Positions 1-64,000 of a stretch of DNA of 64,000 bases are shown in pieces. The notes under the pieces were generated by a model. That model worked only from the letters and a program-made list of their open reading frames with translations. It did no database searches and was not told the origin of the DNA. The position numbers and the translations under genes are program-made. Source of the DNA: Simmondsia chinensis (lineage: Eukaryota > Streptophyta > Magnoliopsida > Caryophyllales > Simmondsiaceae); assembly GCA_018398585.1 (NCBI GenBank), contig JAGTTD010000020.1, forward strand, positions 21,486,350 to 21,550,349, read 5' to 3'. Within the stretch, counting starts at the first letter, position 1; each line of letters opens with the position of its first letter.

Positions 1-234
1 TATTTTTCGATGTTGTTTGGGTAATTTGGTGCTCTAGGAATAGGATTGTTTTTCAGGATGATCACTAGGTTGAAGATAATATTTTTTTCGAGTATTAAGA
101 TGAGAACTAAGTTCTAGATAAAGGGTTCAAAATAAACTGTAAGAAACATTGAATGTATCAAGAGTTGGATTATATTGCATATGACGATGTAATTTTTGGA
201 TTCTATTGTTTTTCTAGCTTTTGCTTTAGATTGG

Positions 235-700
235 GTTTTTTCGATAATTAGTGACAAAGCCACAATATAAAATAGGCACCTCGTACAAAAAAAAAAACCT
301 AAGTCAGCTCTTATAAAAACAGATATCAAAATTGAGACAAAAACAATACAACAAGCCGATAAAATATGATTACAGGACAATTATAGGCAACAACAATCAG
401 ACGCTACATGACTACCAACCACCACCGGAGAAAATGAACTCGGAACAAGAGCTGGGGGTTTGCTGATTCGAGTTCCTTGATTTCTCTTTTAGGTTCATAT
501 ACGTTTGTGCTTCTCTTAAGTCCCGTGATCACGGTTGCACCATTTTTGTGTTGCGGATTTTTAATAACTGAGTTGGCGATCATAAAACGTATAGAATTGT
601 CAAGAACTTCAACATTTGACCAATTTCTACACATGAGAAAAATATTAACACTTGATACCATTTGGTCTACAGAATGTTCACCTACCAATAACTAGTCATT
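235..700 (-). mobile_element. 5'-truncated L1-derived element (ORF end plus 3' UTR)
   Basis: Read on the minus strand, an open frame (688-404, 94 codons) is followed by a 3' UTR ending CTAATTATCGAAAAAA, the terminal motif shared with other L1 tails in this window (8945-9175, 46852-47215). The frame ends in a basic, ORF1-like stretch and no reverse transcriptase lies between it and the tail. It is therefore a truncated or ORF2-deleted L1 copy. TSDs were not found. Confidence 0.5.
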
Positions 701-831
701 GACCCCTTCACATACTATTATTATTCCGACAAGTGTCAACAGTATATATATCATTGACAACTAATTGATCAAGACGTGGAAAAACTGTTCTTCCATATAT
801 TTTACAGAATTATTTTTGTAAAACAAACAAA

Positions 832-1086
832 AGGTTCATTTATCAGGCACTAATGCACCGGATCCCATTAGAACTTCGAAGTTAAGCGTGCCGGGGGGAG
901 AGTAGTACCGGGATGGGTGACCTCTTGGGAAGTCCTCGTGTTTCCAACCCTATAAGATTGGAGGTCCTCAGAAACAGCCTCTCGGCAGGGTTATACCCTG
1001 AAGGGGTAAGGTTGCGTACATCCATCCCCCTAGACCCTGCTTAGGCGGGAGCCCTGAAGGCACTAGGTCTGTTGTTGTTTGTTGTA
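832..1086 (+). mobile_element. 5S rRNA-headed SINE, copy 1 (subtype A)
   Basis: Positions 832-950 align along almost the whole length of plant 5S rRNA: GCACTAATGCACCGGATCCC, then AGTTAAGCGTGC, GAGAGTAGTACC and GATGGGTGACC, then GGGAAGTCCTCGTG. The head passes directly into the angiosperm SINE tail at 951-1086 (GAAACAGCCTCTCGGCAGGG, TTGCGTACATCC, GCGGGAGCCC, CACTAGGTCTGTTGTTGTTTG). This is the best preserved 5S head in the window. Flanks TTTTGTAAAA and TTTTGGTAAAA suggest a degraded TSD. It is not a 5S gene: there is no terminator T-run after the 5S part and no tandem array. Confidence 0.85.
880..929 (+). promoter_or_regulatory. 5S-type internal pol III promoter in SINE copy 1
   Basis: The A-box region (AGTTAAGCGTGC), intermediate element (GAGTAG) and C-box (GATGGGTGACC) of plant 5S genes are all present in order and with normal spacing. 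The C-box is intact. By analogy with 5S genes this would recruit TFIIIA, TFIIIC and pol III, so the element could be transcribed; that is inference. Confidence 0.65.
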
Positions 1087-1427
1087 TTTTGGTAAAAAAG
1101 TATTGTTGCAAAAAAGTAGATTGTTTTATGGCAGAAGTAGCGATAACGTGTTTATAATATTAGTGTGAGTGTTTGATTAACATTTAAAAAAAGTGTTCTC
1201 CAAAGGGACATTGATGAAAGTGCTTTTGTAATTGATATTATCTGGATACATAATTGATTTTAAAAAGTTTCTTTTATAATATGTGGGCCATTTTATGTTT
1301 TCAAATATCGGGAATAATTTTAAATTATAGAGTAAAATAAAAACAGCATTATAAGTTATTAAGAAAAAATTCTAGACCTTCAGCCTTGGAGGAAATAAGT
1401 AAAAAATAATGAGACGATAGGTACATG

Positions 1428-1635
1428 GCTGGTTCTGACATTTTCAAGACCTCAAGCGGACATTTCAAATAGGGGCTCTTTATATATAATAAAATTCTAA
1501 AAATTATAATATTAAAACTTATTACTATTAACAACTTGACTTTAAAAATATAATCCTCTAAAATTTGGGGGCCTTGAATTTCGGGGGCCCCAAGCTGATG
1601 CTTGGGTTGCTTGAGGTTATGTCCAACCCTGCATA
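1428..1635. repeat. Possible MITE remnant
   Basis: The right part (TTTCGGGGGCC ... TGCTTGGGTTGCTTG ... CCAACCCTGC) resembles the right end of the well-bounded MITE at 57278-57559 (ATTCGGGGGCC ... TTGCTTGGGTTGCTTG ... CCAGCCCT). The left end is not clear and no TSD is visible. Confidence 0.35.
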
Positions 1636-2118
1636 GGTAAATGATAAACATAAAGTTTATGGAATACCTTAATTGCGGAATGGGATTGGGACTTGTCCTA
1701 CCGCCTTGGTAAATAACCATTAGAACTGTCGTATTAACTAAGAAGGCTACAAGAATCCTCTAGTTTTCCACATCATCAGAGCCAAGAGTCGAAGATGATA
1801 ACTCTAGAAAAAGATTTGAGCATTAGGAGAGAAAGTGATTTTTTAATCAATTGAATGAATATTTACTTAATTGAGAGAAGGACTTTATTTATACGCATAA
1901 TACTCGATGCTCGTCTAGCCATTACTCCCTATGAAAAGGGTAGAAAATTCTCCCACTACATTAGTGGGATGCTCTCTACTATTCTCGACTTATGAGAAGT
2001 TATAAAATAGTGGTTGACTAAGTCAGCATCCATATATAAATAACCTAATAATTTTTTTATAAGTCGATAAGATTTCACCAAACTTTTCATATATGGGGTC
2101 GAATAATACATAAATTAA

Positions 2119-2448
2119 GGCCTCATTTAATATGCAGGAAATAGAGGCAAAAAGTAAATGGAAAATACGGATTTAAGCTCTTGTTTGATTTGCATGGAAT
2201 AGACAGAATACATAAAGTAAAAATTGCTAAATAATTTTTTATTCCTCTAAAACAAAGGAAATAACTTACCTATTCCCTCCTAGATAAGTTCTAATTTATT
2301 TGTTTTTAACTAATGCCCTAAAGGAAGTTTAATCTCTCATTCTGGCAACCAAACATGTTTGATCTATTTTCCAAGAAATTGACGTAGGAATTAAATTATC
2401 GAAAAATATAACTTTCCTTAAAAATCCAATTCACGTGTCAACCAAGCC
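2119..2448. mobile_element. PIF/Harbinger-like MITE
   Basis: Termini GGCCTCATTTAATATGC and CGTGTCAACCAAGCC are imperfect inverted repeats, flanked by TAA on both sides (2116-2118 and 2449-2451). A 3 bp TAA target duplication is typical of Tourist/Harbinger MITEs. Related elements with GGCCT...TTGGTT ends occur at 34981-35251 and 56629-56962. No coding capacity. Confidence 0.55.
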
Positions 2449-2461
2449 TAAAAAATAACAT

Positions 2462-2647
2462 CTTCAGTGTCCCAAGGGCTTCCGTCTAAGCACGGTTTAG
2501 GGGTGGACTTACGTAGTTTTTTCCGTTCAGGGTGCTATACAAGGACTTCCAAAAAGGTCACCTATCTTAATATTGCTCTTATATAAGTACGTTGAACTTT
2601 AAAATTCTAATATAATTCGGTATTTGCGTGTTGATAACCTTTTAGGT
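2462..2647 (-). mobile_element. 5S rRNA-headed SINE, copy 2 (degenerate, subtype B)
   Basis: Minus-strand order is 5S head (TTAGAATTTTAAAGTTCAACG, AAGATAGGTGACC, GGAAGTCCTTGT), then a shortened middle, then tail (ACTACGTAAG, CCCTTGGGACACTGAAG). The region between the 5S end and the tail (the GGAAACAGCC segment) is missing, so the copy carries an internal deletion. It is more diverged than the other copies and its TSD is lost. Confidence 0.65.
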
Positions 2648-3289
2648 GTGTCAGCAAATATCATTAATTGTCGTGCCCATCACGTGTTAAATAAAGCGTT
2701 TGTATTGCAACGTGACACTTTGACAAAAAGGCTCAGGTTTGTTAGCGCTGCCAAGTGGCTGCGTTTCTACGCTACTTTTATTGAGAAATTATCATGTGGC
2801 TTCGACGCGCCATAATGACGTGGTGATCCCTCATTACTTTTTATCTTTTATTTATTTTACACAATTTTTTATTTTTAATAAAAATTAAGTTATTTTTAAC
2901 TTTTTAAAAACTTTAAGTAGAAATATGTGAAATTAATTTTTTTGTCTTTTTAATCTGACATTATTTCCTAATAATTATATTTATAAAATTTTAATATTTT
3001 GTTTAAGGTTTAATTTGGATATTTTTTTAAATTTTAATATTTTGCTTATAGTTTAAGTCTTTAAAATTATGAAAAGTAGCATCTCTCTCTTCTTATTTCT
3101 AGATAGCTTTCTGATTGTGATTTAGATACACTGAAAAGAAATTTAAAAGTTATGTGGATACTATAATTTTAGCCTTCGTGATTAGTCCTGCAAAAGTTCA
3201 ATTGAATTAATTTCGAGTGAGGTAATATTTTTTTTTTTTTGAAGAACAAAGTCTTTTTATATGGTTTCATCTTCTTTAAACTTAAGTGT

Positions 3290-3965
3290 GGTGGGGTGCC
3301 TTCGGTATCTAACCATGACTCAACTTGTTATGCTGTTAACAATGTTTTCCAATTTATATATGCTCTCGGGTCCTCTCATTGACCAATGGTAAAGTAGATA
3401 TTGCGGCACCTAAAGCTCACGCCTAGCCATGGTCTCACAGGCCAACCCAGTTCTTGTACCACTATTACAACATTTGCTGATGTCAATTGAGGTGGCCATC
3501 CAGATACTCGACGTTCCACCACTAGAAATGATCTTTTCCTAGGCCCTAACCTGATCTCATGGCGAGCCAAGAAACAACTTACTATTGCCGAATTCACGAC
3601 TAAGTTTGAATATCGAGTTGTTGCTGAATGTCACTGAATCTGATATCGTATGCCGGACCTTGACTTGTGTCACACAAGTCCCTATGTTCTTTACTGTGAT
3701 ATGCTTCTGCTACTTATCTTGCAACTAACCCAATCTCCAACGACAGAAGCAAACATGATTATGTGTATTTTCACTATGTTCTAGAGAAGGTGCTAATGGA
3801 TAATCTTCAGATTCGATATAATCTTAAACCAAACAGGTGATTGATATTTTAACCAAAGGTCTTCCCACTGTTCATTTCTGCACAAATAAAGCCAATCTGC
3901 ATGTTAGTCGCCTTATCTCGGTTGAAGGGATTATATAGATCCGACTCAATCATGATTAAGTTAGC
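3290..3965 (+). pseudogene. Ty1/copia RNase H/pol 3' end remnant
   Basis: Frameshifted plus-strand translation gives copia RNase H motifs: an STTG-like stretch, FLGPNLISWRAKKQ, IA.FTTKFEYRVVAE and, near the end, the integrase/RT C-terminal phrase DILTKGLPT. Many stops and frameshifts. No LTR is recognisable on either side. The frame and divergence differ from the copia element at 4517-6860, so it is a separate, older insertion. Confidence 0.6.
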
Positions 3966-4516
3966 TTTATCTTATCATGTACTCTTTATTTTTATATATA
4001 TAATAACTAGCATCCCTGATTTGGTATGCCACAATATTTCTTAAATATTCACAGGAGGGAAAGCAATGACAGATTTAAAATTTTAGTTTCGGAGCTTGAT
4101 AAAAATTTGTGTTTGTATTTTTCTTCTGTAGTTTTTGTATCTTCAATTTTTAAATTAGTTTATTAATACTTTATTCGATATCACCGTTTTATTTCAATAC
4201 TCTTTTTAATGTATAAATCGTGAAAAGCAGTTCAATTCGAGAATACAAGTTATTAGAATTTGAACAAAGTTTGTCGGATTAACCTACAAGGTTGTTATAT
4301 CGAAAACTATGTTTATATCATACCTTCAGTATTCAATATAACGTCTATGTATGCTAGAGGATGACACATTAACATAGCAAGAACAATAATTACCTCACTG
4401 ACTTAACCAAAAAAAATGAAAAATTAACAATAATTATCTTACATTATATTTTCCGTGAAAAATAATATATTTTCTAATATATAATAGAGTAATATATTTA
4501 TCAAGATTATGTTTTT
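3966..4516. other. AT-rich spacer
   Basis: No open frame of note, no terminal repeats and no RNA gene were recognised here. Confidence 0.5.
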
Positions 4517-4856
4517 TGATGTAGCACAGATAAGAACAAATTGACACTGAAGGTTCGACAGCCTTTATTTAAACTCTTATTGCTAAAATAATTAAGAAGC
4601 AAAGGGAAAATAAAAGTTTAGGATTAGACACATCAAATGAGGTGGCCCCCTCTTGTATTTATAATGAACTCATAATTACAATATATGAAAACATATACAT
4701 ATTAATCCTACACAATATATTCTAGCCATAATATAATATATTCTAACATAATCCTATACAATATATTCTAACCATATATTCAACACAATATATTCTAACA
4801 TAATCCTATACAATATATTCTAACTATATATTCAACTGTTACCATATATTCTAACA
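4517..4856 (-). repeat. 3' LTR of the copia element
   Basis: On the minus strand it begins TGTTAGAATATATGG directly after the polypurine tract GAGGGGGGA and ends GTGCTACATCA, i.e. TG...CA, 340 bp. The 5' half is built of tandem variants of TTAGAATATATTGTATAGGA. A promoter-like TATAAATACAAG precedes the transcribed part. The matching 5' LTR is absent from the window, so no LTR age comparison is possible. Confidence 0.75.
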
Positions 4857-5083
4857 TCCCCCCTCAATCGAGGCAAGAGGTGACCAAATGCAAAGATTGT
4901 GTTTGAAAAATAAAAATAACTATCGAGGAAGGTTCTTAGTAAAAATATCAGCAAGCTGTTGTGAAGAGGGCACATGAAGGATACGAACAAGACCCATGTG
5001 AACTCTTTCATGCACAAAATGAATGTCGATCTCGATGTGTTTAGTACGAATATCCTGAATGGGATTAGTGGAGAGATAGGTTG

Positions 5084-6860
5084 CTAAAACATTGTCACAG
5101 TAGACCAGGGTTGCTTTAGAAATAGTGATGCCAAGATCACTAAGGAGAGAGCGCAGCCAACAACACTCCGAAACTGCATTGGCAACGGCGCTATATTCTG
5201 CTTCAGCATTGGAGCAAGAGACGGTGGCTGTCGTTTGGAGGACCAGGAAATAAGGTTACCACCAAAAAACATACAAAAGCCAGAGGTGGAATGACGAGTG
5301 TCAGAACAACCAGCCCAATCAACATCAAAATAGACCACAAGCTGATCAAGGGCACCGGGAGAGATAGTAAGGCCATGATTCATAGTACCTCGAACATAAC
5401 GAAGAATACGTTTGACAGCAACCCAATGAGGAAGACGAGGAGCATGCATAAACAGATACACCTGTTGCACTGCATAAGAGATATCAGGATGAGTAAAGGT
5501 TAGATACTGTAATGCCTCGACAACCAACCGATACAAGGTGACATCGGTCAGAAGCTCCCCATCAGAAGTAGAGAGTTTGGATTTGGAATTTGTGGGAGTA
5601 GCTACGGGTTTGTAGGCTAACATGTCAGTCTTCTCGAGCAAATCATGAACATTCTTGAACTAAGATAAGAATAAATCATCAGGAAGGCGAGAAATAGAGA
5701 TTCCAAGAAAGTAGTTGAGACATCTCAAATCTATCATATCAAATTCATACTGAAGATAGTGTAGTAAAGTTTGAAGGAAGGCAGTAGAGGAAGCAGTAAG
5801 AACAATATCATCCACATAAAGCAACAAAATAGCCATATCAGTCCCACATCGTAGAGTGAACATGGAAGAATCAGACTTGCAACTGTGAAAACCGATGCGA
5901 TGAAGAAAGGACGCAAAATAATTATGCCATGCACGGGGTGCTTGCTTCAGTCCGTACAATAATTTATTATGCTTGCAAACGTAATTTGGAAAATCAGAAT
6001 TCACAAAACCCGGTGACTGCTTCTTATACACTTCTTCATTCAATGTGCCATTTAAAAAGGCATTTTTAATATCAAGCTGATGAATGGACCATTTTCTTGA
6101 TGTGGCGATGGTTAAGGTAGTAAGAACAATGGCCGGTTTGACAACAGGACTAAAAGTCTTATCATAATCAATACCGTACCGTTGCGTATAACCCTGAGCA
6201 ACTAAGCGCGCCTTATAGCGCTCAATTTGACCAGTAGAAGTCTGTTTGACACGAAAAATCCATTTAGAGCCAACAACATTAGCAATACATGGTTTTGGAA
6301 CAAGTGTCCAAGTGTGGTTACGATGAAGTGTATTATATTCATCAAGCATTGCATTTTTTCAATTACCATCATTAAGTGCTTGCTTGTAGGAATAAAGAAT
6401 ATCAGTTATAGCAGAAAGAGCAACCATTGAGGGTTTGAGAAGAGGCTTAGTAATACCAGCCTTAGACCGAGTAACCATTGGATGAACTGACCGAGAAGAG
6501 GCAGGTGGCTCGGGCGGTGATGATAATGGCAGCGGCAGCGGTTGCAGTGGGGGCGTGGGCCACGTTAAGCGAGTATCAAAGGAAGGCAATGGAGGACGCG
6601 AGGGAGTCGCAGGAGTGGAGGGTGCGGGAGGTGACGCATCAAGTGGTGGTTTGAACACCTGCTGAAGGTGATGCATAGTATGCTGCGAAGTGGCCCCCAA
6701 TCGGGCTAGAGGAAAATCTGTTTCATCAAAAACAACATGTCTCGAGATAACAATTTTGTTAGTCGTGAGATTTAAGCACTTGTAGCCCTTATGGTTCGGT
6801 TGGTACCCCAAAAAGATACATAATGAGGATCGGGGTGCTAGTTTATGCAGCACAATAGCA
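5084..6860 (-). pseudogene. Ty1/copia pol (integrase end, reverse transcriptase, RNase H)
   Basis: One minus-strand frame carries the integrase C-terminus (6853-6359: IFLGYQPNHKGYKC), the reverse transcriptase (6349-5660: GSKWIFRVK, ARLVAQGYTQ, YGLKQAPRAW, LLYVDDIVLT) and RNase H (5641-5084: VYFDVDWAGC, STSGFCMFFG). The pieces are separated by two single in-frame stops: a TGA where a Trp codon is expected (..DGN-stop-KNAMLDEY) and a TAG where Gln is expected (..LFLS-stop-FKNVHDL). Both look like C-to-T decay. A frameshift near 5235 breaks RNase H. Gag, protease and the 5' LTR are missing, so it is 5'-truncated. Confidence 0.85.
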
Positions 6861-7129
6861 CTTAAGTTGGGATAACAATTTTAATAGTTAATCCTAATTC
6901 TTACAACCGAAAATTAGGAGAAAACTAATAAGCACATAAAATTCTAAAGAAACTTGAATAATTGAATGTATCAAAACCCTAGGTTTCCACTTTCTTAAAT
7001 AGAGGAGCTAATTGACCTAGAATAAAACAATAAAAATTAAAGAGCTAATTACAAAGATAAATAACAAAATCTACTAATCTAAACTAAGTTTCCTAAATGA
7101 AGTTAAATGCCACTTGGATCAAACCTCTT
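6861..7129. other. Spacer upstream of the truncated copia element
   Basis: AT-rich, with no recognised coding signal. Confidence 0.4.
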
Positions 7130-8330
7130 CTTGTCCATCTCCCATCCCGCCAAGTTCCAACTAGCCAATACCGACCCCGCAAGATCCATCCACCTCGTAA
7201 CCCGCAAAAGCTAAGGCGCAACTGCATCTCCCTGGGTTGGAGAATTCGCCCTCAGATTCTCCAACGGATCATCTAGATTATTTTCACCTAGCCATGTCCC
7301 AGGACGCTCGTCATCCATCTCACCAAGCTTGCCCAGACATGGACTGTTGACCCGACTCGCCGAAACGCAGGTTGTATCCCATCTTGCCAAGACGTGGACT
7401 GCATCATCCTCCCTGACTTGGAAAGAATTCGCCCTCAAATTTAACAATGATTCATCTAGATCATTCGTGCCAAGTCACCGGTTGGAAGTCTCAATTAGTC
7501 AACAACTTCCACAATGGCTTCCAAGACCAGTGCACAAAGCGTACAACCCTATCCATCACAATGTTGGCCAGTACGCTATGCTTGCATGTACCCCTCATAT
7601 AAACTTCCCGGGTTTCAAATTCAGTCTTCCACTCACCTTTTCGCAAAATGCAACTTTGATGGTATCCATTCTTCATACCCAACTTATTAGACACCATCAA
7701 ATTCTACAATTAGCATAGAAAGTCATCCAATCTCGGAATGGGTAATCAATATCATACCGTGATCTTACTGAGGGTCCTATTGTCAAGGCATACCCGCCAA
7801 GTCCCATCCTTTGTTGGCATCAAGATAACTAATTCGCTCTTCAATCTCTCTAATGCAACCTCTGTCGAATAGCTTCCAAACTTGGCACCTAAGATCCTCA
7901 CGCTTCGAAATGCTCATTTAGTATGGCACCTAAGATCCTGGCACCCGATTAACCAGTGTTGAATGCCTCTTGATGGCGACAAAGAACTCGGCAACCTTTC
8001 TAGGTAGACTTCCTTCGACAAATTTTCCACCTCTCTTTGTACTTCACCCTATTCCTCCTGGCACTCCTTGTCCATCAAGTTCTCACCAACTTCCTTGACG
8101 AGCATGACTCTAGTTTGGGGATTCGAGTTTTCGGCTATCACCAAACATCGTGTTCCGTCTTTTTTAGGCAACAAGACAATCTTTGTACCCTCAAACATAA
8201 AGTTGTAGGTATTTCGCCTCCATCATGGGTAGCCCCTCTGTCAAATTGCCATAGTCGTCCAAGCAACAAATGGAACGCATCCATCGTAACCACATTACAC
8301 CAAAAGTTAAGGCACCGTTGCATCATTTTT
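7130..8330 (-). pseudogene. Degenerate Ty3/gypsy pol
   Basis: On the minus strand, about 8300-8020 resembles the gag-RT linker, and 7830-7690 gives gypsy RT: KVILMPTKDGTWRVCLDNRT, then SKITVRYDIDYPF. Only about 250 bp later comes a run like the end of a gypsy polyprotein (LRANSFQVREDDAV at 7447-7400, repeated as ENLRANS). RNase H and integrase are therefore deleted. Full of stops; not functional. Confidence 0.6.
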
Positions 8331-8414
8331 ATTAGTAAAAATGTTCTTCTATTTGAATAGTTTATGTACCTAAATGAAGTATTTATTAGTAAAAATAATA
8401 GTAAAAGAAAAACA

Positions 8415-8431
8415 AAATGATTTTTATTACT
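8415..8431. repeat. Left TSD of 5S-SINE copy 3
   Basis: AAATGATTTTTATTACT is repeated exactly at 8678-8694, a perfect 17 bp duplication flanking the SINE. Confidence 0.9.
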
Positions 8432-8677
8432 TAAAAGCAATTCTCAGTGCCCCAATGGCTCCCACCCAAGCAGGATTTGAAGGGGTGGATGTACGCAGCC
8501 TTCCCCCTTTAAGGTGCTACTATGAAGAAAAGCAGTTTCCAAGAATCCCCAACCTGATAGGTGCAACACGAGGACTTCCCAGAACGTCACCCATCTTGGT
8601 ACTACTCTCGCTCAAGCACGCTTAACTTCAAAGTTCTAATAGAATCCGGTACTTGCATATTAGTACCCTCTTAGGTT
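8432..8677 (-). mobile_element. 5S rRNA-headed SINE, copy 3 (subtype B, perfect TSD)
   Basis: A 246 bp element on the minus strand. It starts AACCTAAGAGGGTAC, then the 5S body (TATTAGAACTTTGAAGTTAAG, GCGAGAGTAGTACC, AAGATGGGTGACG, GGGAAGTCCTCGTGTTGCACC), then the SINE tail (GGCTGCGTACATCCACCCC, GGGTGGGAGCC, GGGGCACTGAGAATTGC). The perfect 17 bp TSD at 8415-8431 / 8678-8694 fixes both ends and shows it moved as one unit by target-primed reverse transcription. It therefore defines the family: about 120 bp of 5S and about 120 bp of tail. Confidence 0.92.
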
Positions 8678-8944
8678 AAATGATTTTTATTACTAGTTAA
8701 TGTTATTTCAATATTAATAAGTGCTTATACAAATAATAAGTAAAAAAATAAGTGTTACTTATAATATTATTTTCATATTTCATATATGCATATAATACAT
8801 TGTTAAAATTTCAGATTAAGTCAGGTTTGGGCTACCCTTACGTTTGGAAAAGCATTTTACATTAAAGGATTTTCAATTATAAATATATTTTTTCAATAAT
8901 TTCGTTATTATATGAATAATATTGAGATTATGTATAGTTTGTTT

Positions 8945-9175
8945 GAATTTTAATTATTTTTTTTTTTTTTTTTTTTTTTGATAACTAGTGGGAGAACTCA
9001 CATTATAAAATAGGTACAGTCACAAGAGCAGGGCTCGAGGTGCATAAACCTTTAAAAAGAAAAGGGCAAAATAAGAAAGCACCAACAACAAAACAACTGC
9101 AAAGGCAGTTATTCACACCATGGTTTGGTCATGGTGTGGACTCCTGCTTCAGGCAATTACTTTATGCTTCTTTAA
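8945..9175 (-). mobile_element. L1 3' end (5'-truncated)
   Basis: On the minus strand the sequence ends ...ATGTGAGTTCTCCCACTAGTTATCAA followed by a run of more than 20 A (T-run 8948-8970 on plus). ACTAGTTATCAAAA is the L1 3' UTR ending seen elsewhere in the window. Non-coding. Confidence 0.55.
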
Positions 9176-9536
9176 ATTTGTATTACTTTCGTTGTTTTTG
9201 CTCATGAAATTGATTATTTACGATTAGAAGGTTTCTTTCCTCCCTATTAATTATAAAAATAATAATAATAATAATAGTAATCAATTAGTTTCATATTATA
9301 ATGCATTTTTCTTCCTTACCCTATGGCTAACTAGGGTGTAGGCAGTTGCCTAAGAATTCATAATTTTTCTTTTATTGACTATATTTTGGTAAAATTTGTT
9401 AAATTATAAAACTATAACATCAAGTAGTTAGTTTGTCAGTGTTCAAAAAAAAAAAATTTAAATAAATAAATAAGAGTAGCTAGTTTTTCCTGAACTAATG
9501 ACTTCATGTCTTTTGTAGGTAGATTAAATATTAAAT

Positions 9537-10168
9537 AATTTTTTAAAATAGCATATTTTGATATTTTTCTTTTTAAAATAGAACATAAAAATTTAACATT
9601 ATCAAAATAGGATACGAAAATTAAAAATTACCAAAACAGCGTGCCCAGTCAACATGTCCTTGCCACCTAAACAAGGGCATTTTGGTTAATTATTTTTTTT
9701 AAAATTAAAAAAAGAATTTTTTTTTTTATGATTGGAATAACCTTTCACCAAAATGTTTAAAAAAAAATTCATGTTGCCTAAATTTTTAGTATTATATTAT
9801 ATAGATACTATTATTCGATATATCAAAATTTTGTTATTTATCAAATTTTTAAAAATTTATTGTAAAAAAAAGGGTATATTTACTTTTATTATTGTTGTTA
9901 TATATCTAAATTTGTATGTTATACAAAAAACTTAGGCAACATTAATTTTTTTTTTTAAACATTTTGATGAAAGATTGTTCCAAAAAACTTTTTTTTTATT
10001 TTAAAAAAAATAAAATGACTAAAATACCTTTTCCTAGGTGCCAAGGGCATGCTTACTAGGTGTGCTATATTGGTAATTTTTTAATTTTTGTGTGCTATTT
10101 TAGTAATTTTATTATTTTTGCTTGCTATTTTAAGAATAAAAATGCTAAAATGTGCTATTTTAGAAAAT
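9537..10168. mobile_element. Long foldback element, copy 1
   Basis: The 632 bp unit is almost entirely one imperfect inverted repeat: AATTTTTTAAAATAGCATATTTTGATATTTTT at the left is mirrored by the complement at the right, and the shared inner block (AACATGTCCTTGCCACCTAAACAAGGGCATTTTGGT) is mirrored by AAAATACCTTTTCCTAGGTGCCAAGGGCATGC. The loop is near 9850. No coding capacity. A second copy is at 15600-16486. TSDs not resolved. Confidence 0.65.
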
Positions 10169-11639
10169 CATTCTTAAGTATTAGTAGTCTAACAGTTGAT
10201 ATATTAATATATTAATATGTTATAAAATATTTTTTAATTTAAAAATCACATATATTTAATAAAATATTCTAAACCGCAGTGCGTAAAATAGCCCCTTTAT
10301 CCAAGTTTTCTTCATTAGAAGTGTTTACGGTTCAAGTGTGGGACGAGGGGAATAATCAAAAGCCAATAGGATTACCAACAAATAATTACAAATTTAACAT
10401 CATTTTACACCATTATTTAAACTATTTCTTTTAATACATATATAAATATTTTTACTAACAAATATTTCACCAAATATATGAACTAAAATAACCAATATAT
10501 TAAATCTGAGCATACCAATAAATAATATATTATATATTAGTATCATGAGTTTTACTGTATTAATTTTTAAGTTATCAAACATTATGAAATAAATATTTGT
10601 CTAAAAAATTATATATATTTAATAAAATAATTTAAATAATAATATAAAATAATAAAAGTATGATCTATTTTGTACACTTACATATCTCTATTTAAATTAT
10701 TTTATTAAATTTATATAATATTTTAGACAAAAAAATTTAATACATCAAATTTTAGAGTAATAACGTATAATTTACATATTTTGGGGTACATTAAATGCAT
10801 ATTGACCCGGGTTCGAATGACACATGTTGGTCGTTGAGACGGTAGGTGTCAGCGCTGCCAAGTGGCCGCGTTACGGTCCAAATTTTTCTTGTTGACCAAT
10901 ATTACCCATTATTAATTAATATAGCTGAAATTTTTGCATAATAATTTATTATTTTTTTATATATTTATTTTCAAATATATATAATATTATCTTAAACTAG
11001 AGCTTCAAATTTTATTGGGTTGTTTTCATGAAAAATTTTCCTCAAAAATTAGAAAATAGAAAAATTTTATAGAAACTTAGTTTTTCAAATACAGAATAAT
11101 CGGAAAATATGTTTTTTAGTTTATTTTACTCTTTTGAAAATTTGAAACAAAAGTTTGAAATTGTTTTCCAAAATTTTTTACTTTTATGTTATGTATAAGT
11201 TTTTTCGTGTTCTCTTTTACTTTCAACTTCCCTCTCTCTCTCTTTTTTCCTTCACTCGACTCTTAATCGTTCTTTTATATTTTCACTCTCTTGCTATCAG
11301 TTCTAACCTATAACCCACAACCTACCTTTTAAGACAGAGGTTGCATAGGATGTTCAAATTAATTTTATTATATAAATTATAAAGGATCTATAATTGGCCG
11401 AGTAGGAGTTCATGTGAGATTAACTTTGTTAGAATAGAATGAAAAATATTTTCCTCCATTTAAAAAATCTTGTACTTTTTTTATCTAAAAAGATGTCATT
11501 TTTGTTATCATAAGAAATTTAAATAAATTAATTATAGAATTAGAATGAAAAAAAGACTTTAAATAAAACTTAGTCATAGTTTCACATACAATGATTTTTC
11601 TTCTTTAACCCATGGCTAAATATTTTACATTTTAGTAGT
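10169..11639. other. AT-rich spacer
   Basis: No gene recognised. A short GC-rich island at 10840-10880 (TCAGCGCTGCCAAGTGGCCG) matches 2735-2765 (TTAGCGCTGCCAAGTGGCTG), so both are probably remnants of one repeat. Confidence 0.4.
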
Positions 11640-12165
11640 AAGGTTTGGGAAAGAGATGGGTAGTGGGTTTGAGGCGGGTATCGTTTAAGTGAGATGGGCA
11701 GCGGGTATGGAGCGTGTACAGTACGGGGCAGGTACCAGTACAGTGTTGTACCTACCCAACCTCGCTTCATACCCGCCGCGCTCCGCTTTATGCCCAACAT
11801 ACCCGCTCCATTTTATATCTAATTATATGTGCATAAATTCAATTACTTAAATTATTTATCAATATTATAAAAAATATATTTAAAATTTTAAAAATACTAT
11901 TAAATAATTAATACGGGTGGGTGTGGATAATTGTTTTGTACCCATATTGGGGGGGTATGGGCTGGGTAGTGAATAGCCCGTTGGATAACCGCGGATAATG
12001 AGGGGGATATGGATATGAGTTTGTACCCGTCGAACCAATTATGGGTATCCATTTCATACCTGTAATGGGTAGTGGAGCGGGTATAGGTATAGATTTGGGG
12101 TGACGGGTACGGATATGGAAGAGGCACCCCCATACCCATCCCACCCCATTGGCATCCTTATGTAC
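11640..12165. repeat. GGGTATGGGT-rich repeat with self-complementary halves
   Basis: Motifs of the type GGGTATGG and their complements (CATACCCGC, CCCATACCC) alternate across about 500 bp, so the region can fold on itself. Open frames here (for example 11900-12144 minus) are products of the simple composition. Related composition is at 28730-28895. Confidence 0.45.
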
Positions 12166-12347
12166 CTAAAAGTTTATGGAAATAATAAAAAAACTCTCCT
12201 GATCTTTTTAATCTATTGTTTTAATATCTTAAATTTTATATGTATTAACAATACGTATGCCTTGTCCGGCAAAACCCAATGTCATAACTTGAAAAGACAA
12301 AAATTTCAATGAAAAATTGGCATCATATTTAAGTCTGAAGATTTGAA

Positions 12348-12411
12348 GAAGATAGTGAGTTAGTTTACTGAAATTTGGAGAAGATAGTGAGTTAGTTTAC
12401 TGAAATTTGGA
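12348..12411 (+). repeat. 32 bp tandem duplication
   Basis: GAAGATAGTGAGTTAGTTTA and following bases are repeated exactly once, with period 32. Confidence 0.8.
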
Positions 12412-12819
12412 GAAGATGATAATGGGCTTTTTTTTAAAATGGTCAAGAATGCTATCGTTCTGTTGGAAAATGCTTCAAATGGGGCGTTTCATTCTCCTCG
12501 AGAACCCAAAAACAATCATGACACTAAAGTTCAGGGACAGGCTTAACTAAGACATCATTTTTGTCATGGACAATTTTGTCTTTTCAGATTTGTGATATTG
12601 GATTTTGCCAAAGGGGAGACCTAATAAAGTATTAGTTCAACGAAAACTTAAGGTACTAAAAAAGCTAAATCGAAAAGGTCATGGACCTTTTCATTTCCAC
12701 AAGGGTCGAGTTATTAAAAAGTAAACATGGAAAAAAAATTTCTATGATAAAATATAGTGAATTATAAAATATAATATTAAATAGTTCAAATAATTTCATA
12801 TCATTCATATTTGATATAA

Positions 12820-13073
12820 AAGGATTCATTTACCAGGCACTAAAGTACCAGATCCTATTAGAACTCAGAAGTTAACCATGCTTGGACGATAGTAGTACTA
12901 GGATGGGTGACCCCCTAAGAAGTCCTCATATTGCCAACCCTATAAGGTTGAGGATCTTCGAAAACAACCTCTCGGCAGGGTTACACCTTGAAGGGTAAGG
13001 CTACGTACATCCACCTCTCCCAGACCCCGCTTATGCGGGAGCCTTTGAAACACTGGGTCTGTTGTTATTGTTG
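12820..13073 (+). mobile_element. 5S rRNA-headed SINE, copy 4 (subtype A)
   Basis: Same 5' end as copy 1 (AAGGATTCATTTACCAGGCACTAA against AAGGTTCATTTATCAGGCACTAA). The 5S body is complete (TATTAGAACTCAGAAGTTAA, AGTAGTACTAGGATGGGTGACC, AGAAGTCCTCAT), then the tail (AACAACCTCTCGGCAGGGTT, GGCTACGTACATCCACC, TGCGGGAGCC, ACACTGGGTCTGTTGTTATTG). The C-box is intact; the A-box has AACCATGC for AAGCGTGC. Flanks TTGATATAA / TTGATAGAG are a weak TSD. Confidence 0.82.
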
Positions 13074-13240
13074 ATAGAGTAATCTTCCTACGCTTATAAG
13101 CAATTATTTGATACAGATGTTATATGATATTTTAGACTACTTTTGTTTTTTCCTTAAAAAAGGTCTTAGATGTTACACTCAAACTAAAAATAAAAAAAGA
13201 TTCATGTATTAACGATTATTTCTATAAAAGTTGCATAATC

Positions 13241-13690
13241 AAACAAGGTCATTCTCGCAAATTGGTTCTAAATGCCAACACCAGATCCAGAATTAGATTC
13301 GCCATACCACATTATCCATAGTTTCTTCAACGTCAGGTGCAAAACAAAGCAAAACTTGGTGATTCCAGTCTGACTTTGACCATGATGCACATCTAGCTTT
13401 GGGTTTAAATTCCATCCTATCTTTCTATTTTTAATTCTTTTGCCTCTTGTATGTACTATAAAACCAAACGAGGTCATCCATGCAAATTGGTTCTCAATTC
13501 CAGCATCAGATCCGAAACCATATTCACCATACATACCGCATGATCCATAGTTTCTTCCTTGGCACCTACTTCAGCTAGGTGATTCCAGCCTTACTTTGAC
13601 CATGATGCGCATCTAACTTAGGGTTTAAATTTCATCCTACTTTCGTATTTTTGATTTTTTTTTTTTTTTTAACTCTTGTATCAGTTAGAG
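13241..13690 (+). repeat. Tandem duplication, period 225 bp
   Basis: Both units start AAACAAGGTCAT / AAACGAGGTCAT (13241 and 13466) and share GCAAATTGGTTCT, CACATTATCCATAGTTTCTTC and TTTGACCATGATGC. The units are clearly diverged. The open frame 13534-13268 (minus) spans the junction and is not convincing as a gene. Confidence 0.7.
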
Positions 13691-13944
13691 GACTTTCTCT
13701 TGTATGCTTCGGTGATTTTGTACCTCTTAATTATCAAAATTATTTATTTCATTAACTATTAGATTCATGTTTTATAACACACAATCAACCATGAAAAGAA
13801 ACATACAACAATGCTTGACATTTGAGGTGAAGATGTGAGTGTAAAGTCTATTGGTAGTTACATGACACAGTGTATTGTCTAAACTTTACTTGAATTAGCA
13901 TCTTGGTCTTTATTGTCATCACAAAAGTCTCTTGTTATTCAAAC
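13691..13944. other. AT-rich spacer
   Basis: Nothing recognised. Confidence 0.3.
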
Positions 13945-14216
13945 ACTTCGACAATGTTTGGAAAGCAATTTTTCATACCGTTTTTCATAACTTTTATTTT
14001 TTTGACTAGTCAAACAGCTAATAGCACTGTTTGGTAAAAAATTTATTGTTGGAGTTTTTCATAGTGTTTTAAAAGCTAAACAATTTAGCTTTTAACTTTT
14101 CAAACTCCATGCAATTAATTTTTATTTACCATTATAATGATCCACCAACTTCAACATATAATTTTACCAAATATATTACCCATTAGCTAACAGCTAACAA
14201 CCAAACATAGCCTTAA
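13945..14216. mobile_element. MITE-like element
   Basis: The left end CAATGTTTGG and right end AGCTAACAACCAAACATAG are roughly inverted, enclosing an AT-rich, partly self-complementary core (AAGCTAAACAATTTAGCTTTT). No coding capacity. Family uncertain. Confidence 0.4.
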
Positions 14217-14894
14217 TTTTCTCTTTTTGCTTTCTTTTTTCCTTTATTATCCTAGTATATTCTCTTTTGAAGACCCAAAGTTAAGAAAATATGATCTTTT
14301 TAAAAACTCAATAATTTATATTCATGAAAAAAGGTATCCATTCTACTTAATGCTATGAAAAATTCAATTTTTATAACTATTTTTCCCCTCTAAAGTGAGA
14401 GAGTAAAGTATTTGATTTTCTGACAAAAGATACGTAATTTTTCTATTTTTAGACAAAACATAGAAGTTTTTTTGCAAATTTTAGAAAAACAACTTTTCAA
14501 ATAATTATAATAAAGATATTATAAATTTAGAAATGAGAAAATATTTATAAAAAGTTCATAAAAAATTTAAAAATTATGGCAACACTAAACATAATAAATT
14601 TTGTTAAAATAAATTTTAAATTATGCTAATAAATTTGAAACTAAAAATGCATGAAATTAAAAAATAATTGAACAAAAGATTTTGGAAAAGATTTGAGAAA
14701 CACAAAGTTTAAATATATATTTTTTTATAAATTAAATAATTTATGTTCTTAAAAAATGGTATATCCATTATACTTAATAGTGTGGACAGAATAAAACTTA
14801 AATTGAAAGATAAATTATTATTTAAAAGTTATAGCTTTTATATTTCTGTTATATAAGGATAATTAAATACAATTTCAAAGTTTTAAATGATAAT
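14217..14894. other. AT-rich spacer
   Basis: No gene recognised. TAAAAACTCAATAATTTATATTCATG (14300) has a diverged echo near 14730. Confidence 0.3.
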
Positions 14895-15115
14895 TATATA
14901 TATATATGGTGGCGTTATTATGAGAGGGTGAGAGCGTAAGAGGGCGAATTCTGGCCCTCCATTATAATGAACGGCCAAGATTTATGGGGTATTAAAAAAA
15001 TAACAATTTATGGCCTATACCCCTTCATGGGGCCGAATGAAAGAAGCGGTAAGGGAAGGAATATATATATATATATATATATATAGTGTTGTTCTTACGA
15101 GAGGGTAAAGAACTA
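14895..15115. repeat. Repeat flanked by (TA)n, shared with 53605-53712
   Basis: GGCCCTCCATTATAATGAAC and GGCCAAGATTTATGGGG closely match CCCTCCATTGTAATAGACGG and CAAAGATTTGTTGGGC at 53639-53675. GCGTTATTATGAGAGGGT (14912) and GTTGTTCTTACGAGAGGGT (15091) are direct repeats, one on each side of a long TA microsatellite (15060-15083). Confidence 0.5.
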
Positions 15116-15289
15116 GAAAATATATTTGTTGTGTATGAAATGAACAAAATAAACGTTATATTCATGTCAAAAATCGAAGTGCAGAATGAAGAACTAGGTT
15201 ATCAATTTGCAAGGTTGGTCCACAACAATAAAAAAAAAAAAGTGATACAAATAAAAAGTGTCAAGGAATTATCTTTTTCAAAAGGTTAA

Positions 15290-15560
15290 ACTGATAGGTA
15301 AAGGCTCGGTAATAATTCTATACTGAAGCATGTCCCCTCACACAAATACCAACTATTGGGTTTAAAATGTAAATAATGCACAGGTTCTCCAATACCTTGT
15401 GCTTAAAATATATTGATATTTAAAGGGGGCACCATTGGAATTTGAACTCGTGATATCTCAGTTAACAAGGCTCTTGTATCATGTCGAGAAAATCTTTACC
15501 AAAATCTTGAGCCGCTTGCCCCAGAAATGATTTTATACTCAAACAAAAAGAAATACAAGA
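15290..15560 (-). repeat. Possible TRIM/LTR retrotransposon remnant
   Basis: On the minus strand, CATGATACAAGAGCCTTGTT followed by GATATCACGAGTTCAAATTCC resembles the primer binding site and adjoining sequence of the TRIM at 55734-56420 (TGGTATCAGAGCCTTGTT ... GGTTTGAATC), and a purine-rich GAGGGGACATG lies downstream. LTR borders are not clear. Confidence 0.4.
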
Positions 15561-15599
15561 CAAAAGGTGCATGGATGAAGGACTAGTTTATTATCAGGG

Positions 15600-16486
15600 T
15601 AATTTTCTAAAATTGTACATCTTGATATTTTTATTTCCAAAATATCACACAAAAATTTAAAAATATCAAAATAGCATGCCAAAATTTAAAATTATCAAAA
15701 CAATATACACAGTCAACATGTCATTGCCACCTAAGTAAGAGCATTTTGATCATTTTTCCTTTTTTGAATTAAAAAAAAAGAAACTCTTTTTTTTTTAACG
15801 GCTAAAGCAACTTTTCACCAAAATTAAAAAAAAAAAAATTTAAATGTTGCCTAAATATTTTGTATAACATATCAACTTAGATAATAACAACAATAGTAAT
15901 AGTAAATATATTTTTTTTACATTAAATTTTAAAAATTGTGATAAATTTTGACATATAGACTGATAGTATCTATATAATACAAGCAACATTCCCAGTGCCC
16001 CAAGGGCTCTTGCCTAAGTAGGATATGGGAGGGATAGATGTACGCAGTCTTTCCCCTTCAGGGTGCTACCTTGAAAAGAGGCTGTTTCCTAAAACCCCCA
16101 ACCTGAGGGGTGCAACCCGAGGACTTCCCAAGAGGTCACCCATCTTGGTACTACTCTCCCCCAAACACACTTAATTTCGAAGTTCTAATGAGATCCCGTG
16201 TTTGCGTATTGATACCCTCTAAGGTAGTATCTATACAATAAAATACTAAAAATTTAGTCAATATTTACTTTTTTTTATATTTTGATGAAAAGTTGTTGCA
16301 GCCGTTTTTTTTAAATTTTGAAAAAAGTGAAATGACCAAAACGCCCTTACTTAAGTGGCAATGACATGCTAACTAGGCGAGCTATTTTGATAATTTTTAA
16401 TTTCCGCGTACTATTTTATTGATCTCAAATTTTTGCATGCTATTTTTAAAATAAAAATATTAAAATGTATTATTTTAGAAAATTAC
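15600..16486. mobile_element. Long foldback element, copy 2, carrying a SINE
   Basis: Ends GTAATTTTCTAAAAT and ATTTTAGAAAATTAC are inverted. The inner block AACATGTCATTGCCACCTAAG...GCATTTTGATCATTT is mirrored by AAACGCCCTTACTTAAGTGGC...ATGACATG. Removing the SINE and one TSD copy leaves about 625 bp, close to copy 1 (632 bp). The SINE inserted after the foldback did. Confidence 0.65.
15980..16224 (-). mobile_element. 5S rRNA-headed SINE, copy 5 (subtype B)
   Basis: 245 bp. Minus strand starts ACCTTAGAGGGTATCAATACG, then 5S body (TCATTAGAACTTCGAAATTAAG, GAGAGTAGTACCAAGATGG, GTGACCTCTTGGGAAGTCCTC), middle GGAAACAGCCTCTTTTCAAGG, tail GACTGCGTACATC ... AAGAGCCCTTGGGGCACTGGGAATGTTGCTTG. The flanks TAGTATCTATATAATA (15964-15979) and TAGTATCTATACAATA (16225-16240) are a 16 bp TSD with one mismatch. 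C-box intact. Confidence 0.9.
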
Positions 16487-17144
16487 TCAGTTTTATCAAC
16501 TATATCCTAATACCATAAAAAAAATGTGGATAATCCAAGTTTGTCCATAATAAAATATTAAGATTATAACAAAGTATATAATAATATAATCATGAATGAG
16601 ATCACATTAGCACAAAGTGGCATATACTTTAAAAAAAAAAAAAAAATGAAGAGAGAGAGAGAGAGTTATGGAGGCCAAACCAGTCCCACTACATACCTTT
16701 CTTAGAAAGTAAAGGGTTTCACCAACCCACTTTAGCCCCCGTTCGTCTCCCCTCTTTCTAAGACCAATTCTTCACCTACTTGTCTCCAATATTCATAATT
16801 ACCCTTACGGGTTTGTTAAGAATTTTACATGTAAGTCCAGTAAAATCTCATATTATAGTTATGAGACATAACAGATCCCGTTGGGTTACTCTCTCTAATG
16901 CTAATTGGTTTTAGGATGGAATCTCAACTTAGACTTATATGTAGTTCTTATATGTGCTAACTCTATGGTATGGACTAATGCTTGGTAAAAATTTTCGCAA
17001 CAAATACGCAATTGACAAAATGTGAGAAATGAAAAATGGATGCCTAGAATCCAATGCATGCAAGGAGACCTTTAACAAGGACCTATACCCCACCACAAAT
17101 TATGATTAAAAAAAAAACAAATTATTTAATCAAAGACTTTGTAC
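16487..17144. other. Spacer
   Basis: AT-rich with an A-run and (AG)n tract at 16631-16666. No gene recognised. Confidence 0.4.
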
Positions 17145-17490
17145 TTCAAAGATCTTTTTGACTACTTTTAATCGTGTCAATTTAGTTTATTTGTAATTTA
17201 TATTATGTCAATTTAATCGTTTGTTCAAAGTTAATTTAAGTTATTGATATAATTTTTAGCGGAACAAACACGACAAATGCAAGTAATTCACTACCAATCC
17301 CGCAGTTGACTCAATTTAACTGAACCAAACCATCGAAAGTTTGATGAACAACTTAACAAAAATTTACTCTAAGGACCAAATTGACATAATATGAATTATA
17401 TGAGATTAAATTAATATAATTTGAGATATAGAGACTAAATTGACACAATAAGTAAAATCTAGGGACCAATATGAATTATACAGGGAAAAA
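17145..17490. repeat. Foldback MITE family C, partial copy
   Basis: Shares TGTCAATTTAGTTTATTTG, the central AACAAACACGACAAATGC stretch, and the mirrored GAGACTAAATTGACACAATA and TCTAGGGACCAAT with the better copies at 19051-19813 and 49227-49602. Terminal bases are lost. Confidence 0.55.
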
Positions 17491-17894
17491 CGAAGTTGAG
17501 TGAAGTCGACGATCTTGCTTTTGTGAAATCTGTAAAAGATAGAAATTTTTACTGCACCTATATTTTAACCTGATTATATTAAAAATAACATTCCATGGGG
17601 GTGGATGCATGCCTAACAATATGAAGTACGGAAAATATTTACTCCATTGAGAGGAATTTGACTTCTCCTCAACGAAAGGGAGAAGAAACCTTCTGCAATG
17701 GAGCCATCGTCATTTCTCGTCATCTATTACGAAATTATTTTTTTTTTCAATTTAAAATATTCTTTCAAGAAAAATGGTTTCCATTGAACCAAAAATGCCA
17801 AAACCCACTGCTATTGCCATGATTGCTACTGCGGCGGTGATGTAACTATGAATCACGATTTGATTCTGAATTGGACAATTTCTTTGTTATACTA
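17491..17894. other. Spacer
   Basis: No gene or repeat recognised. Confidence 0.3.
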
Positions 17895-18370
17895 GAATTA
17901 ACTTTTTTTTTTTTTTTTACACCAACCCCTAAAGTACAACTGCATACCCCAAAAGCTTGAGACATCTACACCCACAGCAACCCTAGAAACACAAAGAACT
18001 AAATTAAACAAAGCCTATACCAGCTCCTGAAACACAAACGTCAAATGGATCACAGCATTCATAGCATAAACCCTCAAAACATGACATGTGCGCCACTGAT
18101 GAAATAAGCCCATGCTTTTACTTGAGACACCTTAAAGTAGACCCTATCTATCTCAAACGCCATGTTCACATATAGGATGGAAGCCACAATCCCGTGTGAA
18201 TGGAGCGTAAACTACCATACCCAAAAGACACGACTCTCAACAACTCAAGATTCCACACTCATAGTTGCAACTCCTGTCAGATTGAACAGAGGACGGAGCA
18301 TGAGCTAGCTTCTTCTTGTGATGCTTCTTCTTCTTACGGGTACCTCCAAAAGAGACATTGGCTTCAAGTT
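17895..18370 (-). mobile_element. L1-derived non-autonomous element (ORF1 tail plus 3' UTR)
   Basis: On the minus strand a lysine-rich end of an ORF1-like frame (GGTRKKKKHHKKK, 18350-18305) is followed by a 3' UTR (ends AGGGGTTGGTGTAA) and a poly(A) tail (T-run 17901-17918 on plus). The same lysine-rich motif (GGVTRKKKKSLKKK) and GGTTGGTGTAAG occur in the element at 23273-25690, so the two belong to one family. No reverse transcriptase between ORF1 and tail. Confidence 0.55.
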
Positions 18371-18409
18371 ATTTGATGGAATTGCAGCTTAACTTATAGG
18401 TTTGTAAAA

Positions 18410-18600
18410 GCGATATGCATCAAATTGAAGTTAAATTAATCATATAATTTTTAACGGTACAGTCGTGTTAGATACAAATAATCTATTATAAATTCACCTA
18501 TTGACTCAATTTAACTCAACATAAATTTACTGTAAGGAACAAATAATATAAATAGTAGAGCGACTACATTGACATAATAGATAAAGTATAGGGACATTTG
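18410..18600. repeat. Foldback MITE family C, right half
   Basis: Contains GAAGTTAAATTAATCATATAATTTTTAACG, CGTGTTAGATACAAATAATC, TTTACTGTAAGGAAC and TAAAGTATAGGGACATTTG, which follow the same order as in the complete family C copies. Confidence 0.5.
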
Positions 18601-18624
18601 CCATAAATAACCGTTAAATATTTA

Positions 18625-19000
18625 GGGTATTACATATTAGTACCCATAAGTTTGGTGTAATAATTTCTTAATCCATAAAGTTTTTAAAATGATTTATTAA
18701 TCCACAGGTTTTAGTGTAAATAATTTTTAGTCCAATTTTAGGTAAAACAAAGTGCCGAAAAGACAAAAAGCCATTTATACCCTTATTCAAAACATCGTCA
18801 TTTTTTTCAAATTAAATAGTTTTTTTTTAATTTCTCTAACTTTACACGTCAACTTTTGGTCGAAATGCTGATGTCATATGCCTAAAATTGGACTAAAAAA
18901 TAAGTATACTAAAACTTGTGGGCCAATAAATTATTTTACAAAGTTTTTGGACCAAAAAATTATTACACCAAACCTGAGGGTACTAGTATGCAATTTACCC
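18625..19000. mobile_element. Mutator-like MITE with 9 bp TSD
   Basis: 376 bp. The left arm (GGGTATTACATATTAGTACCC ... GTCCAATTTTAGG) is mirrored by the right arm (CCTAAAATTGGAC ... GGGTACTAGTATGCAATTTACCC), each about 120 bp. Flanks AAATATTTA (18616-18624) and AAATATCTA (19001-19009) are a 9 bp duplication with one mismatch, the size made by Mutator-type transposases. Non-coding. Confidence 0.7.
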
Positions 19001-19242
19001 AAATATCTAATATCATTTTTTAACTCATGTACTTAAACTATATAATTTTTTGGGTTATTTATGCCAAAGGTTCCTTTACTTTGCTCATAGTGTCAATTTG
19101 GTTTCTGTACTTTTAATTGTGCCAATTTAGTCCTTAACAATTTAAAATATATCAGTTTAGTCCTTTGGTCAAATTTAAGTTAAGTTAATGACGTAATTTT
19201 GAAAGGCAAAATTATGTTAGATGCAAACAACTTATTATAAAT

Positions 19243-19294
19243 GAATGCTTAGCCTTCGGGGTTCTTTGTGCTCCAAAAAAAAAAAAAAAAATAG
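19243..19294 (+). mobile_element. Ultra-short L1 3' end insertion
   Basis: GCTTAGCCTTCGGGGTTCTT plus a poly(A) tract matches the last bases of the L1 at 43308-45372 (CCCAGCCTTCGGGCTTTTTT...AAAA). It is bounded by a perfect 12 bp TSD, CTTATTATAAAT, at 19231-19242 and 19295-19306. Only about 35 non-A bases of the element were copied. Confidence 0.75.
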
Positions 19295-19475
19295 CTTATT
19301 ATAAATTTATTTGTTTACTCAATTTAGACTAATTTTTGATCAAACCATTAAAAACTTAACATTAATTTTTCTCTAAGAACCAAATTGACACATTTTGAAT
19401 TGTGCAGGGACTAAATTGACACAATTAAAAGTACAAGATCTAAATTGACATAGTAGACAAAGTACAGGGACCTTT

Positions 19476-19782
19476 TACCTTCTACCTTTAGCTCTGGCTG
19501 ATATGATTCCATGCGTACATGCTTACTTGTGTACTTATTTATTTGTCTACTTACTTACATGCTTGTATGCATACTTACTTAGCAGAATCTCTATACTATA
19601 TTTTATATGCTCTTCATACAGGCTATTCATAACTATCGATATCAAATATCAGGTTGGAGATCCTCAGAAACAGTCTCTCGTTAGGGTCTCACCCTGATGG
19701 GGTAAGGCTGCGTACATCCTACCCCCCGACCCTGCGTAAGCGAAAACCCTTGAGGCACTGGGATTGTTGTGCTGTTGTTGTA
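19476..19782 (+). mobile_element. Angio-tail repeat with non-5S head, copy 1
   Basis: 307 bp with an 18 bp TSD, two mismatches (CAAAGTACAGGGACCTTT 19458-19475; CAAAATACAAGGACCTTT 19783-19800). The tail from 19650 (GGTTGGAGATCCTCAGAAAC ... GGCTGCGTACATCC ... CACTGGGATTGTTGTG) is that of the 5S-SINEs, but the first ~170 bp (ATGCTTACTTGTGTACTTAT, GCAGAATCTCTATACTATA) are unrelated to 5S and show no clear tRNA boxes. It is either a SINE with an unclassified head or the 3' end of an RTE variant. It lies about 170 bp upstream of the decarboxylase TATA box. Confidence 0.75.
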
Positions 19783-19953
19783 CAAAATACAAGGACCTTT
19801 GGCGTAAATAACCATAATATTATTTGGGTCAAATAAACTATATAATTAAACAAACAAATTAAATTATCTATATTAAACACATATTCTAATTTGCTTCTTA
19901 TTTCATACTAGTGCAAGGGCCTAAAATTCTCACCCAACTACCCCTTTCTCCCT

Positions 19954-19962
19954 CTATATATT
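19954..19962 (+). promoter_or_regulatory. TATA box of the decarboxylase gene
   Basis: CTATATATT is followed after about 50 bp by a (TC)n leader (20010-20024), and the start codon is 220 bp downstream. Position and sequence fit a plant core promoter. Confidence 0.6.
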
Positions 19963-20179
19963 CTCCCTTCACAATTCCATTACATCTCACACAATTCTTC
20001 AAACACTTCTCTCTCTCTCTCTCTTGCTTGTCTATTTCCTTCATTTTTTTTTTGTACATTCACATCACACTACTCCAAACCCTAATCCCGAAAATTCTTT
20101 GATACACTCGATCTGTTATTTTTTCCCCTTATCTGATATCTATAGATACTTTAACCAATACCCAGTATTGTATTTCAAA

Positions 20180-21742
20180 ATGGGTTCCTTGGATTACAAG
20201 CAAGAGGGCTCAAAGGGGTTCCCTAAGATCACTAACCCATTAGACCCAGAAGAGTTTCGCCGTCAAGGCTATATGGTCATTGACTTTCTGACTGATTACT
20301 TTAAGAACATTGAGAAACACCCGGTTCGAAGCCAAGTCGAACCAGGTTACCTTCGTCAACGGTTGCCAGAATCTGCCCCAGATGAGCCTGAACCTATCGA
20401 GACGATCTTGAAAGATATTCAAAATGATATTGTTCCTGGACTGACACACTGGCAGAGCCCTAATTATTTCGCCTATTTTCCCAGCAGTGGTAGTATTGCT
20501 GGGTTGCTGGGTGAAACCCTAGCTGCTGGGTTCAATGTGGTCGGGTTTAATTGGATTTCCTCGCCCGCAGCCACGGAACTCGAGAGTCTCGTCATGGATT
20601 GGCTTGCTAATATCATCCAACTCCCAAAGTCATTTACTTTTTCGGGGGATGGGGGTGGGGTCCTGATGGGGACCACATGTGAGGCTATTTTAACTACTAT
20701 AACCGCCGCTAGGGACCGTGTTTTGGATCAGATCGGTCGAGAAAATATTAACAAGTTAGTCATTTATGGTTCAGACCAAACCCATTGCTCCTTTTACAAA
20801 TCCGCCAAAATAGCGGGGATTTCACCGAAAAATTTTAGAAAAATCAAAACCACACGAAACGCTGCGTTTTCAATGCGACCGGACTCTTTACGCGCCACGA
20901 TAGAAGCTGACGTGGAAGCAGGGCTAATCCCATTCTTCCTTTGTGCAACAGTGGGGACCACCTCCACTGCTGCCGTGGATCCAGTGGGCCCCCTATGTGA
21001 CGTGGCAAAAGACTACGACATGTGGGTCCACGTGGATGCTGCCTACGGTGGTAACGCATGTATCTGCCCCGAGTTCCGCCACTTAATCAACGGCGTAGAA
21101 AATGCCACATCATTCAGTTTCAACGCTCATAAATGGTTCTTGACCACTCTAGATTGTTGTTGCCTCTGGGTCAAACACCCGAACCTATTAGTCAACGCTC
21201 TTTCCACCAATCCAGAGTACCTAAAAAACAAAGCCACGGACGCGAACAAAGTGGTAGACTACAAAGATTGGCAAATCCAGCTGAGCCGTAGGTTCCGAGC
21301 CTTGAAGCTCTGGCTCGTACTCCGAGCCCACGGCGTAACCTACCTACGTGACTTCTTAAGAAGCCACGTGGACATGGCTATTTACTTCGAGAACCTCGTG
21401 ACCATGGACGAGAGGTTTGAGGTGGTTGTCCCTAGGAGCTTCGCTTTGGTTTGTTTCCGAGTCAAACCGGTGGCTGTTATTGACGCGCTTCATAAGAGTT
21501 GTGCAAGGCATGCGCAAAAGTTTCTAGAAGAAGAGACGGTCAATGAGATTAATGCAGAGATACTTGAGTCCATTAATTTGTCGGGTCGGGTTTATATGAC
21601 CCATTCGGTGGTGGACCAGGTTTATATGATCCGGTTTGCGGTGGGGGCCACTTTGACTGAGGTGAAGCACGTGACTTACGCGTGGAAGTTGATCCAGGAG
21701 CATGCAAGTGTTGTGCTGGGTCGCAGGGTTTGCAATTGTTAA
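20180..21742 (+). CDS. TYDC: Tyrosine/DOPA decarboxylase (PLP-dependent group II decarboxylase)
   Basis: Intact single exon of 520 codons, the usual length and intronless form of plant aromatic amino acid decarboxylases. I chose the ATG at 20180 (MGSLDYKQ...) over the upstream in-frame ATG at 20024 because plant homologues begin MGSL and the upstream part is a CT-rich leader. Seen: N-terminal [10 protein letters not shown], the PLP-domain [21 protein letters not shown] (Asp286), and the Schiff-base lysine in SFNAHKW (Lys318). In the mobile loop the residue in NPEYLKN is Tyr347; family knowledge says Tyr there gives decarboxylation whereas Phe gives aldehyde synthase. Ser369 (QIQLSRRF) sits where tyrosine/DOPA enzymes have Ser and tryptophan decarboxylases Gly. 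So I infer production of tyramine or dopamine in the cytosol, feeding alkaloid or hydroxycinnamoyl amide pathways. A SINE-like insertion lies in the promoter and a MITE 27 bp after the stop. Confidence 0.95.
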
Positions 21743-21769
21743 TTTCTTTGATTTATTTTTAAAATTTAA

Positions 21770-21988
21770 GGGCCTATTTGGTTTTTTTTTTTTAATTTTT
21801 AAATTTTGGTTATTGAAAATTTTCAAAATTGGATTTTGAAAATAGATTTTTCTTGTTTTTTATTTTTATTTAGTATTTCTAAAATTTAAAAATCAAAAAT
21901 AAGAAATAAGAAAAATTATTTTTCAAAATATGGGCTTTACTCAGAAAAAATCAAAAACTATAAATTAAAAATTATACCAAAGGGGCCC
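21770..21988. mobile_element. MITE directly downstream of the decarboxylase stop codon
   Basis: Ends GGGCCTATTTGGTTTT and ACCAAAGGGGCCC are inverted repeats around an AT-rich, partly self-complementary core. It begins 27 bp after the stop codon, so the gene's 3' UTR or poly(A) site probably lies inside it. TSD uncertain. Confidence 0.55.
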
Positions 21989-22620
21989 TATAAACCCAAA
22001 AATGAAGCAATATTATTAATGGGTTTTTCTTATTTTCAGTCTAGCTAAGCTGGTTGAAATGAAAATAAAAAAAAAAAATCAATTTTACTATCTAATTTTT
22101 AAAATTTTTCAAAAATGAAAACTAGAAACTAAAACAATATATCAAATCGGTAGTATTATTGCTATAGAAAAATTATTATTGTCAGATTAAGACTAGTTTT
22201 TAAGGTAATTTTGTGATTTTTATTATTTATAAGTTACATTATTACTCTGATAGTAATAATTTTTATTATGACAAAAACAAATCTCTATAAGATGAGATGT
22301 TATTTTATTTTATTTTTAATCTATATTTTGAATAATAAAAAGAAGGTTGGTCGCCAACTTTGCATGGAGGACAGAAGGTGGCGGCCGGGGGAACGTACGT
22401 GGACATGCATGTAATTTTATGGAGAAATTTCTTTTTTTTTTTAATCTTTTTATTTTCTTGGTTAAATAATTTTTTAAATTATCTTTTATCTTTTGTAATG
22501 GTGGTTAACAGCTCATAATCTTGTTTAATGTGAATTTAAATGTAAAATTATGTATGACTGAAATTATTACCTTTGAACACCCCATCTTTAAGTTTTCTTT
22601 TGCTCAATTTGGGCAATATA
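21989..22620. other. Spacer downstream of the decarboxylase
   Basis: AT-rich, no gene recognised; a short GC-rich island GGTGGCGGCCGGGGGAACG at 22377-22395 is unexplained. Confidence 0.35.
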
Positions 22621-22621
22621 C

Positions 22622-22760
22622 GATTTTTTTTCTGATAAATAGCGCCAAAACGCATTACAAGACAGGTGCACTTGAATACATGAGGTCTAAACCAGTTAAG
22701 AACCGACAAAATACAAAACAAGAAGCCAAAATACAAACCAACAAGAATTAACACGTGATA
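22622..22760 (-). mobile_element. L1 3' end (truncated)
   Basis: Minus strand ends TTTTGGCGCTATTTATCAGAAAAAAAA, the TAATTATC-A(n)-like ending of L1 tails, preceded by a non-coding UTR. Confidence 0.45.
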
Positions 22761-22995
22761 ATGGAAATATAAGCATAAGAACAGCAATAGATCCACAGCC
22801 GAGCTCAAACCCCTGAAATCCTCATGCTAGACCAGCTCTTGACGCAGTTGGTGTTCCTCACAATGTCATCTGGAGAGTGTGGGAGATCTTGTCACCAAGC
22901 TTTGACCCAGAAACTAACCCTCATCTTAATGCTCCAAAAGATGTCATGTATGATTAAATTTTGAATAATTATATTATTAACATAATTATAAAGTA

Positions 22996-23099
22996 TACCA
23001 GTTTTTCTATAAAGTGACTTATGTACATTTTTTTTAATAATTAGAGATACCAGTTTTTCTATAAAGTGACTTATGTACATTTTTTTAATAATTAGAGAG
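22996..23099. repeat. 52 bp tandem duplication in an L1 3' end
   Basis: TACCAGTTTTTCTATAAAGT and the next 32 bases occur twice, almost identical, ending at TTTTTTAATAATTAGAGA, which is an L1 tail read on plus (CTAATTATTAAAAAAA on minus). Confidence 0.75.
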
Positions 23100-24189
23100 A
23101 AGAACTCTTAATACAAAACCGGCACTCCTACCGAACCGGAGCCTGGAAAAGCCCACAAAAGCAGGAATAATTTATATACATTTAAATTAAGAGAAGAGAG
23201 TTGATCTTTTTGTAAAATGAAACTCATAGTATAGATACAAATAGGAGAGTGGAGGTTCAAGAGAAAGGGAGGTTATTTTCAATAATTAGATAGAAAACTC
23301 TTAGTACAAGCTGACGCATCCACCGAAGCAAAACTCAATAAAGTTCGCATGAGCGGGAAAAAAAAAAAGCAAAACAAAATAAAAGATCCCAGAATCCATA
23401 GACCCCGAGAAACACACTTACACCAACCCTTGGGGTATGAAAACGTCAAGTGGGCCACACCAATCTAAGCAAGAAAAACCCTCTAAGCAAGAAAAACCCC
23501 CTAAACATGAGAAACAAGCACTGTTAATGAAGAATTCATCTTACTTAGGACAGCATAGAATAGACGCCTGCTCTCTAAATGCCAACAACTTTTTCGTATG
23601 ACGGGAAACGTTTTCTATAAGCACTCCAATCGATACTCAGCTTGCGCCCACCTCAATTAATCCACGTGTAGAGCATAAATGACATCAAGGTCTGTGGGAA
23701 CAAAGCACGGCCTGACTTCTTTTTTAGAGACTTTTTCTTTTTCCGAGTAACCCCACCATGGGCTTCAACTTCAAGAGAGCAAAAGAGTTGATGCATGTCA
23801 AGCTTAGGACTATTATAGTTTAGGCCCAATTTTTTCCCCATGTCCTAAGCACTACAAGCTCATTCAAGGGTAGAGGAAGGCTCAGCAGAGGACATACCAG
23901 GACAAAAAGCAGGACCAATTACACCAGAAGGTAAAGAAAGCGTGGGGCGGTACACAAAACAGCAATGCGGTCAACCACTGGATTAGAACGGTTGCAATTA
24001 AGTTCCACAAAGCATTCAATATGCTCCTGGCCAATATAAGTTAGAAGACCATCACTAGACCTAGCCTCAGACACCATATCTTCACCCAACACCTCAGCAA
24101 TAGCCACCTCATCAACATCAATTGACCTCCTTCTCCATACCCTAATTTAGATCAATATTCTATGTCACTTCAAGGGCATAGACAGAGTC

Positions 24190-24261
24190 GACCGCAAGGC
24201 ATAGAGGGGGAGGTCATAAGCGTCTATACTGTAAAATTGATTTTCGACGGAATGAAAAAGA
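24190..24261 (+). pseudogene. rpl2: Chloroplast rpl2 fragment 1
   Basis: Translates as the conserved plastid ribosomal protein L2 stretch [18 protein letters not shown], one residue off the usual sequence (Cys for Arg). It stops abruptly at the next joined fragment. Confidence 0.8.
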
Positions 24262-24510
24262 TTTTCAAATAGCTCAAAAAGGAATCCTTTGGCATTTCAT
24301 TTATTGAGTGGTCTATAACCCACAAAGAACTATCTAAATTGATTCTTTTCTAACGATAAGCTCCAATTGCATCATAGGAATTACAAAAAATCTCTTTCCT
24401 ATACTTATAATTATTATCGTCAATTCTTTCATTTTGATAGTTTTATAAACAGAGCCTGGATACGTCATTTTATTGGTTCAACCAAGCCAACCATAAATTA
24501 TTCTAATAAA

Positions 24511-24601
24511 TTATTTACACAGAGGGATGGAAAAAATTGCAAAAAATCGAACAATTATACAATATCTGCCTTATGTAACACGTTGGGATTATTTAGCTAC
24601 T
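24511..24601 (+). pseudogene. ndhH: Chloroplast ndhH fragment
   Basis: Reads LFTQRDGKN in one frame, and in the ndhH frame [19 protein letters not shown] then [10 protein letters not shown], an internal piece of the plastid NADH dehydrogenase subunit H. About 30 codons only. Confidence 0.8.
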
Positions 24602-24687
24602 AAAGCGGATTCGGCATTGTTTTTCCTTCCAAGGCATAACTTGTATCCATGCGCTTCATATTCACCCGAAGTTCGCTCTATCAATAT

Positions 24688-24757
24688 CATATGGGGATGG
24701 TGAGACGAGATATATTTTACATCCCAAAGGGGCTATAATTGGAGACACCATTGTTTC
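24688..24757 (+). pseudogene. rpl2: Chloroplast rpl2 fragment 2
   Basis: Encodes [19 protein letters not shown], about 20 codons downstream of the part in fragment 1, with a one-base deletion near its start. The two rpl2 pieces are in the same orientation but separated by ~430 bp of other plastid DNA. Confidence 0.8.
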
Positions 24758-25749
24758 TCAATACAGAACTTACGTCTCTATTACAACACGAAAATTCAAA
24801 ATAGAAATGTTTTGAATCAAATCCTAAATAGGGATGTTGTATGTATACCTTATTTCCCTGGCCCCGAAATAACCTGGCCCAATAGGAAAATCCCAATGAA
24901 TTGGGCCTTTCCATACAATCAAATAGAAAGCCCCAGGAGTGCCATATTCTAGGAGCCCAAACTATCTGATTAAATAAATCTTTTCTACCGATTCATATAT
25001 TTTCTAGTTCTTTAACGCGGCAATTGACAATTTTTGTTCATTGAAATTCATGGGCAATTCAGATTAATATTTAGGGATAGATATTACCTCTCTTTCTTTT
25101 TTTCTTTCAAATAAATTGAAATGATTGAAGTCGGATCAAATCGGTATTGATATACCAATTTGATCCGAGATCTTGGAATTGGAATAAGTTCGACAGCGGA
25201 TCACGAAATCTTAGTAATCTTCTCTATCTACTATGAGAGCTTTGAGGGGAATCTGCAAAAGCTAACGGGCCGCCCAAAGCAAGGGAAGCACCCACTGCAT
25301 CATCAACTCCATGAAAATCATCCACACCGCCCACTACTCTGTCCTACTCTCTACGGTTAGTCGAGACGTTTCCTTTAGTAGATCATTCCCATTAACACCA
25401 TCACCAGAAGCCTGCTCCTGAAGCCATTCAGAGGTCACCTGATTGGTTTCAAACATGTGCACAATGCGTTGAGATTGTCCAATTGATAGAACCACGACAT
25501 CCTTAATTGGATCAGGTAACTCAGTCTCGATAAGGACTCTTCCAACCTCAAAAGACTTGAAGCTAAAGCATAACTTGTCCATTGCTAGGACTGAACCGCA
25601 TTGCTCAACCAATTTATGGAAGTTACCAGACGACCACGCATGAAGAGACATTCCATAACAAGCGACCCAGGCCATTCTTTTCAAATTTTGTTCAAATGCG
25701 TAAAGTGATGGCCTAGAAATTCAAAGGTGGGGAATGGGGACTTTTAAAA

Positions 25750-26520
25750 GCTTTTTTTTTTTTTTTTTCTTTACCTTAAAAGCTTATAACAGAGGTTTAG
25801 AAATAATTTTATACTCTAAAATGTTTCTTTGGACAAATGCTCATTTACTGTTGAAGAGTAAATAATGTACAAACTTATCCTGTGTGTACTCTATGTTTTA
25901 TTATATTAATATAATAATTGGAGTTACCAGAGTTTGAACCTGTGATCTATCTCTTAACAAGGCTTTAACAATATATTAAAGAACCAAGTATTTGAAAAAT
26001 GTTAAGCTATTAGGTAAAAGATCAGTCAATATAAGGCACTAATATTATATCAAGAAACCAATTATAAAGAACTTATGACTTCTCAGTTGATAGATAGAGT
26101 AGATTAAATCACATAGGTTATATTTTGTTTGAGAAATTTTCATTTGGGCGTCTTTAATATTTGTTCCAACTTGGTTTGATTATATTCAATAAATGGTTGA
26201 ATCCGACACTCAATTCGACTCAACTCACCACTCAAGTTGAGATGAATTCATTAAGCTCATACAGAGCATAAGGCACCATTGAGCTGAGCTCATTACTACC
26301 TAGCGGAGCAATTCAAGCCGCTAATAATCCTTCATTGATCCACTATGTAGCTACTATCGAGCAACTAATAAGCTCCTAACAAGCATTCAACCGTTGATCA
26401 TGAATTTTCACAAGCCAAATGCTCACAGTTTGAAATCCATCTGTTAAATTTATCCAACCTACTTGACCTCAACTCTTTTATTTCGAGACCTTAAATCAAA
26501 CATTAACAATACATTGAATT
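25750..26520. other. Spacer with weak TRIM-like signal
   Basis: Begins with a T-run (25752-25770). GGAGTTACCAGAGTTTGAACC and TCTTAACAAGGC (25920-25965) resemble the antisense TRIM-like sequence at 15290-15560. A CTCAAGTTGAGATGAATTC-type palindromic region follows. No gene. Confidence 0.35.
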
Positions 26521-26522
26521 CA

Positions 26523-27315
26523 AACAGAAGGTAAGGAAGAGTTTTGGCTTATTGTTTCATGGTCCTAAGCAAGATAATATCCACACTTTCTGCGCTATCA
26601 ATGGTGGGGATGTAGGTGCACGAATAAGGAAAAGGAAAGGCTACTACAATTGGAAAAAAAAAAAGTAGTAGAATAATTCTTGAAGATGAATAAATTCTCA
26701 ACTCTTGTAGAAAAGAGCAAGAAGCGTGGCAAGCCTAAATGGCTTTAGAGGAGTAAAGGTGGGACTATAGATGCATGAACAAGGAAAATGAAGAAGGCTG
26801 CTGCAACTAGAACAAAAACAGGTTCTATCTTTGATTCGCAAAACATTTTGGGCATGGTGTAGGGAGCCCCCATACTCAATGGAGGATATTGCTAGAAATG
26901 TTAAGTTATGAAGATCTAGACGGGCTATTGGACCCATCTTATATGGTGAAGTTATGCTACGTCTCTCCCTCAGTTGTCCGGCTTTTTGAGCAAGTTGCTT
27001 GTAACCCTTTGTTGCTACTTCTCTTTTGCTGGTTTGTGTAAGTCTATTTGATTTTGCCTTTATGTAGTAATTTTGGTGTGCATGTGCCTTAATCTGTGTT
27101 CAATTTTGTGGAATGTATAGGTATGGTGGGATTTAGGTTGTTTGGTGTGGGCTACCGTGATTTTTGGCTTTAAGTGTTTCGAGTCGGTATTTGCAAATTG
27201 TTTAGGTATTTCTTGTTATTTTTCCTTTCGCACTGTGTGTGTGTAATTGGGTCTTTATGTGAGATGCTAGCCTTTATACCGTTAGTCTCTCTCGCTACTT
27301 ATTGAAAAAAAATTG
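26523..27315 (+). mobile_element. L1-like degenerate element
   Basis: A lysine-rich ORF1-like stretch (near 26745-26820, GKMKKAAATRTKT type) is followed by about 450 bp of G/T-rich UTR ending CGCTACTTATTGAAAAAAAA, an L1-style tail. Two imperfect copies of GTGGGGATGTAGGTGCACGA / GTGGGACTATAGATGCATGA lie 155 bp apart. Assignment is tentative. Confidence 0.4.
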
Positions 27316-27610
27316 GATGTTTGCTTCGTTTATACCCTATGTGTTGGTAGATTGAGCTCCTCTAGTTAGGTAAATGTTTGTACTAGAATTGGACCCATTT
27401 CATAGTAATGTCAGACAAATAAAAGGGGGGGAAAAAAAAGTCGAACCCAAGGAAAGTCAATTGTAAGACCTATAAAAGTAAGTGTAGTCGTTAAACTCCT
27501 AACTTTTCAAGTTAGAATCTTGGTTTATCCTCCCATTCCTCAAGTGTCGTGTCTTTGTTAATAAAAAAGTTATATCTTCTTTATCAATAACTCACGGACG
27601 ATACCACTTC

Positions 27611-27642
<32 letters not shown>

Positions 27643-28729
27643 ACGTCCCTGATGCCATTGCCATCCAAAAATTGGATGTTACAGGAGAAAGTTGAAATGC
27701 AATAAGACTAATTTTCAAAATATTATTAGATAGAAAAATTAAGCAGTTTCCTTGAGACACTAGATTTATTGTTCTTCTTGTGGTTGTAGAGGAATTAAGC
27801 AGTAACGAAGAGAACTAGATATTTCTAGATAAAAGATGAAGTCTTAAGAGTTTTGAATTGTTTTAAGGCTCTTCTCTCAAAGTTTTCTCCCCTCTCACTT
27901 TCAAATCCGGGCCGAAAATGGCTGTTTTCCGGCCATTACTGACCCCACCACAGCTTCGTAAAAGACCAACCGGAGTAAGTCTTCTTGCTCCTCTTCTTTT
28001 TTTCTCTCTTATTTCCATCCTTTCTCCTTGGCCGACTTCTCAAAGTCGAGACGAAAATGGTTATTTATTTGTTATTCTAGTTTTTTTTCTCTTTAATCCG
28101 ACTTTTTCTCTCCTTTACTACCTTTTTTCTCCTTTCTTTGTCATATTTTTGGGTATTAATGGATCATGAATGGTTTGAGGTGGCTGATCTACTTATAATG
28201 GTAGCCATTGGATGTTGTGGGACATCGCCAGCATCCGATGCACCACCATGGTTGAGTTTGCTAGGCGAGAAGGGCTTCCATCAAAACAAAGTCACTATAC
28301 ACCCCTCCGAAGCCATAGTACCATGATGAAGGCGAAATTCCATCTTAGCTCTTGAGCACCACTTTCGAGAAAACCACGAGAATCGAGTATCATAGAGAAC
28401 TCAGCTAAATCACTAGAAAACAATCGAACTTTCTTTCATATGGTACAAAAATCACATTCGCTTAAAAAGGACAACTACTGGAAAGAGGGGTGTGAGCTTC
28501 ATGCTCGGAACGTAACTCGAGTAGCAATTTTGGCCATTGAGCCAAACTCAAAACGCTCAAAACCAATCAATTTTCATTGATAAATAAAGTGAGACTCATC
28601 CAAATAGTCATAAGATTAGCAGAAATTTTAACCACCAAACTGGCCAACAATAAGTTCGAAAACAATCAACCATTGATAAATGAACTAAAAGTCATCGTCA
28701 GATCGGTATTGACAGAACAGGGTCAACAT
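27316..28729. other. Spacer with poly(A) run and uncertain ORF
   Basis: A 29-base A-run (27611-27639) ends a possible retroposon beginning near 27325. The open frame 27918-28169 (83 codons, starts MAVFRPLL) has hydrophobic low-complexity composition and no recognised domain. I see no supported gene here. Confidence 0.35.
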
Positions 28730-28895
28730 TACACCTGTATACATCCCAACAACCGTTACAGGTATTATCACGTATATGCAAACCCATACCCATTACCCGT
28801 CACTTGCACCCATATCCACCTCAAACGGGACAGGTACTCACGGGTTACGGGTTTTAGCCACCCTATTACCATTCCTAATTTGTCCAATAAATCTA
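28730..28895. repeat. ACCCGT/ACGGGT-rich repeat
   Basis: Alternating CATACCCATTACCCG and ACGGGTTACGGGTTT motifs, like 11640-12165, enclose a hairpin-capable stretch. Confidence 0.4.
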
Positions 28896-28989
28896 GAACA
28901 TCTGTCGCGTTCAAGATGCAAAGTGAGAATCCACAACCCCCCTCGAAGTTATACTGAAAGCCATAATTTATCAGCAGTCACACTACAGT

Positions 28990-29929
28990 TAATTTAGATA
29001 AGTATTATGTCATCTTCATGCCAATAATGCCTTTGTCTAGCGACACAAAAAACGTTGCTAAAATCTGTATGTCACCTCGACTGCGATATGCTGCAAGGAG
29101 ACACCTAATATGTCCGAGTCTTCATATTTCTTGACGAAAGAACAAGAGTTGGTAGTTCTTGAAGTTCACCAAGTTGAATTGATTGCTAGAGACGACATCA
29201 AGAAACATAACTGAAGAAAATGAAGATCCTAGGTCAATCTTCTTCTGTTCTGCACATTAAGGATAAAAATTGATTATAGCTAGAAAACAAGTTAGTTATT
29301 TATGCAGCCTCTCGTGTTTGTAAACGTGTTCAATGTAATCCCTCATGTTTTATTTTATTCAAAATGGTCCCTCGTATTTTATTTCATGACAAAGTTCCTA
29401 AACAAGTTACTTAACCCTACCTGCTTGGAGACTAATTTTCCACAGGAATAAAGCAGGACAGAACATTTCAAACAAAATAACTTGTTTGAGGACTAATGGT
29501 GTCATAAAATAAAACATGAAGGGCATTTTTGACAAAAATAAATTATGAGACACTAATTTGAATAAACTTCCAAATACGAGGGACCATGTAAGTAACTCCT
29601 AGAAAATATTAGTTCGAATCGTATTCATAGATAGCAAGAACCATAGAACGCTATGTCAGCTCAAACCTTGTCATTTGACGTCAAAATACACGTCTCGAAC
29701 ACTAAGACACTTGGATATGATGTGACACTTTCGACACTCCGAGTTAGCTCAAAACATAATAATTTCCGAAAATAGATGGACCCAAACCACAGTCTATTAC
29801 CCTATTCCGAGTAAAATACGGGGCCATAGCATTATTGATAAACTGGATACTACAACTCAACCCCATACGTCCAATTTTACCAACTCTCAGGTAGATGACA
29901 GCCAGACATGGAAGTAAATGAAAAAAGGC
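28990..29929. other. Spacer
   Basis: A diverged inverted pair (29300-29420 GTGTTCAATG...CCCTCATGTTTTATTTT; 29500-29590 AAAATAAAACATGAAGGG) suggests a foldback element around 29310-29600. No gene recognised. Confidence 0.35.
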
Positions 29930-30310
29930 CAGCTCGTCATAAAGCTCAAAATGGCTGAACTCGTTCAGCTTACCAGCCAGATCCGACCTTGGTGAAGCTC
30001 ATGTTTGTAGGCCGATAGGCTCACTAGCCTAAACAAGTCTAAGTAAAACTATCTTAATACAATTTATAAGCTTAAGTGTGCCCAATCGAGCCACCCTTGA
30101 TCCTAAATAAGGGGAGCTCGAGCCTAAACGAGCCTAAATCAAGCTTAAATGAGCCTCAGTAAGGGAAGCTCAATTCAGAGCTCACTGCATTAGATTCAAG
30201 CTCAACCAAACCAAGCCAAGCTTGAGTCTATCATAAGCCAAGCTCGAACTTGAAGTTCTTCAGCTCGACGTGCTATGAAACAAGCCCAAGATGAGATAAG
30301 CCTCAAGCCC
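29930..30310. repeat. GAGCCTAAACGAGCC-rich repeat
   Basis: Many copies of AGCTCGA, GAGCCTAAA and AAGCTCA in both orientations, the same composition as the bounded MITE at 37978-38563 (GGCTCG/CGAGCC). Probably a decayed member of that class; ends not located. Confidence 0.4.
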
Positions 30311-30539
30311 CACAAGCATAGGGTTGGCACAGCTCACATATACCCTAGTCTATCCACGCCGGCAAATCATCGCTCTATCGCTCACTGTTTTATCTTCAAC
30401 CAGTTCAGAACAGTTAGGAATCGCATTTCTGGCCACATACCTGAATGATAAATGGATAGCAAGAAAGATGTAGAGGTCACAAATGGAACATGGACATGAA
30501 TGTACAGATGATAACAAAACCTACACTTACAACACTACG

Positions 30540-30712
30540 TATTTATATTTATAAGTGTTATTTACACCAAAGGATATTCCCCCTACTTGTATTTATGTCA
30601 ATTTAATTCATTTACAATTTACATTGCCGCAATTTAGTCCTCTGATGAAATTGAAGATAATGACATGATGTTGACAGCCAGATCATGTCAAATACAAGTG
30701 ACTTAATACAAG

Positions 30713-30746
<34 letters not shown>

Positions 30747-30755
30747 AAAAAACCC
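30540..30755. repeat. Foldback MITE family C left half, then homopolymer runs
   Basis: GTGTTATTTACACCAAAGGATAT and the following TGTCAATTTAAT ... CATGTCAAATACAAGTGACTTA match the left and central part of family C. The copy then stops at 23 C (30714-30736), one G and 15 A (30738-30752). The abrupt C-run/A-run junction could be real or a sequencing/assembly effect. Confidence 0.5.
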
Positions 30756-31049
30756 CGACCCCCCGGGGTAAGGTTTTTTCCAAGTTTAAGTGAAAACCGA
30801 AAATAAAAAAGCCAAAAACAAAAAAGTCATTTTCAAAACTATAATGCAAACGCAAAATCATATTTAGAGATTCTCTATCTCACCCTCACGCGATATAATC
30901 TTCACCCAGCTCAACTGCAAGTCGCCGAAAGTCGCACTACCAATGTTGGTAGTGATGGAAACACAGGTGATGGGTGGGCAGAGCAGATGCAAGGACAGTA
31001 ACACAGAGAAACAGATAAATCAAATTTCTGAAGTTTAAAGTTACTAGAG

Positions 31050-31150
31050 TATCCCTTCTAAAACAACATCTCATTAAGGTAGCATCTTGTAAGGGTAAGG
31101 TTGTATATATCTTAACAAGGTTAGAGACCCCACTAAGCGGAAGGCAATTT
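31050..31150 (+). repeat. Degenerate Angio-type SINE tail
   Basis: AACAACATCTCATTAAGGTAGC, TGTAAGGGTAAGGTTGTATATATC and GAGACCCCACTAAGCGGAAGG follow the order of the SINE/RTE tail, with many substitutions. Confidence 0.4.
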
Positions 31151-32412
31151 CACCACCTTAGTAAGCTAGGCAAAGAATAAAGAAGTATTCTCAAACCTCA
31201 CATACAGAAATAAAGAAGAACGCTCATTTTTTTTTGACAACTTTAAAACTGAATGATGAATTGAATTAAATGGCTCACCCCAAGGGGTATCTATAGTTAA
31301 AGATTCAATCCTAAATTTTTAAAAAAAAATTGACAAACAAAACCCTTACTGACAAATATAAAGATCTATCCTTAGGATAATCCTAACAGTGATAGGACTC
31401 TAAAATAAACTTTAAACTACTTGTAGATATTGGGCCGCTAAAACTAGGCTAATTAAACCGAGCTCAATTAAACTAATTAAATTGGGCTAAGCTTCACGGA
31501 CACCCCGTGTCATGCCCCATCCCACGCTGTAATCCTTACCAATCTAAAAACACGAGAACTAAAACAAAACTGCCCAACTAAAGAATCGCCTTGTCTCCAA
31601 CTAAAATGTAACAAAGAATTAAATATTTAGAGAAGCCACAAATATGCATAATTCAAGTAAATAATTACCTTGAAGATGGACACAGCAGAAGTTTCATCAA
31701 GTCACCGCACATAGTTGATACCCTCAATCCTCCACGGCAATTAGAAGTATCTGATTTCTGGCAATTCACTAAGCTATACATTCATAGAGATTAATTCGTC
31801 CTCCCCACATTGCCTGATTTCAATTACCATTGATTTGCTAGAGGGGTGTGATATGTCGCAGCATTGTCGGCGAGGAGCCTATACCGGGAACAAAGAGATG
31901 ATTATGTTAGTGATAACCTCTGTTAGTGAAAAAAGCATACAGTACACATTTTGGACACGTATTAGTACTTTCTCGTTTAAAAAGGGTGGTTACATATCAC
32001 TGTCAATAATACAGAAAATATGCATTTTCGTTATGTTATTTGCATAATACATGTATTATAGCACGTATCTATTTTCCCATTTAAACATAAATAATAACTA
32101 AAAATAATCAATATATACACCTTGTTAAATATTCATATTTTATATTTTGCTAATTGGTCACTTAACTCTCAAATTATTGATTGTATAGCATCATTTACCA
32201 CGTCTTATGCTTCTCATAGTACTATTCTAACTGGCATTATCCTTCACTTTTATAGGTCAACGAACTTGTGACCAAAATTTTCATTTATAAAACCGAAGAA
32301 TACACATATGTATTAGATCCCATTTGCATACCATATTTCACTAACAGGATAGTAACTACACAAAAGAATGCGTAACATAAGAAAAATCTTAAATCAAAAG
32401 TTCAAGCATATG
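31151..32412. other. Spacer downstream of the DUF604 gene
   Basis: No gene recognised; the open frame 31835-32047 (70 codons) has no recognisable features. The 3' UTR of the minus-strand gene should lie just below 32413. Confidence 0.35.
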
Positions 32413-33169
32413 CTAGAAGAAGAATACCACCTTCCAATCATGCTCCAGCTTTTTAGTGAACACTCTTATGCGTTCCATATCCTCAATGACATCCGCTCGA
32501 GAGCAATGACCAGTAATGTTCTTCCTATAGTCACTCCAAATCCGTCCTGTCCGAGAAACAACGCTATCCAGGAAGAAAACTGCAGGTCTTTTACAGAGAT
32601 TTTTCGGATAATCCCGCGTATTAAAGACGTATTGATACATGTTATTACTCCCACGCCTTCTCCATGGTGTAAATGTCCTAAGCGGTGAAAGCAAATCCAG
32701 GAGAAGTTGATTGCCCTCGTACACTTGAATCGCATAGCCCCATGCAACTGAAACAGTTAAATTATTTGCACGGTCGTAGCAAACACTTTGCTGCAAGATT
32801 CTGGGGGGGTCAACATTTGCAGCTTTAAAAAGATGTTGCAATGCTTGTATGTGATCCATGTTTGGAAAAATGGGTTTTACGGCATCAAAATGGTGAAGAG
32901 ATAACAGAGGTGACAATGGAGAAGCAGTGAGAAGTCCAAACAAATCTCCTCTGACATCAACCTGTCAGAATAATTACTCAACATTAAAAATTTTCTGAAT
33001 TACAACAGTAAGATTATAGCTGTCGTATGCATGTTGATATTGCATGAAATGTTAAACTCGGTCATGAATCAGGCAGGTACCATTATGATGAGATAAGTTG
33101 TCCATTTTCAAACAAAACTGAAGTAGTGGGCACGTTTTCGATATTGCATTAGGATAAAACTGTAAGGTG

Positions 33170-33205
<36 letters not shown>

Positions 33206-36025
33206 TAGAGGTTAGGGAGAACTAGGTGGATTATCGATAGACAGTCTGCCATAGTGCATAGCGCTAGAAATCACTGGGTAAACTACTGATAGACGGCCCT
33301 CCTCATACATCAGCACCAACGATCGTTGGCAGGTTGGGAGCTACTACTATAGTAATCAGTGATTCAGTATTTACAAATATCATTTCAGCAATTGCGATAA
33401 TAAATCCAAAAGGCCTTAGACCAAGCTAAATAATAGACACATCTACACCCGAAAAATGGAAATAACTCTGCTTATCAGATAAAAATGGCTATTGAAACAT
33501 TCACAATTTGATTATCAATGATCAATCAGCTTCATACAATTATTTCACCAACTTTTCCCTCCATTCTGAATCCCTTTACCTGGGATCAACCAAATGATGA
33601 TCGCGTCATTATGTCAAATAATCTTGAGTTGTACTTTCATATACAGCAACAACAACAACCCCAATGCCACAAGGGCTCCTGCCGAAGTAGGGTCGCGCCC
33701 GCGGGAGGATGTACACAACCTTACCCCTTCGTTGTACTTTCATATAACGGTCACCTAAATGGCTACAGCAACAAAATCTCAACATGATCTTTTACTTGAA
33801 TTGTTAAAAATGCTCTTTACATTCCCAGTCCTAAAGCACTCATACTTCAATCATCTTTCTTCCATATAAAAATTCTTTATGCACAAAAGCAAGCACAATA
33901 TTCATTGGGAAGGACCATCAAGGCAAACAAATATTCAATCACAAAGTCAATTAATAAAGGACAAAACAAATTTACGAAAATTTGCGGCTATTATTCACTA
34001 CAGAGTCACATTATTAACCTGCCAATAACATTTCTAGCATATCAATAACACAATGATAAATTACTCAATACCCATCAGAAGGAAAATAAATTTATCAACT
34101 AATAAACTACTCAAGTACACATCAGAAGGAGAACACTACCAAAAATAGAATAAAATACCCAATAACGTAAAGAACCACCAAGGTACTAAACAAATATTCA
34201 ATCAGAAATCAACCACAGAAAACAAACTAATCAACTAATAAATCCCTCAGTATCCATCAGAACAAAATACCAAAAAAAAAGCCATTTGCCACATAATTCA
34301 CCTGATGGAACCCGAAAGAAGTTCTACTCCCCAACCTAGCAACTAGACATGTTTTATATACAGGAATTGAATTTTCGAAAAGTACAACTTTCCGCAGGAA
34401 TTCAATTCATCTATCAACCTAACGGGGCGTAAAAAAGATAGAGATTAGCCACAGAAGTTCGAGTCAAGTCAACCCAGGTTCTCGAGTCAAGTCAACCCAA
34501 CCCCCCAAGGTCAGCCACACAAGCAAAAACGCTAGCATCACTCCGATGCAAAGGGTTTTCAAGTGTAAAATTAACTGTGCTTAGACAAGTCCCAACAACA
34601 GAATTTTAAATTCTGCTCCAGTATATTAACTGTGCTTAGACAAGTCCCAACAACAGAATTTTAAATTCTGCTCCAGTATTCTTCCGTAATCACAAATCAT
34701 GAATAGAAAATAAATTATGAGTACTATTACCGCCGGGAATAAATTATTATTGTCCAAGCAAGATCGTAGTTTTAAGATAATTTTATAGTTTTTAATGTTT
34801 GTAAGTCACATTATTACTATAGTAATAGCAATTTTTGCCTCAGCATTAATAACTCCCTGAATTAATCTATTATTAAGTTAGTCAATACCCATCAAAATTC
34901 ATCAATTATTAAATTACTCAGTCCCCATCAGAAGGAAGTTTCTTTTTAATGGTAAGAAGAACACTATCGAAAGAAAACTAGGCCTCCTTTGGTATGCACT
35001 AGAAATTCATGAGAAGTACGGATTTTGGCCCTTGTTTGGTTTGCAGGAATTAGGCGGAATGTGGGAAGCAATTTCCATTTCCTTCAAAATGCTGGAGATA
35101 ACTTACCTAGGCATCGAAAGAAGTTCTTTTTCCCCTCCTAGAAACCGAACATATTTGGCCTACTTCCTGGGAAGTTGACACGGGAATTGAATTCCCGAAA
35201 ATTACAAACTTCCCGCAAGAATTCAAATTCATGTGGCAACCAAACGAGACCTATAAAAGAGAGATTAGCCAATAAATTCACCTGATGAAAGCCGGGTTCT
35301 CGAGTCAACCCAACTCCAAGCTCAGCAACACAAGCTGAAACCCTAGCATCACTTCCATACAAATGTGGGTACCTCATCAAACACGAATCAAAAACTCTAC
35401 CCAAAACCCTAGCCAACCCACTACTTATCGCAAACCCTCCACCGCCATACGCCATCTCAAACCCCATCTTCTGATTCTGCTCTACACTCTCCGAAACACT
35501 CCCAATGTAATACAACTTCTCATGATCATACTTCCCCAACACCCCCACCAAATTCTCCGGGAAAAAGACCGTGTCATCGTCTCCGAATACAAACCACCGC
35601 ACACCCACTTCGTTCCGATCCACCGCCTCCTTGACCACCCTTGCCCCGCGCACCGCCGTGCGTCGCCCACCCGGGAACGAGTACGGAAAGCGCGAGGTGG
35701 GTTCGGACACGACGAGCGAGGGGAGCCCGGCGGTGAGGTTATCAGGTAGCGAATCAACGAAGACGACAGCGCGGATGGAGGGGCAGAGCCAGAGAGAGAG
35801 AAGGGGGTGGCGGCGGGGGAGAGAAGAAGAAGAGGAGGAGATGGAGAAGAGGAGGTGAGAGAGAGAGGTGGGTGTGGTGGAGGAGAGAGAAAGGGGAGGT
35901 GAAGAAGAGCGGCGTAGGAGGAGGAAGCAGAAAATAGAGAGAGAGAAGAGGACTAAGAAGAGGGTTTTCAGGCGGGCAGAAGGGAGTTTCGCAGTGTGAA
36001 TTCTATGGCGATGATGGAGGTCCAT
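32413..36025 (-). CDS. DUF604 / fringe-like glycosyltransferase, two exons
   Basis: Exon 1 is 36025-35282 (248 codons) and exon 2 is 32961-32413 (182 codons plus stop); the GT donor after CATCAG and the AG acceptor before GTTGATG join in phase 0, giving EPGFHQ|VDVRGD and a 430 aa protein. I chose MDLHHRHRIH at 36025 because a basic N-terminus and one hydrophobic anchor (LFLVLFSLSIFCFLLL) follow at once, typical of a type II Golgi protein; an in-frame ATG 9 codons upstream is possible. Seen: RWFVFGDDDTVFF with the DDD metal-binding motif, YGGGGFAIS, LYGSDARV, VGLTREPGFHQ and, in exon 2, CYDR..NLTVSVAWGYAI. These are the hallmarks of plant DUF604 proteins related to the fringe/GT31 fold. Acceptor substrate unknown. 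The 2.3 kb intron holds a SINE tail, MITEs and a duplicated piece of exon 1. Confidence 0.88.
33644..33730 (-). mobile_element. Tail-only Angio-type insertion with perfect TSD
   Basis: 87 bp on the minus strand (starts GAAGGGGTAAGGTTGTGTAC, ends in CATTGGGGTTGTTGTTGTTG) lying between exact 16 bp copies of GTTGTACTTTCATATA (33628-33643 and 33731-33746). No 5S or other head was copied: a strongly 5'-truncated SINE or RTE insertion inside the DUF604 intron. Confidence 0.88.
34050..34980. repeat. Tandemly duplicated intron segments, including a copy of the exon 1 end
   Basis: Segments like CTAATAAACTACTCAAGTAC...ATCAGAAGGAGAACACTA recur near 34090, 34235 and 34890. At 34430-34550 AGATTAGCCA...GTTCTCGAGTCAA...GCTAGCATCACTCCGATGC repeats exon 1 and its border (35261-35355: GAGATTAGCC...GTTCTCGAGTCAACCC...CTAGCATCACTTCCATAC). 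ATTCACCTGATGG at 34297 repeats the donor site. At 34570-34680 a 55 bp unit (TTAACTGTGCTTAGACAAGT...) is present twice almost exactly. Confidence 0.6.
34981..35251. mobile_element. Harbinger-like MITE next to the exon 1 donor
   Basis: GGCCTCCTTTGGTATGC and GTGGCAACCAAACGAGACC are inverted ends; flanks are TA on both sides. Same family as 2119-2448 and 56629-56962; a truncated copy is at about 34318-34440. It ends 30 bp from the splice donor. Confidence 0.55.
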
Positions 36026-36030
36026 CAATG

Positions 36031-36080
36031 GCGGAAACACACACACACACACACAGAGAGAGAGAGGGAGAGAGAGAGAG
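36031..36080. repeat. (CA)n(GA)n microsatellite in the DUF604 5' leader
   Basis: ACACACACACACACAC followed by GAGAGAGAGAGGGAGAGAG. On the coding strand this is a CT/GT-rich leader directly upstream of the start codon. Confidence 0.75.
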
Positions 36081-36181
36081 TCAGAAATGATGGGGACAAA
36101 GGATTGTGGGGAGATTGGAGATGATGATGATGATGTTTAGAACCGACATTTAAACCTAATACACACTTGTTTTATGTCATA

Positions 36182-36194
36182 CATTTATAATTTT
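36182..36194 (-). promoter_or_regulatory. Candidate TATA box of the DUF604 gene
   Basis: Minus strand reads AATTATAAATGT about 160 bp before the start codon. It is the only TATA-like motif between the gene and the RTE remnant that begins near 36236. Tentative. Confidence 0.35.
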
Positions 36195-36235
36195 TTAAGA
36201 CCGAAAGTCCTAAAGATTGGGTAAGAATGGATATC

Positions 36236-36940
36236 GAGAAAATAATGTAATATATAATTGGGTCCTATAGTGTAGCAAGAACCTAAGAAGGGACCAGCAT
36301 TAAAATACCAAATTTTATTAAAACTCTAAAATTAAGCGTGTTTGGACAAGAATAGTACTAAGATGGATGACCTTTTAGGAAGTCTTCGTGTTGTAAGCCT
36401 CAAGTTGGTGGTACTCGAAAACAACCTACCCTGAAGGGGAGAATGCTGCGTTTATCCATCCCTCAAACTCTGTTTAGGCGTGAACCTTTACGACACTGGG
36501 AATGTTGCTCTTTTAGTATAACAAGATGGTGGAACCAACGAGGATGTTAATAATCGGATTAAAGTAGGATGGCATAAGTGGAAGACGGCTTAGGTGATAT
36601 TATGCGATAAACAGTTTTCCTTAAAGATGAAGGGGGAATGCGATAAGACAGTTGTGGGACTGGCTATATCGTACGGTGTTGAATGTTGGTTAGTTAAATG
36701 GCACCACATGCGGAAATTAAAGATGGCGGAGATGAGGATGTTACAACAAATGTATGGACACACAAGAAATAGCGAGATCATAAATGACGTTATAAGAAGC
36801 AAATTAGGCGTGACTCTTACTGAGGACAAGTTGAGGGAGCAACATCTGCAATGGTTTGGATATGTTAGGAGGAGAGCGACTACCGCCCTTGCTAGGAAAT
36901 ATGAACAACTTCATATTATGCATTGAAAGAGACCCTATCT
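36236..36940 (+). pseudogene. RTE-type LINE reverse transcriptase C-terminal remnant, interrupted by a SINE
   Basis: With the SINE and one TSD copy removed, the frame reads YLGPIV-stop-QDGGTNEDVNNRIK, then GWHKWKTA, LCDKQFSLKMKG, YGVECWLVK, EMRMLQQMYGHTR and LREQHLQWFGYVRRR, matching the C-terminal part of plant RTE reverse transcriptases and overlapping GWHKWRMAHAVLCDRKFPLK of the LINE at 38879-42535. It supplies the region that is deleted in that LINE. Several stops. It sits about 210 bp upstream of the DUF604 start, in the opposite orientation. Confidence 0.75.
36281..36513 (+). mobile_element. 5S rRNA-headed SINE, copy 6, inside an RTE remnant
   Basis: 5S body TTATTAAAACTCTAAAATTAAG, AGAATAGTACTAAGATGGATGACC, AGGAAGTCTTCGTGTTG, then tail (GAATGCTGCGTTTATCC, GGCGTGAACC, CGACACTGGGAATGTTGC). 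The TSD is TAGTGTAGCAAGA (36268-36280) and TAGTATAACAAGA (36514-36526), 13 bp with two mismatches. Removing the insert restores the RTE reading frame across the site. The C-box carries one change (GATGGATGACC). Confidence 0.87.
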
Positions 36941-37977
36941 TGGCAAGAGTCTTTCAAGACATTGGATATTTTTTTTGTTGTTGTTATATTTTAGAAATAT
37001 TTTTTTTACTTTTTGATTTATTATTTTATTTTTTTTTAATTTAATTAAGAAAATAAAAATTAGAAAAACTGTCTTTAAGCCTGTGAGACAAACCAAAATG
37101 TTTGAAGAATAGACTTTGGGTGCATTTGGTTCAACTCATATTTTTTTAACTTATTTGTTTTAATAAGATTTATCTATTTAAAATTTATATCTTTTTATAG
37201 TGAAGTGTTTGGTTATGAAGTGTAGAAAGATTCTTTTTATATAATAAAGTATTTGGATGCAAGTTTAAAAATAAATTATCTATTATAATCATAAAAATAA
37301 CTTAATAATATAAATTAATTAATAATAATAGGTAAAAAAAAATTATGATAATAGTTGGTCATGGTAATGGAGGGTGGCATAAAAAGGGTGGTCATGAGTG
37401 GGGTTAGTGATAACAAGTAAAACTAGATCATAGTGATGAAAATTTAATGTAAATATAGCCTTTCTAAAACATATTTATGAAAAAAGTTGTGAAAAATATC
37501 TAGTTTTGCATTTTTTTCTGCCTAGTTATAGAATAATTTTTTTATTTTTCTATTTAAGTTAAAAAAAAAAAGGTGTAAAAAGATCTTCTCTATCAATCAA
37601 ATGCAATTCTTACATTCAACTATATCTTTTTCACAATTTTAAGCTATTTAAAAATAAAATTAAAATACAGCCTTAGTTATGATTGCTTTTTCTTGAAAAG
37701 AAAATGCTTTTTTGACAAAAGAAAATTTTTTTTTCCAAAAACTAATCTAAATATAACCAACTGTACGTTAATACACCAAAAATTAACCAAACTTTATTTT
37801 CTAATTAAAAAATAACATAACTCTAATTTGTCTACCAAAAAATAACGAAACTCTAAAATTAACCTCAAAATAACCCAACTCTAAAATTTGATTTAAAAAA
37901 TACTGAATTGCGATGCATGGTATGATGCTCCAAGAATATATTTTCTTCTAGGTATTTTTAGTTTGGCTTGTTCTCTG
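36941..37977. other. AT-rich spacer
   Basis: A possible foldback MITE at about 37117-37680 (GGGTGCATTTGGTTCAA at left; AAATACAGCCTTA at right) and inverted runs TTTAGTTTGG...CCAAAC... Nothing coding. Confidence 0.35.
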
Positions 37978-38563
37978 TAGGGCTGCAAATGCGCCAAGTC
38001 AGCTCACGAGCGGGTTTGACTGGGCTCACGAGCCGGTTTGACTCGGCTCATTAAGGGCTTGGCTCGGGTGCATGTGAGCCGACTTGAGAGCCTGCTCAAC
38101 TCTTTTCATGGTGGCTCGTTTAAATAAACGAGCCAAATCAAATCGAGGCCAACTCAGCTCGAAAGGCTCATAAGCCCGCTCGTTTATGGGCTCGCATGTT
38201 TATATTGTGGAATTGAGTTACAAAAATGGTTTTTTTTTTAATTTCCAATTTCTATATATGATTTATTTTATTACCCTTTTTTGAAAATTCAAGTAACAAT
38301 AATATAAATGAGTTTAACAAGCCTAATAAATGAGCTTAACGAGCTTGGTAAATGGGCAAAATGAGCTGGCAAAACTCAACGAGCCAACTCACCAAATAAT
38401 TAAGCCTAAATGATACGAATACCGAGCATGTCTCATTTAGTAAACAAGTTGAGCCGAGCAATGCGGCTCAGTTGGATAAATGATACCGATGCTGAGCTGG
38501 TCGCATTTAATTAAGAGCCAAGCAAAGTAAGCCGTGGTTTGGCTCGACTTATTTACAGCCCTA
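37978..38563. mobile_element. hAT-type MITE
   Basis: 586 bp. TIRs TAGGGCTGCAAATG and complement of ATTTACAGCCCTA; flanks GTTCTCTG (37970-37977) and ATTCTCTG (38564-38571) are an 8 bp TSD with one mismatch, the hAT size. The interior is dense in GGCTCG/CGAGCC. No transposase. Confidence 0.75.
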
Positions 38564-38878
38564 ATTCTCTGATTGTATTCATCTATTATTTTATTTGTTC
38601 TTTGCCCCGGGATGTTGCATTTCTGTAGGGTTGTACTCAATTATCGAAAAAAATATATTTTTAGTTTGGTTAGGAAGGAAAAGAAATTAAGCCAAACCAA
38701 AAATACATAGAAGAAAAATATATTATCTGAGCATCATACCACATGTCATGCTCAACTACCAATTCAGTATTTTTTAAAATTAATTTTAGAGTTTAGTTAT
38801 TTTTTAATAGAAAAGTTAGAGTTTGGTTATTTTTCTTTTAGAAAATAGAGTTTGATTATTTTTTTGTATATTGACAAC

Positions 38879-39012
38879 AACAACAATAAACCCAGTGCCT
38901 CCAAGGGCTCCCGCCAAAAGCAGGGTCTAGGGAGGGTAAATGTACGCAGCCTTCCCCCTTCAGGTGGCTACCTTGAAGGGAGGCTGTTTCCGAGGACCCC
39001 CAGCCTAAAAAG
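38879..39012 (-). other. 3' tail of the RTE LINE, shared with SINEs
   Basis: Minus strand: GGCTGGGGGTCCTCGGAAAC, AGCCTCCCTTCAAGGTAGCC, GGCTGCGTACATTTACCC, GGCGGGAGCCCTTGG, GCACTGGGTTTATTGTTGTT. The same blocks in the same order form the 3' half of the 5S-SINEs. This tail would be what the LINE reverse transcriptase recognises. Confidence 0.85.
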
Positions 39013-39030
39013 ATGGTCTACATCCATCAG

Positions 39031-40182
39031 CTAAAGACCTAGCACAAAAGAAACGTCAAAAATGCATAAGTATGCCATGGCTAGCCGCACCACCGTCTTA
39101 TAATATCTTCCCTTTAGCTTCAAGGGGAATTTCCTATCACAAAGTACCGCGTGGGCCATCCTCCACTTGTGCCATCCCGCTTTGATTCTGTAGCTGACAT
39201 CCTCGTCCACTTCGCTGTTGTGCTGTATCGTGGACCCTAAGTACCTGAATCTCTCCTTTTTCGAAATGGCCTCGTGTCCAATCTTAACTTCTTCCCTGCT
39301 TGGCGTGGTAGAGGGATCGAACTTGAGTTCCATGTGCTCGGTCTTGGCTCTGCTTAGTCGCAAACCCTTCGACTCTAGAACTCCTCTCCACAGTTCCAGT
39401 TTCTCATTTATCTCTTCCCGCGACTCCCCCACCAGTACTATGTCATCTGCAAAAAGCATGCACCAAGGTACACATCCCTGGATGTGCCTAGTGAGCTCGT
39501 CCATAACCAAAATGAACAGATAGGGGCTCAAGGCAGACCCTTGGTGAACCCCTACTGTTATCGGGAAAGCGTCTGACTCCCCATCCACTGTACGCACCAT
39601 AGTCTGTGCCTCTTCATACATGTCTTTGATGGCTCGGATGTATGGTACGGAGATGCCTTTCCTGTCCAAAACTCTCCAAAGGACCTTCCTTGGCACTCTA
39701 TCATATGCCTTCTCTAAATCATTGAAAACCATATGAAGGTCATTTTGTCTCTCCCTATATTGCTCTATCGTCCGCCTTAGGATGTGGATGCCTTCTATTG
39801 TTGATCTCCCGGGCATAAATCCGAATTGGTTCTCTGACACCTCAGTCAGATGCCTTAACCTCTTCTCTATGACCCGTTCCCACAACTTCAGAGTGTGGCA
39901 TATTAGTTTGATACCCCGATAGTTGGCACGACTCTGAATGTTGCCTTTGTTCTTATATATCGGTATCAATATGCTCTTCCTCCATTCCTCATGCATCTTG
40001 TCCCCCTGGAGGATTTGGTTAAATAGTTTAGTCAGCCAAATGACGCCCTTATGTCTAAGACATTTCCATGCTTCTACAGGGATGCCATCTGGGCCAACTG
40101 CTTTACCCCTTCCCATGGATCTCAGGGGTTCCTTGACTTCTTCGAGGCTAATTTGCCTACATCCGCAGTGGTTTTGATGCAC
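39031..40182 (-). pseudogene. RTE LINE reverse transcriptase domain (C-terminally truncated)
   Basis: 383 codons in the same frame as the endonuclease. Motifs: GKAVGPDGIPVEAWK, NYRGIKLICHTLKLWE, QFGFMPGRST, FNDLEKAYDRVPR, VHQGSALSPYLF, catalytic MLFADDIVLV, and GHEAI..ERFRYLGSTIQ. After GWHKWRMAHAVLCDRKFPLK and VVRLAM the normal C-terminal third is missing; 18 unrelated codons and a stop follow. Confidence 0.88.
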
Positions 40183-40386
40183 CTCAGATGTTTAAAGATC
40201 ACCTGAGGATATCTCTGTCCCTCCTTGTTCGTTGAACAGCTCTTGGAAATACATTTTCCACCTAGCCTTGATCAGATGCCTGTCCACGAGTACCTGTCCA
40301 TCTTCCCCTCTTATGCATTGCACTCTATCCAGGTCTCTGGTCTTCCTTTCTCTAGCTTTGGCGATTCTATATAAGTCCCTCGCACC

Positions 40387-41631
40387 CTACTTGGTCTCCA
40401 TTCTTTTGTAGAAGTCCTCATAAGCTCTTGATTGTGCTTCTCTGACTGCTCGCTTTGCTTCTCTCATGACTTGAATATACCGCTGTCGCTTATCCTCATC
40501 CCTGCTATGGTCCCACTCTCTGAAACAAACTCGTTTCGCCTTAATCTTCTCTTGGACCTCGTCACCCCACCACCAGGATTCTCTGTTACTTGGTGCCCTT
40601 CCCTTTGACGTGCCGAGGACTTCCCGTGCCAGTCCTCTCATCTTTTGGGCCAGATGGTTCCACATCTGGTTTGTGTCTCCTTCAAAGTCTTCCCTGAGTT
40701 CGGCCTCCCCTTTTCCCTTATATACCTCATACTTCTCCCCCTTGAGCTCCCTCCAAGAAGTGTGCATATGCGCAGGTTTGCAAATTCTTTTGGCCCTCCC
40801 CTTGGCCTTTATATCCGCCCACAACACCCTATGTTGCGTAGACAGGTCTTCGCCTGGGGTAGTCTTGCAATCCCTGCAATCTCTTTGCAACCTTCTCCTT
40901 AATAGTATGTAGTCAATCTGTGTTCTTGTCCCGCCGCTTTGGTACGTGATGATGTGTTGCTCGCGCTTTCTGAAGAAGATGTTGGCCACCGTTAGGTCGT
41001 AAGTAACCGCGAAGTCTAATAGGGCTTTGCCCTCTGCATTCCTGGTTCCAAAACCGAATCCTCCATGGTGAGGAGCATAACCGTCCTCCGTCGCGCCATC
41101 GTGTCTGTTGAAATCCCCTCCAATCATTACTTGTTCGGTTGGGGGTATGCCCTGCATCATTGTGTCTAAGTCCTCCCAGAAAGTAGCCTTCTCATGCTCA
41201 GACAGTCCGATTTGAGGTGTGTAGGAATTGATTACGTTCAATACTTCACCATCTAGGACCATCTTGATACTTATGATCCTATCGCCAGCTCTTGATACTC
41301 CGACTACTTTATTCTTGAGGCTGCTTTCCACAATGATCCCAACTCCATTCCTGCCTCTGGCCTTGCCCGCATACCAGAGCTTATGCCCTAGCACCTCCCT
41401 AGCTTTCGCGCCAACCCATTTAGTCTCTTGCAGACAAAGGATGTTGATGTTTCTCCTCATCATCATATGGGCCACCTCAAAATTCTTCTTCGTTAGTGTC
41501 CCGACATTTAGTGAACCTAATCTCAAGTTCCCTGTCCCCTTTTGCCTCGCCCTCCCCCTCCCCTTCCCCCTTCCCACCCCCTTTTTAGATGGCCTCAAAG
41601 TCTGAGTTCCATAGCTGTTCGTGCTCATCAA
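40387..41631 (-). pseudogene. RTE LINE endonuclease domain
   Basis: 414 codons open. After a Gly/Arg/Lys-rich start (KGVGRGKGRGRARQKG) come the exonuclease-endonuclease-phosphatase motifs: LGSLNVGTL (Asn), LQETKW (catalytic Glu), INSYTPQ, MIGGDFNRH (Asp, Asn), RTQIDYIL (Asp) and STQHRVLW (catalytic His). All expected active-site residues are visible. The frame ends at a TAG where related elements continue into the linker to RT. Confidence 0.85.
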
Positions 41632-42552
41632 CTAGCTGTACCTAACGCGGGTAAGTGAACAACATAGACAAGAAGTAGAATATAGTATATACACCCAAGA
41701 ATATCACCCACAGTCAATAAGACACACACAATTCACAATAATGAAATGAGACAGAACCGAGTAAACCAAAGAAAATACACAACAATGGTAATCCAAACAC
41801 TACCCTATTGTAATAAAGATTAGATCAAACCTGGGGCCGGTGCGTTGTTGGTACTCTGACCCGGCTAAACTTACCTGGGCCAGCTCTTGCTTGTCGGCTA
41901 CGGGCTGCTGGCTTAGGATTGTTGGCGGCAGTGATGGTGGTGGTGAGGGGCTGGTGGTGGTGGTGGTGGTGGGGCAGGAGAGGGGTGGTGTGGTGCGTGT
42001 GTGAATGTGTGTGATGATGTTGATGGGGCGTCATGGGGGTGCGGTGGTGGTGGTGCCGGTGTTTAGTCGGGGAGGTGGTGCCGGGTAGTTGGGGCGAGGT
42101 GGTGGTGAGGTGCGAGATCGGTGGGGCGAAGTGGTGGGTGGGTCAGGCGAGGTCAGGGTTGGGGTTTGGGTGAGGCAGGGCCTGGGTTGGGGTGGATGAG
42201 GTGAGGCGGTGGCGGGGTGCGAGGTCAGAGGGCCGTGGTGGTGGGTGTTTGGGTGGGGCGAGGTGGTGGTTGGGCTCAATGTCGAGGTGAGTGTGCTGAG
42301 GTGGGTGTGGTGCTTCGGTGTAAGTGGTGTATGGGTGTGTGAGGTGAGATGCGGCGCTTGTCCGGCTGTGGGTCGTCGCAGTCTAGGTGGCGTCGCTAGG
42401 GGTGGAGGTGAGTAGGCGAGGTGGCCGACGGTGGGCCGGTGGGGTGGTGGGGTGGGGTCAGCGAAAACCCGGGGGGTTCAGTGAACGTTAAGGGGCGCAG
42501 AAGAGAGAGAGAAGAGAGAGAGAAATATATTAAAATTTTTGGTATATTGACA

Positions 42553-43293
42553 TATAGTTGAATTATTTTTAGGTTAATTTTTATTTTTTTTAATTTTAAA
42601 AGTGTTTGGCCAAAGTGACGAAACACTTTCAAGTAGACGTTAAACTTTGATGTTTTTCCTTTTAAGAAGAAACGAAAGTAAAAATTAAAAAGTTAAGAAA
42701 ATTCGATTCAAGTATCCTAATTTTTGATAATATATTTTTTCAAGTACCCTAATCTTTAGTATATATTTAGAAAACATTTTATATATTAAAAATATATATT
42801 GATTATGTTTAAATTTTCATAGTATATGTTAGATGTTTAAAAAATATTCTAAATGCTCAAAAAAAATTAAAAATTTGAATATTTTAAATATTTAATAAAT
42901 ATTTTAAATAATTAAGAAAACTAATTTCAGATACTTAAAAATATATTAAATATTTGAAATGATTTTTGGGTTTTTTTAAGTATAAAATATTTTTATTAAT
43001 GTCATTTCTAGTAATTTAATAAAAAAATTTTCTTAAATATTGGCCAAAACATTCACAAAAATACCATAAGCATTCTTGATTAGTTGGGCTAAATACAAAC
43101 TGTTTTTTTAAAGCATCATTTTCTACAAAATTATTTCTACAAAAAGTGCTTTGAAGAGCAGTTTTTTACAATAATGCCAAACAGATAAGAAAGAATATTA
43201 TGTGGGTTAAATGGGTCCATGAAATAGGTTAATAGCCCATTAATTTTTACAAATTTTAGTCGTGTTCCTCCCCTCAGGATTTTTAATCCCCAA
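42553..43293. other. AT-rich spacer
   Basis: Many ATATTTAAAATATTTA-like direct and inverted runs; no gene recognised. Confidence 0.4.
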
Positions 43294-43307
43294 ACAAACC
43301 TCCCTTT

Positions 43308-45372
43308 CGTCATGTCTTGTTTTAAGTTCTTCTTATGTCGGGGTATCGCTTATGGATTGGCTCTGACACTACTGATTGGGCTATAAACAGCCAGAAAGTT
43401 CTTCTTAAATCCGTTGTGTCAGCTATCCCTGCTTTTGTGATGTCTTGCTTTAAGTTACCAGTTTTTGCCGCTCTCTGGGGCGTCTGTTTTACTGTTATTT
43501 CTTGTTTGTTGCTGTGTTATCTTGTCTCTTTGCCTTTGTGATGGTTGTTTTGGTCCCCGCTTTTCAGCAGCTAGACTCAGGGCTCGCTTGGCGAGTAGCC
43601 TGCTTGTACTGCAACTTGTTGCTAATTATCAAAAAAAAAAAAAAAAGTTACCGGTCACTTTCACAAATAAACTCAATAGTGTCATTGCTCGTTTTTGGTG
43701 GAAGGGGGGCACCGCGGAGGATAAAGGGGTCCATTGGAAGGGTGGGATTGTCTTACTAAACCTAAACAGTCCGGGGGTCTTGGTTTTCGGGATCTTTGCG
43801 GTGTCAATATTGCTCTCGCTGCAAAATAGGTTCGGAGAGCTATCCAAAATCTCAATGCCTTTTGGGTCAAAATTCTTAAGGGTGTTTATTTTAGTGAGTG
43901 TTCGGTACTTAAAGCTCGTCTTGGTCATAACCCTTCTTGGAATGGAGAAGTTTCATTGAAGGTTGTAATTTTATCCTCAAGGGTCTCCGTTGGAATATCA
44001 ATAGTGGTAAATGTATCAATATTTAGGAGGATAAATGGGTCTCGGGCATCCCTTCCTTCTCGGTCGGCCCGGCTGCCGAGGGCCTCAAATAGCGTCTCAA
44101 GTGTCAAACTTTATTATTCCCGGAGCTACACACTGGAACTCTCCACTTGTCTCACATTTATTCTCTCTTGAGATTGCAAAGGCCATCTCGGAAATCCCGG
44201 TTGGAAACCCCTACTGGAATGATGAGTTGGTGTGGCACTATTCCAAACAGGGTGTGTTTTTGGTTAAGTCGGGGTATGGCTTATGGATTGGCTCTGACAC
44301 TGCCGATTCCCACTCTAGAGCTTCATCTTGCTCCCCATGTTGCTCCGAACAAGGCTTTCGAACACTTTGGACCACCAAAGCCCCTCCATAAATCAAGCAT
44401 TTCTTTTGGAGAGCCCTCATGAATGCTCTTGCTACTTCAAAAAATTTGTGGAAGAGAAAACTCAAGACCAATCCTTTTTGTCCCAAATGTGATGGTTCTC
44501 CTGAAACAGTTGAACACCTCTTTTTCCTCTGTTCTTGGGCTCGAGCAATTTGGTTCATGCCACCATTGGGCTATAAACAAAATGTGCAAGGATTCAATGC
44601 CTTTCACCTTTGGAGGGACTCTTTATGCTCTAACAAGTAATTCTCATTTGATGACATTTTCAGGGTTATGGTTTTATGTTGGAAAATTTGGAAAAGTAGG
44701 TGCGATCTCATTTTCAGGAAGATCTCTCACCCCCTTTCATCAGTCGTCGCCGCTGCCGGGCCTCTTATTGCGGAGTTCTCAAATGTTGTTACAAACCATG
44801 CTTTCCAACCCTCTTCTTTGGTGCGGCCTCCTATTCCTGCTGTCTGGTCTCCCCCTCCCTTGGACTGGATCAAAATTAATTCCGACGCTGCGTTTTCTCA
44901 AGGAAAAGGGTCGGCTTCAGCAATTGTGGCTCGGAATAGCCATGGTAAAATCGTTGGAGGTTGGTGTGGATCTTTTTCTGCTTGCTTACCGCTTGTAGCC
45001 AAATCGCTTGCCTTACGGGCTGCCGTTTCTCTTACCGAGTCCAATGGTTGGAAAAACGTTATTGTTGAATCGGATTGTAAATAGGCTATTGATTTTATTT
45101 CCTCGATTGCATCCCCTACGTGGGATTGTAGTGCTATTATTACGGATATTAGGTTGTTATCTTCTTCTGGTTGCTTTAGTAATTTCATTTTCTGCTAGGC
45201 CCCTAGATAATGTAATAGGTTGGCCCATTTTATCGCTTCTAGTAATTTAGGTGGTAGTTGTTCTCACTGTTGGTGGCAGGTTTGCCCACCTCCTATTGTA
45301 TCCCTTGGTAACACTGATCCTAGGTTAATGCATTCCCAGCCTTCGGGCTTTTTTATGTTCAAAAAAAAAAAA
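43308..45372 (+). mobile_element. 5'-truncated L1 LINE (zf-RVT and RNase H end)
   Basis: Flanked by a perfect 14 bp TSD, ACAAACCTCCCTTT (43294-43307; 45373-45386), with poly(A) at 45360-45372. Decayed frames give the L1 RT C-terminal phrase QKVLLKSVVSAIPAFVMSCFK, the zinc-knuckle-like CPKCDGSPETVEHLFFLCSW and a plant-type RNase H (DWIKINSDAAFSQG ... VESDCK). The first ~80 bp are chimeric: GTCGGGGTATCGCTTATGG at 43337 repeats GTCGGGGTATGGCTTATGG at 44268. A second L1 end is nested at 43463-43645. Confidence 0.85.
43463..43645 (+). mobile_element. L1 3' end nested in the L1
   Basis: 183 bp ending GCTAATTATCAAAAAAAAAA, between AGTTACCAGT (43453-43462) and AGTTACCGGT (43646-43655), a 10 bp TSD with one mismatch. 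It interrupts the host L1 between KLP and VTFTNKLN. Confidence 0.8.
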
Positions 45373-45389
45373 ACAAACCTCCCTTTGAA

Positions 45390-45880
45390 AGGGAAAGATC
45401 TGCGGGGAGAGCGGGCACTGGCACAGGAGAGGTGCTATCTCAGGGGGGTTTGTCTGGTCCGGGCAAATGGGTTCATTGAGGGGAACCCATGGATGCAAGA
45501 AAAAAAACAAACAAGAAAAAAAGAAAACAGAAAAAAAAAATTGGAACATAACCGGGGGGGAGAGGAGACCGGCGTGGGTTCATGGCGGTGGAGAGACGAC
45601 GGTGGAGACGATGAGTAGGAGAACCGAAACGGCGCGTGATGGAGACAGGGTGGCGGCGGAGGCAGTGGGGGCAGGGGGAAAACGAAGAGTTTCCCGGAAC
45701 TGGAGATGGAGGTGGGACCCGGATATTGAGGTAGATGGAGATGGAGGACGGGGATAGAGGATGGATATGGTGGTGGACGGAGACGGAGGTGGATGGAGAT
45801 GGAGGGGGACGGAGGTAAGGGAGGACGTAGGCACCTGGGCGCGGTGGAGATGGAGGCGGAGGACGTAGGCACCTAAATTA
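45390..45880. repeat. Purine-rich, GC-rich stretch
   Basis: Degenerate GGAGATGGAGGTGGA-type repeats (45590-45870) that make long proline/serine-rich frames on the minus strand. Composition resembles the 5' UTR of the RTE LINE on its plus strand, but no domain is visible. Confidence 0.4.
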
Positions 45881-46851
45881 TTGTCTATATAATTGGAACG
45901 CTGAGCAGGATTACTTGAATTATTTGTTTCTAACTGCTATCAGAAATAATTAATTCTGTAAGACGATAACTCTAAATCCAATAAACAGTCTGAACTCATG
46001 CATGGATTGTTCGTTGCTTTGATGTGCTAAAAGGATTTGTTAAAGTGCACTGACTTGAATCTTATATGCGTTGGTAATGGCATGAAGTGCAGCAGGAACA
46101 GTTGTTTTACATGGAATCTATGGTCTCCAACGAGATAAAGATGTCCCCTGAGTTAATTTGCAAGCATACGAAAAAAATCTAAAATATTTGGCTAAAATAT
46201 TCCATATGATTGACATTGGGTATTAATACGAAAATTGTTTATGTATTATTGAATTGTTTAATAGGGCGAGTCGGGAACTACGGCGATAGATGTGAGAAAA
46301 ATAACTATAATAGTTAAAGTTACTTTTGATCACGAATATCTAAGAGGGATTAATTATCGTAATAAAAGTTATTTGGAAATTTTTTTGATTCTAGAGTGTA
46401 GTAAAACTTATTTAGAGAAATTAAGTTTTACTAAATGGAAATCAATTGTTACCATGAGATGATAATCAAATTTGACCAATTTGGAGCTAGAGTTATATTG
46501 TCCATGAGATCCCTTCGCAAGCCTCAACTTAAGCATTGTTTGAGAATAGTTAAAAAATAAATTAATAAGATGAATTGTTTATTATGAGATAAATAATTTT
46601 TTTGCTAAACAAATACTCATGAGATAAATATATAATGCGATAAATTATATCAAGTTTAAAACAAAACAAAAAAAAAAAAATGAAAAGGCCGCTACAGTGT
46701 GATAGAAATAAAAAATAAGGTAACGTTACCTCATATTACTATTTTTGTTTCGTGATAGTCTTTTTTATATACGCGTATGATACGTAGTATTCAGCTGGTT
46801 TTGTTTGCTTATATATATATGCATGTTTTATCGTCAGAAAAATTTTGAAAC
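45881..46851. other. Spacer
   Basis: No gene or repeat recognised. Confidence 0.35.
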
Positions 46852-47215
46852 CTTTTTTCGATAATTAGCGGCATAGTCGCAATATATAGCAGGCAACCTG
46901 AACAAGCGAGCCTTGAGTCAACACATATAAGGATGAGGATGAAAACAACAGAATCAATAAAAACAAAAATACAAGCAAAAATAAGCAAACACTGAGAGCC
47001 CCAAACACCATTATGGAGGACTCGGAAACAGGACAAGCCAAAAGATAGGAGAATAGGACAGTCAAGCCCCTAATCTATCGAAGCAAAGCATTTAGCATAA
47101 AATGATCATAACCATCAAAACTCAACCCTAGTCTTTTCTCCATCTCAAGCATGCGCTCCGCAGTAAGGATCTTATTAACATCTTTAACACTATCACTCTT
47201 TTATACCAGATTCCT
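46852..47215 (-). mobile_element. L1-derived element, ORF1 end joined to 3' UTR
   Basis: Minus strand: an ORF1-like end ILTAERMLEMEKRLGLSFDG then YDHFMLNALLR-stop, directly followed by a UTR ending GCCGCTAATTATCGAAAAAA. The GKRLGL-type motif parallels GKKLGLNYNSP in 23273-25690. Again ORF2 is missing between ORF1 and the tail. Confidence 0.5.
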
Positions 47216-47593
47216 TTTTTATGTTTCAAAAACCCTAATACAGACGAAAAGAGAGGACGAGGCCGATCAAAGAAGATTAGGACGAAGAAAATTGAACAGG
47301 ACCTCGTCTACCTCAATTTAAATGAAGAGATGGCCTCACATAGAGCTCAATCGATGATTAGTATAGGAGTAGTATATGAAAAACCGATTTAGTAAGGTAG
47401 TATAGGAGCATCAAGCACCCCTAAGCTGGTTCTATGCAGCACTAGCTTATGTTGGTTGCCTCGAGCTCCTAGGATTCTCTCTTTCTCTCTATTTCTCTAT
47501 TGTCTCACTCTCTTTTCCCCCCTCCCAATACGCTTTAGACGTTCTAATATACCTACACATGTTTCTTTACTTTTACCTTTTACCTTTTATCTT

Positions 47594-47907
47594 TTATCTT
47601 CTACCTTTTGCTAAGGCTGATATGCTTCCATGAGTACATGCTTACTTGTGTACTTATTCATTTGTCTACTTCCTTACATGCTTGCATGCATACTTGCTTA
47701 GCAGAATCTTTATACTATACTTTACATGCTCTTCATACAGGCTATTCATAACTATCAATATCAAATATCAGGTTGGGGGTCCTCGGAAACAGTCTCTTGT
47801 CAGGGTCTCACCCTAATGAGGTAAGGCTGCGTACATCCTACCCCCCAGACCCTGCGCAAGAGGGAGTCCTTGAGGCACTGGGACTGTTGTTTTGCCATGT
47901 TGTTGTC
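47594..47907 (+). mobile_element. Angio-tail repeat with non-5S head, copy 2
   Basis: About 90 percent identical by eye to 19476-19782 from TTCTACCTTTTGCTAAGGCT through CATGCTTACTTGTGTACTTA, GCAGAATCTTTATACTATAC and AGGCTATTCATAACTATCAA into the tail (GGTTGGGGGTCCTCGGAAAC ... CACTGGGACTGTTGTTTTG). Both copies start at nearly the same place, which favours a defined SINE-like unit. Confidence 0.72.
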
Positions 47908-48458
47908 TAAATATATTGTTTATCATAATTTTTTTGAAAAATTATTTTTCAGAAAGATTAAAAGAAAAAATTTGTTCCGAAATTTTTTCTAAGTTAAATA
48001 TTTTTGGGAGTCCATACTCCCGGTGCTAGAAGAGATTATTGCGAAGAAGATCTTGAAGTTGAGGCGTCGAGAATTCTTCTTCTAATATCAGATCTTTAAG
48101 TCAAAGTTGGGATTTGCGCTTCAAGTATGTATAAACTAAGTATTGATATTTAATTTATTTTTCTTTACGGCATTTATTCTACATACTACATTTATAATTA
48201 TTTTATTCGATATTTTTTGTTTGTCATATTATGAACCTATTAGAATAAGATCTAAATATAATTAAATAGTTTAGTTAGGTTAGGGCTTTAGATTTAAAAT
48301 TAAGAATTTTAAATTGGTTTTCCGCTGCGCCCACTCCAGCCGATCTCGGAAAAATTTTTGAAATATGTTCCCAACACCTTATGGTGTTCTGAGTGCCTGT
48401 CAGGAGTCGCCTATCTTAAATGGGGAAAAGACCTAGAAATCCAAACCGTTGGTGTTAG
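47908..48458. other. Spacer
   Basis: No gene recognised; AT-rich. Confidence 0.35.
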
Positions 48459-48600
48459 AGGTGTTCATAGGTTGGGTTTGGGTGGGTTGGGTCTAGAACC
48501 ATTGCGACCCATCCAATATTTGACCCATACCTAAACCAGACCCATAAAATAGTAAGACAATGGTTCTGGGTTGGGTTGGGTGGGTCAAGTCATGTTGGAC
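48459..48600. repeat. GGGTTGGG-type repeat
   Basis: AGAGGTGTTCATAGGTTGGG at left and TTGGGTTGGGTGGGTCAAG / GACCCATACC inside; a related unit in the other orientation is at 53046-53216 (CAACCCAACCCAGCCC ... GCACCCCTAG). Confidence 0.4.
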
Positions 48601-49226
48601 GAACGTATAAACAAATATTCATTTAAATTTGGAAAATTATAACTTAGGTAACCTAAGTTTGATCATTTATCATATAGGTACCTGATATTTTAATATATAT
48701 AATAAGATACCTTGAGGTTTGACTATTTTATCACATTAGGTACCTTATGTTAAAATTTGATGAATTTTTATAAGAATCTGACCTATTTTATACGTAAAAT
48801 ATTGATATTATACATAGTTATGATAATAATATGTCACGTCAATATTTTCAACAAACATACAATAAATTACGGTAAAAAATTTATTGAATGTTGATGTAAA
48901 CTATCCAAATATTGTCAGAATTGTGTACAATATTAGCATTTTTGGCAAAAAAATCATCAAATTCTAATGAAAAGACCAATATATTGTTAGAATCATGTTC
49001 AATTTTAGCATTTTTAAATGAAAATCTGTCAAATTTTGACAAAAGAATACCTAATTGATAGAATTTTAAATTTTTTTTGCAAAATCAAATTTCAATTATG
49101 ATATTTATATATTATCAGTTTCATGTTCCACTTCGACACTTTCCAAAGAAAATTTATCAAATTTTGGGAAATGGGTAACTAAATGAATAAAATTTTAAAA
49201 TATCATAATAGCTAAGTAATAAATTT

Positions 49227-49602
49227 TGGGTTATTTACACCGAAAGTCCTTATACTGCTCATTGTTTCAATTTCCTTGTACTTTAATTGTGTCAATATAG
49301 TCCCTTTACAGTTGATATTGTGTCAATTTGATCCTTAAAGTAAAATTATTCCTAAGTTTTAATAAAATTTAAATCATTTAGCAATGAGTTGGATTAAATG
49401 GAGTTCACATATGGATTTATAGTGGATTACTTGTATTTAACAAAATTGTATCGCTAAAAAAAATCAATAACTTAACTTGAATTTGACCAAAGGGCTAAAT
49501 TGACACAGTTTAAATTGTAGAGGGACTAAATTGACACAACTAAAAGTATAAGGACTCAATTGATGCAATGAGAAAAGTACATGGACCTTTGATGTAAATA
49601 AC
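49227..49602. mobile_element. Foldback MITE family C, complete copy
   Basis: 376 bp. Ends TGGGTTATTTACACCGAAAG and CATGGACCTTTGATGTAAATAAC; arms of about 140 bp (TGTCAATATAGTCCCTTTAC against GTAGAGGGACTAAATTGACAC). This is the least interrupted copy of the family also seen at 17145, 18410, 19051 and 30540. Confidence 0.65.
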
Positions 49603-49637
49603 ACTAAAAGTTTTAAACCTTGAGGTTCCCTATTATA

Positions 49638-49728
49638 CAACAACAACAACAAACCCAGTGTCTGCAAGGGCTCCCGCAAAAGCAGGGTCTAGGAGGGTAG
49701 ATATACGCAGCCTTCCCCCTTGAGGGGA
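49638..49728 (-). mobile_element. Tail-only Angio-type insertion with perfect TSD
   Basis: 91 bp (minus strand starts TCCCCTCAAGGGGGAAGGCT, ends GACACTGGGTTTGTTGTTGT) between exact 17 bp copies of TGAGGTTCCCTATTATA (49621-49637; 49729-49745). It resembles the RTE LINE tail most closely (CTGCTTTTGCGGGAGCCC). Confidence 0.9.
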
Positions 49729-49801
49729 TGAGGTTCCCTATTATATATATTGAAATATTAGGATACTTAAGTGATAAATAGTCAAATTTCGGGGTACCTA
49801 G

Positions 49802-52800
49802 TAGTTGTGGCCACGGGCCGGGTCGGACGGGGCCGGGGGGGGCTCCAGTACCAGGCCGGGCCCGGCCCGGCCCCTCGCCCGAGCCCGCTACAGTGAGGGC
49901 CGGGCCAGGGTGGGCCTGGCCCGCTTTTTTGACAGAATTAAAACAAAATTTTAAATAATACAAAGTTATTTTGTACTAAAATTATTGTAATTCATTGATA
50001 AATAATATTAGATACAAATACATTTTTTTTCAAGCATTAATAATGCTAAATATACATGTTCAAAAAAAATAATGCTAACTATATGTAATAAAATAAAATA
50101 TACAATAAGTAATGGTAAAGATCTTATCAAAAAAATAATGGTAAATAAATAACGTAACAAGTATAAATATAACGCAGTTGGGGCCTAATATTTAAAAATA
50201 CAAATTTGTTTATCAAAAAATACAAAGTTTGATGTATGGGGGATGCGATCGTCTTTTGACGTAAATATTTAAAAGTAAATAATTGACATACAAAAGTGTT
50301 GATATCAGTCGCATGGGGGGGTTTCTATGCCATCATTTGACGTATCAGTGGTGCGGTCGTCTTCTTCATCGCTCGATGAATCTAGCTTCATTCTCTGTTG
50401 ATCTCTTGCCTCAGCTAGCAGCCAATCCTTCAAGCACACGGACATCTCCAAGCTTGACGGTAACAGCTTCGCCCTGTTCGTTCCAAGCAACCTGCCACCA
50501 AGACTGAAAGCACACTCCGATGCTACTGAAGACACCGAACAACTTAGTATATCACGTGCCATGGTGGAAAGCACGGGATACTGGGTTTGGTTTGTGTTCC
50601 ACCATTGTAAAAGGTCAAAATGCGGGTTGGCCGGCGGCCCGAAAATATGGACCAACGGTGTCCGCAAATAATAATCTAGCTCGTCACATGACGTGGGGGC
50701 TACTGTGGACGTAAATTGCTCCAACAGCTTCCACGAATATGACGTGTGTGAACTACTTCCACTAGATGTGGAAGATCCTAATGAAGCAGTACTAGGATAT
50801 GGATTATTGGACGCTAATTTCCATAAATATTGAGAAAATAAACTATGCAAGTCGTTATCGACATCGGCAATGAAAATGTCGATATTAAGACTAGGATGCA
50901 AATATTTGAAAAAATGTTGGCAAAACAAGTTTAAACCCCCGCGTTTACAATGAGGATCTAAAATAGTTGCCAAGCAGTATGTACGAGGTAGTTCTGAATA
51001 ATATTTGGCAAACTTTTCTTTCATTACCTTAATCGATTCGAACAAAATGGGGTTGAATTCATTACCCACCATCCAAATGACAATATCAAGCAATCTTGAT
51101 ATTGCTTGAGGCATGGTAGGATAGTAGCAACCCGAAAAAAATGTCGTGGCATCTTTAAACATGCTAAAAAAGTTACAAATTTGATCTATTGTCTCCCAAT
51201 GTATACTGGCCAGGTTGTAATCGCTCCATTCTGTACGGTTTTCCCGTGCGAATTCTATCAGAACGTCTTTATATGGTAGAATGCGCTCTAACATTTCTAC
51301 CGTAGACGACCACCTAGTTTGGGAGTCTAATTTGAATTGTTTATATTCTATGTTATGCAACCTACATAAATTTCTAAATCTTTTTTTCTAGTGCCGGATG
51401 ATTTAATAGATATTATTACGGATCTTAAGGTAGTAAGAGATACATTTACAATATCTAAACCATCTATTACCATTAAATACAAAATGTGACAAATGCAACG
51501 AATATGGAAACACTTCCTACCTAACATGGGTCACATTTGCCTAATTAAATGTGTAACGGATGCAGTGTTATTGGTAGCATTGTCAAACATAATACTAAAG
51601 ATACGTCGCTCTATGCCCCAGTCGCGGACTGCCGACATAATCGCACCCATAATTACCTTGGCAGTGTAGGGGCAATCTAAAAGTCCAAAAATGAATTATC
51701 TTCTTTTGAAGGATGTAGGAGTCATCGGTCCAGTGTGCCGTTATGCACATATAAGGTTGGCCGGGTTTCGACGTCCATATGTCCGACGTCAACGAGAACA
51801 TGCTCGTGTTCGTCGCAAAAAGTGTTAAGACCCCGGATTTCATCTTGTGGTACAACGTAAAAGCGACCCGCTTTACGGTGTTCCGAGAAATCCTCACAAT
51901 GGCGGGGTTCACATTTTGTTGGAGGTAGTCGACGAAATATGGGTTTTCGCCGGTATTGAAAGGCCTTTCATTCAAAATTATATATTTACCTAGCCCCTTT
52001 CGGCTGCCCTCTTGAGAGAACCTAAAATTAGCAAGTGCACCGGCCACTTGCTGTACTATACGTTGTTGGCTCTTATTTGGGTATTGCTCGGGGTGGCACC
52101 TAAGTATATGTCTGTTTAATGTGCCTGTCCCACTGCCAGGTTGATGGCTAAAAGTCCTGGCTGGGTCACATAATTTACAAGTTGCTTTATTAGTTGTCTT
52201 ATTAAGAGTAAAGTGATTCCATATCCCACTAGTTGTACGCCTACTAGTAGAGGTACTAATTTCAGGCTGGGCTTCGGTGGTGGGCGTGGGTTCCTCATCA
52301 GTTTGTGAGTCTCCAACCCCACCACCACCCGACTCATGATAATCTTGTTGTTGTGAAAAGTCATAATCTATGCTATCATTAGTGTATTGGGGTGATGGGC
52401 CTGGTTGTATAAAAGCTCGTTCTTCTGTATTCTACTCTTTTAAGGGATTCTGGGTGGCCGAAAAGAGCTAGAACTAGCACGACCGGCTCCAGAGGATGAT
52501 GAAGAGTTGTGTGCCATATTAGTATAAGTGATTAGTATTTATAAAATACAAGTAGTAATGCAAATTAAATAACTAAAAATGTGAACCAAATAAAATTACG
52601 ATACTAAAATTACCGAAACGAGAGAACAATGAAATTCGAACTTCAGCCAAACACTTTACGAAACAAAGTTAGAGCACAATTTTGCAATTAGCAAGGTTGA
52701 AGAAGATGGGAGATGATAAATGTATAGAGAGAGAAGAGAGGATTGAAGATTTGGTGATGAAATGGGTTGGGGAGGATTAAGTATTTATAGGAAAAAAAAT

Positions 52801-52923
52801 ATAAATTTTTTTTTTTTTAAATTTTAGAGCCGTTGCCCTGGCCCGGGCCCAGGGGCCGCTAAATTTTGGCCTGCAATCCGGCCCGGGGTATACCGGACTC
52901 GGGCCGCCCGTAGGCCACGCCTA
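49802..52923 (-). mobile_element. Complete hAT transposon (Ac/Tip100-like) with perfect 8 bp TSD
   Basis: 3122 bp. TIRs TAGTTGTGGCCACGGGC (left) and, as complement of the right end, TAGGCGTGGCCTACGGGC. TSD GTACCTAG is exact at 49794-49801 and 52924-52931. Subterminal regions are very rich in GGGCCGGGCCC, giving strong local structure. The interior holds a decayed transposase on the minus strand. Confidence 0.92.
50305..52517 (-). pseudogene. hAT transposase (BED finger to hATC dimerisation domain)
   Basis: From ATG at 52517 (MAHNSSSSSGAG) with an early stop. Then a BED-type zinc finger (SGIWNHFTLNK, CKLCDPARTF, GTLNRHILRCHP; C-C-H-H spacing visible), the catalytic-core region (MFSLTSDIWTSKPGQPYMC, ITAHWTDD) and an open 351-codon part (51360-50305) with LDSQTRWSSTVEML and the hATC domain (DLLQWWNTNQTQYPVLSTMA, SSVASECAFSLGGRLL, LKDWLLAE). 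At least two frameshifts (near 51595 and 52050) break it, so the element is not self-mobile. Confidence 0.85.
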
Positions 52924-53045
52924 GTACCTAGCTTGATGAGTTTCAAGATTAGCTCGCTTTATTTAAGCTTATTTAGACTTAATTTAGGCATGTTCGAATA
53001 TGTTCTTACATTGGATCAAAAAAAGAACATACTCTTACATAATCA

Positions 53046-53216
53046 ATGCCTACCCATGGGTAGCCCGGACCCAGACCCGATACCCATGGGTACAAAGTAA
53101 TTTGGACCCATTAGACCCACTAAAGAAAATTGACCCGACCCAACCCAACCCAGCCCAACCCAATTGATATAGGTTGGATAAGTCTTGGGTATTACCCGAC
53201 CCATGTGCACCCCTAG
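53046..53216. repeat. ACCCAACCC-rich repeat
   Basis: TACCCATGGGTAGCCCGGAC, GACCCGACCCAACCCAACCC and ACCCGACCCATGTGCACCCC; same type as 48459-48600. Open frames here are compositional. Confidence 0.4.
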
Positions 53217-53604
53217 TCGGTGTAACAAATCTTACCACTCATATCAACGCAACGTTTCTGCCCACAGTTGGTTTATTTGATGCCTCCCCACCCATAAGGA
53301 AAGTATGTTGAATTTGTTGGATTGATCTCGGTACCAATAACGATGACTAGCGCTGTTTCAATAAAGGAACAACTAGCAAAGCTATAAAAAACGGTGAAAA
53401 ATCTTTAAAAGGTCATAGAGGGAAAACAAATGCTCAAATCACATAAGCAAATCCTCTCGATAGAAGCATTGAATAATAAAATTCCAGAGCACAAATTTGA
53501 AAAGAACATCATGATGGTTGTTGTCGATAGTGAAATTATGATTTTGATAATGAGGAGGCATTTGCAAACCCTTCTAAGATGTTGATGAGATACATGATTA
53601 AATA
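53217..53604. other. Spacer
   Basis: No gene recognised. Confidence 0.3.
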
Positions 53605-53712
53605 GCGTTCTTATGTAAAGGGGAGAGGAGCGAATCATGTCCCTCCATTGTAATAGACGGCAAAGATTTGTTGGGCATGAAAATAAAATAGAAAAAAAAT
53701 TTCCTTCCACAT
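53605..53712. repeat. Second copy of the 14895-15115 repeat
   Basis: GCGAATCATGTCCCTCCATTG, TAATAGACGGCAAAGATTTG parallel the earlier copy; truncated at the LTR that begins near 53715. Confidence 0.45.
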
Positions 53713-53714
53713 CC

Positions 53715-54415
53715 TGTCATGTGCATGCCATGACATGAGCGGTGACATAGCAGTTTGGTGTCAAGGTCCACGTCAAAGGGCTGTGTCTGTGCCATGTCAA
53801 GGTCTGGTCTATCAGCTGGCTCCATAGCAGTCAGGTCCGTGTCTCGCCAGTGTCTGTGATAGTGTTAAGGTCACAGCCAGTTTCGGCAGTTCTCAATGTC
53901 CAGCCGCACTGTCAGCAGCTTCCCAATCACCAGCAAGGCACTGTAGCAGTTCCTTGGATTCTGTTAAGCTGGCGGTTAATTACAGAAGACTTCATAAGCT
54001 TCTAGAATATGTTATTTCACCGTTCTTGTAGTATTTTAGTTTGTTAAGCTATTTTAGATATTTTTCAAGTATTGTTTAGTTGTACTTAGTTCCTTATAGT
54101 ATAAATAGTCTTGTAAAGCATTGTAATATTCAATCATCCAATCAAATAATACAAAATATCTTCTCAACTTCTCTATTCTCTCTCTCATCTAACCTCCATC
54201 TCTCTCTTGCGTCACGAACTTAGGTTTGTGACAAGTGATATCAGAGCTATCTTGCGATAGGGATCGTTGCTAAGGGAAGAAACTCCCACCTTCCATTGCC
54301 ATGTCTTTGTGGGGGAAAGAGACTTTTGATTCACACAAGTAGATTTTAGCCATTGAGAAACGCCTTGACGCTTGGCAATGTGAACAAGACAAGATCAACG
54401 AGGAATTCAAGAATT
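53715..54415 (+). mobile_element. LTR retrotransposon 5' end: LTR, primer binding site, gag start
   Basis: A probable LTR (53715-54233) begins TGTCATGTGCATGCCATGAC, contains TATAAATAGTC (54099) and ends TTTGTGACA. Two bases on is a primer binding site TGATATCAGAGC (54236-54247), the initiator Met tRNA type with one change. A short gag-like frame (ATG at 54301, MSLWGKETFDSHK-stop, EKRLDAW) follows and is cut off at about 54415 by another repeat. No pol. Confidence 0.6.
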
Positions 54416-54960
54416 CTATATAAAGGGGGAGGGACCTTTCATCCTCTCCTCAACCCCTAGGCCATGAAAGAACATACGCTTTCTCTTCCCCGAAGCCAAG
54501 CCTCGTCTAAGGTAGACTACCCCAGGCCTCAACCTCCCTTTGTCCTTCACGGTTATCTCTTTAGAGCAATAACTGTCCAAGCTCCCTTCTCTTCTCATGA
54601 CTAAGTCCTTTATGTTTATTATATGTATTTATTTACCTGCTTTTATTATTATTTCATGAGATAAATACTAACTTAAGCGTTAGAGGGGTCCCCCGCGGGT
54701 TACCCCGCGGGCCCCTCTAGCCATGTGTTTGAATCTTGCAGGAAACACTAGACATGCGTACAGCTAGAGCTTGAGTTCATCTCGTCCTTACGAACCCTAC
54801 CTCATACTGGACTCTCATACGACAAATAAGCTCACTGAACAAATTCGTAGTAAACAGTACCCTACTCGTACTCACTGCCCGTCTAACTAGTAGTCACACT
54901 TGCCCCTACGAGTACCGGGTTGTAACCGCCCGATTGTCATGTATTACATATCAAAGGAGG
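54416..54960 (+). repeat. Ty3/gypsy (Tat/Ogre-like) LTR fragment
   Basis: TATAAAGGGGGAGGGACCTTTCATCC, ACTAACTTAAGCGTTAGAGG, GGTCCCCCGCGGGTTACCCC and GCGGGCCCCTCTAG resemble LTRs of the Tat lineage, where a TATA box is followed by ACTAACTTGAGCGTCGGAG and a GC hairpin. The perfect hairpin CCCGCGGG-TTA-CCCCGCGGG is at 54691-54711. Ends not fixed. Confidence 0.5.
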
Positions 54961-55360
54961 TTTTATCGCAAAACCAATTAGTAATGGATGGAGTAGCGCC
55001 TTAGGTATATAAAGTGATACTTATTCTTCTAACTCACCAATATGAGATTGTATTTTTTTACCGTTCTTTTTTATTGTATTACCATGCCTAACCCCTTTTC
55101 TTTGTTTGAAGATTGCCATTCCTCACTAAAACAATTTTTATTTTGAACATTTGCATAATTTTTTAAATACATCATAGGAAACTGAAAATTTTAGGTATCG
55201 TGGCTTCCACCGCAATCAACGCTGCAGTTTTTTCAAATTGATTTACATTTTGATCAGATCTGGACTGTAGTTCATCATCTTGTCACTCTTTTGTTCGATC
55301 TGTCAAAAATTTGATCTTTGAAGTACCTGATGCTTGTTGCTGAATCGCTATAATTCATCT

Positions 55361-58300
55361 ATGTTTGGAGGACTTGTGAGCACTGCGCACAGTCCGCATC
55401 TTCGCAAATCTGGGAGTCGCCCTGTTTTCTCTGAATTTGGTACTTTTTCTAGGGTTTCTTTTGTTCTTCGTTTTTCGTTGGCATTTTTTTGAATGATTTG
55501 TTTGATTTTGGTGTCAAGGAATCCACTACCGGGAATGGCTTTAGTTGATGGATGAAGATCTATAATTAGTTTTATACTCTGAGTGTAGATATTAGACAGA
55601 CTTATCTTGTATCTTGTGTTTAAATTATGTTGATATTGTGAGGGGATGTTGGGATTGGATCACTTTTGGTCGAATTTGGTACATTTTTAGGGGTTTTTGT
55701 TCTTCCTTTTTGTTCGCATTTTGTCAATGATTTTGTTAAAACATAAAATGAATCATGGGCAGTCAACCATCGGATTAAGTTTTTCAAATAGTTGGTTCTG
55801 TCACGGTATCAGAGCCTTGTTGACTATGAGATTACAGGTTTGAATCTTACCAGCCCCAACTTTCGATATTCACATAATTTAAGCAGGAGGTATATGGTGG
55901 GCCTTTGCAATAATTTGTGTGAGGAGGCATTTTAGAATACAAAACCAATCCTTGACATTCTCCTATTAATTTAAACTTTTGGGAGGGATGTTTTTGACAT
56001 GATATTGAGCCTTCTTAACCAAGAGGTTACAAGTTTGAATCCTAGTAGCCCCACTTTTAATATTAACATAAAGGTATAAGATGAGTCCATGCAATATCTA
56101 TGCTTTAAACTCAAGGAGCATTTGTATGAAGGGGCATGTTATAATATAAAACCAATCCTGGGGCTTTACACACCAGCTTAAGCTTTTGTGATAGTTGGTC
56201 CGTGCTATAGTAGCATAGCTTTGTTAACAAAGAGGTCATGATTTTGAATCCCAACAACCCCTATTTTGAATGTTAACATAATTTAAGCAGAGGTTATAAG
56301 GTGGGTTTGTGTAATATCCACACTTCAAGCCTAATTGCGAGGAGGGGCACGTTATAATATAAAATCAATGCTGCGGCTTTACTGATCAACTTAAATTTTT
56401 GAGATAGTTGGTTCGTGACAGATTTCGTCCATCTTTTGGTGCATTCTTTTGATTTCCATGGCTGATTGAATGGTGTTCTGTGAGTTCAGGTGAATCTGAA
56501 GAGGCTCTCCCTCATTTAACAGAGTCTAATGAGATGAAAAGCATGACTGCCCCTTTGAGTACTGCTGCGATTATGCCTTCACCCACGTTTTTGTGGAGAT
56601 TCAAGGTTATCTCATCCTTCTTATTCTGAGGCCTCTCTTGGTTGCCACAGGAATTCAATTTCTATGGAAAGTTGTGTTTTGCAAGAATTCAATTCCTGCA
56701 ACTTCTAGGAAGTGGGTAGAAAATGTTTGGTTGTCAGGACGGGAAATAGAACTTCTTTAAAAGGTTAGGTAAGGAATTACCTAGGGGGCTGGATAAGTTA
56801 CTTCTTGCATTTTGAATTCTTGCATTTTGAAGGAATTAAAAGTTGCTACGAAATTTCCACTTTTCATGTTCTACCAATTCCTGGTACCAAACAAGAGGGC
56901 AAATGTCACTTCTTATGAATTCTGATTTCCTACACTCACTTCCCAGTAACCAAACAAGGCCTTATTTAATTGGGTGGATTTGGTTGCTATTAATTTCTAT
57001 TGCTTTGCTTTGAATTGCCTGAACGCATTAATTAGACTAGGTTTAGGCTTGTTTCTCACCAGTGCAGAGAGTATTTTTTCCTATGTTTATCACTTTATTG
57101 TATCGAAAGATGCCTGGCTTCCCCGTAAATGGTGCAGATGCAACGTGGTTTTCAGTCTGTTTTGGAATGGGCTTCTTGGTCTTCCCTTCCCCATTTCACA
57201 GATGATGAGATTCTGGGTTGAGTTAATCGATTTTGGGAACAAAGTTTGTTAACTAATCAAAAGAATGGAGCTTTAGAAAGGGCTGGTCCTTAGAGTTTTA
57301 GGGCTCAAAGCATATGTTTTGAAACATGCCCTTTATATATTAACAATTTATTTAGCTGTAGAATTGTTGATTAAATAAGTTATAAAATAGAAGTTCAGAT
57401 TTGTTTCAAATCGAGGATCTTAGCAGAATCATTGATTAAATAAGTTATAAAATAGAAGTCCAGATCTGTTTCAAATTGAGGATCTTATAGTGTAAGGATG
57501 CGTAAAATTCGGGGGCCCCTAACAGTTGCTTGGGTTGCTTGGAGTCTTGACCAGCCCTTGCTTTAGATCAACAACTATTTTCTTCCATGAATAATCAAGA
57601 GGTTTGTGTGAACGACAGAGATCTACTTTGTTTCCCAGATCAACGAACTGAAACTAGGTTTGTGGCCATCTCGGTTGCCTGCTATATTTGGAGACAAAAA
57701 GATTCGACCCAATACTTTCTTTTTGGTTTCATTATTAAAGTTTAGTTGGTTTTCTTTCTCTCATGTTCTTTTGCAAGCCTTTGGAAGCTGGTAACTATTT
57801 GTATATTGTGTTTGATTTTGCAATATCCTCAGACTAATTAGTTCACTATAATACACTTGAGCAATGAACGACCACACGCCTCAGTTCATTTGCGTGAAAT
57901 TGAGACGTCTTTGTCTACCCTGCTGGCCAGGAGCTAGTTGTTTAGCTTCATTCTTCGTCTGCACCCTCCGTTGGCATCCAGCCTTTCCACTGGTTTTTTT
58001 TTTTTTTTTTTAATGACTATGATGCTTCTGGTTGATATTGATTCCCGTCTCTGTTTATTTTCCGATGCTTCTTAATATGTTTATCAGCTTGATCACCTTT
58101 GTGTGTTTTTAGAAAAAAATGTTTTTCCTTTTATAATAGCAGCTTTAATTTTTTTGAATTGATTTGTGATCAGATCTTCTTGATGGCAGGTATTGCTATT
58201 TTCCATATGGGCTTTCAGCTGTTGCAAGGTCAGTTCTCTCTCTTTTTGTCTAATTTATTGGAGGGAACTTTGTCTAATATTTTGGTTCTAAGGAGTGCAA

Positions 58301-61300
58301 TGGTTTAGTAAAGGACTTATCCCGTTATTTGCAAGATCTGATCTGTCTACAATTTTGTTACTGGCAGATTGGATGGGATTCTGTAATGAGAATGAGTGCA
58401 GAAGTCAGAGATCTCTTTTTGTATGAGGCATTTTTATACTACAATCCTCTTCTTCTTGTGGTTAGTTGAATTATCAGATATTATGTTTTCTTTTTCTTTC
58501 TTTTTCCATAAGGTCAATGTACTAATGAGCAGTATATGTGATCTTATGTTGCAGACATTCATGGTTTGGCTATGGGGAGTGAATTTATGGGTCTTTTCAC
58601 AGGCTAACGTCAATTATGCAAAAATTTTTGACCTTGATCAGAATCATCTTACTCACAGAGAAATATGGAAGGTGAATGTGATTGGTTGATTGTCCTTCAT
58701 GGGTTTTATGTCACTGGTTCTCCTTATCCGTTGTTCTATTTGGTGGCAATTATGGTTTGTGAGACTTGCACGCTGTATTTTTTGCTGTTATGCAACTTGT
58801 TTACGGCTACTTGTAAATTTGTATCTTCATGCTATGTACTGTTCTTGTTTGTTTGATTTTTGTTTTGCATTGAGGGATTTGGACTCGAAGCAGCAAGGAG
58901 AGTAGGTGAGGGCAAGGAGGGAAGAAGAAAAATCTGTAACATTCTGTGATATGTTGAACCCCATGTATATGCTCTATGGAGATAGGTTACCGATGAATAT
59001 ATCATTTCCGTGGAAGAATTTGTCTCATTCTGCAGCAGTGGATGTAAAGAAGCAGATAAAAAGAAGCAAAAGGTACTACCAACTTTAGGAAGATTAGAGA
59101 GATATAAGGCTGGCTTAGAGAAGAAAGTGGCTGAAGCAGCTGAAGTAGATGGACAGCCCAAGAGAAAGGAAAATATTTCAACCTAGGCAGCAGTATAGGA
59201 AGGTTTGAGTGCTTTAAGAGTTGGCGCAGGTGTAGGCGTCTAGGTTTTTGAGGTCTGTTGCTTACGGTTTTGAGAGCTACTTCTTTTTTTATCTTTGTCC
59301 TGCTCTTCTGGGCTTTCTTGGGCTCTGCTTCGGTAGGTGTGTTGGATTTTGTATCCAGAATTTTCTATCCAATTATGGAGAAGAATAGAAAGAGCGAGAT
59401 AGACCTTTCCTTTTGCCACCTTCTTTTATTTTGGTTTTTTTTTGGGGGGGGGGGGGGGGGGGGGGGGGGGTTGTTTGTTTGGGTCTAGAAGCCTATGAAG
59501 ATAATTCGTGAAAGGGATACTTTATCCCTTTACCTGAGGACTGTTGATTTTCCTCAATGATACCCTCTCTATGGACCTGTAGGAACATAAGGTTTTCGTC
59601 TCACAGGTGTCAGTCATCATCATCATCATCCTATATTTTAAGTTGCAGTGGGGTGGAAGCCCTTGGATTTTTCAACCTAATGCCATTTGATGGTTTAAGC
59701 TCAGAGCATTGAGGTGTCCCTTCAGACAAAACCAGTTTCAATGTTTCTTGGGCATGAGCTATGGGATCTTTGACATACCTTTTCAATTTCTTCCTTGGAG
59801 CAGCTGTGTAGTTCTCACGTTTCTGCGCAGTGCCTGTGGCTGAGGAACGTCTGAAAGCTAGACAAGATGATTCGTTTCCCCAAACTTCCGCAATGAAATT
59901 CCAGTGGGTTAAAGTTGTCTCATATGAATGACGCTTTTGGGTTGATCTGATTACACTTGAGTCATTTGTTTCTGGTATTGTTTTTTCCATTATGATATGT
60001 AGCTTGTGGATTGGTGATGGTGCATAATATACTTAATATTGTTTGTATTCATGGATAGTTATCTCAGTTATCTACGAAAATTTTGTTTATGATTATGAGG
60101 TTGTTAACTGCTGTATCTTACTTGCAGTGTGCCATGTGGATGACCATCATTGTACCAACCAGTATGACGGCATATCTCTACCTCTATTCGCACGGAGAAG
60201 TACCGTTGGCTGCATCTCAACCAGTGTAATAGATGCCTCATTTTGAACGGAAATTGATGTGTAAAAATGTTTCAATTATCTCTTGTGATCTTTGTATTAA
60301 ATGTGTGTTTGGCATTTAATCTTTCCAGATTGTTTGATTACTCCATTCTGCGCTTCCGTCTTAATTTTCCACAACTTCGTCTATACGGGAGAATCCTTTT
60401 CTTTTTATTTTTCGAATAACAACTGAATGTGTTGGACTTGAGTGCAGTACTTAGGAAATTGTTTTTCTCTCTCCCTTGCTTAGCCTATTATAATACTTTT
60501 CCAGTCTTTAGGTTTTTTTTTTTTTTTTTTTTTTTCCCCACATATTCTTTTGGATCTTTTTTCTTCTCCACTTTGTTTGATCTTCTTGTCTGATTTTTAT
60601 ACCTTCACCTCGTGCTTAACTAATCTTATTTGGAAAATACTTTGTTGATACTTTACTTTTGGTAGTCTATTTTGTACTTGAGGTGGTCCTTGTTATCAAA
60701 AATTTTTGTGGCTTATTAGAACAAGCATCGTAATGAAGCATGGTTGATTTGTTCTTAATTGGAGAATACCTTGATATACTTGTGTGCCTTGATTCTTTAG
60801 TCATGCTGTCATTATGGTCTCAAAATAATACTATATATTTGGGACCATTACTAGTGCGATACAATAAACAACAAAACCTGACAATAGTAACGAACCTTCT
60901 TGTTTTGTTCTTTCTGTAGAATTTGGATACTGAGTGATGCAAGTCTATCTGGCTGATCTAATCATGATGGCTGCGATGAGATTCCATTGACTTTGGTTTC
61001 TTCTCTATCTGTTTCATTTGTAGAGTTACGCTCTCCTTGCACCTACCCCAAAAAGTTCCCACCAAATGCAATTAAAATCTCAAATGATATAAAAAATGCA
61101 ATTAAAATTTCACGGTTTTAGATGTTTTGGCAATGCTATAGTTTATCAACAACAACAACTAACCTAGTGCCTTAAGGGCTCCTGCCAAGGTAGGATCTAG
61201 GGAGGGTGTAATGTCCGCGGCCTTATCATTTGGCTAAAGTCGCTTGTGTGTGGGAACAAATTTTTAGTTACCTGAGGTTAATGCTAAAACTTTCAAATAT

Positions 61301-63016
61301 ACACTTGACTGCAGGTGCTTCTGTATGTTGTTGTGGTTATGATTTTGATATTCCCCTTCGACATTTTTTACTTGTCTTCTCGATACTTCTTGTTGAGGAC
61401 TCTTTGGAGGATAGTCCTTCCTCTTCAGGTAAGTCAGATTCTATTCTGTTTTTTGTTTTTATTTTTGGCAGTAATGCACTGATATTTTCTGGCTGCTCTG
61501 TCACTTTGTGCTTTCTGCAAAATCACTTGTCTCGCTAGCTTTTAACCACATTCTCAGTTACATTGAGTGGTTTTGCTCATGATTTAAGTTGGCTTGTACA
61601 GACCTGTTTGGTTCGACATAGCAGTTAGACCATCCACTCTAAGCATGAGGTTTTAGGTTCAAAGCTCATATCTCCTGTCCCCCAAATGTTGGTGGCCCTA
61701 TTTTGCACAGTTCTATACTTCCTTAGCACTGTAAAATTTTTTTTAAAAAAATATTGGTCTATGCTGGCCTCCTTGAAAGAAAAGAATAAATAATGCTCAC
61801 AGGAAAAGAAATATGTGGGTTGGACGTAATTTTAGGACATCTGACCTGTGCGTGCTTGAGTAGCCTGGATGGGGACACAAGGTAGAGAAATTTAAACTCA
61901 TCGCTTATGAATGTTTAAGAGCTGTCTGTAATTGTTTCTAGACTGTTATTTAATGCTACTAATATAATATCTGAAAACTACTGATTATCAACCAAGCTTT
62001 TTTTGTGGGTTATACAAGCATTGATATTCATGTCCTTGACTGCTTCCATTGGGCTCTGTTTAGTTGATCTTATTGCAAGATCATATGTTTTATTTTTATG
62101 AAAACTTAAAGAACATGATGTGTTCCCTTTCCTTTCTTTAAGATCTTCATTGAGACCACTAAAAATTGTAAGACATTTGACTCCATTTTTCTTGCTTACC
62201 AATTGTTATAACTATTATAATTACAATTACGATAATATAATTATAATTATTGTCTTGTTGCTTTTTTAGCCCAACAGGCCCTGTTCAGGGTAGCACCCTG
62301 TAGAGATAAGACTACATGCATTTCACTCTCCCTAGACCCCACCTTGGCATAAGCCTTTTAGGCATTGGGTTTGTTGTTGTATTTCTTACTTGTCGAGTTG
62401 CTCTTTTATAATCTTGAAACATCCTCCACCATTGAAAAAGAAGGCTTTTCATTTATTTATCTTAATATACCTGCATAATTCAAGATGTGTTGAATAGCCA
62501 TCTCATTTAATTTTTTTTTATTTTTTTTTTTCAACATATAGTAAGGAAGCCATGTGCTGTACAGAGGGACAACCCTCCCCAAAGCCCCTTAAATCCATTC
62601 CCCATAATGAAGGTGGGATTTGATCTCAGGTCTCAAGCACCACCTCCAACTAAGACAACATGTGCTAAGCTAGTTGGCATCTTCACCCATCATTTAAGAT
62701 AGTATCTTCACTTAAGACAACATTTCTAGACACAACTGGACAGAGTCAGCTTTTATTCTGAATCAGTTGGGATTGTAATGTGAAGAATTTTCTTAAGTTG
62801 ATCTACAGTTGGTCGATTGTTTAACCGGCTTAGGCTTTATTTTTCTTCAATTCTTATTCTGCTATGTTTGATGATGTGATTACCACGCATATCACTTGAG
62901 GTTGTACTTGTAGAACTTTTGTAATATTTGACACAAAAATGTTATGGTGTTTGTGTATCCAGGCAATATCATTTCCTGATTTCTTCTTGGCTGATATTTT
63001 GACATCCATGGCAAAG
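55361..63016 (+). CDS. EXS (ERD1/XPR1/SYG1) domain protein, 5' part; runs off the window
   Basis: Seven coding exons with GT/AG borders and matching phases: 55361-55439, 56490-56605, 58190-58228, 58368-58460, 58555-58671, 60128-60223, 61315-61428 and 62963-63016 (eight counting the first). They give MFGGLVSTAHSPHLRKSGSR, then TAAIMPSPTFLWRFK, VLLFSIWAFSCCK, IGWDSVMRM..FLYEAFLYYN, MVWLWGVNLWVFSQANVNYA, FDLDQNHLTHREIWK, CAMWMTIIVPTSMTAYLYLY, FPFDIFYLSSRYFLLRTLWR and FPDFFLADILTSMAK, in the order of the plant EXS proteins that lack an N-terminal SPX domain. The hydrophobic exons are membrane spans; relatives act in Golgi/endomembrane phosphate export or protein retention, so function is inferred. 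The rest (VFSDLER... onwards) is not in the window. Introns 1, 2, 6 and 7 carry TEs. Confidence 0.88.
55734..56420 (+). mobile_element. Tandem TRIM retrotransposon with four LTRs, in EXS intron 1
   Basis: Exact 5 bp TSD GATTT at 55729-55733 and 56421-56425. Between them are four LTRs of about 70 bp (TGTTAAAACATAAAATGAAT...GGTTCTGTCA; ..TTTTTGACA; TGTTATAATATAAAACCAAT..; CGTTATAATATAAAATCAAT...GGTTCGTGACA) separated by three internal domains, each starting with a Met-tRNA-type primer site (CGGTATCAGAGCCTTGTTGA and decayed forms) and ending in a purine tract (GAGGAGGGGCA). Non-coding. One TSD around the whole array means it inserted as a multimer. Confidence 0.82.
56629..56962. mobile_element. 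Harbinger-like MITE in EXS intron 2
   Basis: Ends AGGCCTCTCTTGGTTGCC and AGTAACCAAACAAGGCCT are inverted; arms extend inward (GGAATTCAATTTC... / ...GAATTCTGATTTCC). Same family as 2119-2448 and 34981-35251. Confidence 0.6.
57278..57559. mobile_element. hAT-type MITE with perfect TSD in EXS intron 2
   Basis: 282 bp. TIR AAGGGCTGGTC and GACCAGCCCTT; exact 8 bp TSD GCTTTAGA at 57270-57277 and 57560-57567. Contains a 65 bp internal tandem repeat (TTGATTAAATAAGTTATAAA at 57367 and 57432). Confidence 0.88.
59045..59190 (+). other. Coding-like remnant in EXS intron 5
   Basis: One frame reads KKKQKVLPTLGRLERYKAGL then EKKVAEAAEVDGQPKRKENI and stops; lysine-rich and coding-like. It is followed by a UTR with an L1-like TTTTCTATCCAATTATGGAG. 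Possibly an L1 ORF1 end or a processed gene fragment; origin not recognised. Confidence 0.35.
59444..59470 (+). repeat. Run of 27 G
   Basis: Uninterrupted G27 after a T-run in EXS intron 5. The true length may differ because of sequencing slippage. Confidence 0.8.
59631..59990 (-). other. Antisense open frame in EXS intron 5, unrecognised
   Basis: 119 codons from ATG to stop, with non-repetitive, basic, coding-like composition (for example TAAPRKKLKRYVKDPIAHAQ and LKPSNGIRLKNPRASTPL). I do not recognise the family. It could be a captured gene fragment, a transposon ORF or chance. No promoter or poly(A) signal was identified. Confidence 0.3.
61146..61228 (-). mobile_element. Angio-type SINE/RTE tail in EXS intron 6
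   Basis: Minus strand: AAGGCCGCGGACATTACACC, TCCCTAGATCCTACCTTGGC, AGGAGCCCTTAAGGCACTAG, then GTTAGTTGTTGTTGTTGA. No head and no clear TSD; 5'-truncated. It ends 87 bp before the next exon. Confidence 0.75.
61605..61755 (+). mobile_element. Possible tRNA-derived SINE in EXS intron 7
   Basis: CATAGCAGTTAGACCATCCAC and GGTTTTAGGTTCAAAGCTCA resemble A and B boxes at tRNA-like spacing; an A-rich end follows (61740-61752). TSD not found. Confidence 0.4.
62266..62383 (+). mobile_element. Angio-type SINE/RTE tail in EXS intron 7
   Basis: CAGGGTAGCACCCTGTAGAG, AAGACTACATGCATTTCAC, CCTAGACCCCACC, GGCATTGGGTTTGTTGTTG. Diverged, headless copy. Confidence 0.65.
62511..62689 (-). mobile_element. tRNA-derived SINE with poly(A) in EXS intron 7
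   Basis: On the minus strand an A-box-like ACTAGCTTAGCACATGTTG and B-box-like GAGATCAAATCCC at tRNA spacing, a ~90 bp body and an A-rich tail (T-run 62511-62531 on plus). Flanks TCATTTAA at 62503-62510 and 62690-62697 form a short TSD. It is unrelated to the 5S/Angio family and would be an L1-dependent SINE. Confidence 0.6.
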
Positions 63017-64000
63017 GTGCGAGCTTTATTTGACTCGAGAGTGCATTTTGTTGTCATTCTAATATATCACTTGAGAATCAATGAAATTATGTGATAGAGA
63101 TAAAATTCAGTTATTTCCTATTTATTAAGCACAAGGCCACTCAGAGTTTAAGTACATGGATACTTAGTTCATTGAGCACTAGGCTATTCAACCATCCTCC
63201 TAGGATCATTTTGCCTAGGAACTCTTTCGGTTGGGCACATGGATGCTTAATCTCTATCTCTATGTGTAAGGACTTGGACTTGACGCCTAATGAAGCATCA
63301 GATCCAGGGTAGTATGCATGCATAATTCCCAAATTTTGACCATGAAATAATATCACCGCATCTGAAAGGAAATCTCTTTAATAATCACATTCGCTCAACA
63401 AATTGGAACACTGTATAGTTTTTGTTATTTTCTCTTTCTTCTTTAATCAATTTTCTCTTAGACGTGGAGACTCTGGATACAGAAATTTCGTGGACAACCT
63501 CTTGGCCCAGCTCAAAATGCTCCTTTTCTGTGACAACACGAATTGCACGAGCAAAAAAAAAAAAGATAATAAAAATAGGCATTTCATGCACTATGCATGT
63601 TGTCCATGCACATACAAACAAAAAGAAAAAGAAAATAAATGCTTTCGTGCCATTTAGATGACCCAACTGGCATCCATTTGATGGAAAGAGTGGAGGGACA
63701 ACACTGAAAGTTTGTGGACGCAATTACCAATGACATGATAGACTTTGGGATTAATAACTGACCGGTTTTTTTATGGGGTAAGGTAGTTGTTTTAGGAGTT
63801 CTTGGATTAAGAGCTTTGGAAGCTTTCTGTACATATCATCTGTAGATTTGCAGAGGGATTGGAGGCCTTTATGTTATAGATTTTGAGATTTTATTTGAGG
63901 ATTGAGCACCTCTCTTAATAATATTTCTTTCTGCGATTAGAAAAAATGGTTGACCACTAGATAGTGGTTTTCAAGTTTGGCTAAATTCTAGATGCAAATT
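63017..64000 (+). other. EXS gene intron, incomplete at the right edge
   Basis: Starts with a GT donor after ...TSMAK. No sequence matching the next expected EXS exon appears before the window ends. An L1-like end (GATTAGAAAAAATGG) is near 63940. Confidence 0.5.

Follow-up and report, generated by a model that had tools for sequence, protein, structure and literature searches.

A dispersed 5S rRNA-headed SINE with an RTE-type LINE 3′ end in Simmondsia chinensis

Results

Copies within the window

We analysed a 64-kb stretch of Simmondsia chinensis DNA (the window), in which an earlier note had described six copies of a SINE-like unit with a 5S rRNA head and a tail. All six head-plus-tail copies were recovered. 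Five of them match the Rfam family 5S_rRNA (RF00001) with 45.1–65.5 bits at a gathering score of 38, and the sixth (2462-2647) is degenerate and gave no Rfam match at E ≤ 1. Searches of the window with subfamily models detected no seventh head-plus-tail copy. The copies belong to two subfamilies, A (copies 2462, 8432, 15980 and 36281, by first position) and B (copies 832 and 12820).

Both subfamily B copies lie on the plus strand. In copy 832, the 5S head (832..950; Rfam 65.5 bits over 830-944) is joined at 938-964 to a tail (951..1086) that terminates in a TTG-rich stretch, and in copy 12820 the head (12820..12940; 45.9 bits over 12827-12934) is followed by a tail (12941..13073). Three of the subfamily A copies are on the minus strand. 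The degenerate copy 2462 has its head at 2535..2647 and its tail, identified with the subfamily A model, at 2462..2534; its junction bases are missing and it scores 134.7 bits with the A profile HMM (2654-2441). Copy 8432 has its head at 8560..8677 (47.0 bits over 8568-8665), the junction at 8546-8569 and the tail at 8432..8559. In copy 15980, the head (16107..16224; 56.9 bits over 16107-16219) reaches the last 5S bases (CACCCC), with the junction at 16095-16118 and the tail at 15980..16106. The remaining A copy, on the plus strand, has a head (36281..36399) with 45.1 bits and 78% identity to the consensus, and a tail at 36400..36513. ARAGORN, which seeks intact tRNAs only, found none in the window; the head is 5S, and a tRNA-derived head was rejected.

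The two subfamilies, a likely partner LINE in the window and a subfamily A 5S part that ends exactly at the last 5S base were observed in addition to what the earlier note contained.

The 5S head and the subfamily consensus sequences

The consensus sequences, 246–253 bp long, represent a high-copy, dispersed element. They were compared with a host 5S reference from a C8 array, in which all 20 of the 20 genes fetched were identical. The A head is identical to the host 5S at 101/108 positions, extending from position 12 to 119 with no indels and stopping at the last base (119), and the B head is identical at 103/110 (positions 12–118). The head is therefore near full length, as had been proposed, and spans what we take to be the positions of the A box, the intermediate element (IE) and the C box; by alignment, the 5S internal promoter region is present in it. 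Mismatch to the host 5S was not clearly lower inside these promoter boxes than outside them. The alignments show a 5S head, ending in A at the last 5S base, fused to a tail that is homologous to an RTE-type LINE 3′ end. The A and B consensus sequences differ in both their 5′ and 3′ ends.

The first ~11 bases of both A and B show no 5S match, yet they are predicted to be able to pair anew with junction bases and so to close a new helix I; of 5000 shuffled 5′ ends for each subfamily, 62 (A) and 86 (B) paired equally well. The rebuilt helix I was seen when the head was folded alone, and was absent when the full-length A and B consensus sequences were folded to their energy minimum. The re-pairing modestly favours one of two readings: a closed 5S-like fold is under selection, or the new 5′ end was produced by fold-back copying. 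A 3′-terminal stem-loop was also predicted over nine tails, with a covariation term of about zero, and thus it was not used as proof.

The tail and a candidate partner LINE

The tail (~125 bp), which the earlier note took for the angiosperm SINE tail, also has its homologue at the 3′ end of a LINE that lies in the window (38874..42535, minus strand). The 5′ limit of this LINE was inferred from a target site duplication (TSD) of 14–17 bp with 1 mismatch, located after its (TTG)n end. Within it, one ORF piece encodes an APE-type endonuclease (40387..41631, minus strand; Pfam Exo_endo_phos) and another a reverse transcriptase (39031..40182, minus strand; Pfam RVT_1, E = 1.8e-35). It thus has the endonuclease, the RT, the non-poly(A) 3′ simple repeat and the TSD expected of an RTE-clade partner. 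The relatives of its endonuclease are RTE-like, and we take the LINE to be of RTE type partly from the names that these relatives bear.

The part of the LINE homologous to the SINE tail (38874..39008, minus strand) aligned to the A consensus with 103/116 identities (88.8%) and to the B consensus with 112/132 (84.8%). Subfamily B terminates in (TTG)n and subfamily A in GTTGCTTTT. As the A terminus is not (TTG)n and the LINE tail is no more than 89% identical to that of A and 85% to that of B, the true partners of A and B may be RTE subfamilies other than the window LINE.

In the window, the tail also stands alone, with no 5S head before it, at eight places. These comprise the LINE end (38874-39002), 19647-19782, 47766-47891, 61225-61147, 62273-62380, a weak match at 31058-31143 and two minus-strand insertions at which identical flanks were read by eye on both sides, namely ATATGAAAGTACAAC around 33648..33730 and TAATAGGGAACCTC around 49636..49729.

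TSDs and genome-wide dispersal

TSDs were scored as their length minus 3 per mismatch, with a threshold of 9. Three window copies had been credited with good TSDs, and two of these held: copy 8432 is surrounded by an exact 17-bp TSD (17/17, score 17), AGTAATAAAAATCATTT on the element strand, and copy 15980 by one of 19 bp with 2 mismatches (score 13). The third, at 36281-36513, did not: its weak 13-bp TSD with 2 mismatches scores 7, short of the threshold and no better than mismatched flanks can reach in the null (up to 8). Copies 832, 2462 and 12820 score 4–5, so that 4/6 window copies fall below the threshold; with a wider margin, copy 832 showed a 13-bp duplication with 1 mismatch, offset 8 bases from the element.

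We also pooled the best 29 of 41 (A) and the best 29 of 40 (B) genome matches listed with the 4 and 2 window copies, for both the TSD count and the consensus, leaving out of the TSD count two matches (L001 and L051) that are the same as window copies 8432 and 832. Among these best-scoring matches, TSDs were found in 27/33 copies of A and 21/31 of B, compared with 0/320 and 1/303 in the mismatched-flank nulls. They vary in length, mostly between 12 and 21 bp, and border the ~250-bp unit at its own ends. Since the pools are best-scoring matches, their divergence is biased low and was not used for dating.

Over the 831 Mb of the genome, the 5S/tail junction was found, with ≤3 mismatches, 4,584 times in its A form and 6,475 times in its B form, and reversed controls gave 0; it is not confined to a few chance sites. 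When 20 loci were picked by the 5S 3′ end alone, 18 carried the tail, one was a 5S gene or pseudogene and one was a tailless head. Together with the TSDs of the best-scoring matches, these counts bear out the suggestion of the earlier note that the chimera moves as a unit, and the fused unit is dispersed with TSDs at its ends. It is a SINE in being short and high-copy, with variable-length TSDs, a Pol III-type RNA gene head and a LINE 3′ end.

Discussion

Origin of the unit

The best explanation, in our view (probability about 0.92), is a ~250-bp 5S rRNA-headed SINE, which would have been born by a LINE template switch, be transcribed by RNA polymerase III and depend on RTE LINEs for its mobilisation. 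At its birth, the LINE enzyme would have copied ~125 nt of the LINE 3′ end and then switched template onto the 3′ end of 5S rRNA. The A box, IE and C box of the 5S internal control region would direct transcription of the unit by RNA polymerase III, the shared 3′ end would be recognised by the RTE reverse transcriptase, and the RNA would be inserted by target-primed reverse transcription. The likely donors of the chimera, host 5S genes and an RTE-type LINE, are both present in the same genome.

LINEs are able to make one-off chimeras and 5S retropseudogenes, and the copies could on this ground be ordinary 5S pseudogenes or chance 5S/LINE-tail junctions with no mobile family behind them. This reading was rejected on the 4,584 and 6,475 genome-wide junction matches against none in the reversed controls, and is scarcely credible given also that the head-tail structure is common to copies from many contigs among the best-scoring matches listed, 48/64 of which, window copies included, have TSDs. 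Nearly as improbable is that the copies are fragments of the plant TRIM Cassandra, whose LTRs are reported to bear a 5S-similar region in many plants (PMC10853983, PMC7215508), or of another LTR element. The TSDs directly delimit the 250-bp unit, the unit terminates in a LINE 3′ end, and the LINE-type tail recurs at 18 of the 20 loci sampled by the 5S 3′ end alone. Moreover, of 128 flanks compared (300 bp each, with 3′ flanks beginning 30 bp past the element), 10 showed any homology to another at E ≤ 1e-5, and in no case did two flanks from the same side match where they adjoin the element. As the flanks are unrelated, the unit is not a piece of an LTR element, and it does not always lie inside a larger one. 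The rejection, on TSDs, flanks and tail, applies to the whole unit, and the origin of the head itself is a separate matter.

A more serious alternative, which we still regard as unlikely, is that A and B are two separate 5S captures by two RTE LINE lineages rather than one diverged element. Their different 5′ and 3′ ends are in its favour, as is the A tail, which is slightly nearer to the window LINE than the B tail. Against it, the A and B heads have in common several departures from the host 5S, among them ACC in place of ACT around position 78, a CTCC change and a CCTC change, of which the latter two may simply be older 5S bases. The two consensus sequences are also close overall, with 213/234 identities when head and tail are aligned together.

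Comparison with known retroelements

The 5S-headed SINE described here resembles animal SINE3 elements (zebrafish SINE3, AmnSINE1, HaSE3, PxSE4/PxSE5 and Ped-1), which likewise have a 5S head with an internal promoter and a LINE-derived 3′ part. BovB elements belong to the RTE clade. Springhare Ped-1 is described as paired with a BovB LINE (PMC3747384), HaSE3 seems, according to PMC7245038, to be mobilised by RTE, and vertebrate SINE3 is said in the same source to be transposed by CR1. The earlier label of SINE3 type thus suits the head and fails for the tail when set against vertebrate SINE3: the plant element lacks a CR1-type 3′ end, and has instead the tail of a LINE with APE and RT domains, a (TTG)n terminus and RTE-like relatives. 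It differs from animal SINE3 in its flowering-plant host and in a near full-length 5S joined at its 3′ end directly to the LINE tail. We infer that it most likely arose independently of animal SINE3.

Among plant elements, the tobacco TS SINE belongs to the Angio-domain superfamily. TS is described as having a 3′ end in common with an RTE LINE and a (TTG)n terminus, and the seven flowering-plant RTE families listed in the same source have (TTG)n or (TTGATG)n termini (PMC3747384). TS and our element both have an RTE-type 3′ end, the head being tRNA-derived in TS and 5S rRNA here; the (TTG)n terminus of TS is found in subfamily B, whereas subfamily A has the tail but ends in GTTGCTTTT. The Angio-domain is given as 37 bp long in PMC9033089.

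Cassandra, too, is a retroelement of plants whose Pol III promoter derives from 5S, but it is an LTR element, whereas the element described here has no LTRs, ends like a LINE and is flanked by long TSDs of variable length. Ajax, a nemertean 5S TRIM that also carries a 5S promoter, is described as an LTR element with 5-bp TSDs (PMC10886601). In the same source, insertion of a SINE3 into an LTR is speculated to be the origin of Cassandra. Elements such as ours would represent the speculated SINE3-like donor in plants, and ours offers a concrete case against which that origin can be tested.

Novelty and implications

Both 5S-headed SINEs in animals and tRNA-headed plant SINEs with RTE tails are already known. 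Plant SINEs are described as tRNA-derived in PMC9033089, and a 2009 search for 5S-derived SINEs in the maize genome is reported to have found none (PMC2774510). In the literature searched, which did not extend to the main plant SINE surveys, there was no description of a plant 5S-headed SINE with an RTE tail. The junction and tail patterns had no matches in viral and bacterial/archaeal collections; as the tail pattern was silent too, these collections likely hold little or no plant DNA, and the result has no bearing on other plants.

A fuller account, to which we give slightly less than even odds, is that this is the first plant 5S-headed SINE, independent of animal SINE3 and made by a switch of an RTE reverse transcriptase onto the 5S 3′ end. 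Its 5′ end would have been replaced and helix I re-formed, giving a closed 5S-like fold possibly binding TFIIIA or ribosomal proteins, and such elements would be the postulated donors of Cassandra-like 5S LTR elements.

A high-copy plant family of this kind implies that LINE capture of 5S is not confined to animals and fungi. Its thousands of 5S-like copies could also contaminate 5S gene counts and analyses of 5S small RNAs in the host plant.

Copies and subfamilies of the 5S-headed SINE

Simmondsia chinensis carries an abundant, genuine 5S-headed SINE with RTE-type tails, which falls into two subfamilies, A and B. All six of the 5S-headed copies that the earlier note had reported in the window (G000:C13:21486350-21550349 of the host's nuclear genome assembly) were recovered. 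Five contained 5S rRNA according to Rfam (45.1–65.5 bits, gathering score 38), while the sixth, the degenerate copy at 2462-2647, was detected with the family model at 134.7 bits. Model searches over the whole 64-kb window identified these six head-plus-tail copies and eight tail-only pieces, the window LINE counted, and no seventh head-plus-tail copy.

We searched the 831-Mb assembly (35 contigs) with copies 8432 and 832, which gave 41 and 40 genome matches, respectively, near full length in all but one; 40 each of the 7,273 and 7,435 loose candidates were scored. Alignment of 29 genome matches per set with the window copies yielded 33 A and 31 B sequences. Subfamily A, with the window copies starting at 2462, 8432, 15980 and 36281, has the 5′ start ACCTAAGAGGG and the 3′ end GTTGCTTTT; subfamily B (832 and 12820) starts with AGGGTTCATTT and ends in (TTG)n.

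5S head and its junction with the tail

As host reference we used one 5S array on contig C8, in which 20/20 fetched genes were identical. The A consensus matched it at 101 of 108 positions, ungapped, over bases 12–119, which include its final base, and the B consensus at 103 of 110 columns, three of them gaps; judged by sequence, the 5S head is thus nearly complete in the element. After the last 5S base the host gene continues with TTTTTC, whereas subfamily A continues with TCAGGTTGG, the start of the tail, so that the switch in A falls exactly at the 5S end. The fusion of 5S and tail is established. Conservation of the promoter boxes in the heads was not clearly above that outside the boxes. 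Among 47 scored candidates, out of 51,838 loose ones, were two 5S rDNA arrays on opposite strands of C8 (G000:C8:4685657-4702430 and C8:6396691-6414603), whose top 5S scores differed slightly (112.8 and 111.1 bits).

Dispersal of the fused unit

The proposal that the chimera moves as a unit was borne out by target-site duplications (TSDs) directly flanking the ~250-bp unit. Scored as length minus 3 per mismatch with a threshold of ≥9, they were found in 27/33 A and 21/31 B copies, against 0/320 (A) and 1/303 (B) when 5′ and 3′ flanks from different copies were paired. Among the six window copies, four scored under the threshold. Any homology was seen in 10 of 128 compared flanks, and no two flanks of the same side were homologous right at the element edge; the 3′ flanks compared began 30 bp past the element.

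The junction likewise proved to be spread genome-wide: at ≤3 mismatches, the 24 bases of the A junction had 4,584 matches and the 27 bases of the B junction 6,475, and the same patterns read backwards had 0. Since these patterns recover 3/6 window copies, the true copy number may, as a rough estimate from six copies, be of the order of 20,000.

A search with just the 3′-terminal 24 bases of the A-type head gave 6,170 genome matches (reversed control 0), which may include 5S genes and well-preserved B copies. Every fifth of 100 listed places was sampled (n=20, all exact matches, contigs C1-C6). The tail was present in 17/20 by the script rule and in an eighteenth locus, L095, where 46 tail bases are aligned; L090 proved to be a 5S gene or pseudogene with TTTTT after it, and L093 (G000:C4:32607671-32608094) is a subfamily A head without a tail. 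Another tailless A head lies at 766-891 of the fetched locus L007; both stop at or near the junction and are possibly interrupted or deleted copies. Flanks of fetched loci (172 kb, a non-random sample) held 9 further head-plus-tail, 2 head-only and 16 tail-only matches.

An RTE-type LINE with the same 3′ end

The window LINE (38874-42535, minus strand) has a coding region of two open pieces, one for an APE-type endonuclease (41631-40387) and one for a reverse transcriptase (40182-39031). Among the best 120 of 287 relatives of the endonuclease were moth and butterfly proteins and many plant proteins named 'Craniofacial development protein 2', which we take to be a label commonly given in error to RTE/BovB endonucleases. 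The LINE ends in (TTG)n at 38874 and is flanked by a TSD of 14–17 bp with one mismatch, the other copy of which lies at 42552-42536. Its last ~130 bases match the SINE tails, with 103/116 identical bases in A and 112/132 in B. Flanks of the tail-only inserts at 49729-49636 and 33730-33648 were repeated, by eye, which is consistent with 5′-truncated copies. An ORF at 36594-36926 (plus strand), near the SINE copy at 36281-36513, resembled by eye the C-terminal part of an RTE reverse transcriptase, with no Pfam match.

A third element type, at 19471-19782 and 47591-47891 (plus strand), joins a non-5S head of ~180 bp to the same RTE-type tail. Its heads are 92% identical between the two copies and had no match in 41600-43200, the region that spans the window LINE's 5′ end. 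The copy at 19647 showed, by eye, an apparent TSD around ACARGGACCTTT.

Possible origin and relation to known elements

The 5S internal promoter would drive transcription of the SINE by RNA polymerase III, an RTE enzyme would recognise the 3′ end of its RNA, and insertion would proceed by target-primed reverse transcription. Because the junction is exact in subfamily A, we favour a birth by template switch from LINE RNA onto the 5S rRNA 3′ end.

The first ~11 bases of both A and B show no 5S match, yet can pair with bases of the 5S/tail junction, and this new sequence is predicted to be able to re-close 5S helix I. Shuffled 5′ ends paired as well in 62/5000 cases for A, 86/5000 for B and 7/5000 for the true 5S. 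The re-pairing was present in minimum-energy folds of the heads alone and absent from those of complete elements. It is suggestive only, either of a closed 5S-like fold kept by selection or of a new 5′ end from fold-back copying, the latter being considered because the reverse complement of the A junction, CCAACCTGAGGGG, is close to the A start.

According to one review, the tobacco TS SINE and an RTE LINE have their 3′ end in common, and (TTG)n or (TTGATG)n is the terminus of each of the seven flowering-plant RTE families covered there (PMC3747384). SINE3 elements, which are 5S-headed, are described from vertebrates and some insects (PMC7245038), and 5S-headed SINEs were reported in Aspergillus (PMC5063351). 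Like the plant element, the lepidopteran HaSE3 has a 5S head and seems to use an RTE LINE (PMC7245038), so the combination probably arose more than once. In a 2024 paper on Cassandra, acquired genic promoters are illustrated by animal SINEs, and Seibt 2020 is cited on promoter-region reshuffling in SINEs (PMC10853983), so that work could bear on plant 5S-headed SINEs. It has been speculated that Cassandra arose when a SINE3 landed in an LTR (PMC10886601). No plant 5S-headed SINE was found in the part of the open-licence literature that was searched, and an earlier description is possible.

Other features of the window

A single ORF at 20024-21742 (plus strand) encodes a tyrosine/aromatic amino acid decarboxylase with 79% identity over 91% to the tyrosine decarboxylase of Lophophora (peyote cactus). 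Its closest named relatives among the best 120 of 4,741 matches include Caryophyllales, with Spinacia (76%) and Amaranthus (75%) after Lophophora, which by itself would already point to a plant probably of this order. On the minus strand, Copia-type polyprotein pieces lie at 5084-6853, with RVT_2 in 5660-6349 and the other pieces recognised by eye. The same strand carries a fragment of a hAT transposase at 50305-51360.
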